NCBI RefSeq assembly: GCF_025398315.1
Contig: NZ_JAODOQ010000001.1
Span: 1,612,001-1,676,000, forward strand
Reading direction: 5' to 3'
Source of the DNA: Shewanella phaeophyticola
Lineage (GTDB): Bacteria > Pseudomonadota > Gammaproteobacteria > Enterobacterales > Shewanellaceae
Length of the DNA stretch: 64,000 bases
Both the position numbers and the translations under genes were made by a program. Within the stretch, counting starts at the first letter, position 1. Each line of letters begins with the position of its first letter. Below the pieces are notes generated by a model. The model saw nothing but the letters and a program-made list of their open reading frames with translations, did no database searches and was not told the origin of the DNA. Of this stretch, positions 1 to 64,000 are shown piece by piece.

Positions 1-1005
1 GCAGCCAATATGGGTGTCGATCCATTGTGGATTGTAATAAGTATCTAAATAACGCTCACCTGCATCACATATTAAGGTCACAATAGACCCTGTTTGGCCT
101 GCTTGACGCATTTTCGTCGCTAATAATAGTGCACCGTATAAGTTGGTGCCGGTCGACGCACCCGTTTTACGACCAATCAGCTGTTCTAACCATAAAATTG
201 TGGCAACAGAAGCCGCATCAGGTATTTGCAACATCTCATCTATCACACCGGCAATAAACGAGGGTTCTACTCTCGGTCTGCCAATCCCTTCAATTTTGCT
301 GTTTTTATCACTGACAATATTGGCATCGCCACTGGTAAAGTAATCATAAAACACTGAGTTTTCAGGGTCGACAACACACAATTGAGTCGCTTGCTGTTGA
401 TAACGAATATAACGACCAATGGTGGCACTGGTGCCACCTGTACCTGGGCTCATCACAATCCAACTTGGAATGGGATGGGGTTCTTTTTCCATTTGATTAA
501 AAATAGAATCGGCAATGTTGTTATTACCACGCCAGTCAGTTGCACGCTCAGCATAAGTAAACTGGTCTATATAGTGGCCATTTAATTCTTGCGCTAAACG
601 TTCTGACTCGGCATACATTTGGCTACCATTATCAACAAAGTGACATTGGCCACCATAAAATTCGATTTGTTGAATCTTCTTTTTTGCCGTGGTTTTTGGC
701 ATCACAGCAATAAAAGGTAGCCCTAATAAACGTGCAAAATATGCTTCTGAAACCGCTGTACTGCCAGACGATGACTCTATGATTGGCGTGTTTTGTTTTA
801 TCCAACCATTACATAATGCGTACAAAAACAAAGAACGGGCTAAACGGTGTTTTAAACTGCCAGTGGGGTGGGTGCTTTCATCTTTTAAATAAATATCAAT
901 GCCGGTTAATTGCGGCAAATCTAATTTGATTAAATGCGTATCAGCAGAACGTTGGTAATCTGCTTCAATTTTTGCGATGGCCTGATTGACCCAAGTTGTC
1001 GGCAT
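1..1005 (-). CDS. PLP-dependent cysteine synthase / beta-lyase family protein (3' end outside window)
   Basis: About 335 codons are visible, starting at ATG 1005-1003 and running off the left edge. The translated product has the fold-type II PLP enzyme layout. A Ser-Leu-Lys-His segment near residue 48 supplies the probable PLP lysine, a Ser-Ser-Gly-Ser-Thr loop follows near residue 78, and a Gly-Thr-Gly-Gly-Thr phosphate-binding loop lies near residue 177. These are hallmarks of cysteine synthase, cystathionine beta-synthase and related cysteine desulfhydrases. Enzymes of this kind act in the cytoplasm on cysteine or O-acetylserine. Which reaction this one catalyses cannot be told from sequence. 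The gene points away from the tRNA cluster and seems to be transcribed alone. Confidence 0.8.
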
Positions 1006-1201
1006 GATATTACTCGTTATTACAAATGGGCATAGATAATAACCAATATAAATAACGAAAAGAAGTGATAATTTTTTAACAGGGAAGTTGAAGATTATTT
1101 TGAATTAAATCATAAGATAATGAACGAAAAAATAAATGAATAAAAAAACGTAGAAAGATTAAAAGCAGGAGGATTAAACGAAGATAGCGCAAGATGTAAA
1201 A

Positions 1202-1286
1202 TGGTGGAGGGAGAAGGATTCGAACCTTCGAAGGCTGAGCCGTCAGATTTACAGTCTGATCCCTTTGGCCACTCGGGAACCCCTCC
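1202..1286 (-). tRNA. tRNA-Tyr (GTA), copy 3 in transcription order
   Basis: An 85-nt class II tRNA with encoded 3' CCA. The anticodon loop reads CTGTAAA, giving anticodon GTA. The acceptor stem GGAGGGG pairs with TCCCTCC with one G-U pair at its base, and the T loop TTCGAAT is canonical. The long variable arm fits bacterial tRNA-Tyr. It is identical to the two copies upstream. Confidence 0.97.
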
Positions 1287-1314
1287 ACTGCGAAAGAAGA
1301 TAACAAAGAAAAGA

Positions 1315-1399
1315 TGGTGGAGGGAGAAGGATTCGAACCTTCGAAGGCTGAGCCGTCAGATTTACAGTCTGATCCCTTTGGCCACTCGGGAACCCCTCC
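1315..1399 (-). tRNA. tRNA-Tyr (GTA), copy 2
   Basis: Same 85-nt sequence as its neighbours, including the encoded CCA. It is separated from the copy at 1202-1286 by only 28 nt, so the three are almost certainly processed from one transcript. Confidence 0.97.
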
Positions 1400-1496
1400 A
1401 CACGATTTCTTTACTACTTACTTTCTTTTTACACTTTAACGTTTTTGTTTTAGTCATCGAAATCACTAAAACGGGTACATCTTATAATAACGCAAA

Positions 1497-1581
1497 TGGT
1501 GGAGGGAGAAGGATTCGAACCTTCGAAGGCTGAGCCGTCAGATTTACAGTCTGATCCCTTTGGCCACTCGGGAACCCCTCC
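1497..1581 (-). tRNA. tRNA-Tyr (GTA), copy 1, promoter-proximal
   Basis: First of three identical tRNA-Tyr copies on the minus strand, with a 97-nt spacer before the next one. A strong sigma-70 promoter ends about 15 nt upstream. Confidence 0.97.
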
Positions 1582-1596
1582 TCAATTGCGGCCGCC

Positions 1597-1625
1597 ATAG
1601 TATTCACAAACCCTTTGTATGTAAA
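1597..1625 (-). promoter_or_regulatory. sigma-70 promoter of the tRNA-Tyr cluster with GC-rich discriminator
   Basis: On the minus strand TTTACA (1625-1620) is followed by a 17-nt spacer and TACTAT (1602-1597). The bases after the -10 are GGCGGCCGC, a GC-rich discriminator typical of stable-RNA promoters under stringent (ppGpp) control. Confidence 0.8.
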
Positions 1626-1706
1626 GCCTAAAATTGAAAAAAATTCTAAAGTTTTGATTTATTTGGTCGATAAAATATCAATGCACAAGAGTAGTGATGT
1701 TTTTAT

Positions 1707-2246
1707 ATGCAAATTGAGTCAACATTAGTCAATGAGTTACAAATAGGCAGCCGATTAAACGGGGTGATTGAACAAAATCGTCGTGGTGAATTTGGTTTAC
1801 TATTGGCTATGTTATCGGCAGATGCCCGCGACATGGCTCAATTTCAGTTAGACAAGGATCTTAATGTAGATCAAAAATTGCGCAAACAGTTTTCACTGCC
1901 TCCAGCACAATCTCTAGTTGCTGATGTGTCAACCGATATTCACGTCACCGATAACGCGCCGCTATTTCAACAGCAGGGCGCGCGTCAATTTCAATTACAA
2001 CAAGCATTAACGCCAGAAGCCTTTGTGATAAGAGACGCGCAACCCGATGCCATGGTCGAAGTATTAAGCAACTGTGATGAGTTAACTAAACGCAAAGCAT
2101 TGAACAGTTACCAACAACATACTGTGATTGAAGACATGCACTTCATTGATCAATTAGCGACACAGCGTAAAATAAGCCAAACGATGGCCAACAATATGCT
2201 TAACAAACAAGTAATTTTTTTACTTATTTGTGAGCTTGGCAAATAA
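1707..2246 (+). CDS. VC2046/SO_3500-like conserved protein
   Basis: A 179-residue soluble protein with no signal peptide or membrane segment. From its length and overall sequence I take it to be the gammaproteobacterial family named after VC2046 and SO_3500, which has no known function. It begins with ATG 1707 and precedes the small YfcZ-like gene in the same direction with a 58-nt gap, so the two may be co-transcribed. The family name is from memory and the call is moderate. Confidence 0.6.
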   Translation: MQIESTLVNELQIGSRLNGVIEQNRRGEFGLLLAMLSADARDMAQFQLDKDLNVDQKLRKQFSLPPAQSLVADVSTDIHVTDNAPLFQQQGARQFQLQQALTPEAFVIRDAQPDAMVEVLSNCDELTKRKALNSYQQHTVIEDMHFIDQLATQRKISQTMANNMLNKQVIFLLICELGK

Positions 2247-2304
2247 ATGTTTGTAACGTTTACGTTAGCATGTGTGCACTAAACCATGCACCCGAGGTGA
2301 CAAA

Positions 2305-2595
2305 ATGATTAAACAAATTAAACAACAACAATCTGATTCTGTTAATGATAGTTGCACCGACTGCGGAAGCTACGTTGATATTGGCGCGGTAGTAGAAGCT
2401 GATGACACCTTATTGCAAGTCAACCTTAATGGTGACAATGCATTAGCACAAGCGCAAGAATTGCAGCAAGCCGCACTCGAACGCTTTAGCGACACTACAG
2501 CTAATATTGAGCAGCAAGCTGATAGCGTTACGCTGTCATTGCAGTTTGCTTTTAGTGTAGAAAAAATGATCTTTCAATTAGAACACGCACTGTAA
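2305..2595 (+). CDS. YfcZ/YiiS family protein (DUF406)
   Basis: A 96-residue protein when started at ATG 2305, preceded at good spacing by GAGGTGA (2294-2300). An in-frame upstream start at 2272 has no comparable ribosome binding site. The N-terminal Cys-x-x-Cys and the 'DIGAVVEADD' segment, followed by a C-terminal 'SLQFAFSVEKMIFQL' stretch, match the E. coli YfcZ/YiiS family, whose function is unknown. In E. coli yfcZ lies near fatty-acid genes; here no such neighbour is adjacent. Confidence 0.8.
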   Translation: MIKQIKQQQSDSVNDSCTDCGSYVDIGAVVEADDTLLQVNLNGDNALAQAQELQQAALERFSDTTANIEQQADSVTLSLQFAFSVEKMIFQLEHAL

Positions 2596-2884
2596 TAACA
2601 CAAAACTAGTGGGTTTGTTTAGTTAAATATATGAGCTAAATGTTTATTATATATAAGGTTTTATGCTTTTTTAACGCAAGCAAAAAGGAATAAGTCACGA
2701 CAAAATGGATTGCTGTTTGTGGATAACAAGTGTAATCTGCCGTTAATTAAACAAAGGTGTAGTAGCTATAACTTATTTATAGTGGTCTCGGTGCCTTGAT
2801 GCGGATTTCGCTCCATAGTTTACTGTTATTTATCTGATGTGTTTTATATCCAATTAAGAATAAAAATCATTTTAAATGATTAAG

Positions 2885-2911
2885 AATCAGATAAATCAGA
2901 TAAATCAGATA
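2885..2911 (+). repeat. three tandem 9-nt repeats upstream of the GGDEF-EAL gene
   Basis: AATCAGATA occurs three times head to tail (2885-2893, 2894-2902, 2903-2911). An inverted single copy, TTATCTGAT, lies at 2830-2838. The block ends 32 bases before the start codon of the GGDEF-EAL gene, where an operator would sit. The rest of 2596-2884 shows no gene or other clear signal. Confidence 0.7.
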
Positions 2912-2943
2912 AACCACTAAAGAAGCCATGTTTCGGGATTTAA

Positions 2944-5175
2944 ATGAATCAACAAGAGAAACAGCACTTATTGGAATTAATTGTAAATTCCAGTGCTAAA
3001 CAACAAGGTGATTTTTCGCAGACTTCAGCATTGGTATGTCAATTGCTGCAAGAGCACTTTGACGCGTCTTTTGTGTCTGTCTGGTTACTGACCACAGACA
3101 CAGACACGTCCGAGGTAAATCCCAATGATCACTTTGTGTGTTCACACAAGCTTGTGGCCAGCCAAATTGCACCGTCATTAAGCCACACCCCTGCATTACG
3201 CAAAATACACAAACTGCTTCCTCAATTTTTCACTGAATTGCGTTCTCACCGATATATTTTATCAAGCGAACCACAACAGCAATCTCTCATAAGTCAATTT
3301 TCAGATTATTACCAACAACATGGAATCAAGACCAGTGTTGATGTGGCTATTCGTATTAATGGCCATATTGAAGGGGTATTGTCGATTGAGCATTGTGAAG
3401 ACACAATATGGCTCAAATCAGCGATTCAATTTGCCATTCAATGTGCTGACCAACTTGCGCTGACATTAGCGACTCGCCACACTTATGACAGTAATGAGCA
3501 AATATATTTATTACGTAATGCAACAGAGCAATCTGAGCATGTCGTGATGCTAGTCAATACCGACACTGGGATTGTTGAGTATGTGAATGATGCCCATGAA
3601 AAAATGACCGGGTCACCCAGAAACACCATTGAACATCACAGTGCGAAAAATCTCGATATATTCAAAAGTAACCAGCTGCTATATAGCAGCATTATTAGCC
3701 AAATACGCAATAATGAAGTGGTTAAGGGTAACTTAAAACTAAAACGTGCCGATGGCAGTGATTATTGGATGAGTTATCACTTTTCTCCTTTTGTGACTGA
3801 GCTCGGAAAACACTATGCATTGGTATCAAGCTATGACAATTCAGCGGAATACTTGCATAAAGCAGAGTTAGAGCGCTTAGCCTGGCACTGTAATCTTACC
3901 GGTTTACATAACCGCAGTTATTTTATTCCGCAATTAGAGCGTGCTGTTGATGGTACGTTAATACTCATTGATTTACTGAGCTTTAAACGGTTTAACGATA
4001 CTCATGGCCATGAGCAGGGTGATGCGTTGTTGATTGAAATTGCCCGTCGCTTAAAACATTTCGCCAGTGCCTCAAACGCCATTGATGTCGCTCGAATTGG
4101 TAGTGACGAATTCGCCATTTTGTTACCTGAAAGCGAAGATGATAATCCCCAGGCTCTATCTGATTTTGAGCAAGTGATTAAACGTTTATATTTAAACCTT
4201 GCAGCACCATCGGTGATATCACGAGAGAAAATTGAACCTAAAACAGCACTTGCCGTCGTTGATATTAAATCGGTGGCGGGATTATTTACGCCTTTATCCT
4301 GTGCCGATATCACTTTACAACACGCTAAAAACAAGTCAGAAATGCATTACCAGTTCTTCAATGCAGACCTGTTGAGCGAATTTACCACGAACGCAGAGAT
4401 TGAACGCGATTTACATCAAGCAATCCGCGGGCGTGAGTTTGAGTTGTATTATCAGCCGTTAATGGATTTAAAAACCAACCAATACATCGGAGCTGAGGCG
4501 TTAATCCGTTGGAATCATCCTAAAAAAGGTGTGCTTTATCCTGGCGCATTTATTGAAATTGCCGAGCAAACGGGCATGATAAATCCTATCGGTGAATGGG
4601 TACTAGAGTCGGCATGTAAGCAACTTAATTTATGGCAACACAAAGACGTTAATATTGCGATGCACGTAAACGTGTCTGCAAGACAGTTTTTTAGTGGTAA
4701 TTTATATGAGCAAGTGTGGCGTTTAGTCACTCGTTATCGTATCAAGCCAAAAACCTTAGTGCTTGAAATCACCGAAACCGAGTTAATGGGCGATATTCGC
4801 TATGCCATTAACTTGTGTCATGAATTAGCTGAACTGGGTGTAGGATTGGCGATCGATGACTTCGGTACTGGCTATAGTTCTATGAAATACTTGAAACAGT
4901 TCCCCATTTCTAAATTAAAAATAGATCGTTCCTTTATTATGGATATTTCATCGAGCCGTGAAAGCCGTGAAATTGTCAGCGCCATAATTGCGATGGCTAA
5001 TGCATTGAATATTTCGCTGACCGCAGAAGGGGTTGAAACCAAAGAGCAAGAAGCGTTTTTAAGCTCAAGTGCCTGTCACCATGCGCAAGGGTATTTGTAC
5101 AGTCCGGCTATTCGAGTGAACGATTTTGCGCAATTTATTGAACACCATGCCACCTGGGTACCCGTCGAGCATTAA
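2944..5175 (+). CDS. GAF-PAS-GGDEF-EAL protein, probable c-di-GMP phosphodiesterase
   Basis: A 743-residue cytoplasmic signalling protein without membrane segments. An N-terminal GAF-like sensor (about 1-180) is followed by a PAS domain (about 185-300). Next come a GGDEF domain whose signature is GSDEF (about 386-390) and an EAL domain. The EAL motif at about 517 is intact, as are the later 'ETELM', 'DDFGTG' (about 637) and 'AEGVET' segments that carry metal and catalytic residues. I infer that the GGDEF half is inactive or a GTP-binding regulator and that the EAL half cleaves c-di-GMP. The start ATG 2944 has a weak ribosome binding site. The stop overlaps the stop of the convergent YchJ-like gene by four bases. 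Confidence 0.88.
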
Positions 5176-5654
5176 TGGGTTAACTTGGCACAGCATTGTT
5201 TAAACTTTTTACCACTATGGCAAATGCACGGCTCATTTCTTTCGGGTAATTTCGTGTGCATTTGTTTGCCCTCAGTATAAAACCACCGTCCTTGTTGCAA
5301 AACAAAACTAGATTGCTCGTATATGGCATCTATCTGTTTATCTTCGATATACCAAGCTTTAAAGGTCACTTCGCCAGTAGTGTCTAACTGTTTCGTGTTT
5401 ATCACTTGTAAACCTAACCAATGGGTATTGCTGTGGGCTAACTGTTCAACGGTTAATCCTTGGCGATAGTCAGGGTGGTGCGTCGCGAGTAAATAATCAA
5501 ATTGAGCCACCACAAACGCACAATAGCGCGAACGCATCAGTTGCTCAGGCGATTGAGCAACTGATTGCTTTACATGTAACGGCAAGCAACATTGTTGGTA
5601 GGCTTGCTGGCTGCCACACGGGCATAAATCAGCAGGGGTAATCTGTGCCGTCAT
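5172..5654 (-). CDS. YchJ family protein with two SEC-C motifs
   Basis: A 160-residue protein with a zinc-binding SEC-C motif at each end: '[13 protein letters not shown]' near residue 11 and '[13 protein letters not shown]' near residue 142. The middle resembles the YchJ/NTF2-like core. This layout fits the YchJ family, of unknown function. Its start overlaps the stop of the upstream gene (TAATG), so the two are probably translationally coupled. Confidence 0.88.
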
Positions 5655-6256
5655 TATGGATTAGTACTCGTCTCGATGTTGGGCGAGCTATTAAATTGGC
5701 GACCATAGTAAAGATTAGGCACAGGCTTAGCATCATAATAAAATTTTGCAGTTGCGTGAGTGTTTGAGTCAACACTAATACGCCATTGGTCATCACTGTC
5801 TTTTGCAAAAATGGTCACAAACTTACCTGCAAATTCACTCACCGGCTCACCGGAGTCGGCACCCGGGTGAAAACGCACTAAATAATAACCTATGTCGGTG
5901 GCGGTATTTTTATCTATATGGCGTACAACAACCCTAAAGTCGACTTCCAGTTTGGCTTGCTTGCGTTTAATTTTGTCAAAAAAACGCGTATACAAACTGA
6001 CAATATTCGCTTTACCGTGGATAATGCCTTTGTCTTGGGTTTCTGAAATGTAAACCGCATCTTCAGTATAAATTTGTTCTATGCTAGAAAGGTCTAAATG
6101 TTCAAATGCATCGGCTAGTTGGGTAAAATTTGCGTTTAGGGTCTTATTCGATACAGTATCTGCCGCGACAGAGTTTGACGTGGTCATACATAACCCTAAG
6201 GCCAGTAAAGCCCCAGTAATTCTTAGTGTATTCAAACGGATCAATATTTTCTTCAA
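5654..6256 (-). CDS. exported SnoaL/DUF4440-like (NTF2 fold) protein
   Basis: A 200-residue protein whose first 32 residues form a Sec signal peptide: two lysines, a hydrophobic run, and Ala-Ala before the cut. The remainder fits the NTF2-like/SnoaL fold (DUF4440 type), with '[10 protein letters not shown]' and the terminal '[10 protein letters not shown]' in the expected places. The reading frame begins with TTG 6256; that start is favoured because it supplies the complete signal peptide. It probably acts in the periplasm as a small ligand-binding protein. The substrate is unknown. Confidence 0.7.
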
Positions 6257-6383
6257 TGAGTGTTTCTCTTTTTTATAATAGGTAAAACAAACTACAGTAG
6301 TGCGTTACCGTTTTCATAACTATAAATTATTCAATGATTTTGCCAAAGCGCATAATCTTTACAAAGTATGTAGGAGGTAAACC

Positions 6384-6986
6384 ATGTCGTTTAAAGAAGA
6401 TGATTTATTTTTACAAGAAATGGCAGATGTCACCCCCTTAAAGTCAGAGCGTCAAAGCATTGCTGCACAAACATGGTCAAACCCGCTCAGTGTAACCGAG
6501 GCTCAACTGGCAAAGCGAGCTGCGGCCGAACAACATGAATTGTTACAGTTATTACCGACCGATCCGCATTTAATTTATCCATTGCAGCCAGATGACATGG
6601 TTAGTTATAAAATTGATGGCATTCAAGATGAAGTGTTTAAGCAATTAAGATTGGGTAAATACCCAATTAAAACAGTATTAGACTTGCACGAGTATCGTCT
6701 TAGCCAAGCACGCGACAGCTTGGTGAATTGTGTGCTGAGTGCATATGATCGCGGCGAGCGCAATATATTGATTATTCACGGTAAGGGTTACAAAAGTAAA
6801 CCGTATCCGGCAGTGATGAAATCTGCCGTGTGTCATTGGCTACAACAAATTGAACCAGTGACGGCTTATCACTCTGCTACACGCAATCAAGGCGGTGTGG
6901 GGGCGGTGTTTGTGATGTTGAAGAAGTCCCAACAAAAGAAAATTGAAAACAGCGAGTTGAATCGAAAAGGCAGTGGTTTTAGATAA
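6384..6986 (+). CDS. smrB: Smr-domain endonuclease SmrB
   Basis: A 200-residue protein with a C-terminal Smr domain (about 105-185). The domain holds 'LDLHEYRLSQA' and 'ILIIHGKGYKSK', the Asp-Leu-His and His-Gly-Lys-Gly signatures of the family. E. coli SmrB (YfcN) cleaves mRNA at collided ribosomes as part of ribosome rescue. A clear AGGAGG precedes ATG 6384. The gene stands alone and ends in a strong terminator. Confidence 0.92.
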   Translation: MSFKEDDLFLQEMADVTPLKSERQSIAAQTWSNPLSVTEAQLAKRAAAEQHELLQLLPTDPHLIYPLQPDDMVSYKIDGIQDEVFKQLRLGKYPIKTVLDLHEYRLSQARDSLVNCVLSAYDRGERNILIIHGKGYKSKPYPAVMKSAVCHWLQQIEPVTAYHSATRNQGGVGAVFVMLKKSQQKKIENSELNRKGSGFR

Positions 6987-6987
6987 A

Positions 6988-7016
6988 AAAGTGGCGCTTT
7001 TCAGCGCCATTTTTTT
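6988..7016 (+). terminator. rho-independent terminator after smrB
   Basis: The hairpin TGGCGC-TTTTCA-GCGCCA is followed by seven T residues, directly after the smrB stop. Confidence 0.88.
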
Positions 7017-7077
7017 GATTTACTTCTGCATCACATTCAAGTATGAACCGAGTAATTAATCTCGGTTTATCACAGTA

Positions 7078-8948
7078 TTACCAACCACATTGGCGGTTAG
7101 CTTCAGTGTTTTGCTCATCTAACCATACTTGTAATGGCGCAAAGTAATCTAATACTGCCTTAGCATCCATTTGTTTGGTACCTGTGACAACATTAAGGGC
7201 TTCAGGCCATGGTTGGCTCGCACCCATTTCAAGCATTTCATTCAATTTAGCGCCTGCGGCTTTCGTTTCCGTAAATACTGCAACGGTGAACAGTAGCCAG
7301 TATCGCCAGCAATATCACACAAAGCTTTGTGGAATTGGAACTGTAATACATGGGCTAAAAAGTAACGTGTGTACGGTACATTTCCTGGCACATGATATTT
7401 AGCGCCCGGGTCAAAATCAGCTTCGCTACGCGCAATAGGCGCTTTTACGCCTTGGTATTTTTCTCGTAACTCCCACCATGCTTGATTGTACTGCTCTGGC
7501 TTAATCGTGCCGTTAAATACCTGCCAGCGCCACTGGTCAATCATTAAACCAAACGGTATAAATGCAATTTTATCTAGAGCTTGGCGTAATAGTAGACCAA
7601 TGTCTTTAGAGGCGTCAGGTACTGTGTCTAACAAGCCAATCTTTTGTAAATACTTAGGCGTAATTGACAATGCAATGGTGTCACCAATGGCTTCGTGGAA
7701 ACCATCATTGGCAGAGTTTTTAAAAATAAACGGCTGATTTTTATAAGCACGCTGATAGAAGTTATGCCCTAATTCATGGTGAATAACGGTAAAGTCTTCA
7801 GCACTTTTTTGAATACACATTTTAATGCGAATATCATCTAGGTTGTCCAAGTCCCATGCTGATGCGTGGCATACCACATCGCGGTCTTGTGGCTGAACAA
7901 ACAACGAACGGCTCCAAAAGGTTTCTGGCAGTGCGTCAAATCCTAACGAGGTAAAAAAGCCTTCAGCTTGTTTCACCATTTTGATTTCGTCATAGCCATT
8001 TTTGGCCAATAACTCAGTTACATTATAACCCGGGTCGGCATTTTCGGGTGCAACATTGTTATAAATGGTGCCCCATTGTTGTGCCCACATATTACCGAGT
8101 AAATGGTAGGAATAGAGTACGGTTTGAGGCGCAACGTCGTCACCGTATTGCTCGTTTAGTTCACCACGTACATAACAGTGCAATGAGTCATACAGTGGTT
8201 TGATTTGGTCCCATAAACGGTCAAGTTCAGCAGAAAAATCATCAGGCTTCATGTCATATTGGCTGCGCCATAGCTCCGACAAGTCAGCGTAACCCAGATC
8301 TTTAGCACCTTCGTTGGCGAGTTCAACTTCGCGTTCAAACAAAGGTCGCATTGGCTTGGCGATTTCGCGCCAGCCTTGCCATGCTTCAAGCAGTACAGCT
8401 GGGTCTTTCGACTCTGCCATTAAATTAGATAATTCAGGTTGAGTTAAACAGCGACCATCAGCAAAACAATACTTACCTTTACCGTATAAGCCGTTAAGCT
8501 CAGAGGCAATACTGGCTAACTCTGCATTTTTGGCAGGATCGAGCGGAGCAGGTAACACTAGGCTACTGCGTAAGCTATTAAGCTTTCGGCTGTTAACCGC
8601 ATCGAGTGCGACATCAGCATACTTTGCCGCTTCAGTAGCATAGCGAACTGATGTTGAGGTGATTTTTTCACCCATTGCAGCAGATAATGCCGCGGTATCA
8701 TCAGTAATGAAGTTTGAATAAATCCACTCTGCGCGATTGGCTTCAACAGATAGCGCCGCTAAGTCGGCTTCAGCTTGATTAATAAAGGTAATCGCTGCCG
8801 CACTGTCAATTTTAGGTTCACTTGTTATTTGCGGTTGCTCTGTTGTTGACGTGTTAACAGACTCTTGGGTGTCATTACAGGCACTCAGACCTAACACGAG
8901 TGACACGATTAGTGCAATTTGAGACGGTTGTTTTAAAGGGAAGTTCAT
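7078..8948 (-). CDS. M2 family (ACE-like) peptidyl-dipeptidase, frameshifted near its 3' end
   Basis: The first 550 or so residues read cleanly: an N-terminal signal with a lipobox-like Leu-Ser-Ala-Cys, then an M2 peptidase domain. The zinc motif HELGH lies at about residue 390. M2 enzymes remove dipeptides from the C-terminus of peptides. The frame is lost near 7242-7275. The conserved ending resumes in another frame and stops at 7078-7080, closing with 'NRQCGW'. The family motif Cys-Ser-Ile-Tyr-Gly-Asn is readable in the third frame between the breaks, so at least two length changes are present. A full protein would be near 625 residues. I infer an intact lipoprotein peptidase in the living cell. 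Confidence 0.85.
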
Positions 8949-9081
8949 TAATTGGCATCCTTGTTTTTCTTATCGGCGTTAGTTTACCCAAAAATGGCCA
9001 ACATTGCATAATAGTGACCAATCTGTTGCAGTTATTGCAGTTTATCTTGTTTACTTAACACAAAAAATCCAACAATTTCGA

Positions 9082-9110
9082 TTGACATCTGTGCGCTCAA
9101 TGATTAATTT
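9082..9110 (+). promoter_or_regulatory. sigma-70 promoter of psrA
   Basis: TTGACA (9082-9087) is followed by 17 nt and TAATTT (9105-9110). The -10 lies inside the PsrA-type palindrome. Confidence 0.7.
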
Positions 9111-9129
9111 AAACGGGTGTTTAAATTAA
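9104..9129 (+). promoter_or_regulatory. PsrA-type operator (palindrome) over the psrA -10
   Basis: Perfect 11-bp arms TTAATTTAAAC (9104-9114) and GTTTAAATTAA (9119-9129) are separated by GGGT. The AAAC-N4-GTTT core resembles the operator type of PsrA, a TetR-family repressor of fatty-acid degradation. The position over the -10 predicts autorepression of psrA-fadE. Confidence 0.75.
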
Positions 9130-9142
9130 CTTGGGTCATGGG

Positions 9143-9784
9143 ATGGCAAGCCGTACTGATACAAAAACAAGAATACTCGATGCAGCTGAAAAGTTGTTTG
9201 CTGAGAGAGGTTTTTCTGAAACTTCGTTACGACTGATCACCAGTAAAGCTGAAGTGAATTTAGCATCAGTCAATTATCATTTTGGTTCGAAAAAAGAATT
9301 AATCCGTGCAGTATTAGCAAGATACTTAGATGTGTTTATGCCAAACGCTGCCATAGAGATTAAACGTTTACACAATGCACCTGAAGATGCATCACTAAAC
9401 GAAATATTTTCTGCTTTAATTAAACCGTTATTAGAACTGAATAAAGTGCGTAATGGCGGCACAATCATCTTTTTACAATTGTTAGGTCGAGGCTACATTG
9501 AAAGTCAAGGCCATTTACGCTGGTTTATTACCACGCATTATGGTGAACACTTAGCCACATTTGTGAAAGCGGTAGTCGCTAGTGCACCACATATTCCGCC
9601 AGCAGAAATGTTTTGGCGTTTGCACTTTACCCTAGGAACCATTGTGTTCACCATGGCGTCAGCTGACGCATTAAATGAAATCGCTGCAGCCGATTATGGT
9701 GAACACAACAACACTGAAGCAATTATTCGCAAAGTCATTCCATACATGGCAGCTGGTGTTGCTGTCCCTGTGTTAAATAATTAA
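9143..9784 (+). CDS. psrA: TetR-family fatty-acid degradation regulator PsrA
   Basis: A 213-residue protein with an N-terminal TetR helix-turn-helix: 'LFAERGFSETSLRLI' is followed by 'VNLASVNYHFGSKKEL'. The C-terminal ligand domain resembles PsrA. ATG 9143 is chosen because it lies just before the usual 'SRTDTKTRILDAAE' opening; an in-frame TTG at 9131 is less likely. PsrA binds long-chain acyl-CoA or fatty acid and then releases fad genes. The 11-nt gap to fadE and the shared operator indicate one operon. Confidence 0.87.
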   Translation: MASRTDTKTRILDAAEKLFAERGFSETSLRLITSKAEVNLASVNYHFGSKKELIRAVLARYLDVFMPNAAIEIKRLHNAPEDASLNEIFSALIKPLLELNKVRNGGTIIFLQLLGRGYIESQGHLRWFITTHYGEHLATFVKAVVASAPHIPPAEMFWRLHFTLGTIVFTMASADALNEIAAADYGEHNNTEAIIRKVIPYMAAGVAVPVLNN

Positions 9785-9795
9785 GAAGGTATAAA

Positions 9796-12072
9796 ATGAG
9801 TATCGTCATACTGTTACTTATAGTAATCATTGTCCTCTTTGGTGTTCGTAACATCCGGATGCAGTTTATTACGCGCCCGGTGTTTACGTTCTTCAAAAAA
9901 GTATTGCCGCCTTTGTCGACAACCGAGAAAGAAGCAATGGAAGCGGGCGACGTGTGGTGGGAAGGTGAGCTTTTCCGCGGTAAGCCAAACTGGAATACTT
10001 TACACGGTTACGGAAAACCAACATTAACCGCTGAAGAACAAGACTTTATCGATAATCAAGTTCAAACAGCTTTAACCATGATCGACGATTTTGACATTGT
10101 TCATCATCGTAAAGATTTACCGCCAGAGTTGTGGCAATACTTTAAAGAACAAGGTTTCTTTGCGTTAATCATTCCTAAAAAATACGGTGGCCGTGAGTTT
10201 TCAGCTTATGCTAACTCAACTATCGTTGCGAAAATTGCCACACGCAGTGTCAGTGCCGCTGTAACGGTAATGGTGCCCAACTCTTTAGGCCATGGTGAGT
10301 TATTAACTCATTATGGTACTCAAGAGCAAAAAGAGCGCTGGCTACCGTCTCTTGCTGTCGGTAAAGACATTCCTTGTTTTGCGTTAACTGGCTATGAAGC
10401 GGGCAGTGATGCAGGCGCAATCCCGGATTTAGGTATTGTGTGTCGTCGTGAATTTGAAGGTGAGGAAACATTAGGTTTAAGCCTTACGTGGAACAAGCGC
10501 TATATTACCCTCGCACCTGTTGCAACGGTATTAGGCTTAGCTTTCCAAATGCGTGACCCTGATGGTTTATTAGGCGATGTTAAAAATTTAGGCATTACCT
10601 GTGCTTTAATCCCAACCGATCACGAAGGCGTAGAAATTGGCCGTCGTCATAACCCATTAATGATGGCGTTTATGAACGGTACCACTAGCGGTGAAGATGT
10701 GTTTATCCCGTTAGACTGGATTATTGGTGGCCTCAATATGCGGGTAAAGGTTGGCGTATGCTGGTTGAGTGTTTGTCAGCGGGTCGCGGTATTTCATTAC
10801 CAGCACTTGCTACCGCATCTGGCCATGTGTCGACTAAAACCACCACAGCTTACAGTTATGTTCGTCAGCAGTTTGGTATGCCTATTGGCAATTTTGAAGG
10901 CGTACAAGAAGCCATGGCACGTATTATTGCCAATACTTATCAGCTTGAAGCTGCACGTCGTTTAACCACTCAAGGCATTGACTTAAAAGTGAAGCCTTCA
11001 GTTGTGACTGCAATAGCTAAGTACCACATGACCGAGTTAGGCCGTGATGTGCTTGAAGATGCTATGGATATTCAGTCAGGTAAGGGGATTCAACTAGAGT
11101 ATAAAAACTATTTAGGTCATGCATTTATGGCTAACCCAATTTCGATCACGGTTGAGGGTGCAAACATTCTAACCCGTTCATTGATGATTTTTGGTCAAGG
11201 TGCAACACGTTGTCATCCGTATGTATTGGCTGAAATGGAAGCCGCTGCGATGGAAGATGAAACATCGGCATTAGATCGTTTCGATTCATTACTGCTTGGC
11301 CATATGGGTTACGCCATTGGTAATGCATTACGCTCTTTTGGAAGTGCGTTAACCGGCAGTCGTTTTGCCAGTGCACCCGTTAGCGGCTTCGCTCAGCAAT
11401 ATTACCGCGATATGACGCGTATTTCGTCTGCACTTGCGATTATGACTGATCTATCGATGTTGATTATGGGGGGCGACCTTAAGCGTAAAGAAATGATTTC
11501 TGCACGTATGGGTGATGTATTAAGCCAATTGTATCTTGCTTCAGCGACTTTGAAATTGTTTGAAGACAATGGCCGTCAACAAGATGACTTACCCGCAGTG
11601 CATTACGCAATGACTGAGCGTTTACACTTAGCAGCAAAAGCGTTAGAAGATGCTATTCGTAACTTCCCAAGCAAAATTGCTGGGGTATTATTACGCGTAT
11701 TGATTTTCCCATTAGGTAATCACTTTAATGCGCCAAGCGACAAGTCTGCTGTCGATGTGTGTAAAGGCATGCTTAAACCTGGCTTCAGCTCGTAATCGAA
11801 TTACGTTCTTATGCGGTGAGTTTGAGGGTGACACTAGCGGTATTGCTGAAGTTGAAAATGCATTCTTAGCAAAATATGCCGCTAAAGACCTGTATAAAAA
11901 GTTGAAGAAGGCACAACGCAGTGGTCACTTAAAATCTAAGTTACCCATGCTTGAGTTGTTTGATGTTGCGCTTGAAAAAGACATCATTACCCAAGCTGAA
12001 CATCAGCAACTACTAGAAGCTGATGAATTACGCTTAGCAGCAATCAACGTTAATGATTTTGACAAGCTGTAA
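9796..12072 (+). CDS. fadE: acyl-CoA dehydrogenase FadE, with two apparent frameshifts
   Basis: This FAD-dependent enzyme introduces the first double bond in beta-oxidation of fatty acyl-CoA. The protein starts with one membrane segment (residues 1-20) and continues with the acyl-CoA dehydrogenase core. The frame breaks near 10738, where a G is missing from 'ATGGCGGGT' and Asn-Met-Ala-Gly-Lys-Gly-Trp is expected. It breaks again near 11783, where one extra T interrupts 'Pro-Gly-Ser-Ala-Arg-Asn'. Since -1 and +1 cancel, the gene is 759 codons long, close to other FadE proteins of the short-N-terminus type. Both breaks look like sequencing errors. It is co-transcribed with psrA and ends at a terminator. 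Confidence 0.93.
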
Positions 12073-12098
12073 ATGACGTAACATCGTGTGATAACAAT

Positions 12099-12127
12099 TA
12101 AGCCCTGACTCTGTCGGGGCTTTTTTA
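12099..12127 (+). terminator. rho-independent terminator after fadE
   Basis: AAGCCCTGAC-TCT-GTCGGGGCTT forms a stem with one mismatch and runs into six Ts. Confidence 0.85.
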
Positions 12128-12343
12128 TTGCCGCTATCCGGTGGATCATAAAACACAGCATTAAAGTTTTATTAATGGTTTATATTCTTCACTGTAGTGA
12201 TTATTCGTCATGTTTATTAGGCGATGGCGATGAATCAAGTGACAGATATTGCCCAATGAGCAACGCAAGTTGACGGCATTGATAAACCGCTTGGTTATGA
12301 TTGCAGGAATACGACAGAAGCTAACGTAAATTAATTTAGGGCA

Positions 12344-12372
12344 ATAAAAAAGCCAACCGCAAGGTTGGCTTT
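12344..12372 (-). terminator. rho-independent terminator after pykA
   Basis: On the minus strand the stem AAGCCAACC-TTGC-GGTTGGCTT is followed by a T run (the A run at 12345-12351 on the plus strand). Confidence 0.85.
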
Positions 12373-12428
12373 GTTTTTCGACCCACAAGCTCGCGAGTAA
12401 ATGCTTTGTGTGGCTCGTAATTTGCTTA

Positions 12429-13868
12429 TTAAGCTACAACAAGTACTTTACAAGTGTTGGTACCGCCGATGGTTTCCATCGCGTCGCCTTTCGTCATCAG
12501 TACCATGTCGCCGCTGGCTAAGTAACCCGCTTCAACCATGCAGTTTAGTGCTTCTTTCGCTAACTCATCAGCTGGATATGCTGTTGAGTCAAACTTAATA
12601 GGTTGTACACCGCGGTAAAGCGCCATGCTGGCTAAAGTCTTTTGGTGACGTGACAGTGCAAAAATCGGTAAGCTTGAGCTGATGCGTGACATTAATTTAG
12701 CTGTCGCGCCAGATTCAGTTAACGAGATAATCGCTTTTACGCCAGCTAAGTGGTTAGCGGCATACATAGTTGATAACGCTATGGTTTCTTCAACAGAAGA
12801 GAAGCTTTGATCCATACGGTGTTTAGACACTTTCACACTTGGGTGTGATTCGGCACCTAAACATACGTTAGCCATCGCCAGTACGGTTTCTTCAGGGAAG
12901 TCACCGGCCGCCGTTTCTGCAGACAACATCACTGCGTCAGTACCGTCTAACACAGCGTTAGCCACGTCCATGACTTCAGCACGAGTTGGCATTGGGTTTG
13001 TGATCATTGACTCCATCATTTGGGTCGCAGTGATCACTGCTTTGTTTAACTGGCGTGAACGTTGAATTAAACGCTTTTGTACTGCAACTAGGGCAGCATC
13101 ACCAATTTCAACACCTAAGTCACCACGGGCAACCATCACAACGTCAGATGCTTTAATCACATCATCCATCGCTTCGTCTGTTTCAACGGCTTCAGCACGT
13201 TCAACTTTAGCGACGATTAATGCGTTGCTACCTGCTTCTACAGCCAGCTTACGTGCAAGGTCTAAATCAGCACCTGTACGTGGGAATGATACTGCTAGGT
13301 AATCAACATCAATCATTGCAGCCGTTTTAATGTCTGCCATGTCTTTTTCTGTTAACGCAGGAGCGGTTAAGCCACCGCCTTTTTTGTTGATACCTTTGTT
13401 ATTAGACAAAGGGCGCAACAGTAACAGTGGTAAACACTTTACGGCCTTCAACACGCTCTACACGTAATTGAACACGACCATCATCAAGCATCAAAATATC
13501 ACCAATCACCACATCATCGGGTAATTGCTTGTAATCAATACCCACTTGGTTTTCATCGCCTTCACCTTTCGCTAGTTCAGCGTCTAGGATGAATGCATCA
13601 CCTAAGTTAAGCATGATTTTTTTGTTATCTTTAAACGTAGAAACACGAATTTTAGAGTACTTGTAAGTCACCTAAAATGGCCACATGCTTACCCAATTCT
13701 TTCGCGATGTTACGTGCATCTGTAGCACGTTTTAAATGATCTTCTGGTGAACCATGTGAGAAGTTAAGTCTAACAACGTTAGCTCCTGCTGCGATAATTT
13801 TACGTAAATTATCATCGCGGTCAGTTGCTGGCTTCAAGTGTTGTAACGATTTTAGTTCTGCGGAACAT
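12429..13868 (-). CDS. pykA: pyruvate kinase PykA, with three apparent frameshifts
   Basis: It converts phosphoenolpyruvate and ADP to pyruvate and ATP. The start is ATG 13868, with GGAG just upstream, giving '[11 protein letters not shown]'. The conserved '[10 protein letters not shown]' follows after a break near 13832. Breaks also occur near 13658, at the expected Leu-Gln-Gly-Pro-Lys-Ile-Arg, and near 13412, at Ala-Pro-Leu-Ser-Asn-Asn. Each break adds one base; removing three gives 479 codons, the normal length of a PykA-type kinase. The active-site region 'TATQMMESM' and 'KVERAEAV' are intact. Two of the three breaks lie at expected Gly-Pro (GGNCC) sites. A HexR-like site lies upstream. 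Confidence 0.93.
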
Positions 13869-13986
13869 GAGATACTCCGTTAAAATGAAAAGAAAGATTT
13901 TTGTTAAATAGAATTTGGTTATTAAAGTAGCTTAGTAATCTTAGTACTTAAATGATGCATATATATTAACAGACATTCTTAATTAA

Positions 13987-14001
13987 TGTAGTAAAGTTAC
14001 A
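13987..14001 (-). promoter_or_regulatory. HexR-type operator upstream of pykA
   Basis: TGTAGTAAAGTTACA keeps the outer TGTA/TACA half-sites of the HexR palindrome. It lies about 120 bp upstream of the pykA start. HexR is known to control pykA in Shewanella. Confidence 0.65.
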
Positions 14002-14055
14002 AACAAAAAGACGTTTTTTAGTGTGTAATTTATGTGACAGATAAGTGATTTCTAC

Positions 14056-14092
14056 AATAAAAAAAGCCTGCTGGGGTTATCCAGCAGGCTTT
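14056..14092 (-). terminator. rho-independent terminator after hexR
   Basis: A perfect 12-bp stem, AAAGCCTGCTGG with CCAGCAGGCTTT, and loop GGTTAT. The A run at 14056-14065 gives the T tract on the minus strand. Confidence 0.9.
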
Positions 14093-14187
14093 CATTGATT
14101 TTTAAACTGATTTTTTGCGGTTAAATGTGGAGATCAAATACACCGTCTAAGTGTAATAATTTAACAGCTTTTACGTACTTTTAGCGC

Positions 14188-15042
14188 TTAAATGGTCAAA
14201 TCTTTGTTGATACGTGATTCTTTTAGCACTTCTTTTACGCGTTTTAGGTTGTCACGAAAACGAGGACTACGGCGTAATGTAAAGCCTGTTGCTAAGACAT
14301 CAATTGTCACTAACTGTGCTAAACGTGATGCCATGGGTAAGTACATGTCGGTGTCCTCAGGTACTTCCATGGTGACAGGTAGTGTACACTCAAGTGATAA
14401 TGGCGAGTTACGAGCGGTAATACCAATCACCGCAGCGCCATTTTCACGGGCAATACGGGCGATTTCAATTAATGATTTGGTGCGGCCTGTGTGCGAGATA
14501 AGCACCACAACGTCACCTTCATTACAATTAATACAGCTCATACGTTGCATTAACACATCATCGAAACAAATCACTGGTACATTAAAACGGAAGAATTTGT
14601 TTTGCGCATCGTGAGCCACAGCAGAAGAAGCCCCAAGACCAAAAAACGAAATTGTTTTGGCTTGAGTCAATACATCAACGGCTTTATTGATAGCCGCTGT
14701 ATCAAGGCTTTGGCGAGCGGTATCGAGCGATGCCATTGAAGATTCAAAGATTTTTGTTGTATATGAGTCTGGTGAGTCGTCTTCTTCAACATGTCGACTA
14801 ACATAAGGTGTACCGTTAGCAAGACTTTGAGCCAAATGTAACTTAAAATCAGGGAAACCCTTGGTATCGAGTCGACGACAAAAGCGGTTAACGGTGGGCT
14901 CACTCACATCAGCCATTTTGGCTAAGGTTGCGATACTAGAATGTATAGCTGTCTGCGGTGAGGCTAATATGACTTCGGCAACTTTTCGTTCCGATTTACT
15001 AAATTGGGTAAGGCTTTTTTGAACCTTTTCTAGGGTATTCAT
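14188..15042 (-). CDS. hexR: central carbon regulator HexR (RpiR family)
   Basis: A 284-residue RpiR-family regulator. The N-terminal helix-turn-helix contains 'LAKMADVSEPTVNRFCRRL', and the C-terminal SIS domain (about 125-260) contains 'ISFFGLGASSAVAHDA' and 'LISHTGRTKSL'. HexR senses 2-keto-3-deoxy-6-phosphogluconate and represses Entner-Doudoroff and glycolytic genes. ATG 15042 is preferred over the in-frame TTG at 15048 because it gives the family start 'MNTLEKVQ'. It is divergent from zwf and separated from it by 340 bp holding candidate operators. Confidence 0.95.
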   Translation of the reverse strand: MNTLEKVQKSLTQFSKSERKVAEVILASPQTAIHSSIATLAKMADVSEPTVNRFCRRLDTKGFPDFKLHLAQSLANGTPYVSRHVEEDDSPDSYTTKIFESSMASLDTARQSLDTAAINKAVDVLTQAKTISFFGLGASSAVAHDAQNKFFRFNVPVICFDDVLMQRMSCINCNEGDVVVLISHTGRTKSLIEIARIARENGAAVIGITARNSPLSLECTLPVTMEVPEDTDMYLPMASRLAQLVTIDVLATGFTLRRSPRFRDNLKRVKEVLKESRINKDLTI

Positions 15043-15081
15043 ATGCAAGCATCCGCTTATAGTAGCTGGTTGAGTAGGGAA

Positions 15082-15106
15082 TGTAAGTTTTATACCATAA
15101 CTTACA
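15082..15106. promoter_or_regulatory. inverted repeat 40 bp upstream of hexR
   Basis: Perfect 8-bp arms TGTAAGTT (15082-15089) and AACTTACA (15099-15106) with a 9-nt spacer. The arms share TGTAA/TTACA with HexR sites but the spacing is longer. It could be a hexR autoregulatory operator or the site of another regulator. Confidence 0.5.
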
Positions 15107-15294
15107 GGAATTTCGTGATTTAAGTTATTTTTTTACCTTTTACACGATCCTGTTGTTATTTTTCAAGACATAGATCACGGTTAAATGGTTCCTAGGCCTC
15201 TTTATAGGCTGAAAATCATACCAGATATTAGACCTGAATGACTAGGTTGTTGATGATGCAAAATTTGCAAATTAAAGATGCAAAAATTAGATTC

Positions 15295-15309
15295 TGTTGT
15301 TATATTACA
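15295..15309 (+). promoter_or_regulatory. HexR-like operator upstream of zwf
   Basis: TGTTGTTATATTACA differs from the TGTAAT-N3-ATTACA pattern at two positions in one half. It lies about 75 bp before the zwf start, where HexR acts in related genomes. The remainder of 15049-15381 holds only promoter DNA. Confidence 0.55.
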
Positions 15310-15381
15310 ACAAAAGTGTGTTTTTATTCATCGACCGAATTCGAACATGGCGCACACACATAATCAGGAGAGCTTTCAGCA

Positions 15382-16851
15382 ATGGGCAAATCAATTGGAG
15401 CCAAGGCTTGTGACTTCGTACTTTTCGGTACAAAAGGCGACTTAGCTAGGCGTAAATTATTACCTTCTTTATATCAGCTAGACAAAGCAGAGTTACTCGA
15501 TAAAGAAACTAAGGTCATTGGTGTTGCGAAAGATGCATTCACTCATGATGAGTTTATCGCCATAGTCACTAAAGCGTTAAAGACGTTTGTTAAAGATGAA
15601 ATTTGCCCTACTACGCTAGAACGTTTCCTGAGCCGCTGTCATTATATCGGCACCAACTTTACCGAACCAGAAGGCTATAAAGCTTTCCACGATTTACTTG
15701 AGCCAAGTAAACGTGTCATGGTGAACTACTTCGCAACTCCCCCTTCTATTTTTGGCGCTATTTGTCGTTGTTTACACGAGCAAAACCTGATCCAATCTGA
15801 CACCCGTGTGGTACTCGAAAAGCCTATCGGTACCGATTTAGAGTCGTCACACGTGATCAACGATCAAGTGGCCGAGTTCTTTAACGAAAACCAGGTTTAC
15901 CGTATTGACCATTATTTAGGTAAAGAAACAGTACAAAACTTGATTGCACTGCGTTTTGCTAACTCGTTATTTGCTTCTAAGTGGGATAACCGCACGATTG
16001 ATCATGTCCAAATTACCGTTGCTGAAGAAGTGGGTATTGAAGGTCGTTGGGGTTACTTTGATGGCGCTGGCCAAATGCGCGACATGATCCAAAACCATTT
16101 ATTACAAGTGTTAACGCTTGTAGCAATGGATCCGCCAGTCAACCTAGACGCTGACAGCATTCGTGACGAAAAAGTTAAAGTGCTTAAATCTCTGCGTCCA
16201 ATTAACCAAGACAACGTGTACGAAAATACCGTCCGTGGTCAGTACAGCGCAGGCTTTTTAAAAGGCTCACCTGTACCAGGTTATTTAGAAGAAGACGACG
16301 CGAACACTAATTCAAATACCGAAACCTTCGTGGCATTGCGTGTTGATATTGATAACTGGCGTTGGGCTGGCGTGCCATTCTATTTACGCAGTGGTAAGCG
16401 TATGCCGTTCAAGAGCAGTGAAATTGTGGTGTACTTTAAAAACCCACCACACAATTTGTATCGCGCAAGCTATCGTAATCTTCCACCGAACAAGTTAACC
16501 ATCCGTTTACAACCGCATGAAGGGGTTGAAATCCAGATGATGAACAAGGTGCCAGGTCTTGAGCAAAAGCAACGCTTGCAAACCACCAAACTGGATTTAA
16601 GTTTTACCGACACCTTTAAGAGTGAACGTATTGCCGATGCTTACGAACGTTTACTGCTTGAAGCCATGCTAGGCAACCAGGCCTTGTTCGTACGTCGTGA
16701 CGAAGTTGAACAAGCGTGGACTTGGGTTGACGGGATCATCCAGTCTTGGGAACAAAGCGGTGAAAAGCCGAAACCCTATCCAGCTGGTACTTGGGGACCT
16801 GTCGCATCAGTAGCGTTAATCACTAAAGACGGCCGTTCTTGGGACGAGTAG
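15382..16851 (+). CDS. zwf: glucose-6-phosphate dehydrogenase
   Basis: A 489-residue enzyme that oxidises glucose 6-phosphate to 6-phosphogluconolactone with NADP+. An N-terminal Rossmann motif 'FGTKGDLARRKL' (about 14) and the active-site 'RIDHYLGKE' (about 174) are both intact. The usual length is matched. CAGGAGA precedes ATG 15382. It is the first gene of zwf-pgl-edd-eda, with short gaps throughout. The reading frame is unbroken. Confidence 0.97.
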   Translation: MGKSIGAKACDFVLFGTKGDLARRKLLPSLYQLDKAELLDKETKVIGVAKDAFTHDEFIAIVTKALKTFVKDEICPTTLERFLSRCHYIGTNFTEPEGYKAFHDLLEPSKRVMVNYFATPPSIFGAICRCLHEQNLIQSDTRVVLEKPIGTDLESSHVINDQVAEFFNENQVYRIDHYLGKETVQNLIALRFANSLFASKWDNRTIDHVQITVAEEVGIEGRWGYFDGAGQMRDMIQNHLLQVLTLVAMDPPVNLDADSIRDEKVKVLKSLRPINQDNVYENTVRGQYSAGFLKGSPVPGYLEEDDANTNSNTETFVALRVDIDNWRWAGVPFYLRSGKRMPFKSSEIVVYFKNPPHNLYRASYRNLPPNKLTIRLQPHEGVEIQMMNKVPGLEQKQRLQTTKLDLSFTDTFKSERIADAYERLLLEAMLGNQALFVRRDEVEQAWTWVDGIIQSWEQSGEKPKPYPAGTWGPVASVALITKDGRSWDE

Positions 16852-16860
16852 GGAGCAGAC

Positions 16861-17559
16861 ATGATCAAAGAAACTGTATTTAAATCGTTTGATTCACCCG
16901 CTGACTTAGAAGCTAAGTTAGCCGACAAAATTGCACAGCAATTACAAGATGCTGTTGATACACGCGGTAAAGCCAGCTTAGTGGTGTCGGGTGGGTCAAC
17001 ACCATTAAAGTTGTTCAATCTGTTAAGCCAAAAGTTAGTTGATTGGAGTGATGTGTATATCACGTTAGCAGACGAGCGATGGGTGAATGCAGATGAACAA
17101 GACTCAAATGAAAGATTAGTTCGTGAACATTTATTACAAAATCGTGCCGCCAGTGCCAAGTTTCGCGGTCTTAAAAACATGTTTGCCACCCCAGAAGCGG
17201 GTTGCGACATGACCAGTGAGTCATTGGCTAACTTTCCACGCCCGTTTGATGTGGTGGTGCTCGGCATGGGGACTGACGGCCACACTTGTTCATGGTTTCC
17301 GTGCAGTGCCGAACTTGACAATGCACTGACCACTAAAAATTTATGTGCTGCTGTTAATCCGACAACAGCCCCACATGCTCGGATTACGTTATCTAAAGAT
17401 GCCATTTTGAATAGTCGTCAGATTTATTTGCATCTTGTCGGAGAGCCAAAATTAACTGTATATCATCAAGCACTTGAAAACGATGATGTTACCCAAATGC
17501 CCATTAGAGCCGTATTAGCGCAGCGTAAAACGCCCGTTGATGTGTTCTATAGCGCGTAA
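16861..17559 (+). CDS. pgl: 6-phosphogluconolactonase
   Basis: A 232-residue member of the SIS-like sugar-phosphate isomerase/lactonase group. It has '[13 protein letters not shown]' (about 40), '[13 protein letters not shown]' (about 71) and '[13 protein letters not shown]' (about 138). It hydrolyses 6-phosphogluconolactone to 6-phosphogluconate. It begins 9 bases after zwf with GGGAGC as its ribosome binding site. Confidence 0.95.
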
Positions 17560-17570
17560 GGAGTTTTACC

Positions 17571-19399
17571 ATGCATTCAGTAGTACAAGCCGTCACAGAT
17601 AGAATCATTGCTCGCAGCCAACAGTCGCGATCAAGCTATTTATCTGCGCTAAACGATGCTAAAGCTCAAGGCGTTCACCGTAGCGCATTAAGCTGTGGCA
17701 ACCTTGCACATGGTTTTGCCGCCTGTCAGCCAGTTGAAAAAGATTCACTGCGCCAATTAACCAAGGCAAACATCGGCATTGTGACCGCATTTAACGATAT
17801 GTTATCGGCACATCAACCCTATGAAACCTATCCAAACATGCTTAAGCAAGCTTGTGCTGATGTGGGCAGTGTTGCTCAGGTTGCCGCAGGCGTTCCGGCA
17901 ATGTGTGACGGTGTGACTCAAGGTCAACCGGGCATGGAACTGAGCTTATTAAGCCGTGAAGTGATTGCCATGTCGACGGCAGTGGGTTTGTCGCACAACA
18001 TGTTTGATGGTGCTTTACTATTAGGCATTTGTGACAAAATCGTTCCTGGTCTATTGATTGGTGCATTGAGCTTTGGTCACTTACCGATGTTGTTTGTGCC
18101 AGCCGATCCAATGAAATCCGGTATTCCTAATAAAGAGAAAGCTCGCGTACGTCAACAATTTGCTCAAGGCAAAGTAGATCGTGCAGCATTATTAGATGCT
18201 GAGTCTAAGTCTTATCACAGTGCTGGTACTTGTACTTTTTATGGCACGGCAAACTCTAACCAATTAATGTTAGAAGTCATGGGCTTACAGTTACCGGGTT
18301 CATCGTTTGTAAACCCAGACGATCCATTACGTGACGAATTGAGCAAAATGGCGGCTAAGCAAGTGTGCCGTTTAACCTCAATGGGCACGCAATATACCCC
18401 AATTGGTGAAATCGTTAACGAAAAGTCTGTGGTTAACGGCATCGTAGCTTTATTAGCCACCGGCGGTTCAACTAACCTTACCATGCACATTGTGGCGATT
18501 GCCCGTGCCGCTGGCATTATCGTCAACTGGGATGATTTCTCTGATCTATCTGCAGCTGTACCACTATTAGCCCGTGTTTATCCAAATGGTCATGCTGATA
18601 TTAACCATTTCCATGCTGCTGGCGGTATGGCGTTATTGGTCAAAGAATTGCTTGATGGTGGTTTGATCCATGAAGATGTTAATACTGTTGCCGGTTACGG
18701 TTTACGTCGTTACACCCAAGAGCCGCGTTTTATTGATGGCGAGTTAAAGTGGGTTGACGGTGTAACTGAATCGTTAGACAAAGAAGTATTAACCCATCTT
18801 GATACGCCTTTTCAAAGCAACGGCGGTTTAACCTTACTTAAAGGTAACTTAGGCACGCGCTGTGATCAAAGTGTCTGCGGTACCTGCAGGTAACCGAGTG
18901 ATTGAAGCGCCTGCGGTTGTGATTAACGATCAAAACGAAATCGATGCCTTGTTTAAATCTGGTTCACTAGACCGAGATTGCGTGGTTGTGGTTAAAGGTC
19001 AGAGCACTAAAGCCAATGGTATGCCTGAACTACATAAACTCACGCCATTTTTAGGTACCTTACAAGACAAAGGTTTCAGAGTGGCATTGGTTACCGACGG
19101 TCGTATGTCTGGCGCATCAGGAAAAGTACCCGCTGCCATTCATTTAACGCCAGAAGCGTTAGACGGTGGCTTAATTGCAAAAGTGCAAGACGGTGACTTA
19201 ATTCGTGTTGATGCTACGACAGGTGAGTTATCACTTTTAGTTGATGAAACCGTATTAGCTAGTCGCACCGCTGGGGTTGTTGATTTACACCATTCAGCTT
19301 ATGGCATGGAGCCGTGAATTGTTTGGCGCACTTCGTCGCAGTTTAAGCAGCCCAGAAACGGGTGCTCGTAGTACTAATGCGATTGATGAATTATATTAA
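17571..19399 (+). CDS. edd: phosphogluconate dehydratase, with two apparent frameshifts
   Basis: It dehydrates 6-phosphogluconate to KDPG, using an iron-sulfur cluster. The first 430 residues read through '[16 protein letters not shown]' and '[12 protein letters not shown]', both typical of Edd. The frame breaks near 18854, where Gly-Asn-Leu-Gly-Arg-Ala-Val-Ile-Lys is expected, and again near 19310, where Tyr-Gly-Met-(Gly/Ser)-Arg-Glu-Leu is expected. It resumes to end in 'NAIDELY' with TAA at 19397-19399. Two surplus bases leave 609 codons, as in other Edd proteins. I infer an intact gene in the cell. Confidence 0.94.
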
Positions 19400-19419
19400 A
19401 AATGAAGGAAGTCGGTAAT

Positions 19420-20064
19420 ATGATTGAGCCTAATAACTGGTCACTCCAACCACAAGATGTGTTTAAACGTAGCCCAGTCGTTCCGGTTATGGTGATTAAC
19501 AAACTAGAACATGCTGTGCCTTTAGCGAAAGCATTGGTTGCAGGCGGTATCAGTGTATTAGAAGTGACCTTACGTACTCCTTGTGCACTCGAAGCCATTG
19601 CAAAAATCGCCAAAGAAGTGCCTGAAGCCCTTGTGGGTGCCGGCACTATTTTAAATGAAGCTCAGCTTAACCAGGCGGTTGCAGCAGGTTCGCAGTTTAT
19701 CATTACTCCAGGTGCCACAGTTGATTTATTAAAAGCGGCTAAAAAGGGCACTGTGCCATTAATCCCTGGTATTGCCAGTATTTCTGAAATCATGGTGGGA
19801 ATGGAGTTAGGTTACACTCACTTCAAATTTTTCCCTGCTGAAGCTTCAGGCGGCGTGAATGCACTTAAGTCATTCTCTGGTGCACTAGCAGACATTCGTT
19901 TTTGTCCAACAGGTGGCATCAGCCCAGCCACTTACAAAGACTATTTGGCTTTGCCAAATGTTGATTGTATCGGCGGCAGCTGGATTGCACCAACAGATGC
20001 AGTAGACAATGAAGAATGGGATCGTATTACACAGTTATGTAAAGACGCGCTAGCCGCCCTTTAA
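19420..20064 (+). CDS. eda: KDPG / 4-hydroxy-2-oxoglutarate aldolase
   Basis: A 214-residue class I aldolase that splits KDPG to pyruvate and glyceraldehyde 3-phosphate. The Schiff-base lysine lies in '[12 protein letters not shown]' (about 135), with 'FCPTGGISP' after it. ATG 19420 is preferred over ATG 19402: AAGGAAG (19404-19410) then serves as the ribosome binding site and the protein opens as usual. It is the last gene of the operon, followed by a strong terminator. Confidence 0.96.
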
Positions 20065-20089
20065 TTAACCCTGTAATGACATCACTCTA

Positions 20090-20118
20090 AAAACCAGCTA
20101 ATCGCTGGTTTTTTTTAT
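20090..20118 (+). terminator. rho-independent terminator after eda
   Basis: AAACCAGC-TAAT-CGCTGGTTT followed by a run of Ts. It closes the core operon just before the accessory island. Confidence 0.88.
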
Positions 20119-20152
20119 GGCTTTTTCATATAGCCGCAAGTATGTTGCCTGA

Positions 20153-20184
20153 GGTCACTAACATCTTGGGGCTTCGCCACACCA
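20153..20184 (+). repeat. diverged partial copy of the island-flanking repeat
   Basis: This segment aligns in the same orientation with the first third of the 94-bp repeat at 20311-20404, sharing CACTAAC, GCTTCG and CCACACCA blocks. It suggests repeated insertion or decay of one repeat family at this site. Confidence 0.5.
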
Positions 20185-20280
20185 TAGCAAAGGCCGTAAG
20201 TTTTAACTTACGCAGGGTAGTGTAATCGTCTTCCCGGTAATGCTTTTGAGCCGGGATCCAGGTGTTAGTTTTTACGTTTT

Positions 20281-20312
20281 GTACTTATGTACTTATGTAC
20301 TTATGTACTCAT
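20281..20312 (+). repeat. four tandem 8-nt repeats
   Basis: GTACTTAT occurs three times (20281-20304), then GTACTCAT with one change. The array directly abuts the 94-bp repeat. No gene starts nearby. Confidence 0.85.
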
Positions 20313-20404
20313 GGCCTACGGCCACTAACGTCGTGGCGCTTCGTCCACACCAGACCAAGAGGAAACCAACGGCTGTTCCCTCTTGGAACTCCCAGCCGCC
20401 ACAT
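20311..20404 (+). repeat. left 94-bp inverted repeat of the accessory island
   Basis: The reverse complement of 26342-26435 matches this segment at all but about five positions. It contains an internal hairpin, CCAAGAGG with CCTCTTGG. A second inverted-repeat block, 20562-20597, matches 26305-26340 with three differences. In the right copy the two blocks are adjacent; here they are 157 bp apart. Confidence 0.85.
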
Positions 20405-20459
20405 CAAAATTATCTGAAAAGCGATAATTTCGCGACGTGGTTTGATCCAGCTTTTAACT

Positions 20460-20655
20460 TCATTTATAGCCAGCTTTGGCCTTATTCGAAAATGCTAACG
20501 CTTCCGATGGTACATCCTGTACCTCGAAAGCTAGCCTGACATCCATGTCAGGACTCACGCTATTTTCTTCAACGTCCTCAAGTTCAGAGTTAAATTTGAA
20601 CATTTTAAAATCAAGACAACTAACTCGTTTATGCCCCAGAGTCAGTTGAATAAAC
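20460..20655 (-). pseudogene. 3' remnant of an unidentified gene
   Basis: A minus-strand frame encodes a plausible protein tail, with 'FNSELEDVEEN' and a stop at 20460. Its 5' part ends where the ABC-transporter fragment begins on the other strand. The right-hand flank of the island (26288-26340) encodes the closely similar 'MPKFNSELEVVAEN' in the mirrored orientation. I do not recognise the family. Confidence 0.35.
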
Positions 20656-20656
20656 C

Positions 20657-21346
20657 ACAAGACCTCCTGAAGGTCGTCTAGAACTAATTGACGTTTCTTT
20701 TCAATACGGCGCGGGTTCTCCAATGCTGTTGAAAAACCTGAATCTAACTGTGAGCGCTGGAGAGTCGATAGCAATAACAGGTCCTTCAGGTTCGGGAAAG
20801 TCTACATTGATGAAGATTATGCTCGGGCTAATGCCTCCTACCTCCGGAAAGATATTGTTTGATGGTAAAGATATCACTCAATTAGGGTTGAAAAACTATA
20901 GGAAGGTGATCTCCGCTGTGCTTCAGAACGACACGCTTTTTGCAGGTTCGGTGTTAGATAATATTACGTTTTTTGACACTTCTCCAAACTTGCTTAAGGT
21001 AGAAAAGGTAGCTAGTTACGCGGCTATTCATGGTGAGATTGAGTGTATGTCTATGGGGTATAATAGCTTAGTTGGAGACATGGGGTTCTGCTTATCTGGT
21101 GGCCAGTTACAAAGGGTGTTGTTAGCCAGGGCTCTTTATAGAGAGCCTAGTATTCTTTTTATGGATGAGGCGACAAGCCACCTCGATAAGGGGAATGAGA
21201 GTCGCATTAGCGAACAAGTAGCTCGGTTAAATATGACTCGAGTGTGTATCGCCCATAGGCAGGAAACTCTTTCTAAGGCCGATACAATTTACGAGTTAAG
21301 CAATGGTGTATTGAGCACCGTTGGTGATAGGGTGGTGAACATATAG
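20657..21346 (+). pseudogene. C-terminal ATPase domain of a CvaB/RaxB-type peptide exporter (5' truncated)
   Basis: The frame is open from 20654 and encodes 'RLELIDVSFQYGAGSPM' before the first ATG (20723), so coding similarity extends upstream of any start. Walker A 'GPSGSGKST', the signature 'LSGGQ', Walker B 'ILFMDEATS' and the H-loop 'CIAHR' are all present. The segments 'DTLFAGSVLDNITFFD' and 'MGYNSLVGDMG' resemble bacteriocin exporters with a C39 peptidase. The peptidase and membrane domains are missing. As it stands it is a remnant unless it works with a partner elsewhere. Codon usage and context point to acquisition by transfer. Confidence 0.8.
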
Positions 21347-21422
21347 TTTTTTTGATCTGCTCTTAAAGTGATTACTATGGTTTTAGTATAAGAAGAAGTA
21401 AAGGATTCAGGAAGTTAATAAA

Positions 21423-23669
21423 ATGGAAAAAAATATACGTATCATGGTTTTGTTGCTTTCTTTGTTAGCGGCTTTCGGAGGGATGGCTAAGCCTCGTTTA
21501 CCTGACCTAGATTTCGAAACCTACGATAAGTTCCCCAGTAGTGGGTGGAGGGTATCTGGAGGGGAGGCTGGGTATAGCTTTTCGGTTGATGATAAGGTTT
21601 TTCAACGTGGGCAGCGATCAGTTTCGGTTGAGTTTAAAGGAAGTAAACCTAACGCTGGCTCCTTTGGTTATTGGTTGGCGCTCCAAGCGAAGGGGCAAAA
21701 CATTAAGTTGAGAGGGGCTGTAAAAACTGAGGGTATTACTGATGGATGGGTGGGGTTGATGCTTAATGTTCACCCTGATCAAGCCTTTAGTAATATGCGA
21801 GAGCAGAAATTATTCGGTGACAATGATTGGAGGGATTTTGAGATTAGTTTGGATGTTGAACTCAAAAATGCCTCTGCGATTACAGTTGGTGGTGTGTTAT
21901 CGGGTAATGGGAAAGTTTGGTTCGATGATCTTCAGATACTGATAGACGATAAACCATTAACAAGTTCTCAACTACGTGAGACTCCTCGCGCATATAAGGA
22001 TGACGAATTTGATTCTGGTTCAATGTTGGTTTTGTCTGGGGTGGATGAGGCAACACTAATAAACTTAGACCTTTTAGGGAGGGTGTGGGGGTTTCTGAAA
22101 TATCACCATCCAAATGTGGGAGGGGGAGATTATAACTGGGATTATGAATTGTTTAGGTTTCTTCCAGATTATCTTTCAGTTGTGGATGTTCAGGAGAGAG
22201 ACAAGAGTCTGGTAGGTTGGATCGATCGGTTAGGTAAGGTGACTCCGTGTATTGATTGTAAAGTAACAAATCAGGAGTCTGTTCTGAAGCCAGATCATAG
22301 ATGGTTTTATGAATTTGGTCTATCAAAAGAACTAATCAAAAAATTGAACTCGGTTTATGAGGGGCGGAGACAAGGCGCGAGCTTTTATGTAACCACAAAC
22401 AGCAGGCGGAGGGTCATTTTTTCAAATGAAAAAGCTTATTCTAATATGCCGTATCCAGATGATGGGTTTAGATTATTAGCTTTATACCGGTATTGGAACT
22501 TGGTTCAATATTTTTTTCCGTATAAGCATTTGACTGATAAGGAGTGGAGTAGTGTTCTCGCTGAATATATTCCATTGTTTCTAGGGGCAAAAAATCGGTT
22601 AGATTATGAAAAAGTGGCGCTATCTTTAATGGGTGAGCTTAAGGATACGCATGCTAATTTATGGGCTGGTCGCGGTGAAGTTGAAAAAATGCGAGGTGAA
22701 TTTTACCCACCAGTTTTCACAAGGTTTGTTGAGGGTGAGCTTGTTGTGGTGGATTTTTACACGGAAAACAAGCGTGATATCAGCGATATGTCCCGCCTGA
22801 GCGGCCTGTCTATAGGTGATGTTATTACAGAGATCGATGGTGTCGCCGTGGAAGAGTTGGTTAGGGATAAGCTGCGTTATTACCCTGCATCAAATGAAGC
22901 TTCAAGGCTAAGAGATATTGCTCCTGATTTGTTGAGGTCGAATAAGGCTAAAATAGATATAAGCTTTAGGCGCGACAAGTTAATGGGTAATACGTCGCTA
23001 AAATTATTCAAAAAGGAAGAGTTGCACGTTTTCCAGTTGTATCGCAAACCTAAGGGTGAAAAAAGCTATAAAACTATCGATGGGGATATTGGTTACGTTA
23101 CGTTGGCCACCATTGAAAAAAAGGATGTGGATTCTATAAAAAATCAATTCAAGGATGCGGCAGGCATTATAATTGATATTCGAAATTATCCTAACACTCC
23201 ATCAATGTATAGCTTGGGTTCATTTTTCGTGGAAGATAAAAGAGCATTCGCGAAATTCACTTATCCAAACATAAATAACCCGGGTGAGTTTGGCGTTGGT
23301 AATGTAGCGGTTCTTAAACCGTCGGAAGTGACTTTTAAAGGAAAGCTAGTTGTCTTAGTGAATGAAAACACGCAAAGTCAAGCTGAGTTTACTGCGATGG
23401 CATTTAGGGCGGGTAGAGACACTGCGATAATAGGGAGTAAAACGTCAGGTGCAGATGGCAACATTGTGAGCTTTGCTCTGCCGGGTCTATTAAGGACGAC
23501 TTTTTCCGGTCTTGGAGTTTATTATCCTGACGGTGGAGAAACTCAAAGAGTAGGTATTATTCCTGATTTTGAGGTGAAGCAAACCATAGAAGGAGTGAAA
23601 GAAGGTAGGGATGAGTTAGTGGAAAAGGCTATTGAGGTAATTAGAACTAGGGAAGCTGCGATTAAGTAG
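21423..23669 (+). CDS. secreted S41 family peptidase
   Basis: A 748-residue protein with a Sec signal peptide (1-22) and an N-terminal beta-sandwich that looks carbohydrate-binding-like (about 25-175). A PDZ-like segment (about 440-490, 'GLSIGDVITEIDG') and an S41 C-terminal protease domain follow. The probable nucleophile Ser lies in 'ENTQSQAEF' (about 652) and the lysine in 'GSKTSGADG' (about 677). It follows the exporter fragment by 76 bp without a terminator. Similar peptidases sit in some secreted-peptide clusters; a role in peptide processing is inference. A general periplasmic protease is the alternative. Confidence 0.8.
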   Translation: MEKNIRIMVLLLSLLAAFGGMAKPRLPDLDFETYDKFPSSGWRVSGGEAGYSFSVDDKVFQRGQRSVSVEFKGSKPNAGSFGYWLALQAKGQNIKLRGAVKTEGITDGWVGLMLNVHPDQAFSNMREQKLFGDNDWRDFEISLDVELKNASAITVGGVLSGNGKVWFDDLQILIDDKPLTSSQLRETPRAYKDDEFDSGSMLVLSGVDEATLINLDLLGRVWGFLKYHHPNVGGGDYNWDYELFRFLPDYLSVVDVQERDKSLVGWIDRLGKVTPCIDCKVTNQESVLKPDHRWFYEFGLSKELIKKLNSVYEGRRQGASFYVTTNSRRRVIFSNEKAYSNMPYPDDGFRLLALYRYWNLVQYFFPYKHLTDKEWSSVLAEYIPLFLGAKNRLDYEKVALSLMGELKDTHANLWAGRGEVEKMRGEFYPPVFTRFVEGELVVVDFYTENKRDISDMSRLSGLSIGDVITEIDGVAVEELVRDKLRYYPASNEASRLRDIAPDLLRSNKAKIDISFRRDKLMGNTSLKLFKKEELHVFQLYRKPKGEKSYKTIDGDIGYVTLATIEKKDVDSIKNQFKDAAGIIIDIRNYPNTPSMYSLGSFFVEDKRAFAKFTYPNINNPGEFGVGNVAVLKPSEVTFKGKLVVLVNENTQSQAEFTAMAFRAGRDTAIIGSKTSGADGNIVSFALPGLLRTTFSGLGVYYPDGGETQRVGIIPDFEVKQTIEGVKEGRDELVEKAIEVIRTREAAIK

Positions 23670-23797
23670 TCAGATTCTCCCTACATGAGCCCCAAGGCCA
23701 TCATTATCGACGTCCTGTGGCTCTATTTTCTTATTTTCAGCTAAAAATCGTCTCTATGAGGCTGATTTTGGACCTGTTTTAAGTCAATTTTCCCATT

Positions 23798-24040
23798 TTA
23801 GGTAGATCTCGCCTGTGCGCTTATTAATTGGTCGACTCCCACTAGGTTCGCCAAGTTGAATAACATCACCAGCTGACTGTCGTTTTTAACCAGTTCCTTG
23901 TACCTGGCTTTGACGAAACCAAACTGACATTTAACTATCCTAAATGGATGTTCAACCTTGGCTTGGATACTGGCCTTCAGGTATTCGTAACGGATGGCCA
24001 GCTTGTTCTTGCGTGGGAGCTTCTTCAACTCTGGCAGTAA
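23798..24040 (-). mobile_element. IS5-family transposase, C-terminal fragment
   Basis: The frame encodes '[16 protein letters not shown]' and '[16 protein letters not shown]', the standard ending of IS5-group transposases, with a TAA at 23798-23800. Everything upstream is missing, because integrase coding sequence begins at about 24036. The downstream sequence 23670-23797 is probably the terminal part of the same IS, but I could not define its inverted repeat. Confidence 0.8.
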
Positions 24041-24234
24041 AACTTGGATTGAATGCGGACTACTATGGCACTCATTCCATGCGCCGTACTAAAGCAACCT
24101 TGATCTATGCCAAAACAAAAAACATCAGAGCGGTACAGATTTTGCTGGGGCACTCGAAGCTAGATAACACTATTCGTTACCTTGGAGTGGAACTGGAAGA
24201 CGCTCTGAGGCTCTCAGAGCAAACAGACTGCTGA
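24036..24234 (+). pseudogene. tyrosine recombinase (integrase), C-terminal fragment
   Basis: About 65 residues remain. They hold '[15 protein letters not shown]' (catalytic His and Arg) and 'LLGHSKLDNTIRYLG' (His and nucleophile Tyr). The N-terminal arm-binding region and first catalytic Arg are absent, replaced by the IS5 fragment. Such a piece cannot be an active recombinase. It marks a past integration or rearrangement at this point. Confidence 0.8.
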
Positions 24235-24245
24235 GGCTTGCTGAT

Positions 24246-24271
24246 ACAGGCTTTTCTCCTGAAAAGCCTGT
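24246..24271 (+). terminator. hairpin after the integrase fragment
   Basis: A perfect 11-bp stem, ACAGGCTTTTC with GAAAAGCCTGT, and a TCCT loop. No T run follows, so termination is uncertain. It separates the integrase remnant from the PIN gene. Confidence 0.55.
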
Positions 24272-24297
24272 GCCCCAAATCTGAAGAAGCAGCTTCT

Positions 24298-25206
24298 ATG
24301 ATAAAGAAGATGCAAAGAGATGCGATGTTCCTAAGAAACACCCCCAACCTTGATTGTCATGGCATCTTCACCAAGGTTAAAGGTGATGATATTTATGTTG
24401 TTATCAGTGAAAAATTTGATGACTTCGTCGAAAACGGCTACGTCGAAACAATTGATGTAAGCACTGTTAACCCTCAAGTTGTATTTGATGCTTACTTCAA
24501 CAACCTTCCTCCTTTTGGCAAAGAATCAAAAAAGCACGAATTCCCTGATGCATTTGCGCTAGAAGCTATTAAACAGGTGAGCTTAGCTAGAAGATATCCA
24601 GTCTATATCGTTAGTGACGATGGCGATATGAAATCATTCTGTGAGAAAGAAGATAACTTCATTAATCTTGAAAACGTAGATGACCTAATTGACTTGATTG
24701 TTCGAAGCGACAAAGCGTACGAAGAACCAGCCAAATTTGCTGATGAAATATTCGAACAACTCCTAGAACAAATCAAAGCGGATGCCCTGCAAGCTCTCGA
24801 AGATGGCGAGTTCAACTATGAAAACGCAGATCCTTTCGATGATATTATCAATTCTATAGAAATCAACTCGGTGAATGTTGAGAAGAAAAACTTACAGAAT
24901 GTCGATGCCGAACGTGCAGAATATGAAGTAGAATTTGAGGTGGTTGTTACGGCAGATTACCGATTCTCAGATTATGATCGTTCACCTTGGGATCCTGAAG
25001 ACAAGCAATATGTATTCGTCTTGAGTAATGAGTCAACAGTAAAACATAAAGAAACATACACTGCCCATTTCACACTTGCCTATCCAGATGGATTAAAAGC
25101 TAACGCATACATTGAAGAGTTTTACTTCCAAGATACATATTTTGAGCTGACTGATAATGACTCCGAAGTCATTAACTTCAAAGAACTAGATATCAACGGT
25201 GACTGA
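24298..25206 (+). CDS. PIN-like (DUF4935) nuclease-domain protein, probably N-terminally truncated
   Basis: About 302 residues from ATG 24298; the frame is open back to 24238, within the hairpin region. The part 'FFNNLPPFGKES'-like to 'FPDAFALEAI' to 'YIVSDDGDMKSF' matches the second half of DUF4935 PIN domains, including two acidic catalytic positions. The first PIN strand with its leading Asp is not present, so 5' sequence was probably lost at the integrase junction. A C-terminal acidic beta-rich region (about 180-302) follows. PIN domains are metal-dependent RNases, common in toxins and defence genes. The stop is one base before the abiH start, so the two form an operon. Confidence 0.7.
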   Translation: MIKKMQRDAMFLRNTPNLDCHGIFTKVKGDDIYVVISEKFDDFVENGYVETIDVSTVNPQVVFDAYFNNLPPFGKESKKHEFPDAFALEAIKQVSLARRYPVYIVSDDGDMKSFCEKEDNFINLENVDDLIDLIVRSDKAYEEPAKFADEIFEQLLEQIKADALQALEDGEFNYENADPFDDIINSIEINSVNVEKKNLQNVDAERAEYEVEFEVVVTADYRFSDYDRSPWDPEDKQYVFVLSNESTVKHKETYTAHFTLAYPDGLKANAYIEEFYFQDTYFELTDNDSEVINFKELDINGD

Positions 25207-25207
25207 C

Positions 25208-26167
25208 ATGAAGCTATATGTAATAGGTAATGGCTTTGATGTTTATCATGGCCTTGAAACTAGCTATACATCTTTTGGACTTTATCTCAAAAAAAACTAC
25301 AGGGAAACATATGAACTATTGCTCAACTATTACGGGTTTGCTGATTTAGACCCAGATTGTCCAACAACAATGTCAGACCCTTTATGGTCTGAATTTGAAA
25401 CAAGTATGTCACTGCTTGATAAATATTCTGTTTTAGAAGCAAACATGGATGCAATGCCAAACTATTCCTCAGATGACTTTAAAGACCGAGACAGATACAC
25501 GCTTTTAATTGAAATGGAGAGAATACTGGGCCTTCTAACCACTGAACTGTATAAAGCATTCAAAGAGTTCATTTTGGCTGTGCAGTTTCCTATGTTTGAT
25601 CATAGCCGTTCAGTAAATATTGATAGGGACGCTATCTACCTCACATTCAACTACACAGATACACTTTCTCAATACTACGCAGTCCCCGATGAGAACATAT
25701 TATTTATTCACGGAAAAGCCAATACACATGTTGATGAGCTAATTCTCGGTCATGGTGTTGATCCTGAAAATTTCAAAGAGAAGCCTGCTGAACCACCATC
25801 AGGATTGAGTGATGAAGACTTAGAGCGTTGGATGGATTATCAATCTGATCAATATGACTACTCATTCGAGCTTGGTAAGAATTCTATCAATCAGTATTTC
25901 TTAGCCACTTTCAAGAGCACAGATCAGATCATAAAAAACAATGAAGACTTTTTTGCAAGGCTCGGCAATATTGATGAAGTATATGTTCTCGGTCACTCAT
26001 TAGCTGAAGTAGATTTACCCTACTTCCTGAAGTTGGGGCAATCAGTCAGATCTGATGCTAAATGGGTTGCGACATTTTATGACCCTGATGATGAGGAAGT
26101 ACACCGTAACACTCTGAAAGGATTTGGAATAGCCAACGTTGCAGTTGTCAGAATGGAACAGATCTAA
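25208..26167 (+). CDS. AbiH-family abortive infection protein
   Basis: A 319-residue protein with the AbiH signature order: 'VIGNGFDVYHGL' at the N-terminus, 'LTFNYTDTLSQYY' near the middle, 'FIHGKAN', and 'YVLGHSLAEVDLPYF' near the end. ATG 25208 is chosen; a GTG at 25199 would overlap the PIN gene. AbiH was first described as a lactococcal phage-resistance protein, and its mechanism is not settled. No membrane segment is seen. The tight coupling with the PIN gene suggests joint action. The order of motifs resembles SIR2-like proteins, which is my inference. Confidence 0.85.
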   Translation: MKLYVIGNGFDVYHGLETSYTSFGLYLKKNYRETYELLLNYYGFADLDPDCPTTMSDPLWSEFETSMSLLDKYSVLEANMDAMPNYSSDDFKDRDRYTLLIEMERILGLLTTELYKAFKEFILAVQFPMFDHSRSVNIDRDAIYLTFNYTDTLSQYYAVPDENILFIHGKANTHVDELILGHGVDPENFKEKPAEPPSGLSDEDLERWMDYQSDQYDYSFELGKNSINQYFLATFKSTDQIIKNNEDFFARLGNIDEVYVLGHSLAEVDLPYFLKLGQSVRSDAKWVATFYDPDDEEVHRNTLKGFGIANVAVVRMEQI

Positions 26168-26341
26168 GCAATAAAATGAAATATCATTAGCAATTGCGGT
26201 TGATTCGAACATTGCTTTTTCTAATGCGAAGGATTGAATTTTGAACATCAGCTCTAACTCGAAATTGTCCATAAATGAGTGAGATGCCTCAGCTTGAAAT
26301 GCCTAAATTCAACTCTGAACTTGAGGTCGTTGCAGAAAATG

Positions 26342-26435
26342 ACGTGGCGGCTGGGAGATCCAAGAGGGAACAGCCGTTGGTTTCCTCTTGGTCTGGTGTG
26401 GGTGAAGCGCCACGACGTTAGTGGTCGTAGGCCAT
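26342..26435 (-). repeat. right 94-bp inverted repeat of the accessory island
   Basis: This is the inverted counterpart of 20311-20404, and 26305-26340 is the counterpart of 20562-20597. Together the repeats bound about 5.9 kb. The rest of 26168-26551 shows no convincing gene. Confidence 0.85.
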
Positions 26436-26551
26436 TTTTTAATTTCGTGGGGCAGTGAACGTTTATAAAAATAAGCATTGATGAAAACAGTACAAACGCC
26501 ATTAAAAATCATGGGCGACATTATTTTTCTAATAAGCCGAGGAAGTACGGG

Positions 26552-26785
26552 ATGGATTTACTTTTTATCATATACTTTGCTCTAGCCATTTACTTTGTGT
26601 TAAGCCTTGTCATATCAGTCTTCTTAGCTAAAAGAGGGGACTTGGATAATGTGCAAAAATTTGCTCAGATTGTTCTTGTCTGGTTAATCCCATATTTTGC
26701 TGCTATTGCTTTGTGGCAGTTTAACAAAAGCCAAGATCAAGCAGTCTGCAAGCATTCGAATTTTGGCGGAGGATTCAAGAGATAG
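26552..26785 (+). CDS. small membrane protein
   Basis: A 77-residue protein with two hydrophobic segments (about 3-25 and 38-58) and a short charged tail. The layout resembles short phospholipase-D-like N-terminal membrane anchors (PLDc_N type), but I cannot confirm that. ATG 26552 has a fair upstream GAGGAAG. I do not assign a function. Confidence 0.5.
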   Translation: MDLLFIIYFALAIYFVLSLVISVFLAKRGDLDNVQKFAQIVLVWLIPYFAAIALWQFNKSQDQAVCKHSNFGGGFKR

Positions 26786-26896
26786 CAGTGGTGCTGGATC
26801 AGATGGTAATCACTAATTATATGCTTATAACAAACCACTAAATGCCCTCGTTCTGCTTGTTGGGACACTTATACGTCATCGGAGGATCTATAATTT

Positions 26897-27115
26897 ATGG
26901 TAACTAAAAAGTTAATTATGCGCTTTCTGGGAGCTCTACTAGGTATAACATTTATATTGATGGGGATATGGAGTTTAATTCATCCAATTTTTGGCGGAAT
27001 AACAGAAATGTTAAGCCATATTTCTCAAATATTAATTGGCTCATTGTTTTTGTTTTATGCTGTAACTGGTTACAGTTCAATTTATAAATTTATTCATCGT
27101 ATTAAAAATAGATAG
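26897..27115 (+). CDS. small two-segment membrane protein
   Basis: A 72-residue protein, mostly hydrophobic, with segments at about 8-28 and 38-60 and a basic C-terminus. GGAGGA lies upstream at 26881-26886, about 10 bases before ATG 26897. I do not recognise the family. Confidence 0.55.
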   Translation: MVTKKLIMRFLGALLGITFILMGIWSLIHPIFGGITEMLSHISQILIGSLFLFYAVTGYSSIYKFIHRIKNR

Positions 27116-27255
27116 TTACGTATAACACATATGAGCCTTCTATTAGTCAATAGGCGAGCATTCATTGTTAAAGTGGGTATTTTCTGTTTTGCACTCAAAT
27201 TAAAACCAAATTTAGTTGAGAAATAGTAAAACCTAGCTTCTCATAAAGGGTAAAC

Positions 27256-27816
27256 ATGACAACTCACTTCATTTATACCAAGAAACAACGTTCGTCAGCA
27301 TTGTTACTGATTTTAAATGCTGTCGTGGCACTCCTTTTATACGTAGCAGCTCACAAATATCTACCAAGGTTAACGAACGATACCCATGCGCTAGCACAAC
27401 TGTTTGAGGTTGTTGATGTCGCCATTTGGGTTGTTGAAGCGATATTACTTGGATTAGCATTATGGTTTTGGTTTGAAAATAAACAAATTAGGGTGTGTGT
27501 CACGCCAACCACTTTATCCTATTTTGACCCCACCTTTGGGGATGTGAGCTGGCAGGTCAAGGTTTCTGACATTACGCAATTAAAACAAATCAACCATACA
27601 GGGCAAGAATTTATGTCAAACCTGATAGTGCTCAAAAATGGAGAACATAGGCAACTAATGTATTCAAATTATCGTGGATTTGATCGACGTGCTTTTTTTG
27701 ATGCACTTGTATTAGCAAACCCGAATATCATTGTGCCAGAGAGTATATACAGCTACAAAATACAAAGGCCGTCATGGGCTAAACGCATTCGGAAAAAGTT
27801 TGACCTAGATGAGTAA
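27256..27816 (+). CDS. membrane protein with PH-like domain
   Basis: A 186-residue protein. Two N-terminal membrane segments (about 15-35 and 55-73) are followed by a soluble beta-rich region with 'VCVTPTTLSYFDPTFGDVSW', as seen in bacterial PH-domain-like membrane proteins. The family assignment is tentative. Its neighbours are other small membrane proteins in the same direction. The 435-bp stretch after it (27817-28251) holds no gene I can support. Confidence 0.6.
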   Translation: MTTHFIYTKKQRSSALLLILNAVVALLLYVAAHKYLPRLTNDTHALAQLFEVVDVAIWVVEAILLGLALWFWFENKQIRVCVTPTTLSYFDPTFGDVSWQVKVSDITQLKQINHTGQEFMSNLIVLKNGEHRQLMYSNYRGFDRRAFFDALVLANPNIIVPESIYSYKIQRPSWAKRIRKKFDLDE

Positions 27817-28251
27817 TCTTTTAAATAATATCGTTTGATCAAAAAAATTGAGTCGGATTAAATTAAAAGTCATTATTTACAATTCATTACTGATTAATTC
27901 TTAATCGAGACAACTCTAACTAAAGCCACTTCATACACCATTTCTATCTTTTTATAAGCGTTTTCCATTATTAGCATTAACACTAAATAAGAGAAATACC
28001 TGATCTACATTGACTCAAAAACATATTAGGAGGAAATTGGTAGTGCAGGGAACAAAAAACAACCAGTTTTTGGTGGGTAATAAAGGTCGAAATCTAACAC
28101 AAAGCGCTCCATTCGTTCCCTTTGGTCACTGAGGCCATCAAAACTGCACTGTAATTGATATTCGTGCAGTTTATATCATTACGCTTAACGTTAGGTGGTA
28201 AGACATTAATAGGACACTTGCTAAAGACTTTTTATCCAGAAGGAGTCCATT

Positions 28252-28659
28252 ATGAATAGCAAACACAATCATGATTATAACGATCACCAACTCGACCATA
28301 GTGATCATAAACATGACCACTTAGATCACCAACAATGGCAAGCTGACCATAGAAACTGGCGTATTGAGCACAGCAAGTTGCTCGCTACCCTACACAGCAT
28401 CGAAGCCGAAATTCACCAGCATGAAGCGCAAATTCTCGCGCATGAGCATGAAATCATGACTCATGAGATTGAGATTGCACGTCATGAAAAATTAATTAAT
28501 AAGCATGAACGCTCGGGTGAACGAGGTGGGCATAATGGTGCTCAGGTTAATCATGATACTCAACATAAAGCTCATAATGTTTTTGCCAGTAATCATGAGC
28601 AATTGAAACAACGTCATCAAACAATTTGTCATAAGTTAAAAGGGCTGAATCTATCCTGA
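28252..28659 (+). CDS. histidine-rich coiled-coil protein
   Basis: A 135-residue soluble protein with 25 histidines (about 18 per cent). The N-terminal third alternates His and Asp ('DHSDHKHDHLDH'). The middle (about 45-85) repeats His-Glu at seven-residue-like intervals and looks helical, possibly a coiled coil. AGAAGGAG stands at good distance before ATG 28252. There is no signal peptide, so it is probably cytoplasmic. The composition suggests binding of Ni, Zn, Cu or Co, as storage or buffering. No known domain is recognised. Confidence 0.7.
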   Translation: MNSKHNHDYNDHQLDHSDHKHDHLDHQQWQADHRNWRIEHSKLLATLHSIEAEIHQHEAQILAHEHEIMTHEIEIARHEKLINKHERSGERGGHNGAQVNHDTQHKAHNVFASNHEQLKQRHQTICHKLKGLNLS

Positions 28660-28696
28660 TGAGCCAATGGTTCGATAGTAAACTTGATTACTATAG

Positions 28697-28780
28697 CTGT
28701 TGGGATTGACGCCGCTAAAACATATCGAATTGCTAGCTGAAGTCAATGCTTTGCTGCGCCAGCGTTACTCTGAAGTTTAG
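28697..28780 (+). pseudogene. possible remnant of a response-regulator receiver C-terminus
   Basis: The frame reads 'PLKHIELLAEVNALLRQR' and then stops at 28778-28780. This resembles the last helix of receiver domains. A stop lies just upstream and no other part of a regulator is visible. Confidence 0.3.
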
Positions 28781-28873
28781 TCGCTACAGAGTAACGTTGA
28801 TCAATGGATGCATTAACGAGTTTTTGCTATAAATGTTTATACTTTAATTGCTTCTTATTTCACAGGAATAAGC

Positions 28874-29566
28874 ATGAAAACCATTGGTATGATTGGCGGT
28901 ATGAGTTGGGAGTCGACACAAAGCTATTATCAGGCGATTAACAAAGGGGTTAATGCTGCGTTAGGTGGCTTACACTCAGCAAAGATATGTTTGTACAGCG
29001 TCGATTTTGCTGAAATTGAAGCTCTGCAACATCAAGGGTTATGGGATGAAACCGCCAAGATATTAGCTGATGCGGCTGTAGCGGTTGAAGCCGGTGGTGC
29101 TGATTTTGTGCTGATTTGTACCAATACCATGCACAAAGTGGCAGATAAGATCCAGGCGCAAATCTCAATACCGATTTTGCATATTGCTGATGCGACCGCT
29201 AATGCTCTCCTTGTTGATGGCGTTACTAAAGTCGGATTATTAGGTACTCGATTTACCATGGAGCAAGACTTCTATAAACGCAGGATCAGCGACAATTATC
29301 CCATTGAAGTGATTGTGCCCAATATAGAAGACCAAACGAAAATTCATGATGTGATATATCAAGAGTTATGTTTAGGAAAGATTAACCCGCAATCAAGGCT
29401 GGCTTACTTAGCCATTATCGATAAACTCTTTGCTCAAGGTGCACAAGCGGTGATTTTAGGTTGTACCGAAATTGCCTTGCTAGTGCAGCAGCAACACACT
29501 CATGTACCGTTATTTGATACCACTCAAATCCATGCTGACAGCGCGGTATTGATGGCGTTAACTTAA
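28874..29566 (+). CDS. aspartate/glutamate racemase family protein
   Basis: A 230-residue enzyme of the cofactor-independent Asp/Glu racemase superfamily. The N-terminal 'GMIGGMSWEST' and two catalytic cysteines, in 'LICTNTMHK' (about 84) and 'ILGCTEIALL' (about 196), are present. It resembles E. coli YgeA, an amino-acid racemase of broad specificity. CACAGGAA precedes ATG 28874. It converges on adhE and shares the terminator between them. Confidence 0.88.
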   Translation: MKTIGMIGGMSWESTQSYYQAINKGVNAALGGLHSAKICLYSVDFAEIEALQHQGLWDETAKILADAAVAVEAGGADFVLICTNTMHKVADKIQAQISIPILHIADATANALLVDGVTKVGLLGTRFTMEQDFYKRRISDNYPIEVIVPNIEDQTKIHDVIYQELCLGKINPQSRLAYLAIIDKLFAQGAQAVILGCTEIALLVQQQHTHVPLFDTTQIHADSAVLMALT

Positions 29567-29598
29567 AAAAATGCCTTAAGCGTGGTGGCGCTTAAGGC
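29564..29598 (-). terminator. rho-independent terminator after adhE
   Basis: A perfect 10-bp stem, GCCTTAAGCG with CGCTTAAGGC. The A run at 29565-29571 gives the T tract for minus-strand transcription. The hairpin may also slow transcription from the racemase side. Confidence 0.88.
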
Positions 29599-29623
29599 GT
29601 TGTGTATTAGCGTTTAAATAATA

Positions 29624-32221
29624 CTAGTCTTTATATGCACGGCCATAGAAGCTGTCTAATAGCACTTGTTTAATCTCGCTAATGAGTGGGTAACGAGGGT
29701 TTGCACCAGTACATTGGTCGTCAAATGCATCTTCTGCTAATTCATCTAACTTGGCGATAAAGTCTGCTTCATTAACACCGGCTTCTTGAATCGAAGCTGG
29801 GATCCCAATGAGCTTTTTAAGCTGTTCAATTTTCTCAATCAGTTTTTCCACTTTTTGCTCGTCTGTTTTACCACCTAACTTTAAGTGTTCACTAATGGCG
29901 GCATAACGACATAATGCTTTAGGGCGATCGTACTGACTGAACGCGGCTTGTTTGGTTGGCATGTCTGTCGCATTAAAACGAATAACGTTAGAGATTAACA
30001 ATGCATTGGCAAGACCGTGTGCTAAATGAAACTCCGCTCCTAATTTGTGTGCCATTGAGTGACAAATACCTAAAAATGCATTGGCAAAGGCAATACCAGC
30101 AATGGTGGCGCCGTTATGGACTTTCTCACGAGCGACTGGCGCTTTTGCACCTAACTCATAAGCATCGGGTAAGTATTTTACCAATAAATCTAATGCCTGT
30201 AGTGCCTGGCCATCACTGTATTCGTTAGCCATCACACTGACATAGGCTTCTAATGCGTGGGTGACTGCATCAATACCGCCAAAGGCTGTTAACGATTTAG
30301 GCATATCCATCACAAGATTAGGGTCAACAATCGCCATACTTGGGGTTAACTCGTAATCGGCAATAGGGTATTTCATGCCTGTGGTTTCATCGGTTACTAC
30401 CGCAAAAGGAGTGACCTCTGAGCCTGTGCCTGATGTGGTTGGTATCGCCACCATTTTGGCTTTACGACTCATTTTAGGAAACTTGTAGATACGCTTACGA
30501 ATATCCATAAAGCGTAGGGCTAAATCGGCAAAATCGACATCTGGGTGTTCATACATTACCCAAATGATTTTTGCAGCATCCATGGGTGAGCCGCCACCTA
30601 ATGCAATAATCACATCTGGCTGGAAGCTTTGTGCAACCGCTGCGCCTTGACGAACAATGGCTAATGTTGGGTCGGCTTCTACCTCGTAAAAGACTTCAGT
30701 TTCTAGTCCTTGTGCTTTTAAAATCTTTAAGGTTTCGTTGCAATAACCATTATTGAACAAGAATTTGTCGGTAATGATTAATGCACGTTTTTTATCGCTT
30801 AACTCTTCAAGGGCAATCGGTAAACTGCCACGGCGGAAATAGATTGAAGATGGAAGCTTGTGCCACAACATGTTTTCAGCCCTCTTAGCGACCATTTTTT
30901 TGTTGATTAAGTGACTTGAGCCAACGTTTTCTGAAATAGAATTACCGCCCCAAGAGCCGCAACCTAAGGTTAATGATGGCGCTAACTTGAAGTTGTATAA
31001 GTCGCCAATACCGCCTTGTGAAGCTGGAGTGTTAATTAAAATTCGCGCGGTTTTCATTCTAAAACCAAAGGCTTTGATGCGCGCTTCTTGAGTGTCTTGA
31101 TCTGTATATAAACCAGAGGTATGGCCAATGCCGCCAAGGGTGACAAGGGCTTCTGCTTTATCCATGGCCTCATTAAAGTCTTTGGCCTTGTACATGCCAA
31201 GTAATGGTGAGAGCTTTTCATGGGCGAAGGCTTCAGCGTCGTTAATGTCGGTCACTTCGCCAATCAATACTTTAGTGTGGCTGGGTACGGTTATGCCTGC
31301 CATAGCAGCTATCGTTACTGCACTTTGACCTACGATGTCGGCATTAAGTGCGCCCTTTTTAAGAATGACATTTTGCATAGCAGCGGTTTCAGCTTTTGAC
31401 AATATGTAACCACCATACTGAGCAAAACGTTCTTTTACTTGCTTATAGATGCTGTCGACAATAATCACCGCTTGCTCTGACGCACACACCACACCGTTGT
31501 CGAAGGTTTTTGACATTAAAATTGAGCTCACTGCACGTTTAATGTCTGCGGTTTCATCAATCACAATTGGGGTGTTACCCGCGCCAACACCAATAGCAGG
31601 CTTACCAGAAGAGTAGGCGGCTTTCACCATACCAGAGTCACCAGTGGCTAAAATCAAATTGATTTTGTCGTGTGTCATTAATTGGTTAGACAGTGCCACA
31701 CTAGGTTGGTCTATCCAGCCTATAATGTCTTTTGGTGCACCTGCTGCAATCGCGGCTTCTAGTACGATTCTGGCTGCGGTTGTGGTTGAGTTTTTAGCCC
31801 GTGGGTGCGGCGAAAAGATAATACCGTTGCGGGTTTTTAAGCTAATAAGGGCTTTAAAAATGGCGGTAGAGGTTGGGTTGGTTGTTGGTACAATTCCGCA
31901 AATTATCCCTACGGGCTCAGCGATTGTAATGGTGCCAAAGGTTAAATCTTCAGACAAAATACCGCAGGTTTTCTCATCTTTATACTTGTTATATATGTAT
32001 TCAGACGCAAAGTGGTTTTTAATGACTTTGTCTTCAAGCACGCCCATACCGGTTTCAGTCGCGGCCATTTTGGCAAGTGAAATGCGCGCATCTGCTGCAG
32101 CTAAGGCTGCGGCTCTAAAAATAACATCGACTTGCTCTTGGCTAAAATTAGCAAACTGAGCTTGTGCTTTGGCTACACGTTCAACTAATAGATCAAGTTC
32201 TTGAGTGTTAGTTACTGTCAT
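29624..32221 (-). CDS. adhE: bifunctional acetaldehyde-CoA / alcohol dehydrogenase
   Basis: An 865-residue fusion that reduces acetyl-CoA to ethanol in fermentation. The N-terminal aldehyde dehydrogenase domain (about 1-440) has its catalytic cysteine in 'DNGVVCASEQ' (about 245). The C-terminal iron-dependent alcohol dehydrogenase domain (about 450-865) carries 'GGGSPMDAAK' and the metal-binding 'GICHSMAHKLGAEFHLAHG'. The protein is slightly shorter than E. coli AdhE. The frame is unbroken. A near-perfect HexR motif lies 115 bp upstream, which suggests control by central-carbon flux. Confidence 0.97.
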   Translation of the reverse strand: MTVTNTQELDLLVERVAKAQAQFANFSQEQVDVIFRAAALAAADARISLAKMAATETGMGVLEDKVIKNHFASEYIYNKYKDEKTCGILSEDLTFGTITIAEPVGIICGIVPTTNPTSTAIFKALISLKTRNGIIFSPHPRAKNSTTTAARIVLEAAIAAGAPKDIIGWIDQPSVALSNQLMTHDKINLILATGDSGMVKAAYSSGKPAIGVGAGNTPIVIDETADIKRAVSSILMSKTFDNGVVCASEQAVIIVDSIYKQVKERFAQYGGYILSKAETAAMQNVILKKGALNADIVGQSAVTIAAMAGITVPSHTKVLIGEVTDINDAEAFAHEKLSPLLGMYKAKDFNEAMDKAEALVTLGGIGHTSGLYTDQDTQEARIKAFGFRMKTARILINTPASQGGIGDLYNFKLAPSLTLGCGSWGGNSISENVGSSHLINKKMVAKRAENMLWHKLPSSIYFRRGSLPIALEELSDKKRALIITDKFLFNNGYCNETLKILKAQGLETEVFYEVEADPTLAIVRQGAAVAQSFQPDVIIALGGGSPMDAAKIIWVMYEHPDVDFADLALRFMDIRKRIYKFPKMSRKAKMVAIPTTSGTGSEVTPFAVVTDETTGMKYPIADYELTPSMAIVDPNLVMDMPKSLTAFGGIDAVTHALEAYVSVMANEYSDGQALQALDLLVKYLPDAYELGAKAPVAREKVHNGATIAGIAFANAFLGICHSMAHKLGAEFHLAHGLANALLISNVIRFNATDMPTKQAAFSQYDRPKALCRYAAISEHLKLGGKTDEQKVEKLIEKIEQLKKLIGIPASIQEAGVNEADFIAKLDELAEDAFDDQCTGANPRYPLISEIKQVLLDSFYGRAYKD

Positions 32222-32335
32222 GTTGATTTCCTCTAAAAATATTCAACAAATCGTTTTTGTAAAATATTCTTTGTTAATAAAATTACAGCCATTTACACAA
32301 TATTGTTGTGATAATGGCCACAAATCGCCTATGAA

Positions 32336-32350
32336 TGTAATTTTATTACA
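32336..32350 (-). promoter_or_regulatory. HexR-type operator upstream of adhE
   Basis: TGTAATTTTATTACA is a perfect TGTAAT-N3-ATTACA inverted repeat. It is the best HexR-type match in the window. The 674-bp intergenic region (32222-32895) contains no gene. Confidence 0.65.
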
Positions 32351-32673
32351 ACATGTTAAGCCTGTTTTTAATCTTTTTTGGGCTTAAATTAAGCGTTTAT
32401 TTATGCGGCCTTTAGCATTTAGACGGCAATTTGTGATGTACAACAATGGTGCATTTAGATGTGCTCATCAGTAGCCAATTTACGTGGTGTTAAACAGATT
32501 TTATCATTGTTCTCTATTTAAGATAGAGTGATTTTTAATCAACTGTAACATGGTCGCGGTATAAAATTTAACAAAGTTGAAATATTACACGATTGAATTT
32601 AAATAATATTTTATTACTGCCAACTTAATATAAGCAATGGCTAAACCTTGTTTTGCTTATTTAATTGAATAAA

Positions 32674-32689
32674 TGTGATTGACATCAAT
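32674..32689 (+). promoter_or_regulatory. possible CRP-type site
   Basis: TGTGATTGACATCAAT has one complete TGTGA half-site and a weaker second half at the CRP spacing. It could serve the polyol operon or adhE. The evidence is weak. Confidence 0.25.
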
Positions 32690-32895
32690 ATGAAGAAAAG
32701 GGAATATGCTCAACAAGAGGGCATATGCTCACAGTTAGAGCAAAAGCTTAATTAAAGGTGTTAATGTGGACTCGGCAGTTGTTATTTTGCACAACGTTGA
32801 TACATACCAGACTGATCAACAGTAAAGTTACCGAATTATCACTGAGCCAATGTACTATAGGGCATTGTTTTTACTCTATTCATTAAGGCGGGTTT

Positions 32896-33567
32896 ATGAG
32901 CAACCATACACAACTGGTGATTTTTGATTGTGATGGTGTCGTTATCGACAGTGAAGTGATCAGTGCCAATGTGCTTATCGACAAGTTGGCACTGTTAGGT
33001 GCTGAGATTGATATGGCGTTTGTACAGCAACATTTTTTAGGCTGCAAATTTGCCACAGTGGCTCAAAAAATCGAAGGTTTATTGTCACTCACATTACCGC
33101 CACATTTTGAAATAGAGTATCGCGAGCAGCTATTAGCGGTCTTTGAGCATCAATTAACCCTAACCGCTGGGATTAACAAGGTATTGCCACAGTTAACTGT
33201 ACCTTTTTGTATCGCCACCAGTAGCAGTTTACCTCGAACAACCAAAGCGTTGTCAGTGGTTGGGTTAACCGATATTTTTAATGGTTGTGTGTTTACGGCA
33301 AGCGAAGTTAAGCAGGGTAAGCCTGCACCCGATTTATTTTTACATGCCGCTGAACGTATGGGAGTAAAACCGGAACATTGCTTGGTGATAGAAGACAGCT
33401 TTTTTGGTGTAACAGCCGCTGTCGCAGCCAATATGCCTGTATTACATTATGTGGGTGGCGGCCATATGAACCCTGATAATCAAACGGTTCAACAGGCATT
33501 TGCGCAAGTACCCGTGTTGAAACACTGGGATGATTTTTCCGCACTTTTGCCCGCGTTGATGCGCTAA
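32896..33567 (+). CDS. HAD-family sugar-phosphatase-like hydrolase
   Basis: A 223-residue HAD hydrolase of the beta-phosphoglucomutase/phosphatase type. Motif I is 'FDCDGVVIDSE' (about 10), motif II has 'IATSSS' (about 106), and motifs III/IV include 'KQGKPAPDLF' and 'VIEDSFFGV'. It starts the polyol cluster, 22 bases before the regulator gene. A role in dephosphorylating a sugar or polyol phosphate is inferred from the context. Confidence 0.85.
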   Translation: MSNHTQLVIFDCDGVVIDSEVISANVLIDKLALLGAEIDMAFVQQHFLGCKFATVAQKIEGLLSLTLPPHFEIEYREQLLAVFEHQLTLTAGINKVLPQLTVPFCIATSSSLPRTTKALSVVGLTDIFNGCVFTASEVKQGKPAPDLFLHAAERMGVKPEHCLVIEDSFFGVTAAVAANMPVLHYVGGGHMNPDNQTVQQAFAQVPVLKHWDDFSALLPALMR

Positions 33568-33589
33568 TACTGAATAGGATAAATATAAG

Positions 33590-34552
33590 ATGGACAATAA
33601 GTCTAATTCAGAATTAGCACGCTTAGAAGATGCAGCAAGAGCGGCATGGTTATATTACGTTGCTAAAAATACTCAAGACGAAATTGCGCAAAAGTTAGAA
33701 GTATCAAGACAATCTGCGCAACGACTCGTGGCGCTGGCTGTCAGTGAAGGGTTGATTAAAGTACGCCTAGACCATCCAATTAGCCGGTGTATGGAGCTCG
33801 CCGAGCAATTAAAGCAGCGCTTTAATTTACTGGAATGCGAAATCGTGCCGAGTGATCCAGCTGACCAAAGTTCAACGCATGGTTTAGCGCAAACCAGTGC
33901 TGCAGTGTTAGAGCGTTACTTAAAATCAGATACACCTAAAACCTTAGCATTTGGAACCGGCCGGGCACTCAAAGCCTGTATAGATGAGTTACCGTCAATG
34001 CAATGTCCGCAACATAAAATTGTGTCGCTGCTCGGTAATATGATGTCAGATGGATCTGCTTCAGCATTTGATATTGTTGTGAGTATGGCTAACAGGGTAC
34101 AGGCTAAACATTATCCTATGCCGTTGCCAGTGATTGCCCATTCGGTTGCTGAAAAACAGTTATTACATGGGATTACACCAGTAAAAAGTATTTTAGCGTT
34201 AGCCCAGCAAGCAGATGCAACTTTTGTGGGGATTGGCCAAATGGGTAACAACTCACCATTAATGGTTGACGGTTTTATTGACCTGGCAAAAGCGAATGAA
34301 TTAGTTAGCGATAACGCTGCCGGTGAAATTATAAGCTGGGTATATGATAAACAAGGGCAATTAATTAACAATTCGATAAATGAATTAGTGATGAGCGCGC
34401 CGTTGCAACTTAATGCTAGCAAACCGGTATACGGTATAGCCGCAGGGCAAAGTAAAGTGAATGCCATTTATGCGGCATTAAAAGGTGGATTAATTAATTC
34501 ATTAATCACCAATGAATATACTGCTGAACAAATATTACAAAAAATTAAATAA
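33590..34552 (+). CDS. SorC/DeoR-type sugar-binding transcriptional regulator
   Basis: A 320-residue protein with an N-terminal helix-turn-helix ('TQDEIAQKLEVSRQSAQRLV', about 28-47). The C-terminal sugar-phosphate-sensing domain has 'LAFGTGRALKAC' (about 122) and 'GIGQMGNNS' (about 216), as in the SorC family. Such regulators respond to phosphorylated sugars. Here it probably controls the polyol operon in which it lies. Confidence 0.88.
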   Translation: MDNKSNSELARLEDAARAAWLYYVAKNTQDEIAQKLEVSRQSAQRLVALAVSEGLIKVRLDHPISRCMELAEQLKQRFNLLECEIVPSDPADQSSTHGLAQTSAAVLERYLKSDTPKTLAFGTGRALKACIDELPSMQCPQHKIVSLLGNMMSDGSASAFDIVVSMANRVQAKHYPMPLPVIAHSVAEKQLLHGITPVKSILALAQQADATFVGIGQMGNNSPLMVDGFIDLAKANELVSDNAAGEIISWVYDKQGQLINNSINELVMSAPLQLNASKPVYGIAAGQSKVNAIYAALKGGLINSLITNEYTAEQILQKIK

Positions 34553-34556
34553 TTTA

Positions 34557-34568
34557 TGTTGTACAACA
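34557..34568. promoter_or_regulatory. palindrome between regulator and permease genes
   Basis: TGTTGTACAACA is a perfect 12-bp palindrome beginning 4 bases after the regulator stop and about 146 bases before the permease. A related element, GTTGT-N8-ACAAC, lies at 32779-32796 before the HAD gene. Both may be operators of the SorC-type regulator. Confidence 0.45.
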
Positions 34569-34714
34569 ACATGAGTGCAAGAGAAACAAAAAATGGGGTT
34601 ATTATTTCGAATAAAACGAAATAGTAAATAGTCAAAAAGGTAAGTTGTTTAATTTTATCATCGTATTTTGGTGAGGGATTAATTTACCTGCGAAAAAACA
34701 GGAACATAAAAATA

Positions 34715-36431
34715 ATGACTACAAGTCAACACTCCCATTCATTTGATAAAATGAATGAAGAGCAGCTTCCAGTTGCCAAAAATAAGCTCCACGGTTGGAA
34801 ACATTTTGCGGGTTTGTATGCCGGGGAGCATGTGGCCGCGACCGAATTTGTGATTGGTGCAACTTTTGTTGCCTTAGGTGCATCAACCATTGATATTCTT
34901 TTAGGGTTACTGATTGGTAACCTGTTAGCGATGTGTTCTTGGTGGCTATTAACTGCGCCTATTGCAGTAGAAACACGTTTAAGTCTTTATAATTATTTAA
35001 ATAAAATTGCTGGTGATTCAATGACCAAGCTCTATAACTGGGCTAACGTTATTATTTTCTCGGTGATATCCGCCGCGATGATCACCGTGTCATCCACCGC
35101 AGTACGATTTTTATTTGATATTCCCGCCCAATTAAATTGGTACCCAAGTAGCTTATGGTTTGTGATGATTGTCTTAGCCGTCGGCTCTATTGTGGTCGTG
35201 GTCGCTATGTACGGTTTTTCAACGGTTGCCGATTTTTCTAAAATTTGTGCTCCTTGGTTGTTTGTCATCTTTATCGCGGGCTCATTTACGTTATTTCCAG
35301 CGCTGTCAAATCATGTAATAGGCAGTACGACCTTAACGAATTGGCAAGACTTTATCACTATTGGCGACAATTCAATCTGGACTGGGGTGAATGATAAAGG
35401 CGAAAAAGGCATTGGTTTACTTGAAGTAATAGGCTTTGCTTGGGCTGCTAACTCGATTACCCATTTTGGTTTAATCGACATGGCTATTTTCCGTTTTGCG
35501 AAACGCAAAAGTTATGGCTTGTTTTCAGGCGTAGGGATGTTTTTTGGTCACTACATTGCGTGGATCTCTGCAGGTATTATGGGTGCAGGTACTGCTGTGC
35601 TTTTAAAAACCACCATTACGCAACTTGATCCAGGTGATGTGGCATATCATGCATTGGGCTTTTCTGGTTTTGTTATTATCATTATTGCGGGTTGGACTCA
35701 CTGCAAATGCTAACCTTTATCGTGCCGGTTTAGCCGCTCAGTCAATCTTTGTTAATCAATCACGTGAACGCACGACCGCTGTTGTAGGGTTAGTGACCGT
35801 TGTGATTGCCTGCTTCCCATTTGTGTTTACCCAAATGCTGCCACTCTTAACTTATGCAGGTTTATTAGTTGTGCCAGTGGGCGGGATTGTGTTTGCCGAG
35901 CATGTGTTATTTCCTAAAATTGGGTTAACTCGTTATTGGGCTAAATATCAAAACCTCTCTAAAAGTACACCTGCTATTGCAACGTGGGCGTTAGCATTAA
36001 TATTTGGTTTTGGATTAAATAGCTTAGATATTATTTCATTTTATTATTTATTTATTCCAACATGGATTTTTACCATCATCATTTATACCGTGTTAGCTAA
36101 AAAGTATGGCGCGGATTTAGATTATACCGATGCTATTTTAGCTGATGAAAATGACCAGCAACAGATTGCTGAATATCAAGAGTCTATGGCGATAAATGAT
36201 AAAGATATTATTGATGACGGCAGTAAAATTACTAAATTATTAAATGGTTTTGCATTCGTATCGTTAATGACCATTACAATGTTGGCGGTTAATGTGATGT
36301 TCTTTAGTCCTAATATGGAAGTATATGCAGACAATAAAACATTATTCGAAAGCGTGTGTTTTGCTTGTACTATCATTTATTTTAGTTGTTCTTATGTTGC
36401 ATTAAAACGTCATAAGAAATTGAATATCTAG
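34715..36431 (+). CDS. NCS1-family permease, with one apparent frameshift
   Basis: About 571 residues and roughly 12 membrane segments after correction. 'GWTTANANLYRAGLAAQ' is the strongest NCS1 (nucleobase:cation symporter-1) signature, and it spans the frame break near 35697. There the sequence has one extra base within the expected Trp-Thr-Thr codons. NCS1 carriers usually import purines, pyrimidines, allantoin or thiamine. In this cluster the only evident substrate is a sugar alcohol, so I infer a polyol transporter. A long hydrophilic loop (about 455-495) precedes the last two segments. Confidence 0.85.
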
Positions 36432-36555
36432 TTTGAATATTAATTACTGTAATGGCTTAAAACGACTCTTATAAACAGTCGTCTTAAGTCTGGTGTGTTA
36501 TTTACCGTAATAACACGTAGTTGTTTATTTGTTATTTTTTATGAGGCACATGCTC

Positions 36556-38077
36556 ATGCAGAACGCTCAACTCAATCGCGCATCATTGAATACGCTAAAC
36601 CAACAATCTCTTTCTACTTTACCTGCTGATGTTGATGTGCCGAAATACGATCGCAGTAAACTTACTGCAGGTATTGTGCATATTGGTGTGGGTGGCTTTC
36701 ACCGTGCTCACCAGGCTATGTATGTTAATGAATTACTTAAAACACCAGGCTCAGAGTCGTGGAGCCATTTGCGGTGTGGGTTTATTAGAAGCGAATCGTG
36801 GTTTACGTGATGTATTGGTTAAACAAGATTACTTATACAGTTTGACTGTGCGCCACCCAAATGGACAGATTGATCATCAGGTAATTGGCGCGATGATTGA
36901 CTTTTTATTTGCACCAGAAAACAAACAGCAAGTTATTGATAAGCTGATTAACCCAGACACAAAAATTGTCTCATTAACCATTACGGAAGGGGGTTATAAC
37001 TTTAACCCAGCAACGGGTGAGTTTGATTTTACAAACCCTGAGATTATCCATGATATGGCTAATCTGCACGATCCCATTACTGCGTTTGGTTATATCACTG
37101 CTGCGTTAATGCAGCGTAAAGCACTGGGCATGAAACCCTTTACCGTTCAGTCTTGCGACAACGTTCAACATAACGGGGATATGACCCGCAAAATGTTATT
37201 AGCATTTGTCAGTAAAATTGATGCTGAACTGGGTCAATGGATAGAAGCTAACGTTGCGTTCCCTAATGCGATGGTTGACCGTATTACGCCTGTTACGATC
37301 AAAGCTGATATAGATTATGTCGCCAATACTTTAAATATTAATGATGAATGGCCAATCACCTGTGAAGCCTTTACTCAATGGGTTATTGAAGACAACTTTA
37401 GTGATGGCCGCCCAGCGTTTGATAATGTTGGCGCGCAGTTTGTTAGCGACGTTACTCCATTTGAAAAAATGAAAATTCGTTTACTCAATGCTGGTCATTC
37501 TGTTTTAGGTTTGTTGGGTTCAATTCATGGCTTTGCCACGATTGATGAAGCGGTTTCTGATCCATTATTTGCCACCTATTTACGCAAGTTTATGGACGAT
37601 GAAGTGACACCACTGATTGAGCCGTTACCCGGGATTGACTTAAACCAGTATAAAGACACCTTAATTGAGCGTTTTGCTAACCCAAACATTAAAGACAGTT
37701 TGGCACGCATTTGTTTAGAAAGCTCAGCAAAATTGCCTAAGTTTATCATTGCATCGATTAACGAAAACATTGCGTTAAATCGCGATACTTCTTTAGCGTG
37801 TTTAGTGATTGCAACCTGGTGCTTATACAGCGATAAACAGGTTAATCAACAAGGTGAAGTATTAGATATTAACGATCAAATGGCTGCTCAATTACACGAT
37901 TATGCAAGTAAAACCGGGCAAGATCCCCTGGCATTTTTACAGCTAACAGATTTATTTGGTGATTTAAATAATCAAGCCACATTCTGCAAAGAGTATCGTA
38001 AAGCCATTGCTGATTTGTATGCACCAAACAGCGATATTAAAGTGATAATGCAAGCCCGTTTACAAGCAAAGAGTTAA
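36556..38077 (+). CDS. mannitol 2-dehydrogenase family enzyme, with one apparent frameshift
   Basis: This long-chain NAD-dependent polyol dehydrogenase oxidises mannitol (or a related hexitol) to fructose. It has 'GIVHIGVGGFHRAHQAMY' as the nucleotide-binding start and 'KIRLLNAGHSVLGLLGSI' with the active-site Lys and Asn-x-x-His region. The frame breaks near 36763, where TGGGCC is expected (Trp-Ala) and TGGAGCC is seen. ATG 36556 is chosen because GAGG lies 9 bases upstream. Corrected length is about 506 residues. The gene overlaps the fructokinase start, as expected for an operon. Confidence 0.9.
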
Positions 38078-39003
38078 TGATAATGAGCAGCGTATTAATT
38101 AATCATAAAACCAAGGCTGACATCAATATCAGCTGTTTTGGTGAAGTCTTATGGGATTGTTTCCCAGACGGTAAGCGAGTGGGCGGGGCACCATTGAATG
38201 TGTGTGTCAGGTTAAATGCGTTAGGCATTAAGGGCTCAATGATCAGTGCCGTAGGCGATGATCAATTAGGCCATGAATTACTGGCATTTATCGATGAACG
38301 TGGCGTTAATCGTGATTGTATTGCGATTAATCCGCTTAAAAGTACCAGTACGGTTCAGGTGACACTAGACAAAAATGGTTCTGCGTCATATGAAATCGTG
38401 GCTGATACCGCCTGGGACAATGTGGCATTAACTGACACTATTATGAGCCAGGTTAAGCAAGCTGATGTATTGGTATTTGGCAGCTTAATTGGTCGTAGCC
38501 CGGTGTCATTAGCGACGTTAACTGATTTAGTTAACCGTGCCAATTTCACCGTGTTTGACGTTAATTTACGTGCGCCACATTACGATATCGACAGTATTGT
38601 TAAGCTAATGAATCAAGCTGATTTTATTAAATTAAATGATGACGAGCTGTACGAAATTGCCAAGGCAATGGGCTCACCGTTTAATTCATTAGAACAAAAT
38701 TTAGATTATATTGCAGCGCAAACACAAACCCAGTATTTGTGTGTGACAAAAGGCAGTCATGGAGCTTTGTTAAGTGTTAATGGGCAGAAGTTTTACAACT
38801 CTGGCTACTTAGTTAATGTGGTGGATACTGTGGAAGCCGGAGACTCGTTTTTAGGATCGTTACTGTATCAATTGTGCAGTGACAATAACCCGCAATATGC
38901 CATCGATTTTGCTTGCGCTGTTGGTGCTATGGTTGCCCAATCTGCTGGTGCAACACCAGTGTTAACGCTTGAGCAAATTAACGCTTTTATGCAACCCGCA
39001 TAA
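38077..39003 (+). CDS. PfkB-family fructokinase
   Basis: A 308-residue carbohydrate kinase of the PfkB/ribokinase family. It opens with 'SCFGEVLWDCFPDGKRVGGAP', shown here as separate family hallmarks: the Gly-Glu and the Gly-Gly-Ala-Pro patch. The C-terminal anion-hole motif, normally Gly-Ala-Gly-Asp, reads Glu-Ala-Gly-Asp ('VEAGDSF') at 38831-38840. The substitution falls at an expected GGGGCC and may be a sequencing error. It probably phosphorylates the fructose made by the dehydrogenase. ATG 38077 overlaps the upstream stop; ATG 38083 is an alternative. Confidence 0.88.
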   Translation: MIMSSVLINHKTKADINISCFGEVLWDCFPDGKRVGGAPLNVCVRLNALGIKGSMISAVGDDQLGHELLAFIDERGVNRDCIAINPLKSTSTVQVTLDKNGSASYEIVADTAWDNVALTDTIMSQVKQADVLVFGSLIGRSPVSLATLTDLVNRANFTVFDVNLRAPHYDIDSIVKLMNQADFIKLNDDELYEIAKAMGSPFNSLEQNLDYIAAQTQTQYLCVTKGSHGALLSVNGQKFYNSGYLVNVVDTVEAGDSFLGSLLYQLCSDNNPQYAIDFACAVGAMVAQSAGATPVLTLEQINAFMQPA

Positions 39004-39109
39004 ATGGTGATGTTGGCGGAGATATAAAGCGTTATATGTAAACAGTTGTTGTATGTAAAAGTGAAGTGTCGTGTGTCGTTTGGGTTAGTTCCCCTTTATT
39101 TAACCCAGT

Positions 39110-39153
39110 AGCGCTTGGTTTTTATACTTATAAATAACCAAGCGCTTTTTTCT
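39110..39153 (+). terminator. rho-independent terminator after the polyol operon
   Basis: An 11-bp perfect stem, AGCGCTTGGTT with AACCAAGCGCT, is followed by a T run. Confidence 0.88.
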
Positions 39154-39169
39154 TTTTTAGCCAATAACA

Positions 39170-40531
39170 TTAGTGCTCGTTGTTTAATTCTAAAATACCC
39201 GCAGTTTTTGAACCAAATAACTGTTGGTGCAATCGGCCTGCAAACTCATCTGTCATCCCTGAAATATAATCGGCAATAACACGCATAGGATTACTGTTTT
39301 CTGCATTTGCGGTTAACCAACGCTCGCGAGTATTGAGCGGCAATAAACGTTCAGGATCCGATGCAAAAGCTTCAAATAACTCCATTATAATTTGTTGACC
39401 CTTGTATTCGAGCATTTGAATTTCCGGTTTACGAATGACGTATTTAAACACCAGCTGTTTGAGTACATGAAGCGTTAAGGCAAAATCGGCCTGCAACTCT
39501 GCATTGTATTTGAGTAACTCGGCTTCAAAGTCATCGTTGCTTTTGATACTAATGGCCGTGACAAAACCATTGACCAATGTGCCTATGGCGTCTTTACGTA
39601 AATGATGCTCGTGGGAAAACAACTTCTCGCCAATGTTGGCGATTTCTGACTTGAGCCATTGATCATTAATGCTGTGCAGTTGCTCAACCACATCATGTTG
39701 CCATTGGCGTTGATTGACAATGCCCATCACGATGGCATCTTCTAGGTCATGCACGGCATAGGCGATGTCGTCAGCCAATTCCATAATCGAGCAATCTAAC
39801 GACTTAAACCGAGTTTTGAGGTGAGGGTATTGGGTGTTGACAGTGCTTTGCTCACTGCTAATAAACCGTTGCCTATCGTTGTCGCTCAGTGCTGATAATA
39901 CCCAATCACTAATCGGCTTGTCATCATCAAATAACCCTTTTACTGGCGGCCAGTCAGATGGCTTTAATTGCCTATGGTTTGCAATGTCGGGTTTGTTGAG
40001 ATCAATATACAGTTGTGAATGCATGGCTGGGTATTTCATGATCCCAAGCAAGGTTCGCCGAGTGAGGTTCATCCCCCAGGATGGCGTGTAAGGTTCTAGT
40101 CGCGATAAAATTCTGAAGGTTTGGCCATTGCCTTCAAATCCACCATGATGACGCATCATATAATTGAGCGCCACTTCTCCGCCGTGGCCAAAAGGCGGAT
40201 GGCCAATATCGTGGGCTAAACAAATCGATTCAATCAAACTCATGGAGTTAAGTAACGGCTTAAACTCTGGATATTTACGACGTAATTGTGCGGTAATACC
40301 GGTACCAATTTGCGACACTTCTAACGAGTGGGTTAAACGAGTGCGATAAAAGTCGTTCATGCCGACACCCAACACCTGGGTTTTAGCTTGTAAGCGTCTA
40401 AAGGCGGCAGAATGCAGTATACGTGCGCGGTCGCGCTGAAATGGACTGCGATGATCATTGCGACGTTGTTTGTCTTCACCTAATAGGCGCTGATGCCAAA
40501 TATTGTCTTGCTGTGTTGTGGTATCGGACAT
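39170..40531 (-). CDS. dGTPase-family HD triphosphohydrolase
   Basis: A 453-residue HD-domain enzyme of the dGTPase group. The metal-binding pattern is complete: '[10 protein letters not shown]' (about 64), '[13 protein letters not shown]' (about 107) and '[12 protein letters not shown]' (about 250). Such enzymes cleave dGTP or other dNTPs to nucleoside and triphosphate. Related dGTPases, including one from a Shewanella species, are reported to protect against phage by depleting dGTP. Its start lies 8 bases from the yfbR stop, so the two form one transcription unit. Confidence 0.92.
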
Positions 40532-40539
40532 AAGGCTCC

Positions 40540-41128
40540 TTACAGCATTTGATTAATTTCGTCTAAATTCAGGGTAAAGCTTGGGATAAAACAGTCTCTA
40601 AAATAACGTACTGCTGGGTTAGGGTTCTCATCAAGCATGTGCTCTAAACGCTTACGGGCACTGTTAAATTCACTGTTTCCGGCTTTGTGTTCTTCTAGAC
40701 ATTTTAAATAAGCGCACAGAGTGTCGGCGGCTTTCACTATGGCTTTATATTGTGGGTCGGCTTCTTGGCTAATAAACAAACTGCGATAATCGTCTTTAAA
40801 CTCATCGGGTACCATTTCAAGCATACGCTGTTCGGCAATGGCTTCAATTTTTTTATATTCAGCTTCGATTTCTTTATTAAAATACTTAACCGGAGTCGGT
40901 AAGTCGCCGGTTAAGATTTCACTGGCATCATGATAAATGGCAATGGTTGCCGCTTGATTAGGGTCTAAATGGGTATCGAACTTTTTATTACTGATAATCA
41001 CCAGGGCATGTGCAACCATAGCGACTTGTAATGAATGTTCCTGAACGTTTTCTGCGGCGCACGTTGTACATTAATGGCCAGCGTTGAATTAACTTCATTC
41101 GGGCTAAATGGGCAAATAGATGACTCAT
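40540..41128 (-). CDS. yfbR: 5'-deoxynucleotidase YfbR, with one apparent frameshift
   Basis: A 195-residue HD-domain enzyme that removes the phosphate from deoxynucleoside 5'-monophosphates. The C-terminal 159 residues read from an internal Met, with '[20 protein letters not shown]' intact. The N-terminus is present from ATG 41128: '[20 protein letters not shown]'. It runs to a break near 41056, where one extra C separates Asn-Val-Arg from Ala-Glu-Asn-Val-Gln-Glu-His-Ser. In E. coli yfbR is next to alaA, as here. Confidence 0.92.
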
Positions 41129-41193
41129 GAGACTCCTTACTGCGCTCAATCAACAATAATCTGTATATTGCCAGCTTACCTGAGCTTTAGGAT

Positions 41194-41218
41194 AAAAAAA
41201 AGCGACTGTTCAGTCGCT
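41194..41218 (-). terminator. rho-independent terminator after alaA
   Basis: The stem AGCGACTG-(2 nt)-CAGTCGCT and the A run at 41194-41200 form a terminator for the minus strand. Confidence 0.8.
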
Positions 41219-41237
41219 TATGTTTGAGGCTTAATGA

Positions 41238-42452
41238 TTATTGTTGGTAATCATCAAGAAATTCACCAAACTCAACTAAGGCTTTGGTGAGGTCTTCTTT
41301 ATGCGGTAAAAATACGACCCTAAGATGGTCTGGCTCTGGCCAATTAAAGGCAGTACCTTGCACAAGTAATATTTTTTTTGATTTCAATAAGTCGAGCACT
41401 AGGCGTTCATCGTCACGTAAATTAAACTTTTTCATGTCTAATTTAGGGAAGGCATACAAAGCACCCTTGGGTTTTTTACAGCTCACACCTGGGATTTGGT
41501 TTAATAGCTCATAAACCGCGTCGCGCTGAACGGTTAAGCGGCCATTAGGTAAGATTAACTCATTAATGGATTGATAACCGCCAAGTGCAGTTTGAATTGC
41601 ATGCTGATTAGGCACGTTGGCACACAAGCGCATTGATGCGAGCATTTCCAGGCCTTCAATATAGCTTTTAGCTGCTTTTAAATTGCCCGACAGCATCATC
41701 CAGCCAACACGGAAACCTGCAGCACGATATGCTTTTGATAAGCCATTGAAAGTAATGGTTAAAATGTCATCAGACAAACCCGCTGCAGGGATGTGTTTTG
41801 CTTCGTCATATAAAATTTTATCGTAAATTTCATCGGCAAATAAGATTAAGTCGTGCTGACGGCATAACTCGATAACCTGTAACAGTAACTCTTCGCTATA
41901 CACTGCGCCGGTAGGATTGTTCGGGTTAATTAACACGATGGCTCGAGTGCGGTTGCTGATCTTACTTTTGATATCGTCTAAGTCAGGAAACCAATCGGCT
42001 TCTTCATCACAGCGATAATGCACCGCTTTACCGCCAGCAAGATTGGCAGCTGCAGTCCACAATGGGTAGTCAGGTGAGGGAATAAGTACTTCATCGTCGG
42101 TATTGAGTAGCCCTTGCATGGCCATTACGATAAGTTCAGATACCCCATTACCAATATAGATATCTTCAATATCAACACCAAAAATACCTTGTGCCTGGTA
42201 ATGTTGCACAATGGCTTTACGTGCCGAGAATAGGCCTTTAGATTCGCAATAACCTTGCGCACTGGGCAGATTTAAAATCACGTCGCGCACGATTTCTTCA
42301 GGGGCTTCAAATCCAAATGGTGCCGGGTTGCCGATGTTTAATTTTAAAATACGGTGACCTTCGTCTTCTAAACGGCGGGCTTCTTTATGCACTGGACCAC
42401 GAATGTCGTAGCAAACAGAGTCAAGCTTATTGGATTTGATAATGGGACGCAT
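41238..42452 (-). CDS. alaA: glutamate-pyruvate aminotransferase AlaA
   Basis: A 404-residue class I/II aminotransferase, PLP-dependent. It holds 'NPNNPTGAVYS' (about 176), 'FADEIYDKILYD' (about 210), the PLP lysine in 'FNGLSKAYRAAGFRVGW' (about 240) and the terminal arginine region 'DHLRVVFLPH'. It makes alanine from pyruvate and glutamate. Its length and sequence match E. coli AlaA (YfbQ) closely. The frame is intact. Confidence 0.95.
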   Translation of the reverse strand: MRPIIKSNKLDSVCYDIRGPVHKEARRLEDEGHRILKLNIGNPAPFGFEAPEEIVRDVILNLPSAQGYCESKGLFSARKAIVQHYQAQGIFGVDIEDIYIGNGVSELIVMAMQGLLNTDDEVLIPSPDYPLWTAAANLAGGKAVHYRCDEEADWFPDLDDIKSKISNRTRAIVLINPNNPTGAVYSEELLLQVIELCRQHDLILFADEIYDKILYDEAKHIPAAGLSDDILTITFNGLSKAYRAAGFRVGWMMLSGNLKAAKSYIEGLEMLASMRLCANVPNQHAIQTALGGYQSINELILPNGRLTVQRDAVYELLNQIPGVSCKKPKGALYAFPKLDMKKFNLRDDERLVLDLLKSKKILLVQGTAFNWPEPDHLRVVFLPHKEDLTKALVEFGEFLDDYQQ

Positions 42453-42644
42453 ACTATTCTCAATAACTAATTACGGCTTAAGTTAGCGAACCATAACGAA
42501 TTTATTGATATTGTGGAAGAGGCAAACGAGCAAATTGAATAATAATATCAGTCGTTCATGCTATTTGGGGCGCTACTTAAGCCTTTGCTTTAGTTTTTTA
42601 TGCTGTTTGTGGTGCTTGTTTTAGTGACTTCGTGTTGGGTAGAG

Positions 42645-42672
42645 GCAAAAAAGCCAGCACGTATGCTGGCTT
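42645..42672 (-). terminator. rho-independent terminator after efp
   Basis: AGCCAGCA-CGTA-TGCTGGCT with an A run before it (42647-42652) makes a minus-strand terminator; Ts also follow on the plus strand. Confidence 0.85.
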
Positions 42673-42728
42673 TTAAAGAGTTTACTTGAGTTATGGCTAT
42701 TTCAGCTTGAACTCAAATTAACTGGCGA

Positions 42729-43289
42729 TTAAACGCGCTTTTTGAACTCACCGGTACGAGTGTCAATTTCAATTTTGTCGCCCACTTTAACGAAGTCAGC
42801 CACAGTAACAGTACCGCCACCAGTGATGGTCGCTGGCTTCATTACTTTACCTGAAGTGTCGCCACGAGCAGATGGCTCAGTGTAGATAACTTCACGTACG
42901 ATGTGTACTGGTAATTCAACTGAAATCGCTTTGTCGTTGTAGAAAGTGACTTGACACTGATCTTCCATACCATCAACGATGTATGCAGCTGAATCACCTA
43001 GGTTGTCAGCTTCAACGTCATACTGGTTGTACTCTTCATCCATAAATACATACATAGGATCAGCAAAGTAAGAATAAGTACAATCAAGACGTTCTAAAAT
43101 GATGTCTTCTAACTTGTCTTCGCCTTTGAAGGTTTGTTCAGTGCCAGAATCAAGCAATAAGTTTTTTAATTTTAACTTAACGATTGCAGCATTACGGCCA
43201 GAACGAGTTGTTTCAGTTTTCTGAACAACCCATGGGCTGCCATCTAACATGATCACGTTGCCAGGACGGATTTCATGAGCAGTTTTCAT
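42729..43289 (-). CDS. efp: elongation factor P, arginine-32 type
   Basis: A 186-residue three-domain EF-P that relieves ribosome stalling at polyproline. The N-terminal loop reads '[12 protein letters not shown]', placing Arg at position 32. In lysine-type EF-P this residue is Lys and is modified by EpmA/EpmB. In Shewanella and Pseudomonas Arg32 is rhamnosylated by EarP, and the earP gene lies immediately upstream here. All domains are intact. Confidence 0.97.
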
Positions 43290-43338
43290 TGTACTATTTC
43301 CTATATATATGGACTTTTTATATTTACAGAGCAGTATC

Positions 43339-44530
43339 TTAGCTATTTTTAACGAATTGAACTAGTCGACTCGCAAGATCTGCATCATTTAACGCGCTAT
43401 TTGGCCAATTAATCGCATGTTGCTGTAATGGCAAAATAACAGAATTCAATTGCTGCCAGTGGTTAACCACGGCGTTTGCATCCCCTTGGTTGAAGGCCAA
43501 ATTCACCTCAGCCCAGGTTGCTGCGATTTGTGCTGCGAGATTATCGCAGTAAATCCGCATAAAAGCTTGTAATTTTACTAGATGATAATCATCTTCTTGC
43601 GGATAGATGTGCCAAATAAAAGGTTTGGCTGCCCATTAGGCGCAAAAATGAATCTTCCCCCCGCACAATATTAAAATCACAGCTCCATAGCAAGCGATCA
43701 AAGCCTGTCTGATCGGTCATGGGTAAAATATGCAATGTGAGTTTGCCTAACTTGATCTGTTGCCCAGGTACTAACTCACTGACAAGGCAGGGAAGAAACT
43801 CAGTTAAGCTGTGTAAACTTCGGCCTTTAGGAATAAGCACATGCATCGCTTGAGTTGCGTGTTGCCATTGTTCAACTAATGCGCTGAGCGCAGCTGTTTC
43901 GTAACTAAACACGCTGATGACAGTGTCATCAGGCTCAATGTCACTTAAACCAAGTTGGCTAAATAAGGCCATTTTATTATTGGGGTTAGCTTGCCAGTTA
44001 TCGCGCTCAATAAACAATTGCTGCTCACAAATTAATCCGCCCGTTTTGTCACTAAACCCTGGGAAGTAAAACCATTTTTTTACCCCATTTGCTTGAGTTG
44101 ACGGTAAACCGTGACAGCCTTCTACCCAATCTTCGGCGCTCAAATACTCTAGGTTTAACCAATAGGGAACTGTACTTTGCGGTTGCTTGTGCAGTTTATC
44201 GATGACTGATTTTACTTGTTCGGGTAATTCACAAGCAAAGGCTTCAATAACCACTTCTCCGGCTATATAGTCTATATCCAATGGGTTATTCCAATGAAAT
44301 ATATTCACTCCATTAAAGGTTTGTCGCGGCTCAGTGGGATCTAGTGTGGGTAAAATATGTGAAAAGCTATGTAGGTCATCTACCCATAAATGCACTGTAA
44401 TCTGGTATTCAGCGGCAAGTTGTTTGGCTAAACGCCAGGTGACGCCGATGTCGCCATAGTTATCGACTACGGTGCAGAAGATGTCCCAGTGTTTAGGTAA
44501 TATATCGTGATCAGTTGCTGGCATAGTCAT
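43339..44530 (-). CDS. earP: EF-P arginine rhamnosyltransferase EarP, with one apparent frameshift
   Basis: It transfers rhamnose from dTDP-rhamnose to EF-P Arg32. The N-terminal '[18 protein letters not shown]', with the conserved aspartates of the active site, and the later '[16 protein letters not shown]' are present. Near 43624 an extra A (CAAACC for CAACC) shifts the frame. The remainder, '[17 protein letters not shown]' to the stop at 43339, follows in the next frame. Corrected length is about 396 residues, as in the family. ATG 44530 is taken as the start, because the longer frame begins inside the fldA terminator. Confidence 0.93.
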
Positions 44531-44556
44531 TATGAGTAATCTTATATAGCCAATAC

Positions 44557-44583
44557 TAAAAAAGCGGCTCAACGCCGCTTTTT
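44557..44583 (-). terminator. rho-independent terminator after fldA
   Basis: AAAAAGCGGC-TCAAC-GCCGCTTTTT: a symmetrical hairpin with A/T tracts on both sides. Confidence 0.85.
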
Positions 44584-44616
44584 GTCAGTATTAGGTGACA
44601 GTATTAACAGATAATA

Positions 44617-45144
44617 TTAGTCAGCTAATTCAGCTAAACACATTTCTTCGTAAATTTGCTTAACCCATGCATCAACACGTTCTTCGGTAAGTTCTGGTTG
44701 ACGGTCTTCATCGATACCTAAACCGACAAAGTGATTGTCGTCTACCATCCCTTTAGAAGCTTCAAAGTCATAGCTTTCAGAAGGCCAGTGGCCAATGATG
44801 ATACCACCGCGAGCTTCAACGATGTCACGCACCATACCCATGGCATCAAGGAAGTATTCTGCGTAGTCTTCTTGGTCACCACAACCAAAAATAGCCACTA
44901 ACTTATCGGTAAAATCGATTTGCTCAAGCTCAGGGAAAAAATCATCCCAATCGCACTGAGCTTCGCCGTAATACCAGGTTGGAATGCCAAACATAAGCAA
45001 GTCGTATTCAGCGATTTGCTCTTTAGTGCTCTTAGCGATGTCTTTAACATCGAGCATGCTTTTACCCAGTTTTTTCTGGATCATTTTGGCTACAGCTTCG
45101 GTGTTACCTGTGTCGCTACCGAAAAAAAGACCTACAGTTGCCAT
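44617..45144 (-). CDS. fldA: flavodoxin FldA
   Basis: A 175-residue long-chain flavodoxin, an FMN electron carrier. The phosphate loop is 'FGSDTGNTEAVAK' (about 8-20), and isoalloxazine-binding loops are 'PTWYYGEAQCDWDD' (about 55) and 'GCGDQEDYAEYF' (about 89). The order ybfF, DUF2788, ybfE, fldA resembles E. coli ybfF-ybfE-fldA. Confidence 0.97.
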   Translation of the reverse strand: MATVGLFFGSDTGNTEAVAKMIQKKLGKSMLDVKDIAKSTKEQIAEYDLLMFGIPTWYYGEAQCDWDDFFPELEQIDFTDKLVAIFGCGDQEDYAEYFLDAMGMVRDIVEARGGIIIGHWPSESYDFEASKGMVDDNHFVGLGIDEDRQPELTEERVDAWVKQIYEEMCLAELAD

Positions 45145-45195
45145 TGTCTATCCTTTAAATATCTAGTTCGCGTTGTGCGATGTTCGAAAAACGTC

Positions 45196-45468
45196 TCAGT
45201 TGTCGAGTTGTTGTTGCAGAATAAATTCGATTAACTGGCTACGACTGATGTTACTGTCCAAAGCTTGTTGGTTCAAGGCATCATATAAATCTTGTGACAC
45301 TTTTAACTCTATTCGCTTTAAACCGTTAGCGCGATCACGCTGAATTTGGTTTCGCTTATTGATCTTTAATTGCTGTTCCCGAGAAAGTGGGTTACTTCTC
45401 GGACGCCCGCGGCGTGTTTCACTGGCAAAAAGGTCAATAGTCGTTCTATCTGTTGTTTCTTTTGCCAT
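45196..45468 (-). CDS. ybfE: YbfE family protein (LexA-regulated in E. coli)
   Basis: A 90-residue basic protein matching E. coli YbfE: 'DRTTIDLFASETRRGRPRSN' near the start and 'SQLIEFILQQQ' at the end, possibly a ribbon-helix-helix fold. In E. coli the gene is under LexA control. No LexA box could be seen upstream here. The gene lies between a DUF2788 gene (6-base gap) and fldA. Confidence 0.88.
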   Translation of the reverse strand: MAKETTDRTTIDLFASETRRGRPRSNPLSREQQLKINKRNQIQRDRANGLKRIELKVSQDLYDALNQQALDSNISRSQLIEFILQQQLDN

Positions 45469-45474
45469 TGTATT

Positions 45475-45696
45475 TTAACCGATCCCAGAGCCTTCCCAGG
45501 TCATCTGTATAATACCTTTTGCAATAAACCCGGCACAGCCGAGAAATAACACTGCCCAAACAATATATCGACCAAATTTAGGGACATCACCTTGTTTAAG
45601 CACATCATGGATTGCCATACCGATAAAAAAGAATATCGCAGCAAAAAACAAGTTCAAACCAACGGCTTCAATTTGATCCATGTACTGATTTAACAT
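45475..45696 (-). CDS. DUF2788 membrane protein
   Basis: A 73-residue protein with two membrane segments (about 14-33 and 43-63). The 'FFIGMAIHDVLKQGDVPKFG' stretch matches DUF2788, a small family of unknown function. The gap to ybfE is 6 bases, so they are co-transcribed. Confidence 0.82.
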   Translation of the reverse strand: MLNQYMDQIEAVGLNLFFAAIFFFIGMAIHDVLKQGDVPKFGRYIVWAVLFLGCAGFIAKGIIQMTWEGSGIG

Positions 45697-45795
45697 ATTT
45701 CTACCTTCGCGTTAGTCATGTCTGGCGAAAAGAGGGCGCGAATATATCACATCGTGTCAGAATTGGGTATGTGCAAAAGGGTAAATAATTAAAAT

Positions 45796-46590
45796 TTACC
45801 CTTGGTTTTGTTCAATAAACTCAGCCACGATACGATTGAATATCTCAGGCTTTTGAGCATGTAGCCAATGACCTGTGCCATTTAAGGTTTTTGCCGTCAC
45901 TCGCGGAAATTGACGGACAATTTCATCGCGATGTTCTGCAGTTACATAGTTTGAGTCACCGCCTCGTATAAACAGGGTAGGCTTGTCAAAATGCACCTCA
46001 GCACTGATTGGCAAATCCCAACCAATAATACGCGGGTAACAATGAATTAGACCATCAAGATTCATCTTCCATTCAAAGCCGGTGTCGGTTCGCTGCAAGT
46101 TTTTAAGCAAAAACTGCGCGGTACCTTCATCTATGCCACTGGCCAGTAGATGAGCCAATGCCGACTTACGGCTGGTATGTTCATCAAAGACTAAACTGGT
46201 CAACGCAGCAAAAACTGTTTGGTGTCGCGGCGCATAAGCGACCGGGGCAATATCGGCAACCACCAAGCTTTTTACCCGAGTCGGATACAATAAAGCCATG
46301 GCCATGGCGATTTTCCCTCCCATTGAATGGCCGACAATGTGGACACTATCAATACTGAGTTGGTCAAGCAATTTCACCATTGCATTGGCAAGTGATGGGT
46401 AGTCCATCGTGTCCCAATGTTCACTTAGACCGTGGTTGGGCACATCGACCCGAACAACCTGATGGTTTTTTTCCAGTACACTGGCAAGGTTTTTCAAGTT
46501 ATCTAAGTTGCCAAATAGCCCATGAATAAGCAGGACTGTTTCACCTTGGCCGTGAGAGACATAATGCATAGTGCGATAAACTCGTGACAT
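45796..46590 (-). CDS. ybfF: alpha/beta-hydrolase, YbfF esterase family
   Basis: About 264 residues from ATG 46590. The oxyanion region is 'LIHGLFGNLDNLKNL', and the nucleophile Ser lies in 'VGHSMGGKIAM'. The C-terminal His is in 'NGTGHWLHAQKP'. The fold and operon position match YbfF, an acyl-CoA or ester thioesterase/esterase. The frame is open further upstream to 46635, without support. Divergent from seqA, as in E. coli. Confidence 0.88.
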   Translation of the reverse strand: MSRVYRTMHYVSHGQGETVLLIHGLFGNLDNLKNLASVLEKNHQVVRVDVPNHGLSEHWDTMDYPSLANAMVKLLDQLSIDSVHIVGHSMGGKIAMAMALLYPTRVKSLVVADIAPVAYAPRHQTVFAALTSLVFDEHTSRKSALAHLLASGIDEGTAQFLLKNLQRTDTGFEWKMNLDGLIHCYPRIIGWDLPISAEVHFDKPTLFIRGGDSNYVTAEHRDEIVRQFPRVTAKTLNGTGHWLHAQKPEIFNRIVAEFIEQNQG

Positions 46591-46865
46591 CAAACAATGG
46601 GGCCGAATTTTGCGATAATGAACACAGCAAATCAAGTTTTGATGACCGATGACATCAATTTTGCTGTAAATTTAAACGCGAGATGCGAATTTTTTGTGAA
46701 TATGTGCGATTTAATGATTTTGCCACTTTATTAGTAGGTTAAGCTTGGCTTACACTGAAGCCATATTTTTGATCGCACTACATTATTTTGATCGGCGATA
46801 GCCTGTTTAACGTGTCACGCACTGACGTTAAGCCTAAGACAAATAGAAGAATAAGGATGACTCTG

Positions 46866-47501
46866 ATGAAATACATTGAAATTGATGAAGAACTTTATCG
46901 TTTTATTGCCAGTAAAACGGAACGTATTGGCGAGAGTGCTTCTGATATTTTACGTCGATTATTGCATTTATCAGTGGAAAGCGTTGAAGTTGATTTGCCA
47001 CAAGCGATCAGCGAACCGAGCCTTGAAGCCGAACCGGCAGAAACAACAGAAGCAGAATCTCAACGTAGTGAGTTATTTAATCAGGCCAAAGCAGCTGTCG
47101 AAAAAGTCATGGCAGTACAGGCGCAACCTGAAGTTGTGGCTCACATTGAATCAAGCGTAACTGAGATTGACTTTAAATCGATTGTTAATGAACATTTATT
47201 AGCTCAACAAAAAGGGGCTGTAGGCCGTTTTATGTGGTTACTCGATAATTTACAGGCGGCAACTGGCAGCGACTTTAATAAAGTGCTCGATATTCAAGGT
47301 AAAGGTCGTTTGTATTTTGCCCGTTCAAAACAAGCGCTATTGGACTCGAGCCAATCATCGAACCCGAAAGAAATCGGTACTAGCGGATTTTGGGTCACAA
47401 CCAATAATAATACCGCCAAAAAACAAAACATTTTTACCGAGGTATTGGAACATTTAGGTTGTGACAGTGAATATGCCCGCACCATTGCAGGCTATATTTA
47501 A
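46866..47501 (+). CDS. seqA: SeqA, negative modulator of replication initiation
   Basis: A 211-residue protein that binds hemimethylated GATC sites and sequesters oriC. The N-terminal oligomerisation domain opens 'MKYIEIDEELYRFIASKT', with 'ESASDILRRLL' after it. The C-terminal DNA-binding domain has 'GRLYFARSKQALL' and 'FWVTTNNNTAKKQ'. ATG 46866 is preferred over the upstream frame start 46788, because AAGGA lies just before it and it gives the normal length. The Dam-SeqA system is implied. Confidence 0.95.
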   Translation: MKYIEIDEELYRFIASKTERIGESASDILRRLLHLSVESVEVDLPQAISEPSLEAEPAETTEAESQRSELFNQAKAAVEKVMAVQAQPEVVAHIESSVTEIDFKSIVNEHLLAQQKGAVGRFMWLLDNLQAATGSDFNKVLDIQGKGRLYFARSKQALLDSSQSSNPKEIGTSGFWVTTNNNTAKKQNIFTEVLEHLGCDSEYARTIAGYI

Positions 47502-47549
47502 GGTTTTTAAGTTTGTCATCCATTTTCATTTACTCGTAGGAGACCACTT

Positions 47550-49194
47550 GTGGCCATTCATCAACGCGCAGGACAGCAAGCAGTACAAACGGATTTAGTG
47601 AATATTCCTAAATTGATGAGTCACTATTATCGCATTATTCCCAATGTAGAAGATGTGCAGCAAAAAGTGACATTTGGTACATCAGGTCACCGTGGCAGTG
47701 CTTTTAACGCCAGTTTTAATCAAAACCACATTTGGGCTATTGCCCAAGCGGTAGTGGATTATCGTCAATCTGCGGGCATTACCGGCTATATGATTGTCGG
47801 TTTTGATACTCATGCATTGTCATATGCGGCATTTATGTCGGTAGTTGAAGTGCTGACCGCGAACCAAGTTAAAATTCTCATCCAAAAAGAGGATGGGTTT
47901 ACCCCTACACCTGTGGTGTCACAAGCCATTGTGAGTGCTAATGCTAGTAAGCCCGCAGCGTTGATAGATGGATTAATTATTACCCCGTCACACAACCCCC
48001 CACAAGACGGTGGTATTAAATACAATCCTCCGCACGGTGGCTACAGCAGAAGGTGAAATCACCAAAGTCATCGAAACCAAAGCTAACCAATACCTTGCTG
48101 ACCAATTAAGCGGCGTTAAGAAGGTTAATTATGGTGTGGCGGTGCAATCGGGTTGGATTGATGAAGTTGATTTTATTGCGCCATATGTTGAATCACTGGC
48201 TGAAGTGATTGACATGGAGGCGATTAAAAAAGCTAACGTTCGTTTAGGCGTTGATCCGCTAGGCGGATCTGGTATTTATTATTGGGAGCAAATTGCTGCG
48301 AAATACGGCCTTGATATTACCTTGGTTAATGACAAAGTAGACCCAACCTTTGGCTTTATGACACTGGATAAAGACGGCAAAATCCGTATGGACTGCTCGT
48401 CACCTTATGCGATGGCAGGTTTGCTAGCACACAGCGAAAGTTATGATTTGTGTGTTGGTAACGACCCTGATTACGACCGCCACGGTATTGTGTGCCCAGG
48501 CTTTGGTTTAATGAACCCTAACCATTATTTAGCCGTGGCCATTGATTACTTAATGACCCATCGTCCGCAATGGTCTGCTTCATTATCGGTTGGCAAAACG
48601 TTGGTATCGAGTGCGATGATTGACCGTGTGTGTCATGCACTAGGTCGCCAATGTTTAGAAGTGCCAGTCGGCTTTAAATGGTTTGTTGATGGTTTAGCCC
48701 AAAGCACCATTGCTTTTGGCGGTGAAGAAAGTGCCGGCGCGGCGTTTTTAAAACGTGATGCTAGCACCTGGTGTACCGATAAAGATGGCTTTATTTTGGC
48801 GCTACTGGCGGCTGAAATTTTGGCTGTGACCGGTAAAACACCTGCACAACGTTATAAAGAGTTAACCGATCAATTTGGTGAAAGCTTCTATACCCGTATT
48901 GATAGCCCAATAAGCCTGAAGAAAAAAGCCAAGTTTGAATTGCTCAACGCCCAAAGTTTTACTGAGACCGAGCTTGCCGGCGAAGCGATCACAGCGATTT
49001 TAAGCCATGCACCGGGTAACAATGCGGCTATTGGTGGGATAAAGGTGACCACTGAAAATGGCTGGTTTGCTGCACGTCCATCTGGCACTGAAGCATTATT
49101 TAAAATCTACGCTGAAAGCTTTATTAGCCAGCAGCATCTCGATGAGATTATTGCTCAAGCGCAAATCATGATTGATTCGGCTTTAAAAGGTTAG
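47550..49194 (+). CDS. pgm: phosphoglucomutase, with one apparent frameshift
   Basis: It interconverts glucose 1-phosphate and glucose 6-phosphate. It starts with GTG 47550 (GGAG 10 bases upstream), giving 'MAIHQRAGQQA'. The phosphoserine loop 'TPSHNPPQDGG' and the metal loop 'GNDPDYDRHG' are intact. Near 48042 the expected GGCCCA (Gly-Pro-Ala) reads GGCTACA and the frame shifts by one. The corrected protein is 547 residues, close to E. coli Pgm. It follows seqA by 48 bases. Confidence 0.95.
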
Positions 49195-49210
49195 GTTTAA
49201 TCGGTGTATG

Positions 49211-49392
49211 ATACCATTTCCATTAATTATGTGACCAATCAGAGTCTGAGCGCCTCCTGCAAGGCGGATTTCTGTGCCTTCTATGCTGCTTAATAGTATT
49301 TTGACGTAGAGCAACTATGCCTACAATCCTATTACTTGCCTAGAAGGCACAGAATTACCGCTGAATGACCAGATAATTAGTGGAATTGGTAT
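49211..49392. mobile_element. MITE-like palindromic element
   Basis: Terminal arms of 20 bp (49211-49230 and 49373-49392) match at 18 positions. Nested inside is a perfect 13-bp pair, TCTGTGCCTTCTA (49271-49283) with TAGAAGGCACAGA (49341-49353). The 182-bp unit has no coding content. It sits between convergent pgm and katG. Confidence 0.75.
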
Positions 49393-49418
49393 GACTCACA
49401 GTAATTTTAACGCGTAAA

Positions 49419-49451
49419 TAAAAAAGCACTGAATAATCAGTGCTTTTTTTG
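49419..49451 (-). terminator. bidirectional terminator between pgm and katG
   Basis: AAAAAAGCACTGA-ATAA-TCAGTGCTTTTTTT: a perfect stem with A/T tracts on both sides, suited to both converging genes. Confidence 0.9.
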
Positions 49452-49465
49452 CCTAACAAAGAAGG

Positions 49466-51655
<2,190 letters not shown>

Positions 51656-51984
51656 GAGATGTTCCTTTATCACTAAATTAGTTTAAACGTTAAGCATCAT
51701 TGGATTACTTTTTTAGGCTAACTGACTGTGATTACAAATTAAAGCGAGATTTATCTATCTATTTAATCGATTTTGCTAATGCAAGAAAGTACAAAAAACT
51801 GATTAATAATAGTACAGTTCTGAATAAATTAGGTTAAAGATTTATTTTTCTAAATTTTTGATCTAAATCATTAAATTTATGGATGTATGGCCAAGCTTTG
51901 CCAATGAATGTTGATAACGGGGGGTAGGAGATAAATCATGTGGTGCCTGGTTATTTTAGCACCACACGAGGAATATTTGAGGGA
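51656..51984. other. intergenic region upstream of katG
   Basis: 329 bp that must hold the katG promoter and the 3' end region of the DUF1624 gene. It is AT-rich. I see no clear OxyR site, hairpin or gene. Confidence 0.5.
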
Positions 51985-53157
51985 TTATAAATATTTAATC
52001 CATGCTTGCTGACTGGCTTGTTTATAGGCACTAAATCGCTTTACTGGATAATACAAAAGAGCGATTAAACTTAAGGCGATTAGCCAAACCCAAGCCATAT
52101 TGTCAACGCCTAATAGTTCACCATGATTGGCACCAAAAACGTATTTACTGATGCCATAAAGTAGCAGCAATACATATAAATGCAGAATATAGAAAAACAT
52201 GGGCACCGAGCCAAAGGTCATCAATACCTGGCCAAACTGATTGTTTAAGCGCTCAAAGCCTACTAAAGCGATAAACATAACCCCAAGGGTTATCAATAAA
52301 AAGCTTAACGAAGGAGGGTACTTAGTTAAGTTAAATACCGACATTAACGTCTCACCTAAATTGTTGCCCATTTGCCAAGGTAGTGTTTCACCATAAATAT
52401 TGCCGCCTCGTAACACAATAAATAGCACTAAGCAGCCAATACCCAATTGAAGTAATTGCCGTTGACGCTTGCTGGTGATTGACGATTTTGAAAATATTGG
52501 CTCTGCGGCATAACCCAGTAAAATCACGCCCATCCAAGGTAGTGCTGGGTAGCTTATTTTGACTTTTAACATGCCGTCGGCAATTAAATATCCCCGATCA
52601 TGCAAAATCGTCCACAAGCTATAGCCCCACTCATTAGGCATAAACTGTATTGGAGTTAATAGGTTATGGCCAAATACTATGGCAAAGCCTAATAGCGCCA
52701 TGATGGGGCGCGGTAAATTAATTAACGCAGCCAAGGTAAGCATGCTAAGACCGATTACCCATATCACCTGTAGCCATAAGGTGTGATAGTTGCCCATCCA
52801 TGAAATATTGATCACTAATATTTCAAGTCCGATTAAAAACAGTGCCCGTTTTATTAAAAATTCACGTGCTGAACGAGGTTGTAGCGGGTTGCGGTTTGCA
52901 TATAACCAGGCAGATACCCCTGTTAAAAACACAAATACAGGGGCACAGAAGTGGGCGGCAAATCGGCTAATAAACAATTCCCATGAAGTGGTGCTCAAAT
53001 CCATGGGATCGCTTACTTGCATGTGCAAGTAAAAACGCTCACGAACATGATCAAGCAGCATAATCAACATCACCGCGCCGCGCATCATATCAATGCTGGA
53101 TATCCGTTTAGCTTTGACTGCGCCATCTAGTGTGTTGATTGGTTGGTTCGCACTCAT
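51985..53157 (-). CDS. DUF1624 / HGSNAT-like membrane protein
   Basis: A 390-residue protein with about 10 membrane segments. The N-terminal 'SIDMMRGAVMLIMLLDHVRE' and 'APVFVFLTGVSAWLY' are typical of DUF1624, related to heparan-alpha-glucosaminide N-acetyltransferase and YeiB-like proteins. Members may transfer acyl groups across the membrane. The exact role here is unknown. The gene is single and separated from its neighbours. Confidence 0.82.
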   Translation of the reverse strand: MSANQPINTLDGAVKAKRISSIDMMRGAVMLIMLLDHVRERFYLHMQVSDPMDLSTTSWELFISRFAAHFCAPVFVFLTGVSAWLYANRNPLQPRSAREFLIKRALFLIGLEILVINISWMGNYHTLWLQVIWVIGLSMLTLAALINLPRPIMALLGFAIVFGHNLLTPIQFMPNEWGYSLWTILHDRGYLIADGMLKVKISYPALPWMGVILLGYAAEPIFSKSSITSKRQRQLLQLGIGCLVLFIVLRGGNIYGETLPWQMGNNLGETLMSVFNLTKYPPSLSFLLITLGVMFIALVGFERLNNQFGQVLMTFGSVPMFFYILHLYVLLLLYGISKYVFGANHGELLGVDNMAWVWLIALSLIALLYYPVKRFSAYKQASQQAWIKYL

Positions 53158-53194
53158 AAGATACGCTCGCTTTTACATTGTGTGGTTAGCCCAT

Positions 53195-53288
53195 ACCGCC
53201 TGTAAGGCAGAATCGCTATGGATGGAATAAGGCGCATCAGGCTCGTAGTCGATAGTCCGCACAACATTGATATTGCTTCTAGGCGGTT
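53195..53288. repeat. imperfect inverted repeat
   Basis: ACCGCCTGTAAG (53195-53206) and CTTCTAGGCGGT (53277-53288) pair at 10 of 12 positions. The 94-bp unit may be a degenerate MITE. It lies between the DUF1624 gene and the decayed GGDEF-EAL gene. Confidence 0.45.
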
Positions 53289-53559
53289 ATTTAGCAATAG
53301 ACTCATTGATTGAAGAACGCGTTTTCTGATTATGTGTCAATGTGAGTTGCCAATATTCTAGGGCGAGATTGTAAATGACAAACATTTACATTAGCAATGG
53401 CGAACACAACTTTTTACATGTTTTATGAAGCTGAACTCGGTACAAAATGATGAATTTATACACGTACAATCAGCATGTTAACTAAAATCCCGTTCAAGTT
53501 TGACATTTGTGATACTAATTAGGCGAATTGACGCGTCACAGGGCAAGCGATGTGGCTTA

Positions 53560-54120
53560 ACTTATTGAATAAAGGGGCTGTTGTAAGATTTGGCTAAGTT
53601 CAGTTTTGGGCATAGGCTTAGCAAAAAAGTCTTCTTGAGCAAGATGGCTACTGAGTGACTTGATTAATTCAGCTATGTCTGCATGTGCAATACCTTCAGT
53701 AACAACCGATTAATTTAAATGGTTGGCTAAATAAATGACCGATTTAACCATGGTTAAGTCGGCATCTTGATGAGGGTTATTGTTGATAAATGAACGGTCA
53801 ATTTAAATTTGCGTTACCAGCAGGTCGCGTAACTTGATTTTTTCGGCTGCGTTATTTTCCTGAGATGGGTGGCATTGACTGGAAAAAAGCCTATAATCGT
53901 TTGCTGGTATACATGGCGATGTCGGCTTGTTGTAAGAGTTGGCTTATATTGCGAGTTTGACTGGGGAAATTCTCACGCCAACCTCTAGCTCATAGTTTTC
54001 AATAAAAAAGGCCGAGTCGAGTGCGTTTTGAATTGCACCGATAGTGCTGTCGACTTGAGGTTGAGAAGATTGGCCGAAAACTGCGGCAAACTCATCTCCG
54101 CTGAATCGAAATAGTCGATT
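53560..54120 (-). pseudogene. decayed GGDEF-EAL gene
   Basis: Disconnected fragments on the minus strand read 'LFRFSGDEFAAVFGQ' (GGDEF core), 'LQQADIAMYTSKR' (end of GGDEF), 'IDRSFINNN' and 'VVTEGI...QEDFFAKPMP' (middle and end of EAL). Stops and missing blocks separate them. Most of the EAL domain and everything before the GGDEF core are gone. Unlike the single-base shifts elsewhere, this is multi-event decay and so a true pseudogene. Confidence 0.75.
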
Positions 54121-54203
54121 AAGTTACAGTCCTAAAACAACAGTGCAGCATAGCCTTAACTATGCTGCACTTTTATAGTATTAATCCGATGATAAAGCCT
54201 GAG

Positions 54204-55617
54204 TTAGCCTCTGTAGCCGAATAGTTTGTGTTCCATAATGGCTTTACTGACAGGCTCAGGTACAGTATCAACCCAATCACCTTGGCCGCGACAAATTTGT
54301 TGTAAAATTTCTCTAGAAAAAATATTAAATAACTCGGGGTTACTAGACTCAATGCTGGTGATAAAACCGTTATCTAGCACATGGCGGAATAAGTAACGCA
54401 GATTATTAGGCACACTAAGGGTATTTAAATCGTTTATTTCACCTTTGTCATCGCGTTCAGGGTACACAAATAAACGGGTGTTATCGGGGAATAACTTGCC
54501 AAAGGCTTCAAGAATACCGCCTTCCATACCGCGATAATATTCTTCGTCAAAGATTTGTTTAATATTAACAATACCCACCACAATACCAATTTGCAATTGG
54601 GTATATTGACGGAAATAAGCCCTTAATGAGAAGTAACGTGTGTAATCCGAGATCATCACGTTATAGCCTAATAAATTAAGCAACTTAACGCGCTCCATGA
54701 TGTCTTTTTCAGACATATTGGCATCTTTACCGTGTAAGTCATTTAGCGATATTTCAGCAATTAATACAGTATTTTTATTTGTTACGCCTTCTTGTGTGGC
54801 AAAAGCTTTATAACCTTGCTCAATCATATCAACATTGAGTTTGGTAATCGGTTTAAAGGAGCCACGAATAGTTAATACGTTCTTTTTGTACAGCATGTCT
54901 GCCGGTACCGCAACGCTGCCATCGGCTTTAAACATAATCGCGCGGGTTTTCCAGCTGCGAATAAGGTGAATGTTTTTAGCTTGATTATCTACATCTTCAA
55001 AGTAAGGCTGCTTGAAAGTCGATACAATCAATTTCAATTCGATTGGCTTTCATGTTATCGCTCAGTGAGTCGATAATCATTTTTGGGTCTTCAAAATAAT
55101 AGTAACTGGCGTAAATCAGATTTACCCCTAATATCCCCAATGCTTGTTGTTGAGCTTCTGCGGTATCGTCAAACATGCGCACATGGACAATAATGTTAGA
55201 CGGTTCTGCCCCCGGGTACATTTGAATTCGCACACCACACCAGGCATGGCATTCATTTTTACGGTTAAAACTTTTCGCTGAAACGGTCGCGGCGTAAGTA
55301 AAGTAACGTGAGGATTTAGAGCGCACACCACCGACACGATCAACCACTAAATCGAACTCTTGTTCCATCATTGCAAGCACTCTGGCTTTGCTGACATAAC
55401 GGCCGTCTTCTTGTACGCCATAAATAGCATCAGAGAACTTCATATCGTATGCAGACATGGTTTTAGCGATCGTTCCGGCCGCCGCTCCCGCCACAAAAAA
55501 GTTACGTGCCACTTCTTGGCCTGCACCAATTTCAACGATGGTGCCGTATTTCTTTTCATCTAAATTAAGACGAAGAGCCTTTTCTTTGGTACCACGTGAA
55601 CTGACTTGCTTATCCAT
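54204..55617 (-). CDS. conserved protein of unknown function, with one apparent frameshift
   Basis: After correction about 470 residues, soluble and without a signal peptide. ATG 55617 opens 'MDKQVSSRGTKEKALRL', and a strongly Gly/Ala-rich patch follows ('FFVAGAAAGTIAKTMSAYD', about 42-60). At 55009 the expected Asp-Phe-Gln-Gly-Pro-Tyr-Phe is broken by one extra base at a GGGCC site (GCAGCC). The second half runs to 'MEHKLFGYRG'. I do not recognise a characterised family. The steady frame and conserved-looking core make it a real gene. It lies alone between the GGDEF-EAL remnant and dacB. Confidence 0.8.
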
Positions 55618-55748
55618 ATTATCTCCACACGATTTACAACTAACGTTTACATACTGCCGGCAATGTTAGCGCAACCGTTTATATCTGTCAGTGTTAGATT
55701 GAAATTATTGAAGTTTTATTGTGCCAACTGCCTGAGTGAAAAAGTCGG

Positions 55749-57398
55749 TTAGTTGATGGGCACATCCAACATAGTTTGTAAAAACACCGCCGAAAAAGGT
55801 GCTCTTTGTTGTTTTTTAATTTGTGGGCTTAAGCCGTTTTCAATGAGTACAAACAAATAATCATGGCCGTTACTGGCTTTGACTCTGCCTGCTAAATTGG
55901 CCACGCCTAACATGCTGCCGGTTTTGGCAAACACATGGTTTTTTAACGGTGATTTATTAAAATAGCGTTTATAACGTAAGGTACCGCTGACACCCGATTC
56001 AGGCAGAGTGTCGAGTAAAAAATGATATTCAGGCATCTGGTAAACCGTTGTTAATACACTTAACACTTGCTCTGCACTGAGTAAGTTGTATCGTGACAAC
56101 CCTGAACCATCGGCTAAATTGGCGTCGGCTAAATCAATCCCTAGCGAGTACAAAATGGCTTTCATGGCTTGGCTACTGCGAGCAAAATCACTGGGGGCTT
56201 GAAAATAAGCTTCGCCGACTTTCTTCAATAAACTGTCTGCGATCAAGTTGTCAGATTTTAACAACATGGTTGACAGCAGGTCTGTTAAGGTTTCAGAGTG
56301 ATGGCTGGCAATGACATAACGTTGACCTGTTGCTGGGGATATTTGACTGCGGCTAAGCACCATAGGAGCCTTGTGCTCAATCCCAAGGCTGTCTAATTGC
56401 TTGTCGACAATGTTTTTCGCATAAAGGGCTGGGTCTGTAATGGCAATGGCCAATGGTAACGATTTTTCGCCCACATGACAGCCACTGAGATGGTATCGAT
56501 TATTGTCAAAGCGGCTTAGGGTTAACTGACATGCTGGTTGGCTATTGGCTTGAGTGTATACCGAGCCTGTCGGTGCAAGTTTATGTTGTGATTGCGCCAC
56601 TACAGGATTAATAAAATAGGCTTCATTGGTTATTTCAATAGGGCGTTTACCTACCATAGAGATACTGGCGGTTTTATCGTAACCTGTGGTTGATAAGCGG
56701 CCGTAAACACAATTTTTATCAATAATAAATGGGGATATTGGCGCGGCATAACAAATGCCTAAGTCGTCCCAAACCCAGCCAGGAGCTTGCAATTGGTTGT
56801 CTTGTTCACTGACTAAAATAATATCGCCATTGAGCTGAGTGATCCCTAAGTCACTCAAGGATGTCAGTAACTGCTGTAAGTCTTGAAATTCAAGAGTGGG
56901 ATCACCACTAAACTCAAGGTAAATATCACCCTGAAACACTCCATTCACCACTTGCTGTTTGTCTATGGGCTGCTCAGCATAAGTACTAAGTTGGGTTTGA
57001 TAGTAAAATCCCTGGCCTAATTGTTTTGTCGCGGCAAGTGCAGTAAGCAGCTTTTGAATACTGGCTGGTTGCATGAGCGATTGGTTATTGTAACTGAACA
57101 CGGCTTGCTGAGTGGTCATGTCCCACACGCTAATGCCTAATTGCGAATAGGCTGGTTTAAGTAACTGCAACATATCGTCAAGGTATTGGGTTGCAGCAAG
57201 CTCTGAAGGGACTTGAGTTGTTGAGCTTGATGCTAAACTCGGCGGTATGATGATTTCAGCACTTGCCTGATTGGTGATCCCACACCACACACCTACGCCT
57301 AACATTAGGCGCACTAACGCATAAACTGAACCAGCAAAATACTTGCACAATAGTCGGGGTGACGCCGTTAACAACGCTAAATACATATCGGCCTGCAA
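55749..57398 (-). CDS. dacB: D-alanyl-D-alanine carboxypeptidase/endopeptidase (PBP4)
   Basis: A 549-residue periplasmic penicillin-binding protein, S13 family. A signal peptide ends near residue 48 ('NQASA'). The catalytic set is complete: Ser-x-x-Lys in 'QPASIQKLLTA' (about 113), Ser-x-Asn in 'LLKSDNLIAD' (about 392) and Lys-Thr-Gly in 'VFAKTGSMLG' (about 500). It trims and cuts cross-links in peptidoglycan. It is longer than E. coli PBP4, mainly in the N-terminus. No upstream gene lies in its operon. Confidence 0.93.
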   Translation of the reverse strand: MQADMYLALLTASPRLLCKYFAGSVYALVRLMLGVGVWCGITNQASAEIIIPPSLASSSTTQVPSELAATQYLDDMLQLLKPAYSQLGISVWDMTTQQAVFSYNNQSLMQPASIQKLLTALAATKQLGQGFYYQTQLSTYAEQPIDKQQVVNGVFQGDIYLEFSGDPTLEFQDLQQLLTSLSDLGITQLNGDIILVSEQDNQLQAPGWVWDDLGICYAAPISPFIIDKNCVYGRLSTTGYDKTASISMVGKRPIEITNEAYFINPVVAQSQHKLAPTGSVYTQANSQPACQLTLSRFDNNRYHLSGCHVGEKSLPLAIAITDPALYAKNIVDKQLDSLGIEHKAPMVLSRSQISPATGQRYVIASHHSETLTDLLSTMLLKSDNLIADSLLKKVGEAYFQAPSDFARSSQAMKAILYSLGIDLADANLADGSGLSRYNLLSAEQVLSVLTTVYQMPEYHFLLDTLPESGVSGTLRYKRYFNKSPLKNHVFAKTGSMLGVANLAGRVKASNGHDYLFVLIENGLSPQIKKQQRAPFSAVFLQTMLDVPIN

Positions 57399-58102
57399 CT
57401 TATATAAAAAGGATTATGTTCAATCAGAGTATGGTGTAAATCTATTTTAGCTTAACAAAGCAATCGCTGATATGGCTATGACGTTGGTGAATAAAATATA
57501 TTGTTGCTGTCAATGAGGTGAATATTTCACTGGTATTGGTGATTGGTAAGCATGAGGCAACGGTTTTCACTGTTAACGCAAAGATTCTGATGTCGTTCGT
57601 GCTCATTTTTCACTGGCTTCTGTTTAAGACAATACTTATTTATAACATGACGGCTGTACGCATTTTGAGCGATTTGCTATGTGGTCAGGCTGGTCGCTTA
57701 GCAAGCAAATTGACAATATTTTAGCGCTATCGCCCGTTTTTCATACAAAGAAGGCCACAAAAAGCACCTTTAGGTAAGAAACACCTTGCTCATCACCTTG
57801 TTAGTCGGTAATTTCTATCAGCTAAATTATGCGCTGAAACGAACATGCGATTCGAGTACCACGCTTTTACGGTGTTTTTTTGATTGACCTAGGTACTCAG
57901 TGTTGTTTGTCAGGCCGAAAAATATTGATAACCAAGTTGACACATCATCAAAGTATTTTTGATTGGTGGTTCACTTGTTGCTGATTAAAAAGTGAAGTCA
58001 ATGAGTGGTAAAAATGACAAGTGTAATAGTGAAGCCGTCCTGTGATGTTTGTTCATTTTTTCTCATTGTACTGCGATGATCACCCATTTTAAGGAGGATG
58101 CC
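57399..58102. other. intergenic region between dacB and pssA
   Basis: About 700 bp between divergent dacB and pssA. A 68-codon frame at 57518 lacks a ribosome binding site and any recognisable similarity. Apart from the presumed promoters of both genes, I see nothing that I can support. Confidence 0.5.
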
Positions 58103-59416
58103 TTGCTGTATAAGCTAGGTGGAATTGCGCTAAAAGCTGATGCTTTGTCTTGGTTACTTAATCCTAAGGATTTTAAGCAAGCCTTATTAGCTAAAATTGA
58201 GTCTGCAACATCTTCAATTTATATTGCCGCGTTATACGTCGAAGACGATGAAGCAGGCCGTGAAGTATTGCATGCATTATTAGCCGCAAAAGCACGCCAA
58301 CCAGATTTAGACATCAAAGTATTAGTTGATTACCATCGTGCACGTCGTGGTCTAATTGGCCATAAAGGCGACAGCGGCAATTATATTCTTTATCGCAACT
58401 TGATGGCCGATGCTGAACATCCATTTGATATTGTTGGTGTACCGGTTAAGTCGCGTGAGTTTATGGGGGTATTGCACCTCAAGGGTTTTATTATTGATGA
58501 TGCAGTTATATACAGCGGCGCCAGCATTAACAATATTTACATGCAACAAAAAGACAAATACCGTTTTGACCGTTACCATGTAATCGAGAGTGCTGAACTG
58601 GCTCGCAGTATGCGCGACATGATCAAACAGCATATCACCAGCGATTCAGCTGTGAGCGTGTTGAGCCATGCGGCTGACAATGAAATCAACCCTGAAAAAC
58701 AAGATGTTAAAACGTTTAAGCATCGATTGTCTCAGGCTCGTTACCAGTACGAATCCACCACGATAGGTAATCGGGTTACCCCATTGATTGGCTTAGGCCG
58801 CAAAAATAACCCGCTGAATAACACCGTGATTAAACTGGTTGAAACATCTAAAGAGCACTTGTTTATTTGTACGCCGTATTTTAATCCTCCTGCCATGTTG
58901 AGCAGGGCGCTGGCCAAACATCTGCGCGCAGGTAAAAAGATTGATATTGTAGTAGGCGACAAAACGGCTAATGATTTTTATATTCCGCCAGAGCAAGATT
59001 TTTCGACCATTGGTGCTTTGCCCTACATGTATGAGCAATCGTTACGCAAATTTGCTAAGCGCCAACAATGGGCTATTGAAAACGGCCAGTTGAATATTCA
59101 TTTATGGAAAGATGGTATTAACAGCTTCCATTTGAAAGGCATCAGTGCCGATAACCGCAAACACTTGATTACGGGGTCTAACCTTAACCCTCGTGCCTGG
59201 GCGTTAGATTTAGAAAATGGCTTATTGTTACATGATGAATCGGGCAGTTGGAAATCGTCGTTTATTGCTGAGCAGCAGCATATCTTGTTGCACACTGAAC
59301 GCTTATTTCATTACAGCCAAATTGATACATTACGTAAATACCCAAAACCAGTGAAAAAAATTATGAACCGTATCCGTCGTTTAAAAGCTGACTTTTTATT
59401 GCGACGTATTCTATAA
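58103..59416 (+). CDS. pssA: CDP-diacylglycerol-serine O-phosphatidyltransferase (PLD type)
   Basis: A 437-residue enzyme of the phospholipase D superfamily that makes phosphatidylserine. Two His-x-Lys motifs, 'VLHLKGFIIDD' and 'FHLKGISADN', form the active site. 'RFDRYHVIES' and 'GSNLNPRAWALDLEN' are typical of PssA. TTG 58103 is proposed as start, because a perfect AAGGAGG lies at 58091-58097 and the protein then opens like E. coli PssA. Upstream in-frame TTG 58049 and ATG 58076 lack a binding site. The DTW gene follows, as near pssA in E. coli. Confidence 0.93.
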   Translation: MLYKLGGIALKADALSWLLNPKDFKQALLAKIESATSSIYIAALYVEDDEAGREVLHALLAAKARQPDLDIKVLVDYHRARRGLIGHKGDSGNYILYRNLMADAEHPFDIVGVPVKSREFMGVLHLKGFIIDDAVIYSGASINNIYMQQKDKYRFDRYHVIESAELARSMRDMIKQHITSDSAVSVLSHAADNEINPEKQDVKTFKHRLSQARYQYESTTIGNRVTPLIGLGRKNNPLNNTVIKLVETSKEHLFICTPYFNPPAMLSRALAKHLRAGKKIDIVVGDKTANDFYIPPEQDFSTIGALPYMYEQSLRKFAKRQQWAIENGQLNIHLWKDGINSFHLKGISADNRKHLITGSNLNPRAWALDLENGLLLHDESGSWKSSFIAEQQHILLHTERLFHYSQIDTLRKYPKPVKKIMNRIRRLKADFLLRRIL

Positions 59417-59489
59417 TCTTCATTGAATAATCAGTATTCTCCATTCATCATCTTAAGGGTGATGAATTTTTTTCACTTCAGAGTTTTTT

Positions 59490-60290
59490 ATGACCCAAGT
59501 TGTTAGTCAAACCTCAAAAGCAGCTATACATGCGGTTCATCGACTGCATGCATACCGTAAGTCGCTGTCAACTAAACCGTTTGGTGCTCGGGGTAAAAAG
59601 CTCATTCGCTGTAACTTATGTTTGTTGGGTGAATTATTTTGTACTTGTAAACATCGGCAATATTTGACTACCCAAGTCAGTTTTATGTTGATTATGTATA
59701 ATGATGAAGTGTTAAAGCCAACTAACAGTGGCCGCTTAATTGCCGATTTAATTCCTGATACCCATGCTTTTTTATGGACTCGTACTAACACTGATCAACA
59801 GATGTTGGCGTTATTAGATGATCCGCACTATCAGCCCTATTTAGTGTTTCCGCAGCAGTACATCGAAAATCAGCAAGCTGTGGTGAATCAAATTATGCCG
59901 CAAGCGTTATTACAACCCAGCAACAAGGTTAAAACGCCTTTATTGGTGATGTTAGATGGTAGCTGGCGAGAAGCCATTAAGATGTACCGTAAAAGCCCTT
60001 ATTTACATCAAATGCCGGTGTTGTCGTTTGCACCAGAAGCATTAGCGACATATGCGCTGCGTAAAGGCAGCCATGATTTTCAATTAGGCACTGCTGAAGT
60101 GGCATCATTAGCATTGAGTGCAGCCCAAGAACCGCAAAACGGCTTAGCGCTTTCTGCCTGGTTTGATCTATTTGTTGAATCATCATTGCTTGGACGTAAT
60201 CGCCGTGCTAAAGAAACCTTAACGCCAATTGAGCACTACATTAACGCATTTACAGATGCTCTTACGGCGAGCAAGCAACAAATAGACTAA
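59490..60290 (+). CDS. DTW-domain tRNA-uridine aminocarboxypropyltransferase
   Basis: A 266-residue protein of the DTW family (E. coli YfiP/TapT), which adds the 3-amino-3-carboxypropyl group to uridine-47 of tRNA. A cysteine cluster 'RCNLCLLGELFCTC' (about 35-50) and the family motif in 'VMLDGSWREAIKMY' (about 155; here Asp-Gly-Ser-Trp) are seen. It follows pssA by 73 bp in the same direction. Confidence 0.88.
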   Translation: MTQVVSQTSKAAIHAVHRLHAYRKSLSTKPFGARGKKLIRCNLCLLGELFCTCKHRQYLTTQVSFMLIMYNDEVLKPTNSGRLIADLIPDTHAFLWTRTNTDQQMLALLDDPHYQPYLVFPQQYIENQQAVVNQIMPQALLQPSNKVKTPLLVMLDGSWREAIKMYRKSPYLHQMPVLSFAPEALATYALRKGSHDFQLGTAEVASLALSAAQEPQNGLALSAWFDLFVESSLLGRNRRAKETLTPIEHYINAFTDALTASKQQID

Positions 60291-60350
60291 AGCGCAGGAC
60301 ATATTTGCATATTGGCCGATTTTACGGGATGCTTATTAGATAACGTGATA

Positions 60351-60647
60351 CTAGGGTCTGTTGATCTTTCAAGGTTATTTTTGTAGCGAATTGTTGGTCT
60401 TTACTCACATATATAACTGCGCGGCAGAGACTTTGAGGTGTAGTTATTCTACATAAAAAGTCGATAACGCAGTAAAAATGGCCAACAAACGCTGCCCGAA
60501 GGGTTCGGCTAAAAACGTTTTACTCTTTGTTGAATGATTCTTTGCAAATAAAGAGTTGCTTAGATTGCTAGGCATCAATCCATTCGCCTCGATTAACACG
60601 TTTTTAACTCGAACAAAATTCAACCAGCAAAGATCAACAGACCCTAG
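60351..60647. mobile_element. 297-bp MITE-like element with perfect 19-bp terminal inverted repeats
   Basis: CTAGGGTCTGTTGATCTTT at 60351-60369 is repeated exactly, inverted, at 60629-60647. The interior has no supported gene; a 69-codon minus-strand frame overlaps the end and is not convincing. Length and perfect ends suggest a young non-autonomous element that depends on a transposase elsewhere. Confidence 0.8.
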
Positions 60648-60683
60648 GTACATTTTATTAATAAGGACTTTATAGCACGCATT

Positions 60684-61044
60684 ATGGAAGACTTGCTCAA
60701 CACACGTTCACAATACAGCGCAACAAAATTGGTGATTTTATATCGGCTTGAACCTGGGTGTTTAGGCTACTGATGGCGTTGATCATATTGTCACTTTTTG
60801 CCAATTAGCAGAACGTGCGTTAGTGCATTTAAATGCCGATATATGTCAGTGGATTTTAGCGCCTCGTTTTGATAAGTCTCTCATTGAATTTCAATACAGT
60901 TTGGCTGGAAAAGTGTTGTCTCACGACAAAGCCGTTAAGTTTGTTGCCTCGTTTGACCAGCAACTTGATGTGATTGAGGCGCAATTTGAAGACAAGCTTA
61001 CTCAGTTGATTAACCAATACATTGCCCGTAAAGCAGTGCCTTAA
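60684..61044 (+). CDS. conserved hypothetical protein, with one apparent frameshift
   Basis: ATG 60684 opens 'MEDLLNTRSQYSATKLVILYRLEPGCLG'-like sequence (written here for its first part only). The frame then breaks at 60766, where GGCCCT is expected and GGCTACT is seen. It continues 'DGVDHIVTFCQLAERALVHL' to the stop at 61044. Corrected length is about 119 residues. Two helical halves without a signal peptide are seen. The function is unknown. It precedes the helicase gene by 69 bp. Confidence 0.65.
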
Positions 61045-61113
61045 GTCGCTAATTTTTCTTTTCGCTTAACCCTATGATGTGATGGGTTTAATCACTATAT
61101 TCAGGGATTATCT

Positions 61114-63124
61114 ATGTCAAGCATTACCCCAAACGCAGATTCAGGCCAAGGCGTTACCTCTGCAAGCCTACACCAATTATTACAACAGCAATTTGGCTTT
61201 GATCATTTTAGAGCTGGCCAACAAGCGGTAATCGAAACCATTTTAGGCGGCCAGTCTGCGTTAGCGATTTTCCCTACGGGCTCGGGTAAGTCTTTGTGCT
61301 ATCAATTTTGTGCTCAACAATTACCCCATTTGACCTTAGTGATTTCACCCTTATTAGCGTTAATGAAAGACCAATTGGCCTTTTTAGCCAGTAAAGGCAT
61401 TGCTGCGGCCAGTATTGACTCTAGTTTAACCTATGAACAAACCCAACAAGTGATGCGAGATGTGCGTGATAATCGCACCCGGATTTTAATGGTCTCGGTT
61501 GAACGATTTAAGAATGAGCGCTTTAGGCAGTTTTTGCATTCTGTGCCAATTTCTTTACTGGTGGTCGATGAAGCTCACTGTATTTCTGAGTGGAAGTCAT
61601 AACTTTCGTCCTGATTATTTAAAAATACCGCAATTTTGTCAGGCATTTTCTATCCCGCAAACCCTGTTACTGACCGCGACAGCCACAGCGCAGGTTAAGC
61701 ACGATATGGCCTCGCGTTTTGGTTTAGCACCAGCACAAATCATTCAAACCGGCTTTTATCGCGCTAATCTCGATTTGTCGGTCTTGGCGGTCAGTCAGCA
61801 AGATAAAAATATCCAACTCGTCGATTGCGTTAATTATTATGCTAACAACGGCCAAAAGGGTGCCGGTATTGTGTATGTGACTTTGCAGCAAACGGCAGAA
61901 GATGTGGCACAAGTATTAATTAATCAAGGGATTAACGCTCGCGCATATCATGCAGGTATGGAGCAGGAGGCGCGCCAAAGTATTCAGCAACAGTTTATGG
62001 ATAATCAGGTACAAGTTATCGTTGCTACCATTGCTTTTGGTATGGGCATTGATAAGTCCGATATTCGTTTTGTTATTCATTATGATTTACCCAAATCGAT
62101 TGAAAATTACAGTCAAGAAATCGGCCGTGCAGGGCGCGATGGTCAATTGTCTCATTGTGTTACATTAGCGAATCTCGATGGGTTAAATACGGTCGAAAAC
62201 TTTGTCTATGGTGATACGCCTGAGCCTGAAAGCATCAAGCAATTACTTGAAATCATTGCTGATGAAACGGATCAAGGGCGCTGGGAAGTTCAAGAACTGC
62301 CATTATCTACAGCCTGTAACATTCGCGGCTTGCCATTAAAAACCTTGTTTGTGCAATTAGAACTACTTGGGGTGATTAGCCCAAGTTTTGCGTATTTTGC
62401 TGATTTTAAATACCGCTTTGTAGAAGATATGCAGGTTATTTTGAAGCGCTTTAACTCTGAACGTCAGGCTTTTTTAAACCAAGTATTTGAACATACTCAC
62501 TTTAAAAAAATCTGGGGGCAGTTAGATTTTGACAGTTTGTATCAACAATATGGTGCCGAGCGCCAACGTGTTGTGGCGGCATTGGAGTATTTAGCTGAGC
62601 AGCAGCTGATTATTCTTGAAACTAAAAAAATCACTCAGGTGTATAACGTTAATCAACAGGCGCTTGTTCATCCTGCACAGTTACAGGCATTAAGCTTGCA
62701 GATAAGCAACTATTTTGCTGATAACGAGCGCAAAGAAATTGTGCGTATTAGCCAACTGGTGGCATTTTTTGAGCTCGACAGCTGTTTAAGTGCCTCATTG
62801 GCCGAATACTTCGACGATCAAGCCGCGCCGAAATCATGTGGTCATTGCAGTGTTTGTCGTGGTCAAATTGCGGTATTATCTAAACAGGCGTTAGCTCCAT
62901 TACCAGACTCAGCTAACGTTGCTGCATTGCTTGCGCCATTACACCAAGTGGCTCAGGCTAAATCGCTACCCACTGTGACTGTTGCGACACAGGCTAAATT
63001 TCTTGCTGGTATGGTGATGCCAAGGTTTAGCCGTTTAAAAGTCAAACAATTAGACGGCTTTGGCCGTTTTAGTGCTTACCGATACCAAGATATTCTGGCT
63101 GCTGTTAACAAGGTGAATTCATGA
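61114..63124 (+). CDS. RecQ-family ATP-dependent DNA helicase, with one apparent frameshift
   Basis: About 669 residues after correction. Motif I '[12 protein letters not shown]' (about 52), the DEAH-type motif II '[11 protein letters not shown]' (about 150), motif III '[10 protein letters not shown]', and motif VI '[11 protein letters not shown]' are present. A zinc-binding 'SCGHCSVC' follows near residue 580. The frame breaks at 61594, where Trp-Gly-His (TGGGGCCAT) reads TGGAAGTCAT. It resolves DNA structures in repair. It is longer than classic RecQ and lacks an obvious HRDC domain, so it may be a second RecQ paralogue. Confidence 0.92.
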
Positions 63125-63396
63125 AACCCGTTCCTGAAGCATTATTAAAAAAACACGCCAATTTAGTTCAAAGTGAGGGGGTCACTGTGGTGTCTCACAC
63201 CCAACGAGAAGTGGGTGAGTGGGTATTACAAACCTTGATGATAGAAGATTGCGATGTGCCGTTTAAGTACAAACGCCCTAAACGCTTTAAAAGTTTACAA
63301 GGCCAAAAGGTCAACCTCATTTATTATCCAGCCAAAGAATCTGTGGCTGGATTTGAAATCGAAGTCATGCAAGTGGTTCGGGTTAGACGCTACTAA
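63121..63396 (+). CDS. conserved hypothetical protein
   Basis: A 91-residue basic protein whose ATG overlaps the helicase stop (ATGA), so it is translationally coupled. The core 'VPFKYKRPKRFKSLQGQKVN' is rich in Lys and Arg and may bind nucleic acid. I do not recognise the family. The coupling suggests a role beside the helicase. Confidence 0.7.
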   Translation: MKPVPEALLKKHANLVQSEGVTVVSHTQREVGEWVLQTLMIEDCDVPFKYKRPKRFKSLQGQKVNLIYYPAKESVAGFEIEVMQVVRVRRY

Positions 63397-63476
63397 TCGC
63401 TCTACTACTGGCAGCCTTAATTCCACATAATAGTATTAACCTAATGATGGCAGGCTATTGATAATTTAACTATTAT

Positions 63477-64000
63477 CTATTTAATACTGTAGTTAAATTC
63501 ACTTACCGCCCGCCAAATGCGATAACGTAATTGAGCATCTTTAGGTAAATAAAATACCTTTGGCAAACGGCTATCGTATGCTTGGGTAAGGCTGTCATTG
63601 AGAACCACAAATTGTGCTTTTTTGCCATCTGTACACATCATTCGGGTACTTGGCCTTGCATTATGTTGTTCACTTGATAATAACGGTAACCCCAGCCGTC
63701 GAGTGACAGGGTCTGGATTTCGCCTATTAACTTTACCTTGTTGCAGTCAACCAGCTTATTTTGACCTACCTGGATTTCAATTAAATACTCTGACTCATTG
63801 TTTAGCTTAGGTAGGGTTATGATGTGTTGCACCATGTTGGCTTGAGGCGCAGGATACATTTTTGTGTCTGCTTGAGCCTGATAGTTTTCTGTATTCATTA
63901 CGCTGGATTGAATGGGTATTGTGTTTAATGGGTCGTTATTGGTTTTAGGGGTGGCCTGGCTCGCCAATGACACGCTAGCAATAAGTAAACTAGCGGCCAT
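63477..64000 (-). CDS. eco: ecotin-like serine protease inhibitor (5' end outside window, one apparent frameshift)
   Basis: Periplasmic ecotin inhibits trypsin-like serine proteases as a dimer. An incomplete signal sequence 'MAASLLIASVSLASQATPK' lies at the right edge; the true start may be further on. 'VGQNKLVDCNKV' and 'LSLDGWGYRYYQV' match ecotin. Near 63653 an expected GGNCC (Gly-Pro) reads GGCC, a loss of one base. The reading frame then gives 'STRMMCTDGKKAQF', including the reactive-site Met and conserved Cys, to the stop at 63477-63479 after 'EFNYSIK'. Confidence 0.88.

Follow-up and report, generated by a model that had tools for sequence, protein, structure and literature searches.

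Analysis of a 64,000-nucleotide stretch of the Shewanella phaeophyticola assembly (hereafter the window), and of samples from the rest of the genome, indicated that most GGNCC sites of the assembly are garbled, very probably because GGNCC is methylated by the organism's own enzyme and misread in a long-read assembly: an Eco47II-like methyltransferase would mark a cytosine in each strand of GGNCC, which a base caller for long reads, untrained on the mark, would render as a different, often one-base-longer, sequence. This reading supposes an enzyme active on GGNCC and 5-methylcytosine as its mark; an assembly built from long reads only, obtained from native DNA and probably on the nanopore platform; and split genes that are unbroken in the living cell. 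Misreading at a modified GGNCC motif had been proposed in a first-pass annotation of the window, and the results described below support that interpretation.

Alignment to relatives identified the window as Shewanella DNA, approximately 94% identical to S. saliphila. At 21 positions of the window GGNCC is common to the close relatives; one of these was intact, 12 were substituted and eight contained an indel. The intact site is located in zwf (16795..16799). Indels were found at 7293..7298 (in an M3-peptidase-like gene), 8115..8120, 10729..10733, 11781..11787, 13411..13416 (in the pyruvate kinase gene), 13655..13661 and 13830..13836, where four of four relatives have GGNCC, and at 26771..26777, where two of two have it. 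Substituted sites with GGNCC in four of four relatives were 10288..10293, 10389..10395, 11097..11101, 11385..11389, 14264..14268 (in a hexR-like gene), 18105..18109 (in edd), 19002..19008 (an overlapping GGNCC pair, also in edd) and 19879..19883; the remaining substitutions lay at 9508..9512 and, in edd, at 18569..18573 (three of four relatives each) and at two adhE sites, 30466..30470 and 30918..30922 (two of two relatives each).

The first-pass annotation had named 13 positions as frame breaks, most of them at an expected GGNCC or GGCC. At 10 of the 11 that could be aligned, at least one relative was found to have GGNCC. Two of them (13658 and 13832) are the sites 13655..13661 and 13830..13836 listed above; a third (19310) is an edd site at 19308..19314, not counted among the 21, with GGNCC in two of four relatives and an indel in the window. 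One extra base was present in the window at 48036..48046 in the phosphoglucomutase gene (named as 48041; GGNCC in five of five relatives among the matches listed), at 50373..50383 and 50699..50709 in a KatG-like peroxidase gene (50378 and 50704; two of three relatives each), at 55004..55014 (55009; the one aligned relative) and at 60761..60771 (60766; two of two relatives). GGNCC was found at 61594 in only one of five relatives among the matches listed, and at 63653 in two of two, in poor alignments. The exception was 51568: the only relative aligned there has GGCC and no GGNCC. Positions 35697 and 36763 gave no match in seven genomes, the furthest-reaching named relative ending at 35369. Parts of the earlier description needed correction. 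The region affected had been given as 12429..63660; the onset is earlier, nine of the 21 positions lying between 7293 and 11781, and the effect is genome-wide. The errors had been described as one-base frameshifts; indels are real (8/21), but substitutions are commoner (12/21).

Relatives compared with one another did not behave in this way. Of 25 GGNCC sites of S. saliphila only three were kept in the window; of 21 compared with S. algicola, 18 were kept (Fisher P = 6e-7). Indels affected eight of the 25 in the window and none of the 21 in S. algicola (P = 0.005). GGNCC identity was 60-86% among relatives L001-L003 (six comparisons) and 42-65% in the comparisons with relatives L004 or L005 (five comparisons); a single indel was observed in all 11, within the first six.

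The commonest substitution at GGNCC was inner C to T (on the complement, second G to A). This is what deamination of 5-methylcytosine would produce and, together with the presence of a methyltransferase gene and a genome-wide depletion of the motif (see below), it could mean that the loss of GGNCC is genuine, caused in the living cell by deamination or by selective removal of restriction sites, and that the broken genes are real pseudogenes. We consider this very improbable: deamination does not make indels, yet eight of the 21 common sites have them, and the changes take no account of protein constraint. The corruption disregards codon phase; at GGNCC 13 of 42 codons were non-synonymous, compared with 63 of 5120 elsewhere (P = 1e-14), and the Gly-Pro dipeptide has collapsed (see below). 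Moreover, real loss would have broken pyruvate kinase, Edd and phosphoglucomutase together, the reading frames of all three being broken in the assembly. Since the GGNCC sites are likely methylated and misread, many of the seemingly broken genes are probably intact in the cell.

Eleven GGNCC sites are left in the window, an overlapping pair at 50398..50403 among them. Survival was found to depend on the flanking bases, from about 1% kept for AGGGCCT to about 47% for TGGWCCA, in agreement with the earlier suggestion that context matters.

The motif had been left as either GGNCC or GGCC. The first form stands. When the window was compared with relatives, GGCC outside GGNCC, CCNGG and GCNGC all fell within normal limits. 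Between the window and L001, 23 of 33 sites with GGCC outside GGNCC were identical; between L002 and L001, 16 of 23 were. Because GGCC outside GGNCC behaves normally, being as well preserved as between relatives, GGCC was ruled out and the motif is taken to be GGNCC. A second motif was also sought: after GGCCC and GGACC, no further 5-mer stood out in depletion.

Frameshifting gaps in the open reading frames of relatives touched a GGNCC of that relative in seven of 14 cases for L001, eight of 11 for L002 and eight of 11 for L003; the claim that the breaks lie at the motif therefore holds for these gaps and not for the remainder. Against the misreading of methylated sites, about three of the 11 frameshifting gaps seen with L002 or with L003 touch no GGNCC of the relative, and gaps near 7261, 8106 and 18855, which touch none, were seen against L001, L002 and L003 alike. 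Gaps outside GGNCC could be due to generic long-read or GC-related assembly error in unmodified DNA. As an account of the whole pattern such error is scarcely credible: it is largely contradicted by the concentration on one motif, comparable loss is not seen at other GC-rich motifs, the depletion of GGNCC is not approached by any other 5-mer, and, in the alignments as printed, none of the 11 gaps relative to L002 lengthens or shortens a run of at least four bases.

The effect was then followed in 18 chromosome stretches of 20 kb which, with the window, made up the genome-wide sample. GGCCC and GGACC were the two most depleted of the 512 5-mers, both in comparison with relatives and relative to a Markov expectation computed from the genome itself, so that the genome-wide anomaly at GGNCC anticipated by the first-pass annotation was found. 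GGNCC density in the 18 stretches was 0.26 per kb. The corruption was present on the chromosome samples and on both small contigs, one of which (C2) contained one GGNCC in 5.8 kb and the other (C3) two in 19.1 kb.

The dipeptide Gly-Pro can be encoded only as GGN-CCN, and hence always with GGNCC. Gly-Pro occurred in this genome at 0.15 of expectation, compared with 0.26-0.93 in 34 other Shewanella genomes: 37 were counted against 242 expected in the 18 stretches, and five against 40 expected in the window. This genome was the lowest of all those sampled for both GGNCC and Gly-Pro. Its completeness was 91%, whereas 84 other listed genomes ranged over 96-100%. This value and the small number of contigs (three) are consistent with an assembly of native-DNA long reads that had no short-read polishing. 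A second candidate for depletion, G072, was rejected: its value of 0.24 in one 20-kb stretch rose to 0.50 over 180 kb. In genome G128, Gly-Pro was low (0.26 in 40 kb) and GGNCC ordinary (0.57 over 140 kb).

A methyltransferase of suitable type, which the first-pass annotation had expected, was identified in the genome. There is one match to the C5-cytosine methyltransferase family PF00145 (293 bits), a protein of 423 amino acids in a single open frame that is 85-90% identical to proteins of relatives named M.Eco47II. The gene is adjoined by an RE_Eco47II endonuclease gene (PF09553, 158 bits against a cut-off of 25.9) and also by a gene for an RE_TdeIII-family endonuclease. From this similarity, the Eco47II-like methyltransferase is predicted to methylate GGNCC; the pattern of errors at that motif supports this indirectly. 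An Eco47II-type cassette is also present in two further Shewanella genomes, both of which retain ordinary GGNCC density, a point against real loss of the motif in the cell; their methyltransferases, 74% and 67% identical to the one described here, are putative only. Helicases of 845 amino acids are encoded near the cassettes of this genome and of G067; the two are not alike. No literature was found linking TdeIII with restriction, or GGNCC with sequencing errors and a methyltransferase.

The severity of the corruption, with its indels, goes beyond some reports on 5-methylcytosine, and there is a slim chance that a modification other than that of the C5-methyltransferase (N4-methylcytosine, phosphorothioate or a bulkier base) lies behind the misreading. 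A search for DndE gave no match in this genome, as in the controls. For the N4/N6 methyltransferase family PF01555, no match in the genome exceeded the cut-off and a single weak one fell below it, GGCC outside GGNCC is untouched, and the C5 enzyme with both endonuclease families fits GGNCC without extra assumptions.

Scaling from the densities in relatives suggests roughly 3,000-5,000 false changes of the GGNCC type in the genome. If methylated GGNCC was misread, the false changes and frame breaks in this near-complete Shewanella genome number several thousand and would distort gene calling, counts of pseudogenes, the typing of strains and estimates of completeness. Those errors would also point to the specificity of its methyltransferase, no raw data being needed, and other affected genomes in public collections could be flagged cheaply by screening for a Gly-Pro deficit. 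We think it rather probable that a finished assembly can in this way record the methylome of a strain, the missing k-mer giving the motif and Gly-Pro serving as a detector at the proteome level, and that the approach, applied to all public long-read genomes, could pair hidden modification specificities with their enzymes.

Errors of a similar kind have been described. In Listeria nanopore assemblies (Chiou et al. 2023, PMC10687267), the portions of the report consulted describe strain-specific errors at short motifs, GCTGG/CCAGC and GCAGC/GCTGC, which were attributed to modifications unknown to the base caller, were mismatches and not indels, and persisted after polishing. The concentration of strain-specific errors at one short motif is shared with our case; here the motif is GGNCC, substitutions occur together with indels (8/21), and the diagnosis was made without reads. 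Nanopore outbreak data (PMC11610573, likewise in part) contained methylation-induced A/G and C/T ambiguities at RA/TY-type motifs. These too are motif-bound false bases in native-DNA assemblies, with strain-specific patterns; unlike them, the errors at GGNCC include indels and several base types.

Two published systems concern GGNCC itself. In M. hominis (PMC10305163), the passages available report an Eco47II-type system whose nanopore scores for GGNCC were barely over the cut-off; in group B Streptococcus, 5-methylcytosine at GGNCC was called from R10.4.1 data for SagCOH1II, assembly trouble being unmentioned in the passages of that report (PMC13343189). A mark on GGNCC therefore need not always corrupt an assembly, and an older chemistry or base caller must be assumed for S. 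phaeophyticola. As in both, a C5-methyltransferase is assigned here to GGNCC, and, as in M. hominis, an Eco47II-family endonuclease adjoins it; in contrast to either, Eco47II- and TdeIII-family endonucleases flank one methyltransferase, of predicted activity and specificity.

The zwf product of the window shares 98-99% identity with its counterparts in Shewanella saliphila, S. algicola, S. metallivivens and S. ulleungensis, and DNA identity to these loci is 93.7%, 92.1%, 90.9% and 86.9%, respectively, over 14.7-19.0 kb. The four relatives were merged, and a GGNCC position was taken as shared when the motif stood in two or more relatives and was missing from no more than one of those that covered the position. 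At 21 shared positions the window had 1 intact site, 12 substituted sites and 8 sites with indels. Compared with S. saliphila, only 3 of 25 GGNCC sites were identical (14 substituted, 8 with an indel); S. algicola kept 18 of 21 against the same species (3 substituted, no indel). Control motifs were kept at ordinary rates in the window relative to S. saliphila: CCNGG (19/30), GCNGC (42/84) and GGCC outside GGNCC (23/33).

The first-pass annotation had named 13 positions with frame breaks, mostly where GGNCC or GGCC was expected, and had suspected misreading of a modified base. Eleven were alignable, and 10 of these show GGNCC in at least one relative, although position 61594 has it in 1 of 5 relatives and the support at 63653 comes from poor alignments; at position 51568 the aligned relative lacks the motif.

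Codons overlapping GGNCC were non-synonymous in 13 of 42 cases versus S. saliphila, compared with 63 of 5120 other codons; five comparisons between relatives gave 0 or 1 non-synonymous change among 45-51 GGNCC codons. The window opened 14, 11 and 11 frameshifting gaps in the ORFs of S. saliphila, S. algicola and S. metallivivens, of which 7, 8 and 8 touched a GGNCC of the respective relative. Among the relatives, 1 to 8 such gaps were found in the five comparisons, none at GGNCC. The broken genes encode pyruvate kinase, Edd, phosphoglucomutase and a peroxidase in two pieces (annotated earlier as katG), and simultaneous loss of all four would be improbable in a growing cell. Real mutation thus fits the GGNCC changes badly. 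Gaps near 7261, 8106 and 18855 touched no GGNCC of these three relatives; the strain may have carried sites there that the relatives lack.

The window also holds related repeats of about 109 bases (20311-20419 and 26330-26435), oriented opposite to the copies in the relatives' zwf region, a multi-copy element of about 300 bases (60351-60650), with dozens of matches in one other genome (G042, at most 93% identity) and many in another (G034), and three tandem tRNA-Tyr genes (anticodon gta) on the minus strand (1202-1581).

The GGNCC deficit extended over the assembly (4.79 Mb, three contigs), whose completeness estimate is 90.97%; 84 other genus genomes listed reach 96-100%, and 44 further ones lie outside that listing. 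Across 360 kb, in eighteen 20-kb stretches of the chromosome contig, 92 sites were counted (0.26 per kb), and the window had 11 in 64 kb, compared with 178 in 132 kb (1.35 per kb) in seven named relatives; a single site was counted in 5.8 kb of one small contig and two sites in 19.1 kb of the other. Versus the relatives, none of the 512 5-mers was more strongly depleted than GGCCC and GGACC. Because the relatives' loci span one genomic region, depletion was also measured against a Markov expectation from the genome itself; GGCCC (0.19) and GGACC (0.44) were again lowest, both exceeding 1 in the relatives. Over these stretches and the window, the site-specific excess expected by the first-pass annotation was thus borne out.

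Gly-Pro codons (GGN-CCN) always contain GGNCC. In the eighteen stretches Gly-Pro occurred 37 times against 242 expected (0.15), and in the window 5 times against 40 (0.13), and no other dipeptide expected more than 20 times stood so low; Pro-Gly stood at 0.98 in the chromosomal stretches. Since Gly-Pro is mostly somewhat below 1 in the genus, the yardstick is the comparison between genomes and not the value 1. In samples of 20-120 kb, 34 other Shewanella genomes ranged from 0.24 to 0.93 (GGNCC) and from 0.26 to 0.93 (Gly-Pro), with the named set at 0.68 and 1.16, respectively; this genome, at 0.13 and 0.15, lies below them all.

Survival, measured against the relatives' density, was 11% for GGSCC and 30% for GGWCC, ranging from about 1% for AGGGCCT to about 47% for TGGWCCA, a gradient with neighbouring bases that would be expected from a misread signal. 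Of the substitutions versus S. saliphila, C to T at the inner C was commonest (7), ahead of C to A at the outer C (5) and G to A at the second G (4), a spectrum that leaves the identity of the marked C unfixed.

A search for a methyltransferase fitting GGNCC, as the annotation had proposed, gave one C5-cytosine methyltransferase family match in the genome, outside the window (chromosome contig 95647-96918, 423 aa); no N4/N6 methyltransferase matched above the cut-off. The product is 90% identical to a Vibrio crassostreae protein named M.Eco47II and 85% to a V. nigripulchritudo protein named modification methylase Eco47II. Its gene lies between one endonuclease gene of the RE_Eco47II family (158 bits) and one of the RE_TdeIII family (84 bits), forming a cassette at 94757-97773 (10757-13773 of the extracted locus). 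A MazG-domain gene overlaps the end of the second endonuclease gene (order RE_TdeIII, RE_Eco47II), and integrase and transposase-like ORFs are found close to the cassette. Fusions of related methyltransferases with either endonuclease domain occur in databases (P0017, P0019). TdeIII cleaves GGNCC; the literature search found no paper on this enzyme. PMC10305163 gives GGNCC as the Eco47II cleavage motif.

Among 129 genus genomes, the best methyltransferase matches after the genome's own were in G067 (74%) and G114 (67%), both with an adjoining RE_Eco47II gene; the remaining matches listed scored lower, the next covering one at 37% identity. G067 and G114 have GGNCC densities of 0.90 and 0.92 per kb, with Gly-Pro values of 0.71 and 0.54, inside the genus range, so that mere possession of such a predicted cassette would not purge GGNCC.

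The GGNCC errors probably stem from misreading of the methylated motif, for which we infer a long-read step in the assembly, methylation in the cell and 5mC as the mark. No description of GGNCC assembly errors, or of a Gly-Pro deficit as detector, was found in the titles and abstract openings of the matches listed (for one query the best 20 of 307). A 5mC GGNCC system is reported from group B Streptococcus (PMC13343189). Modification-mediated nanopore errors are described for Listeria at other motifs (PMC10687267) and for further species (PMC11610573). The error is probably of a known kind, here at a new motif, GGNCC, and in a new host, diagnosed without reads.
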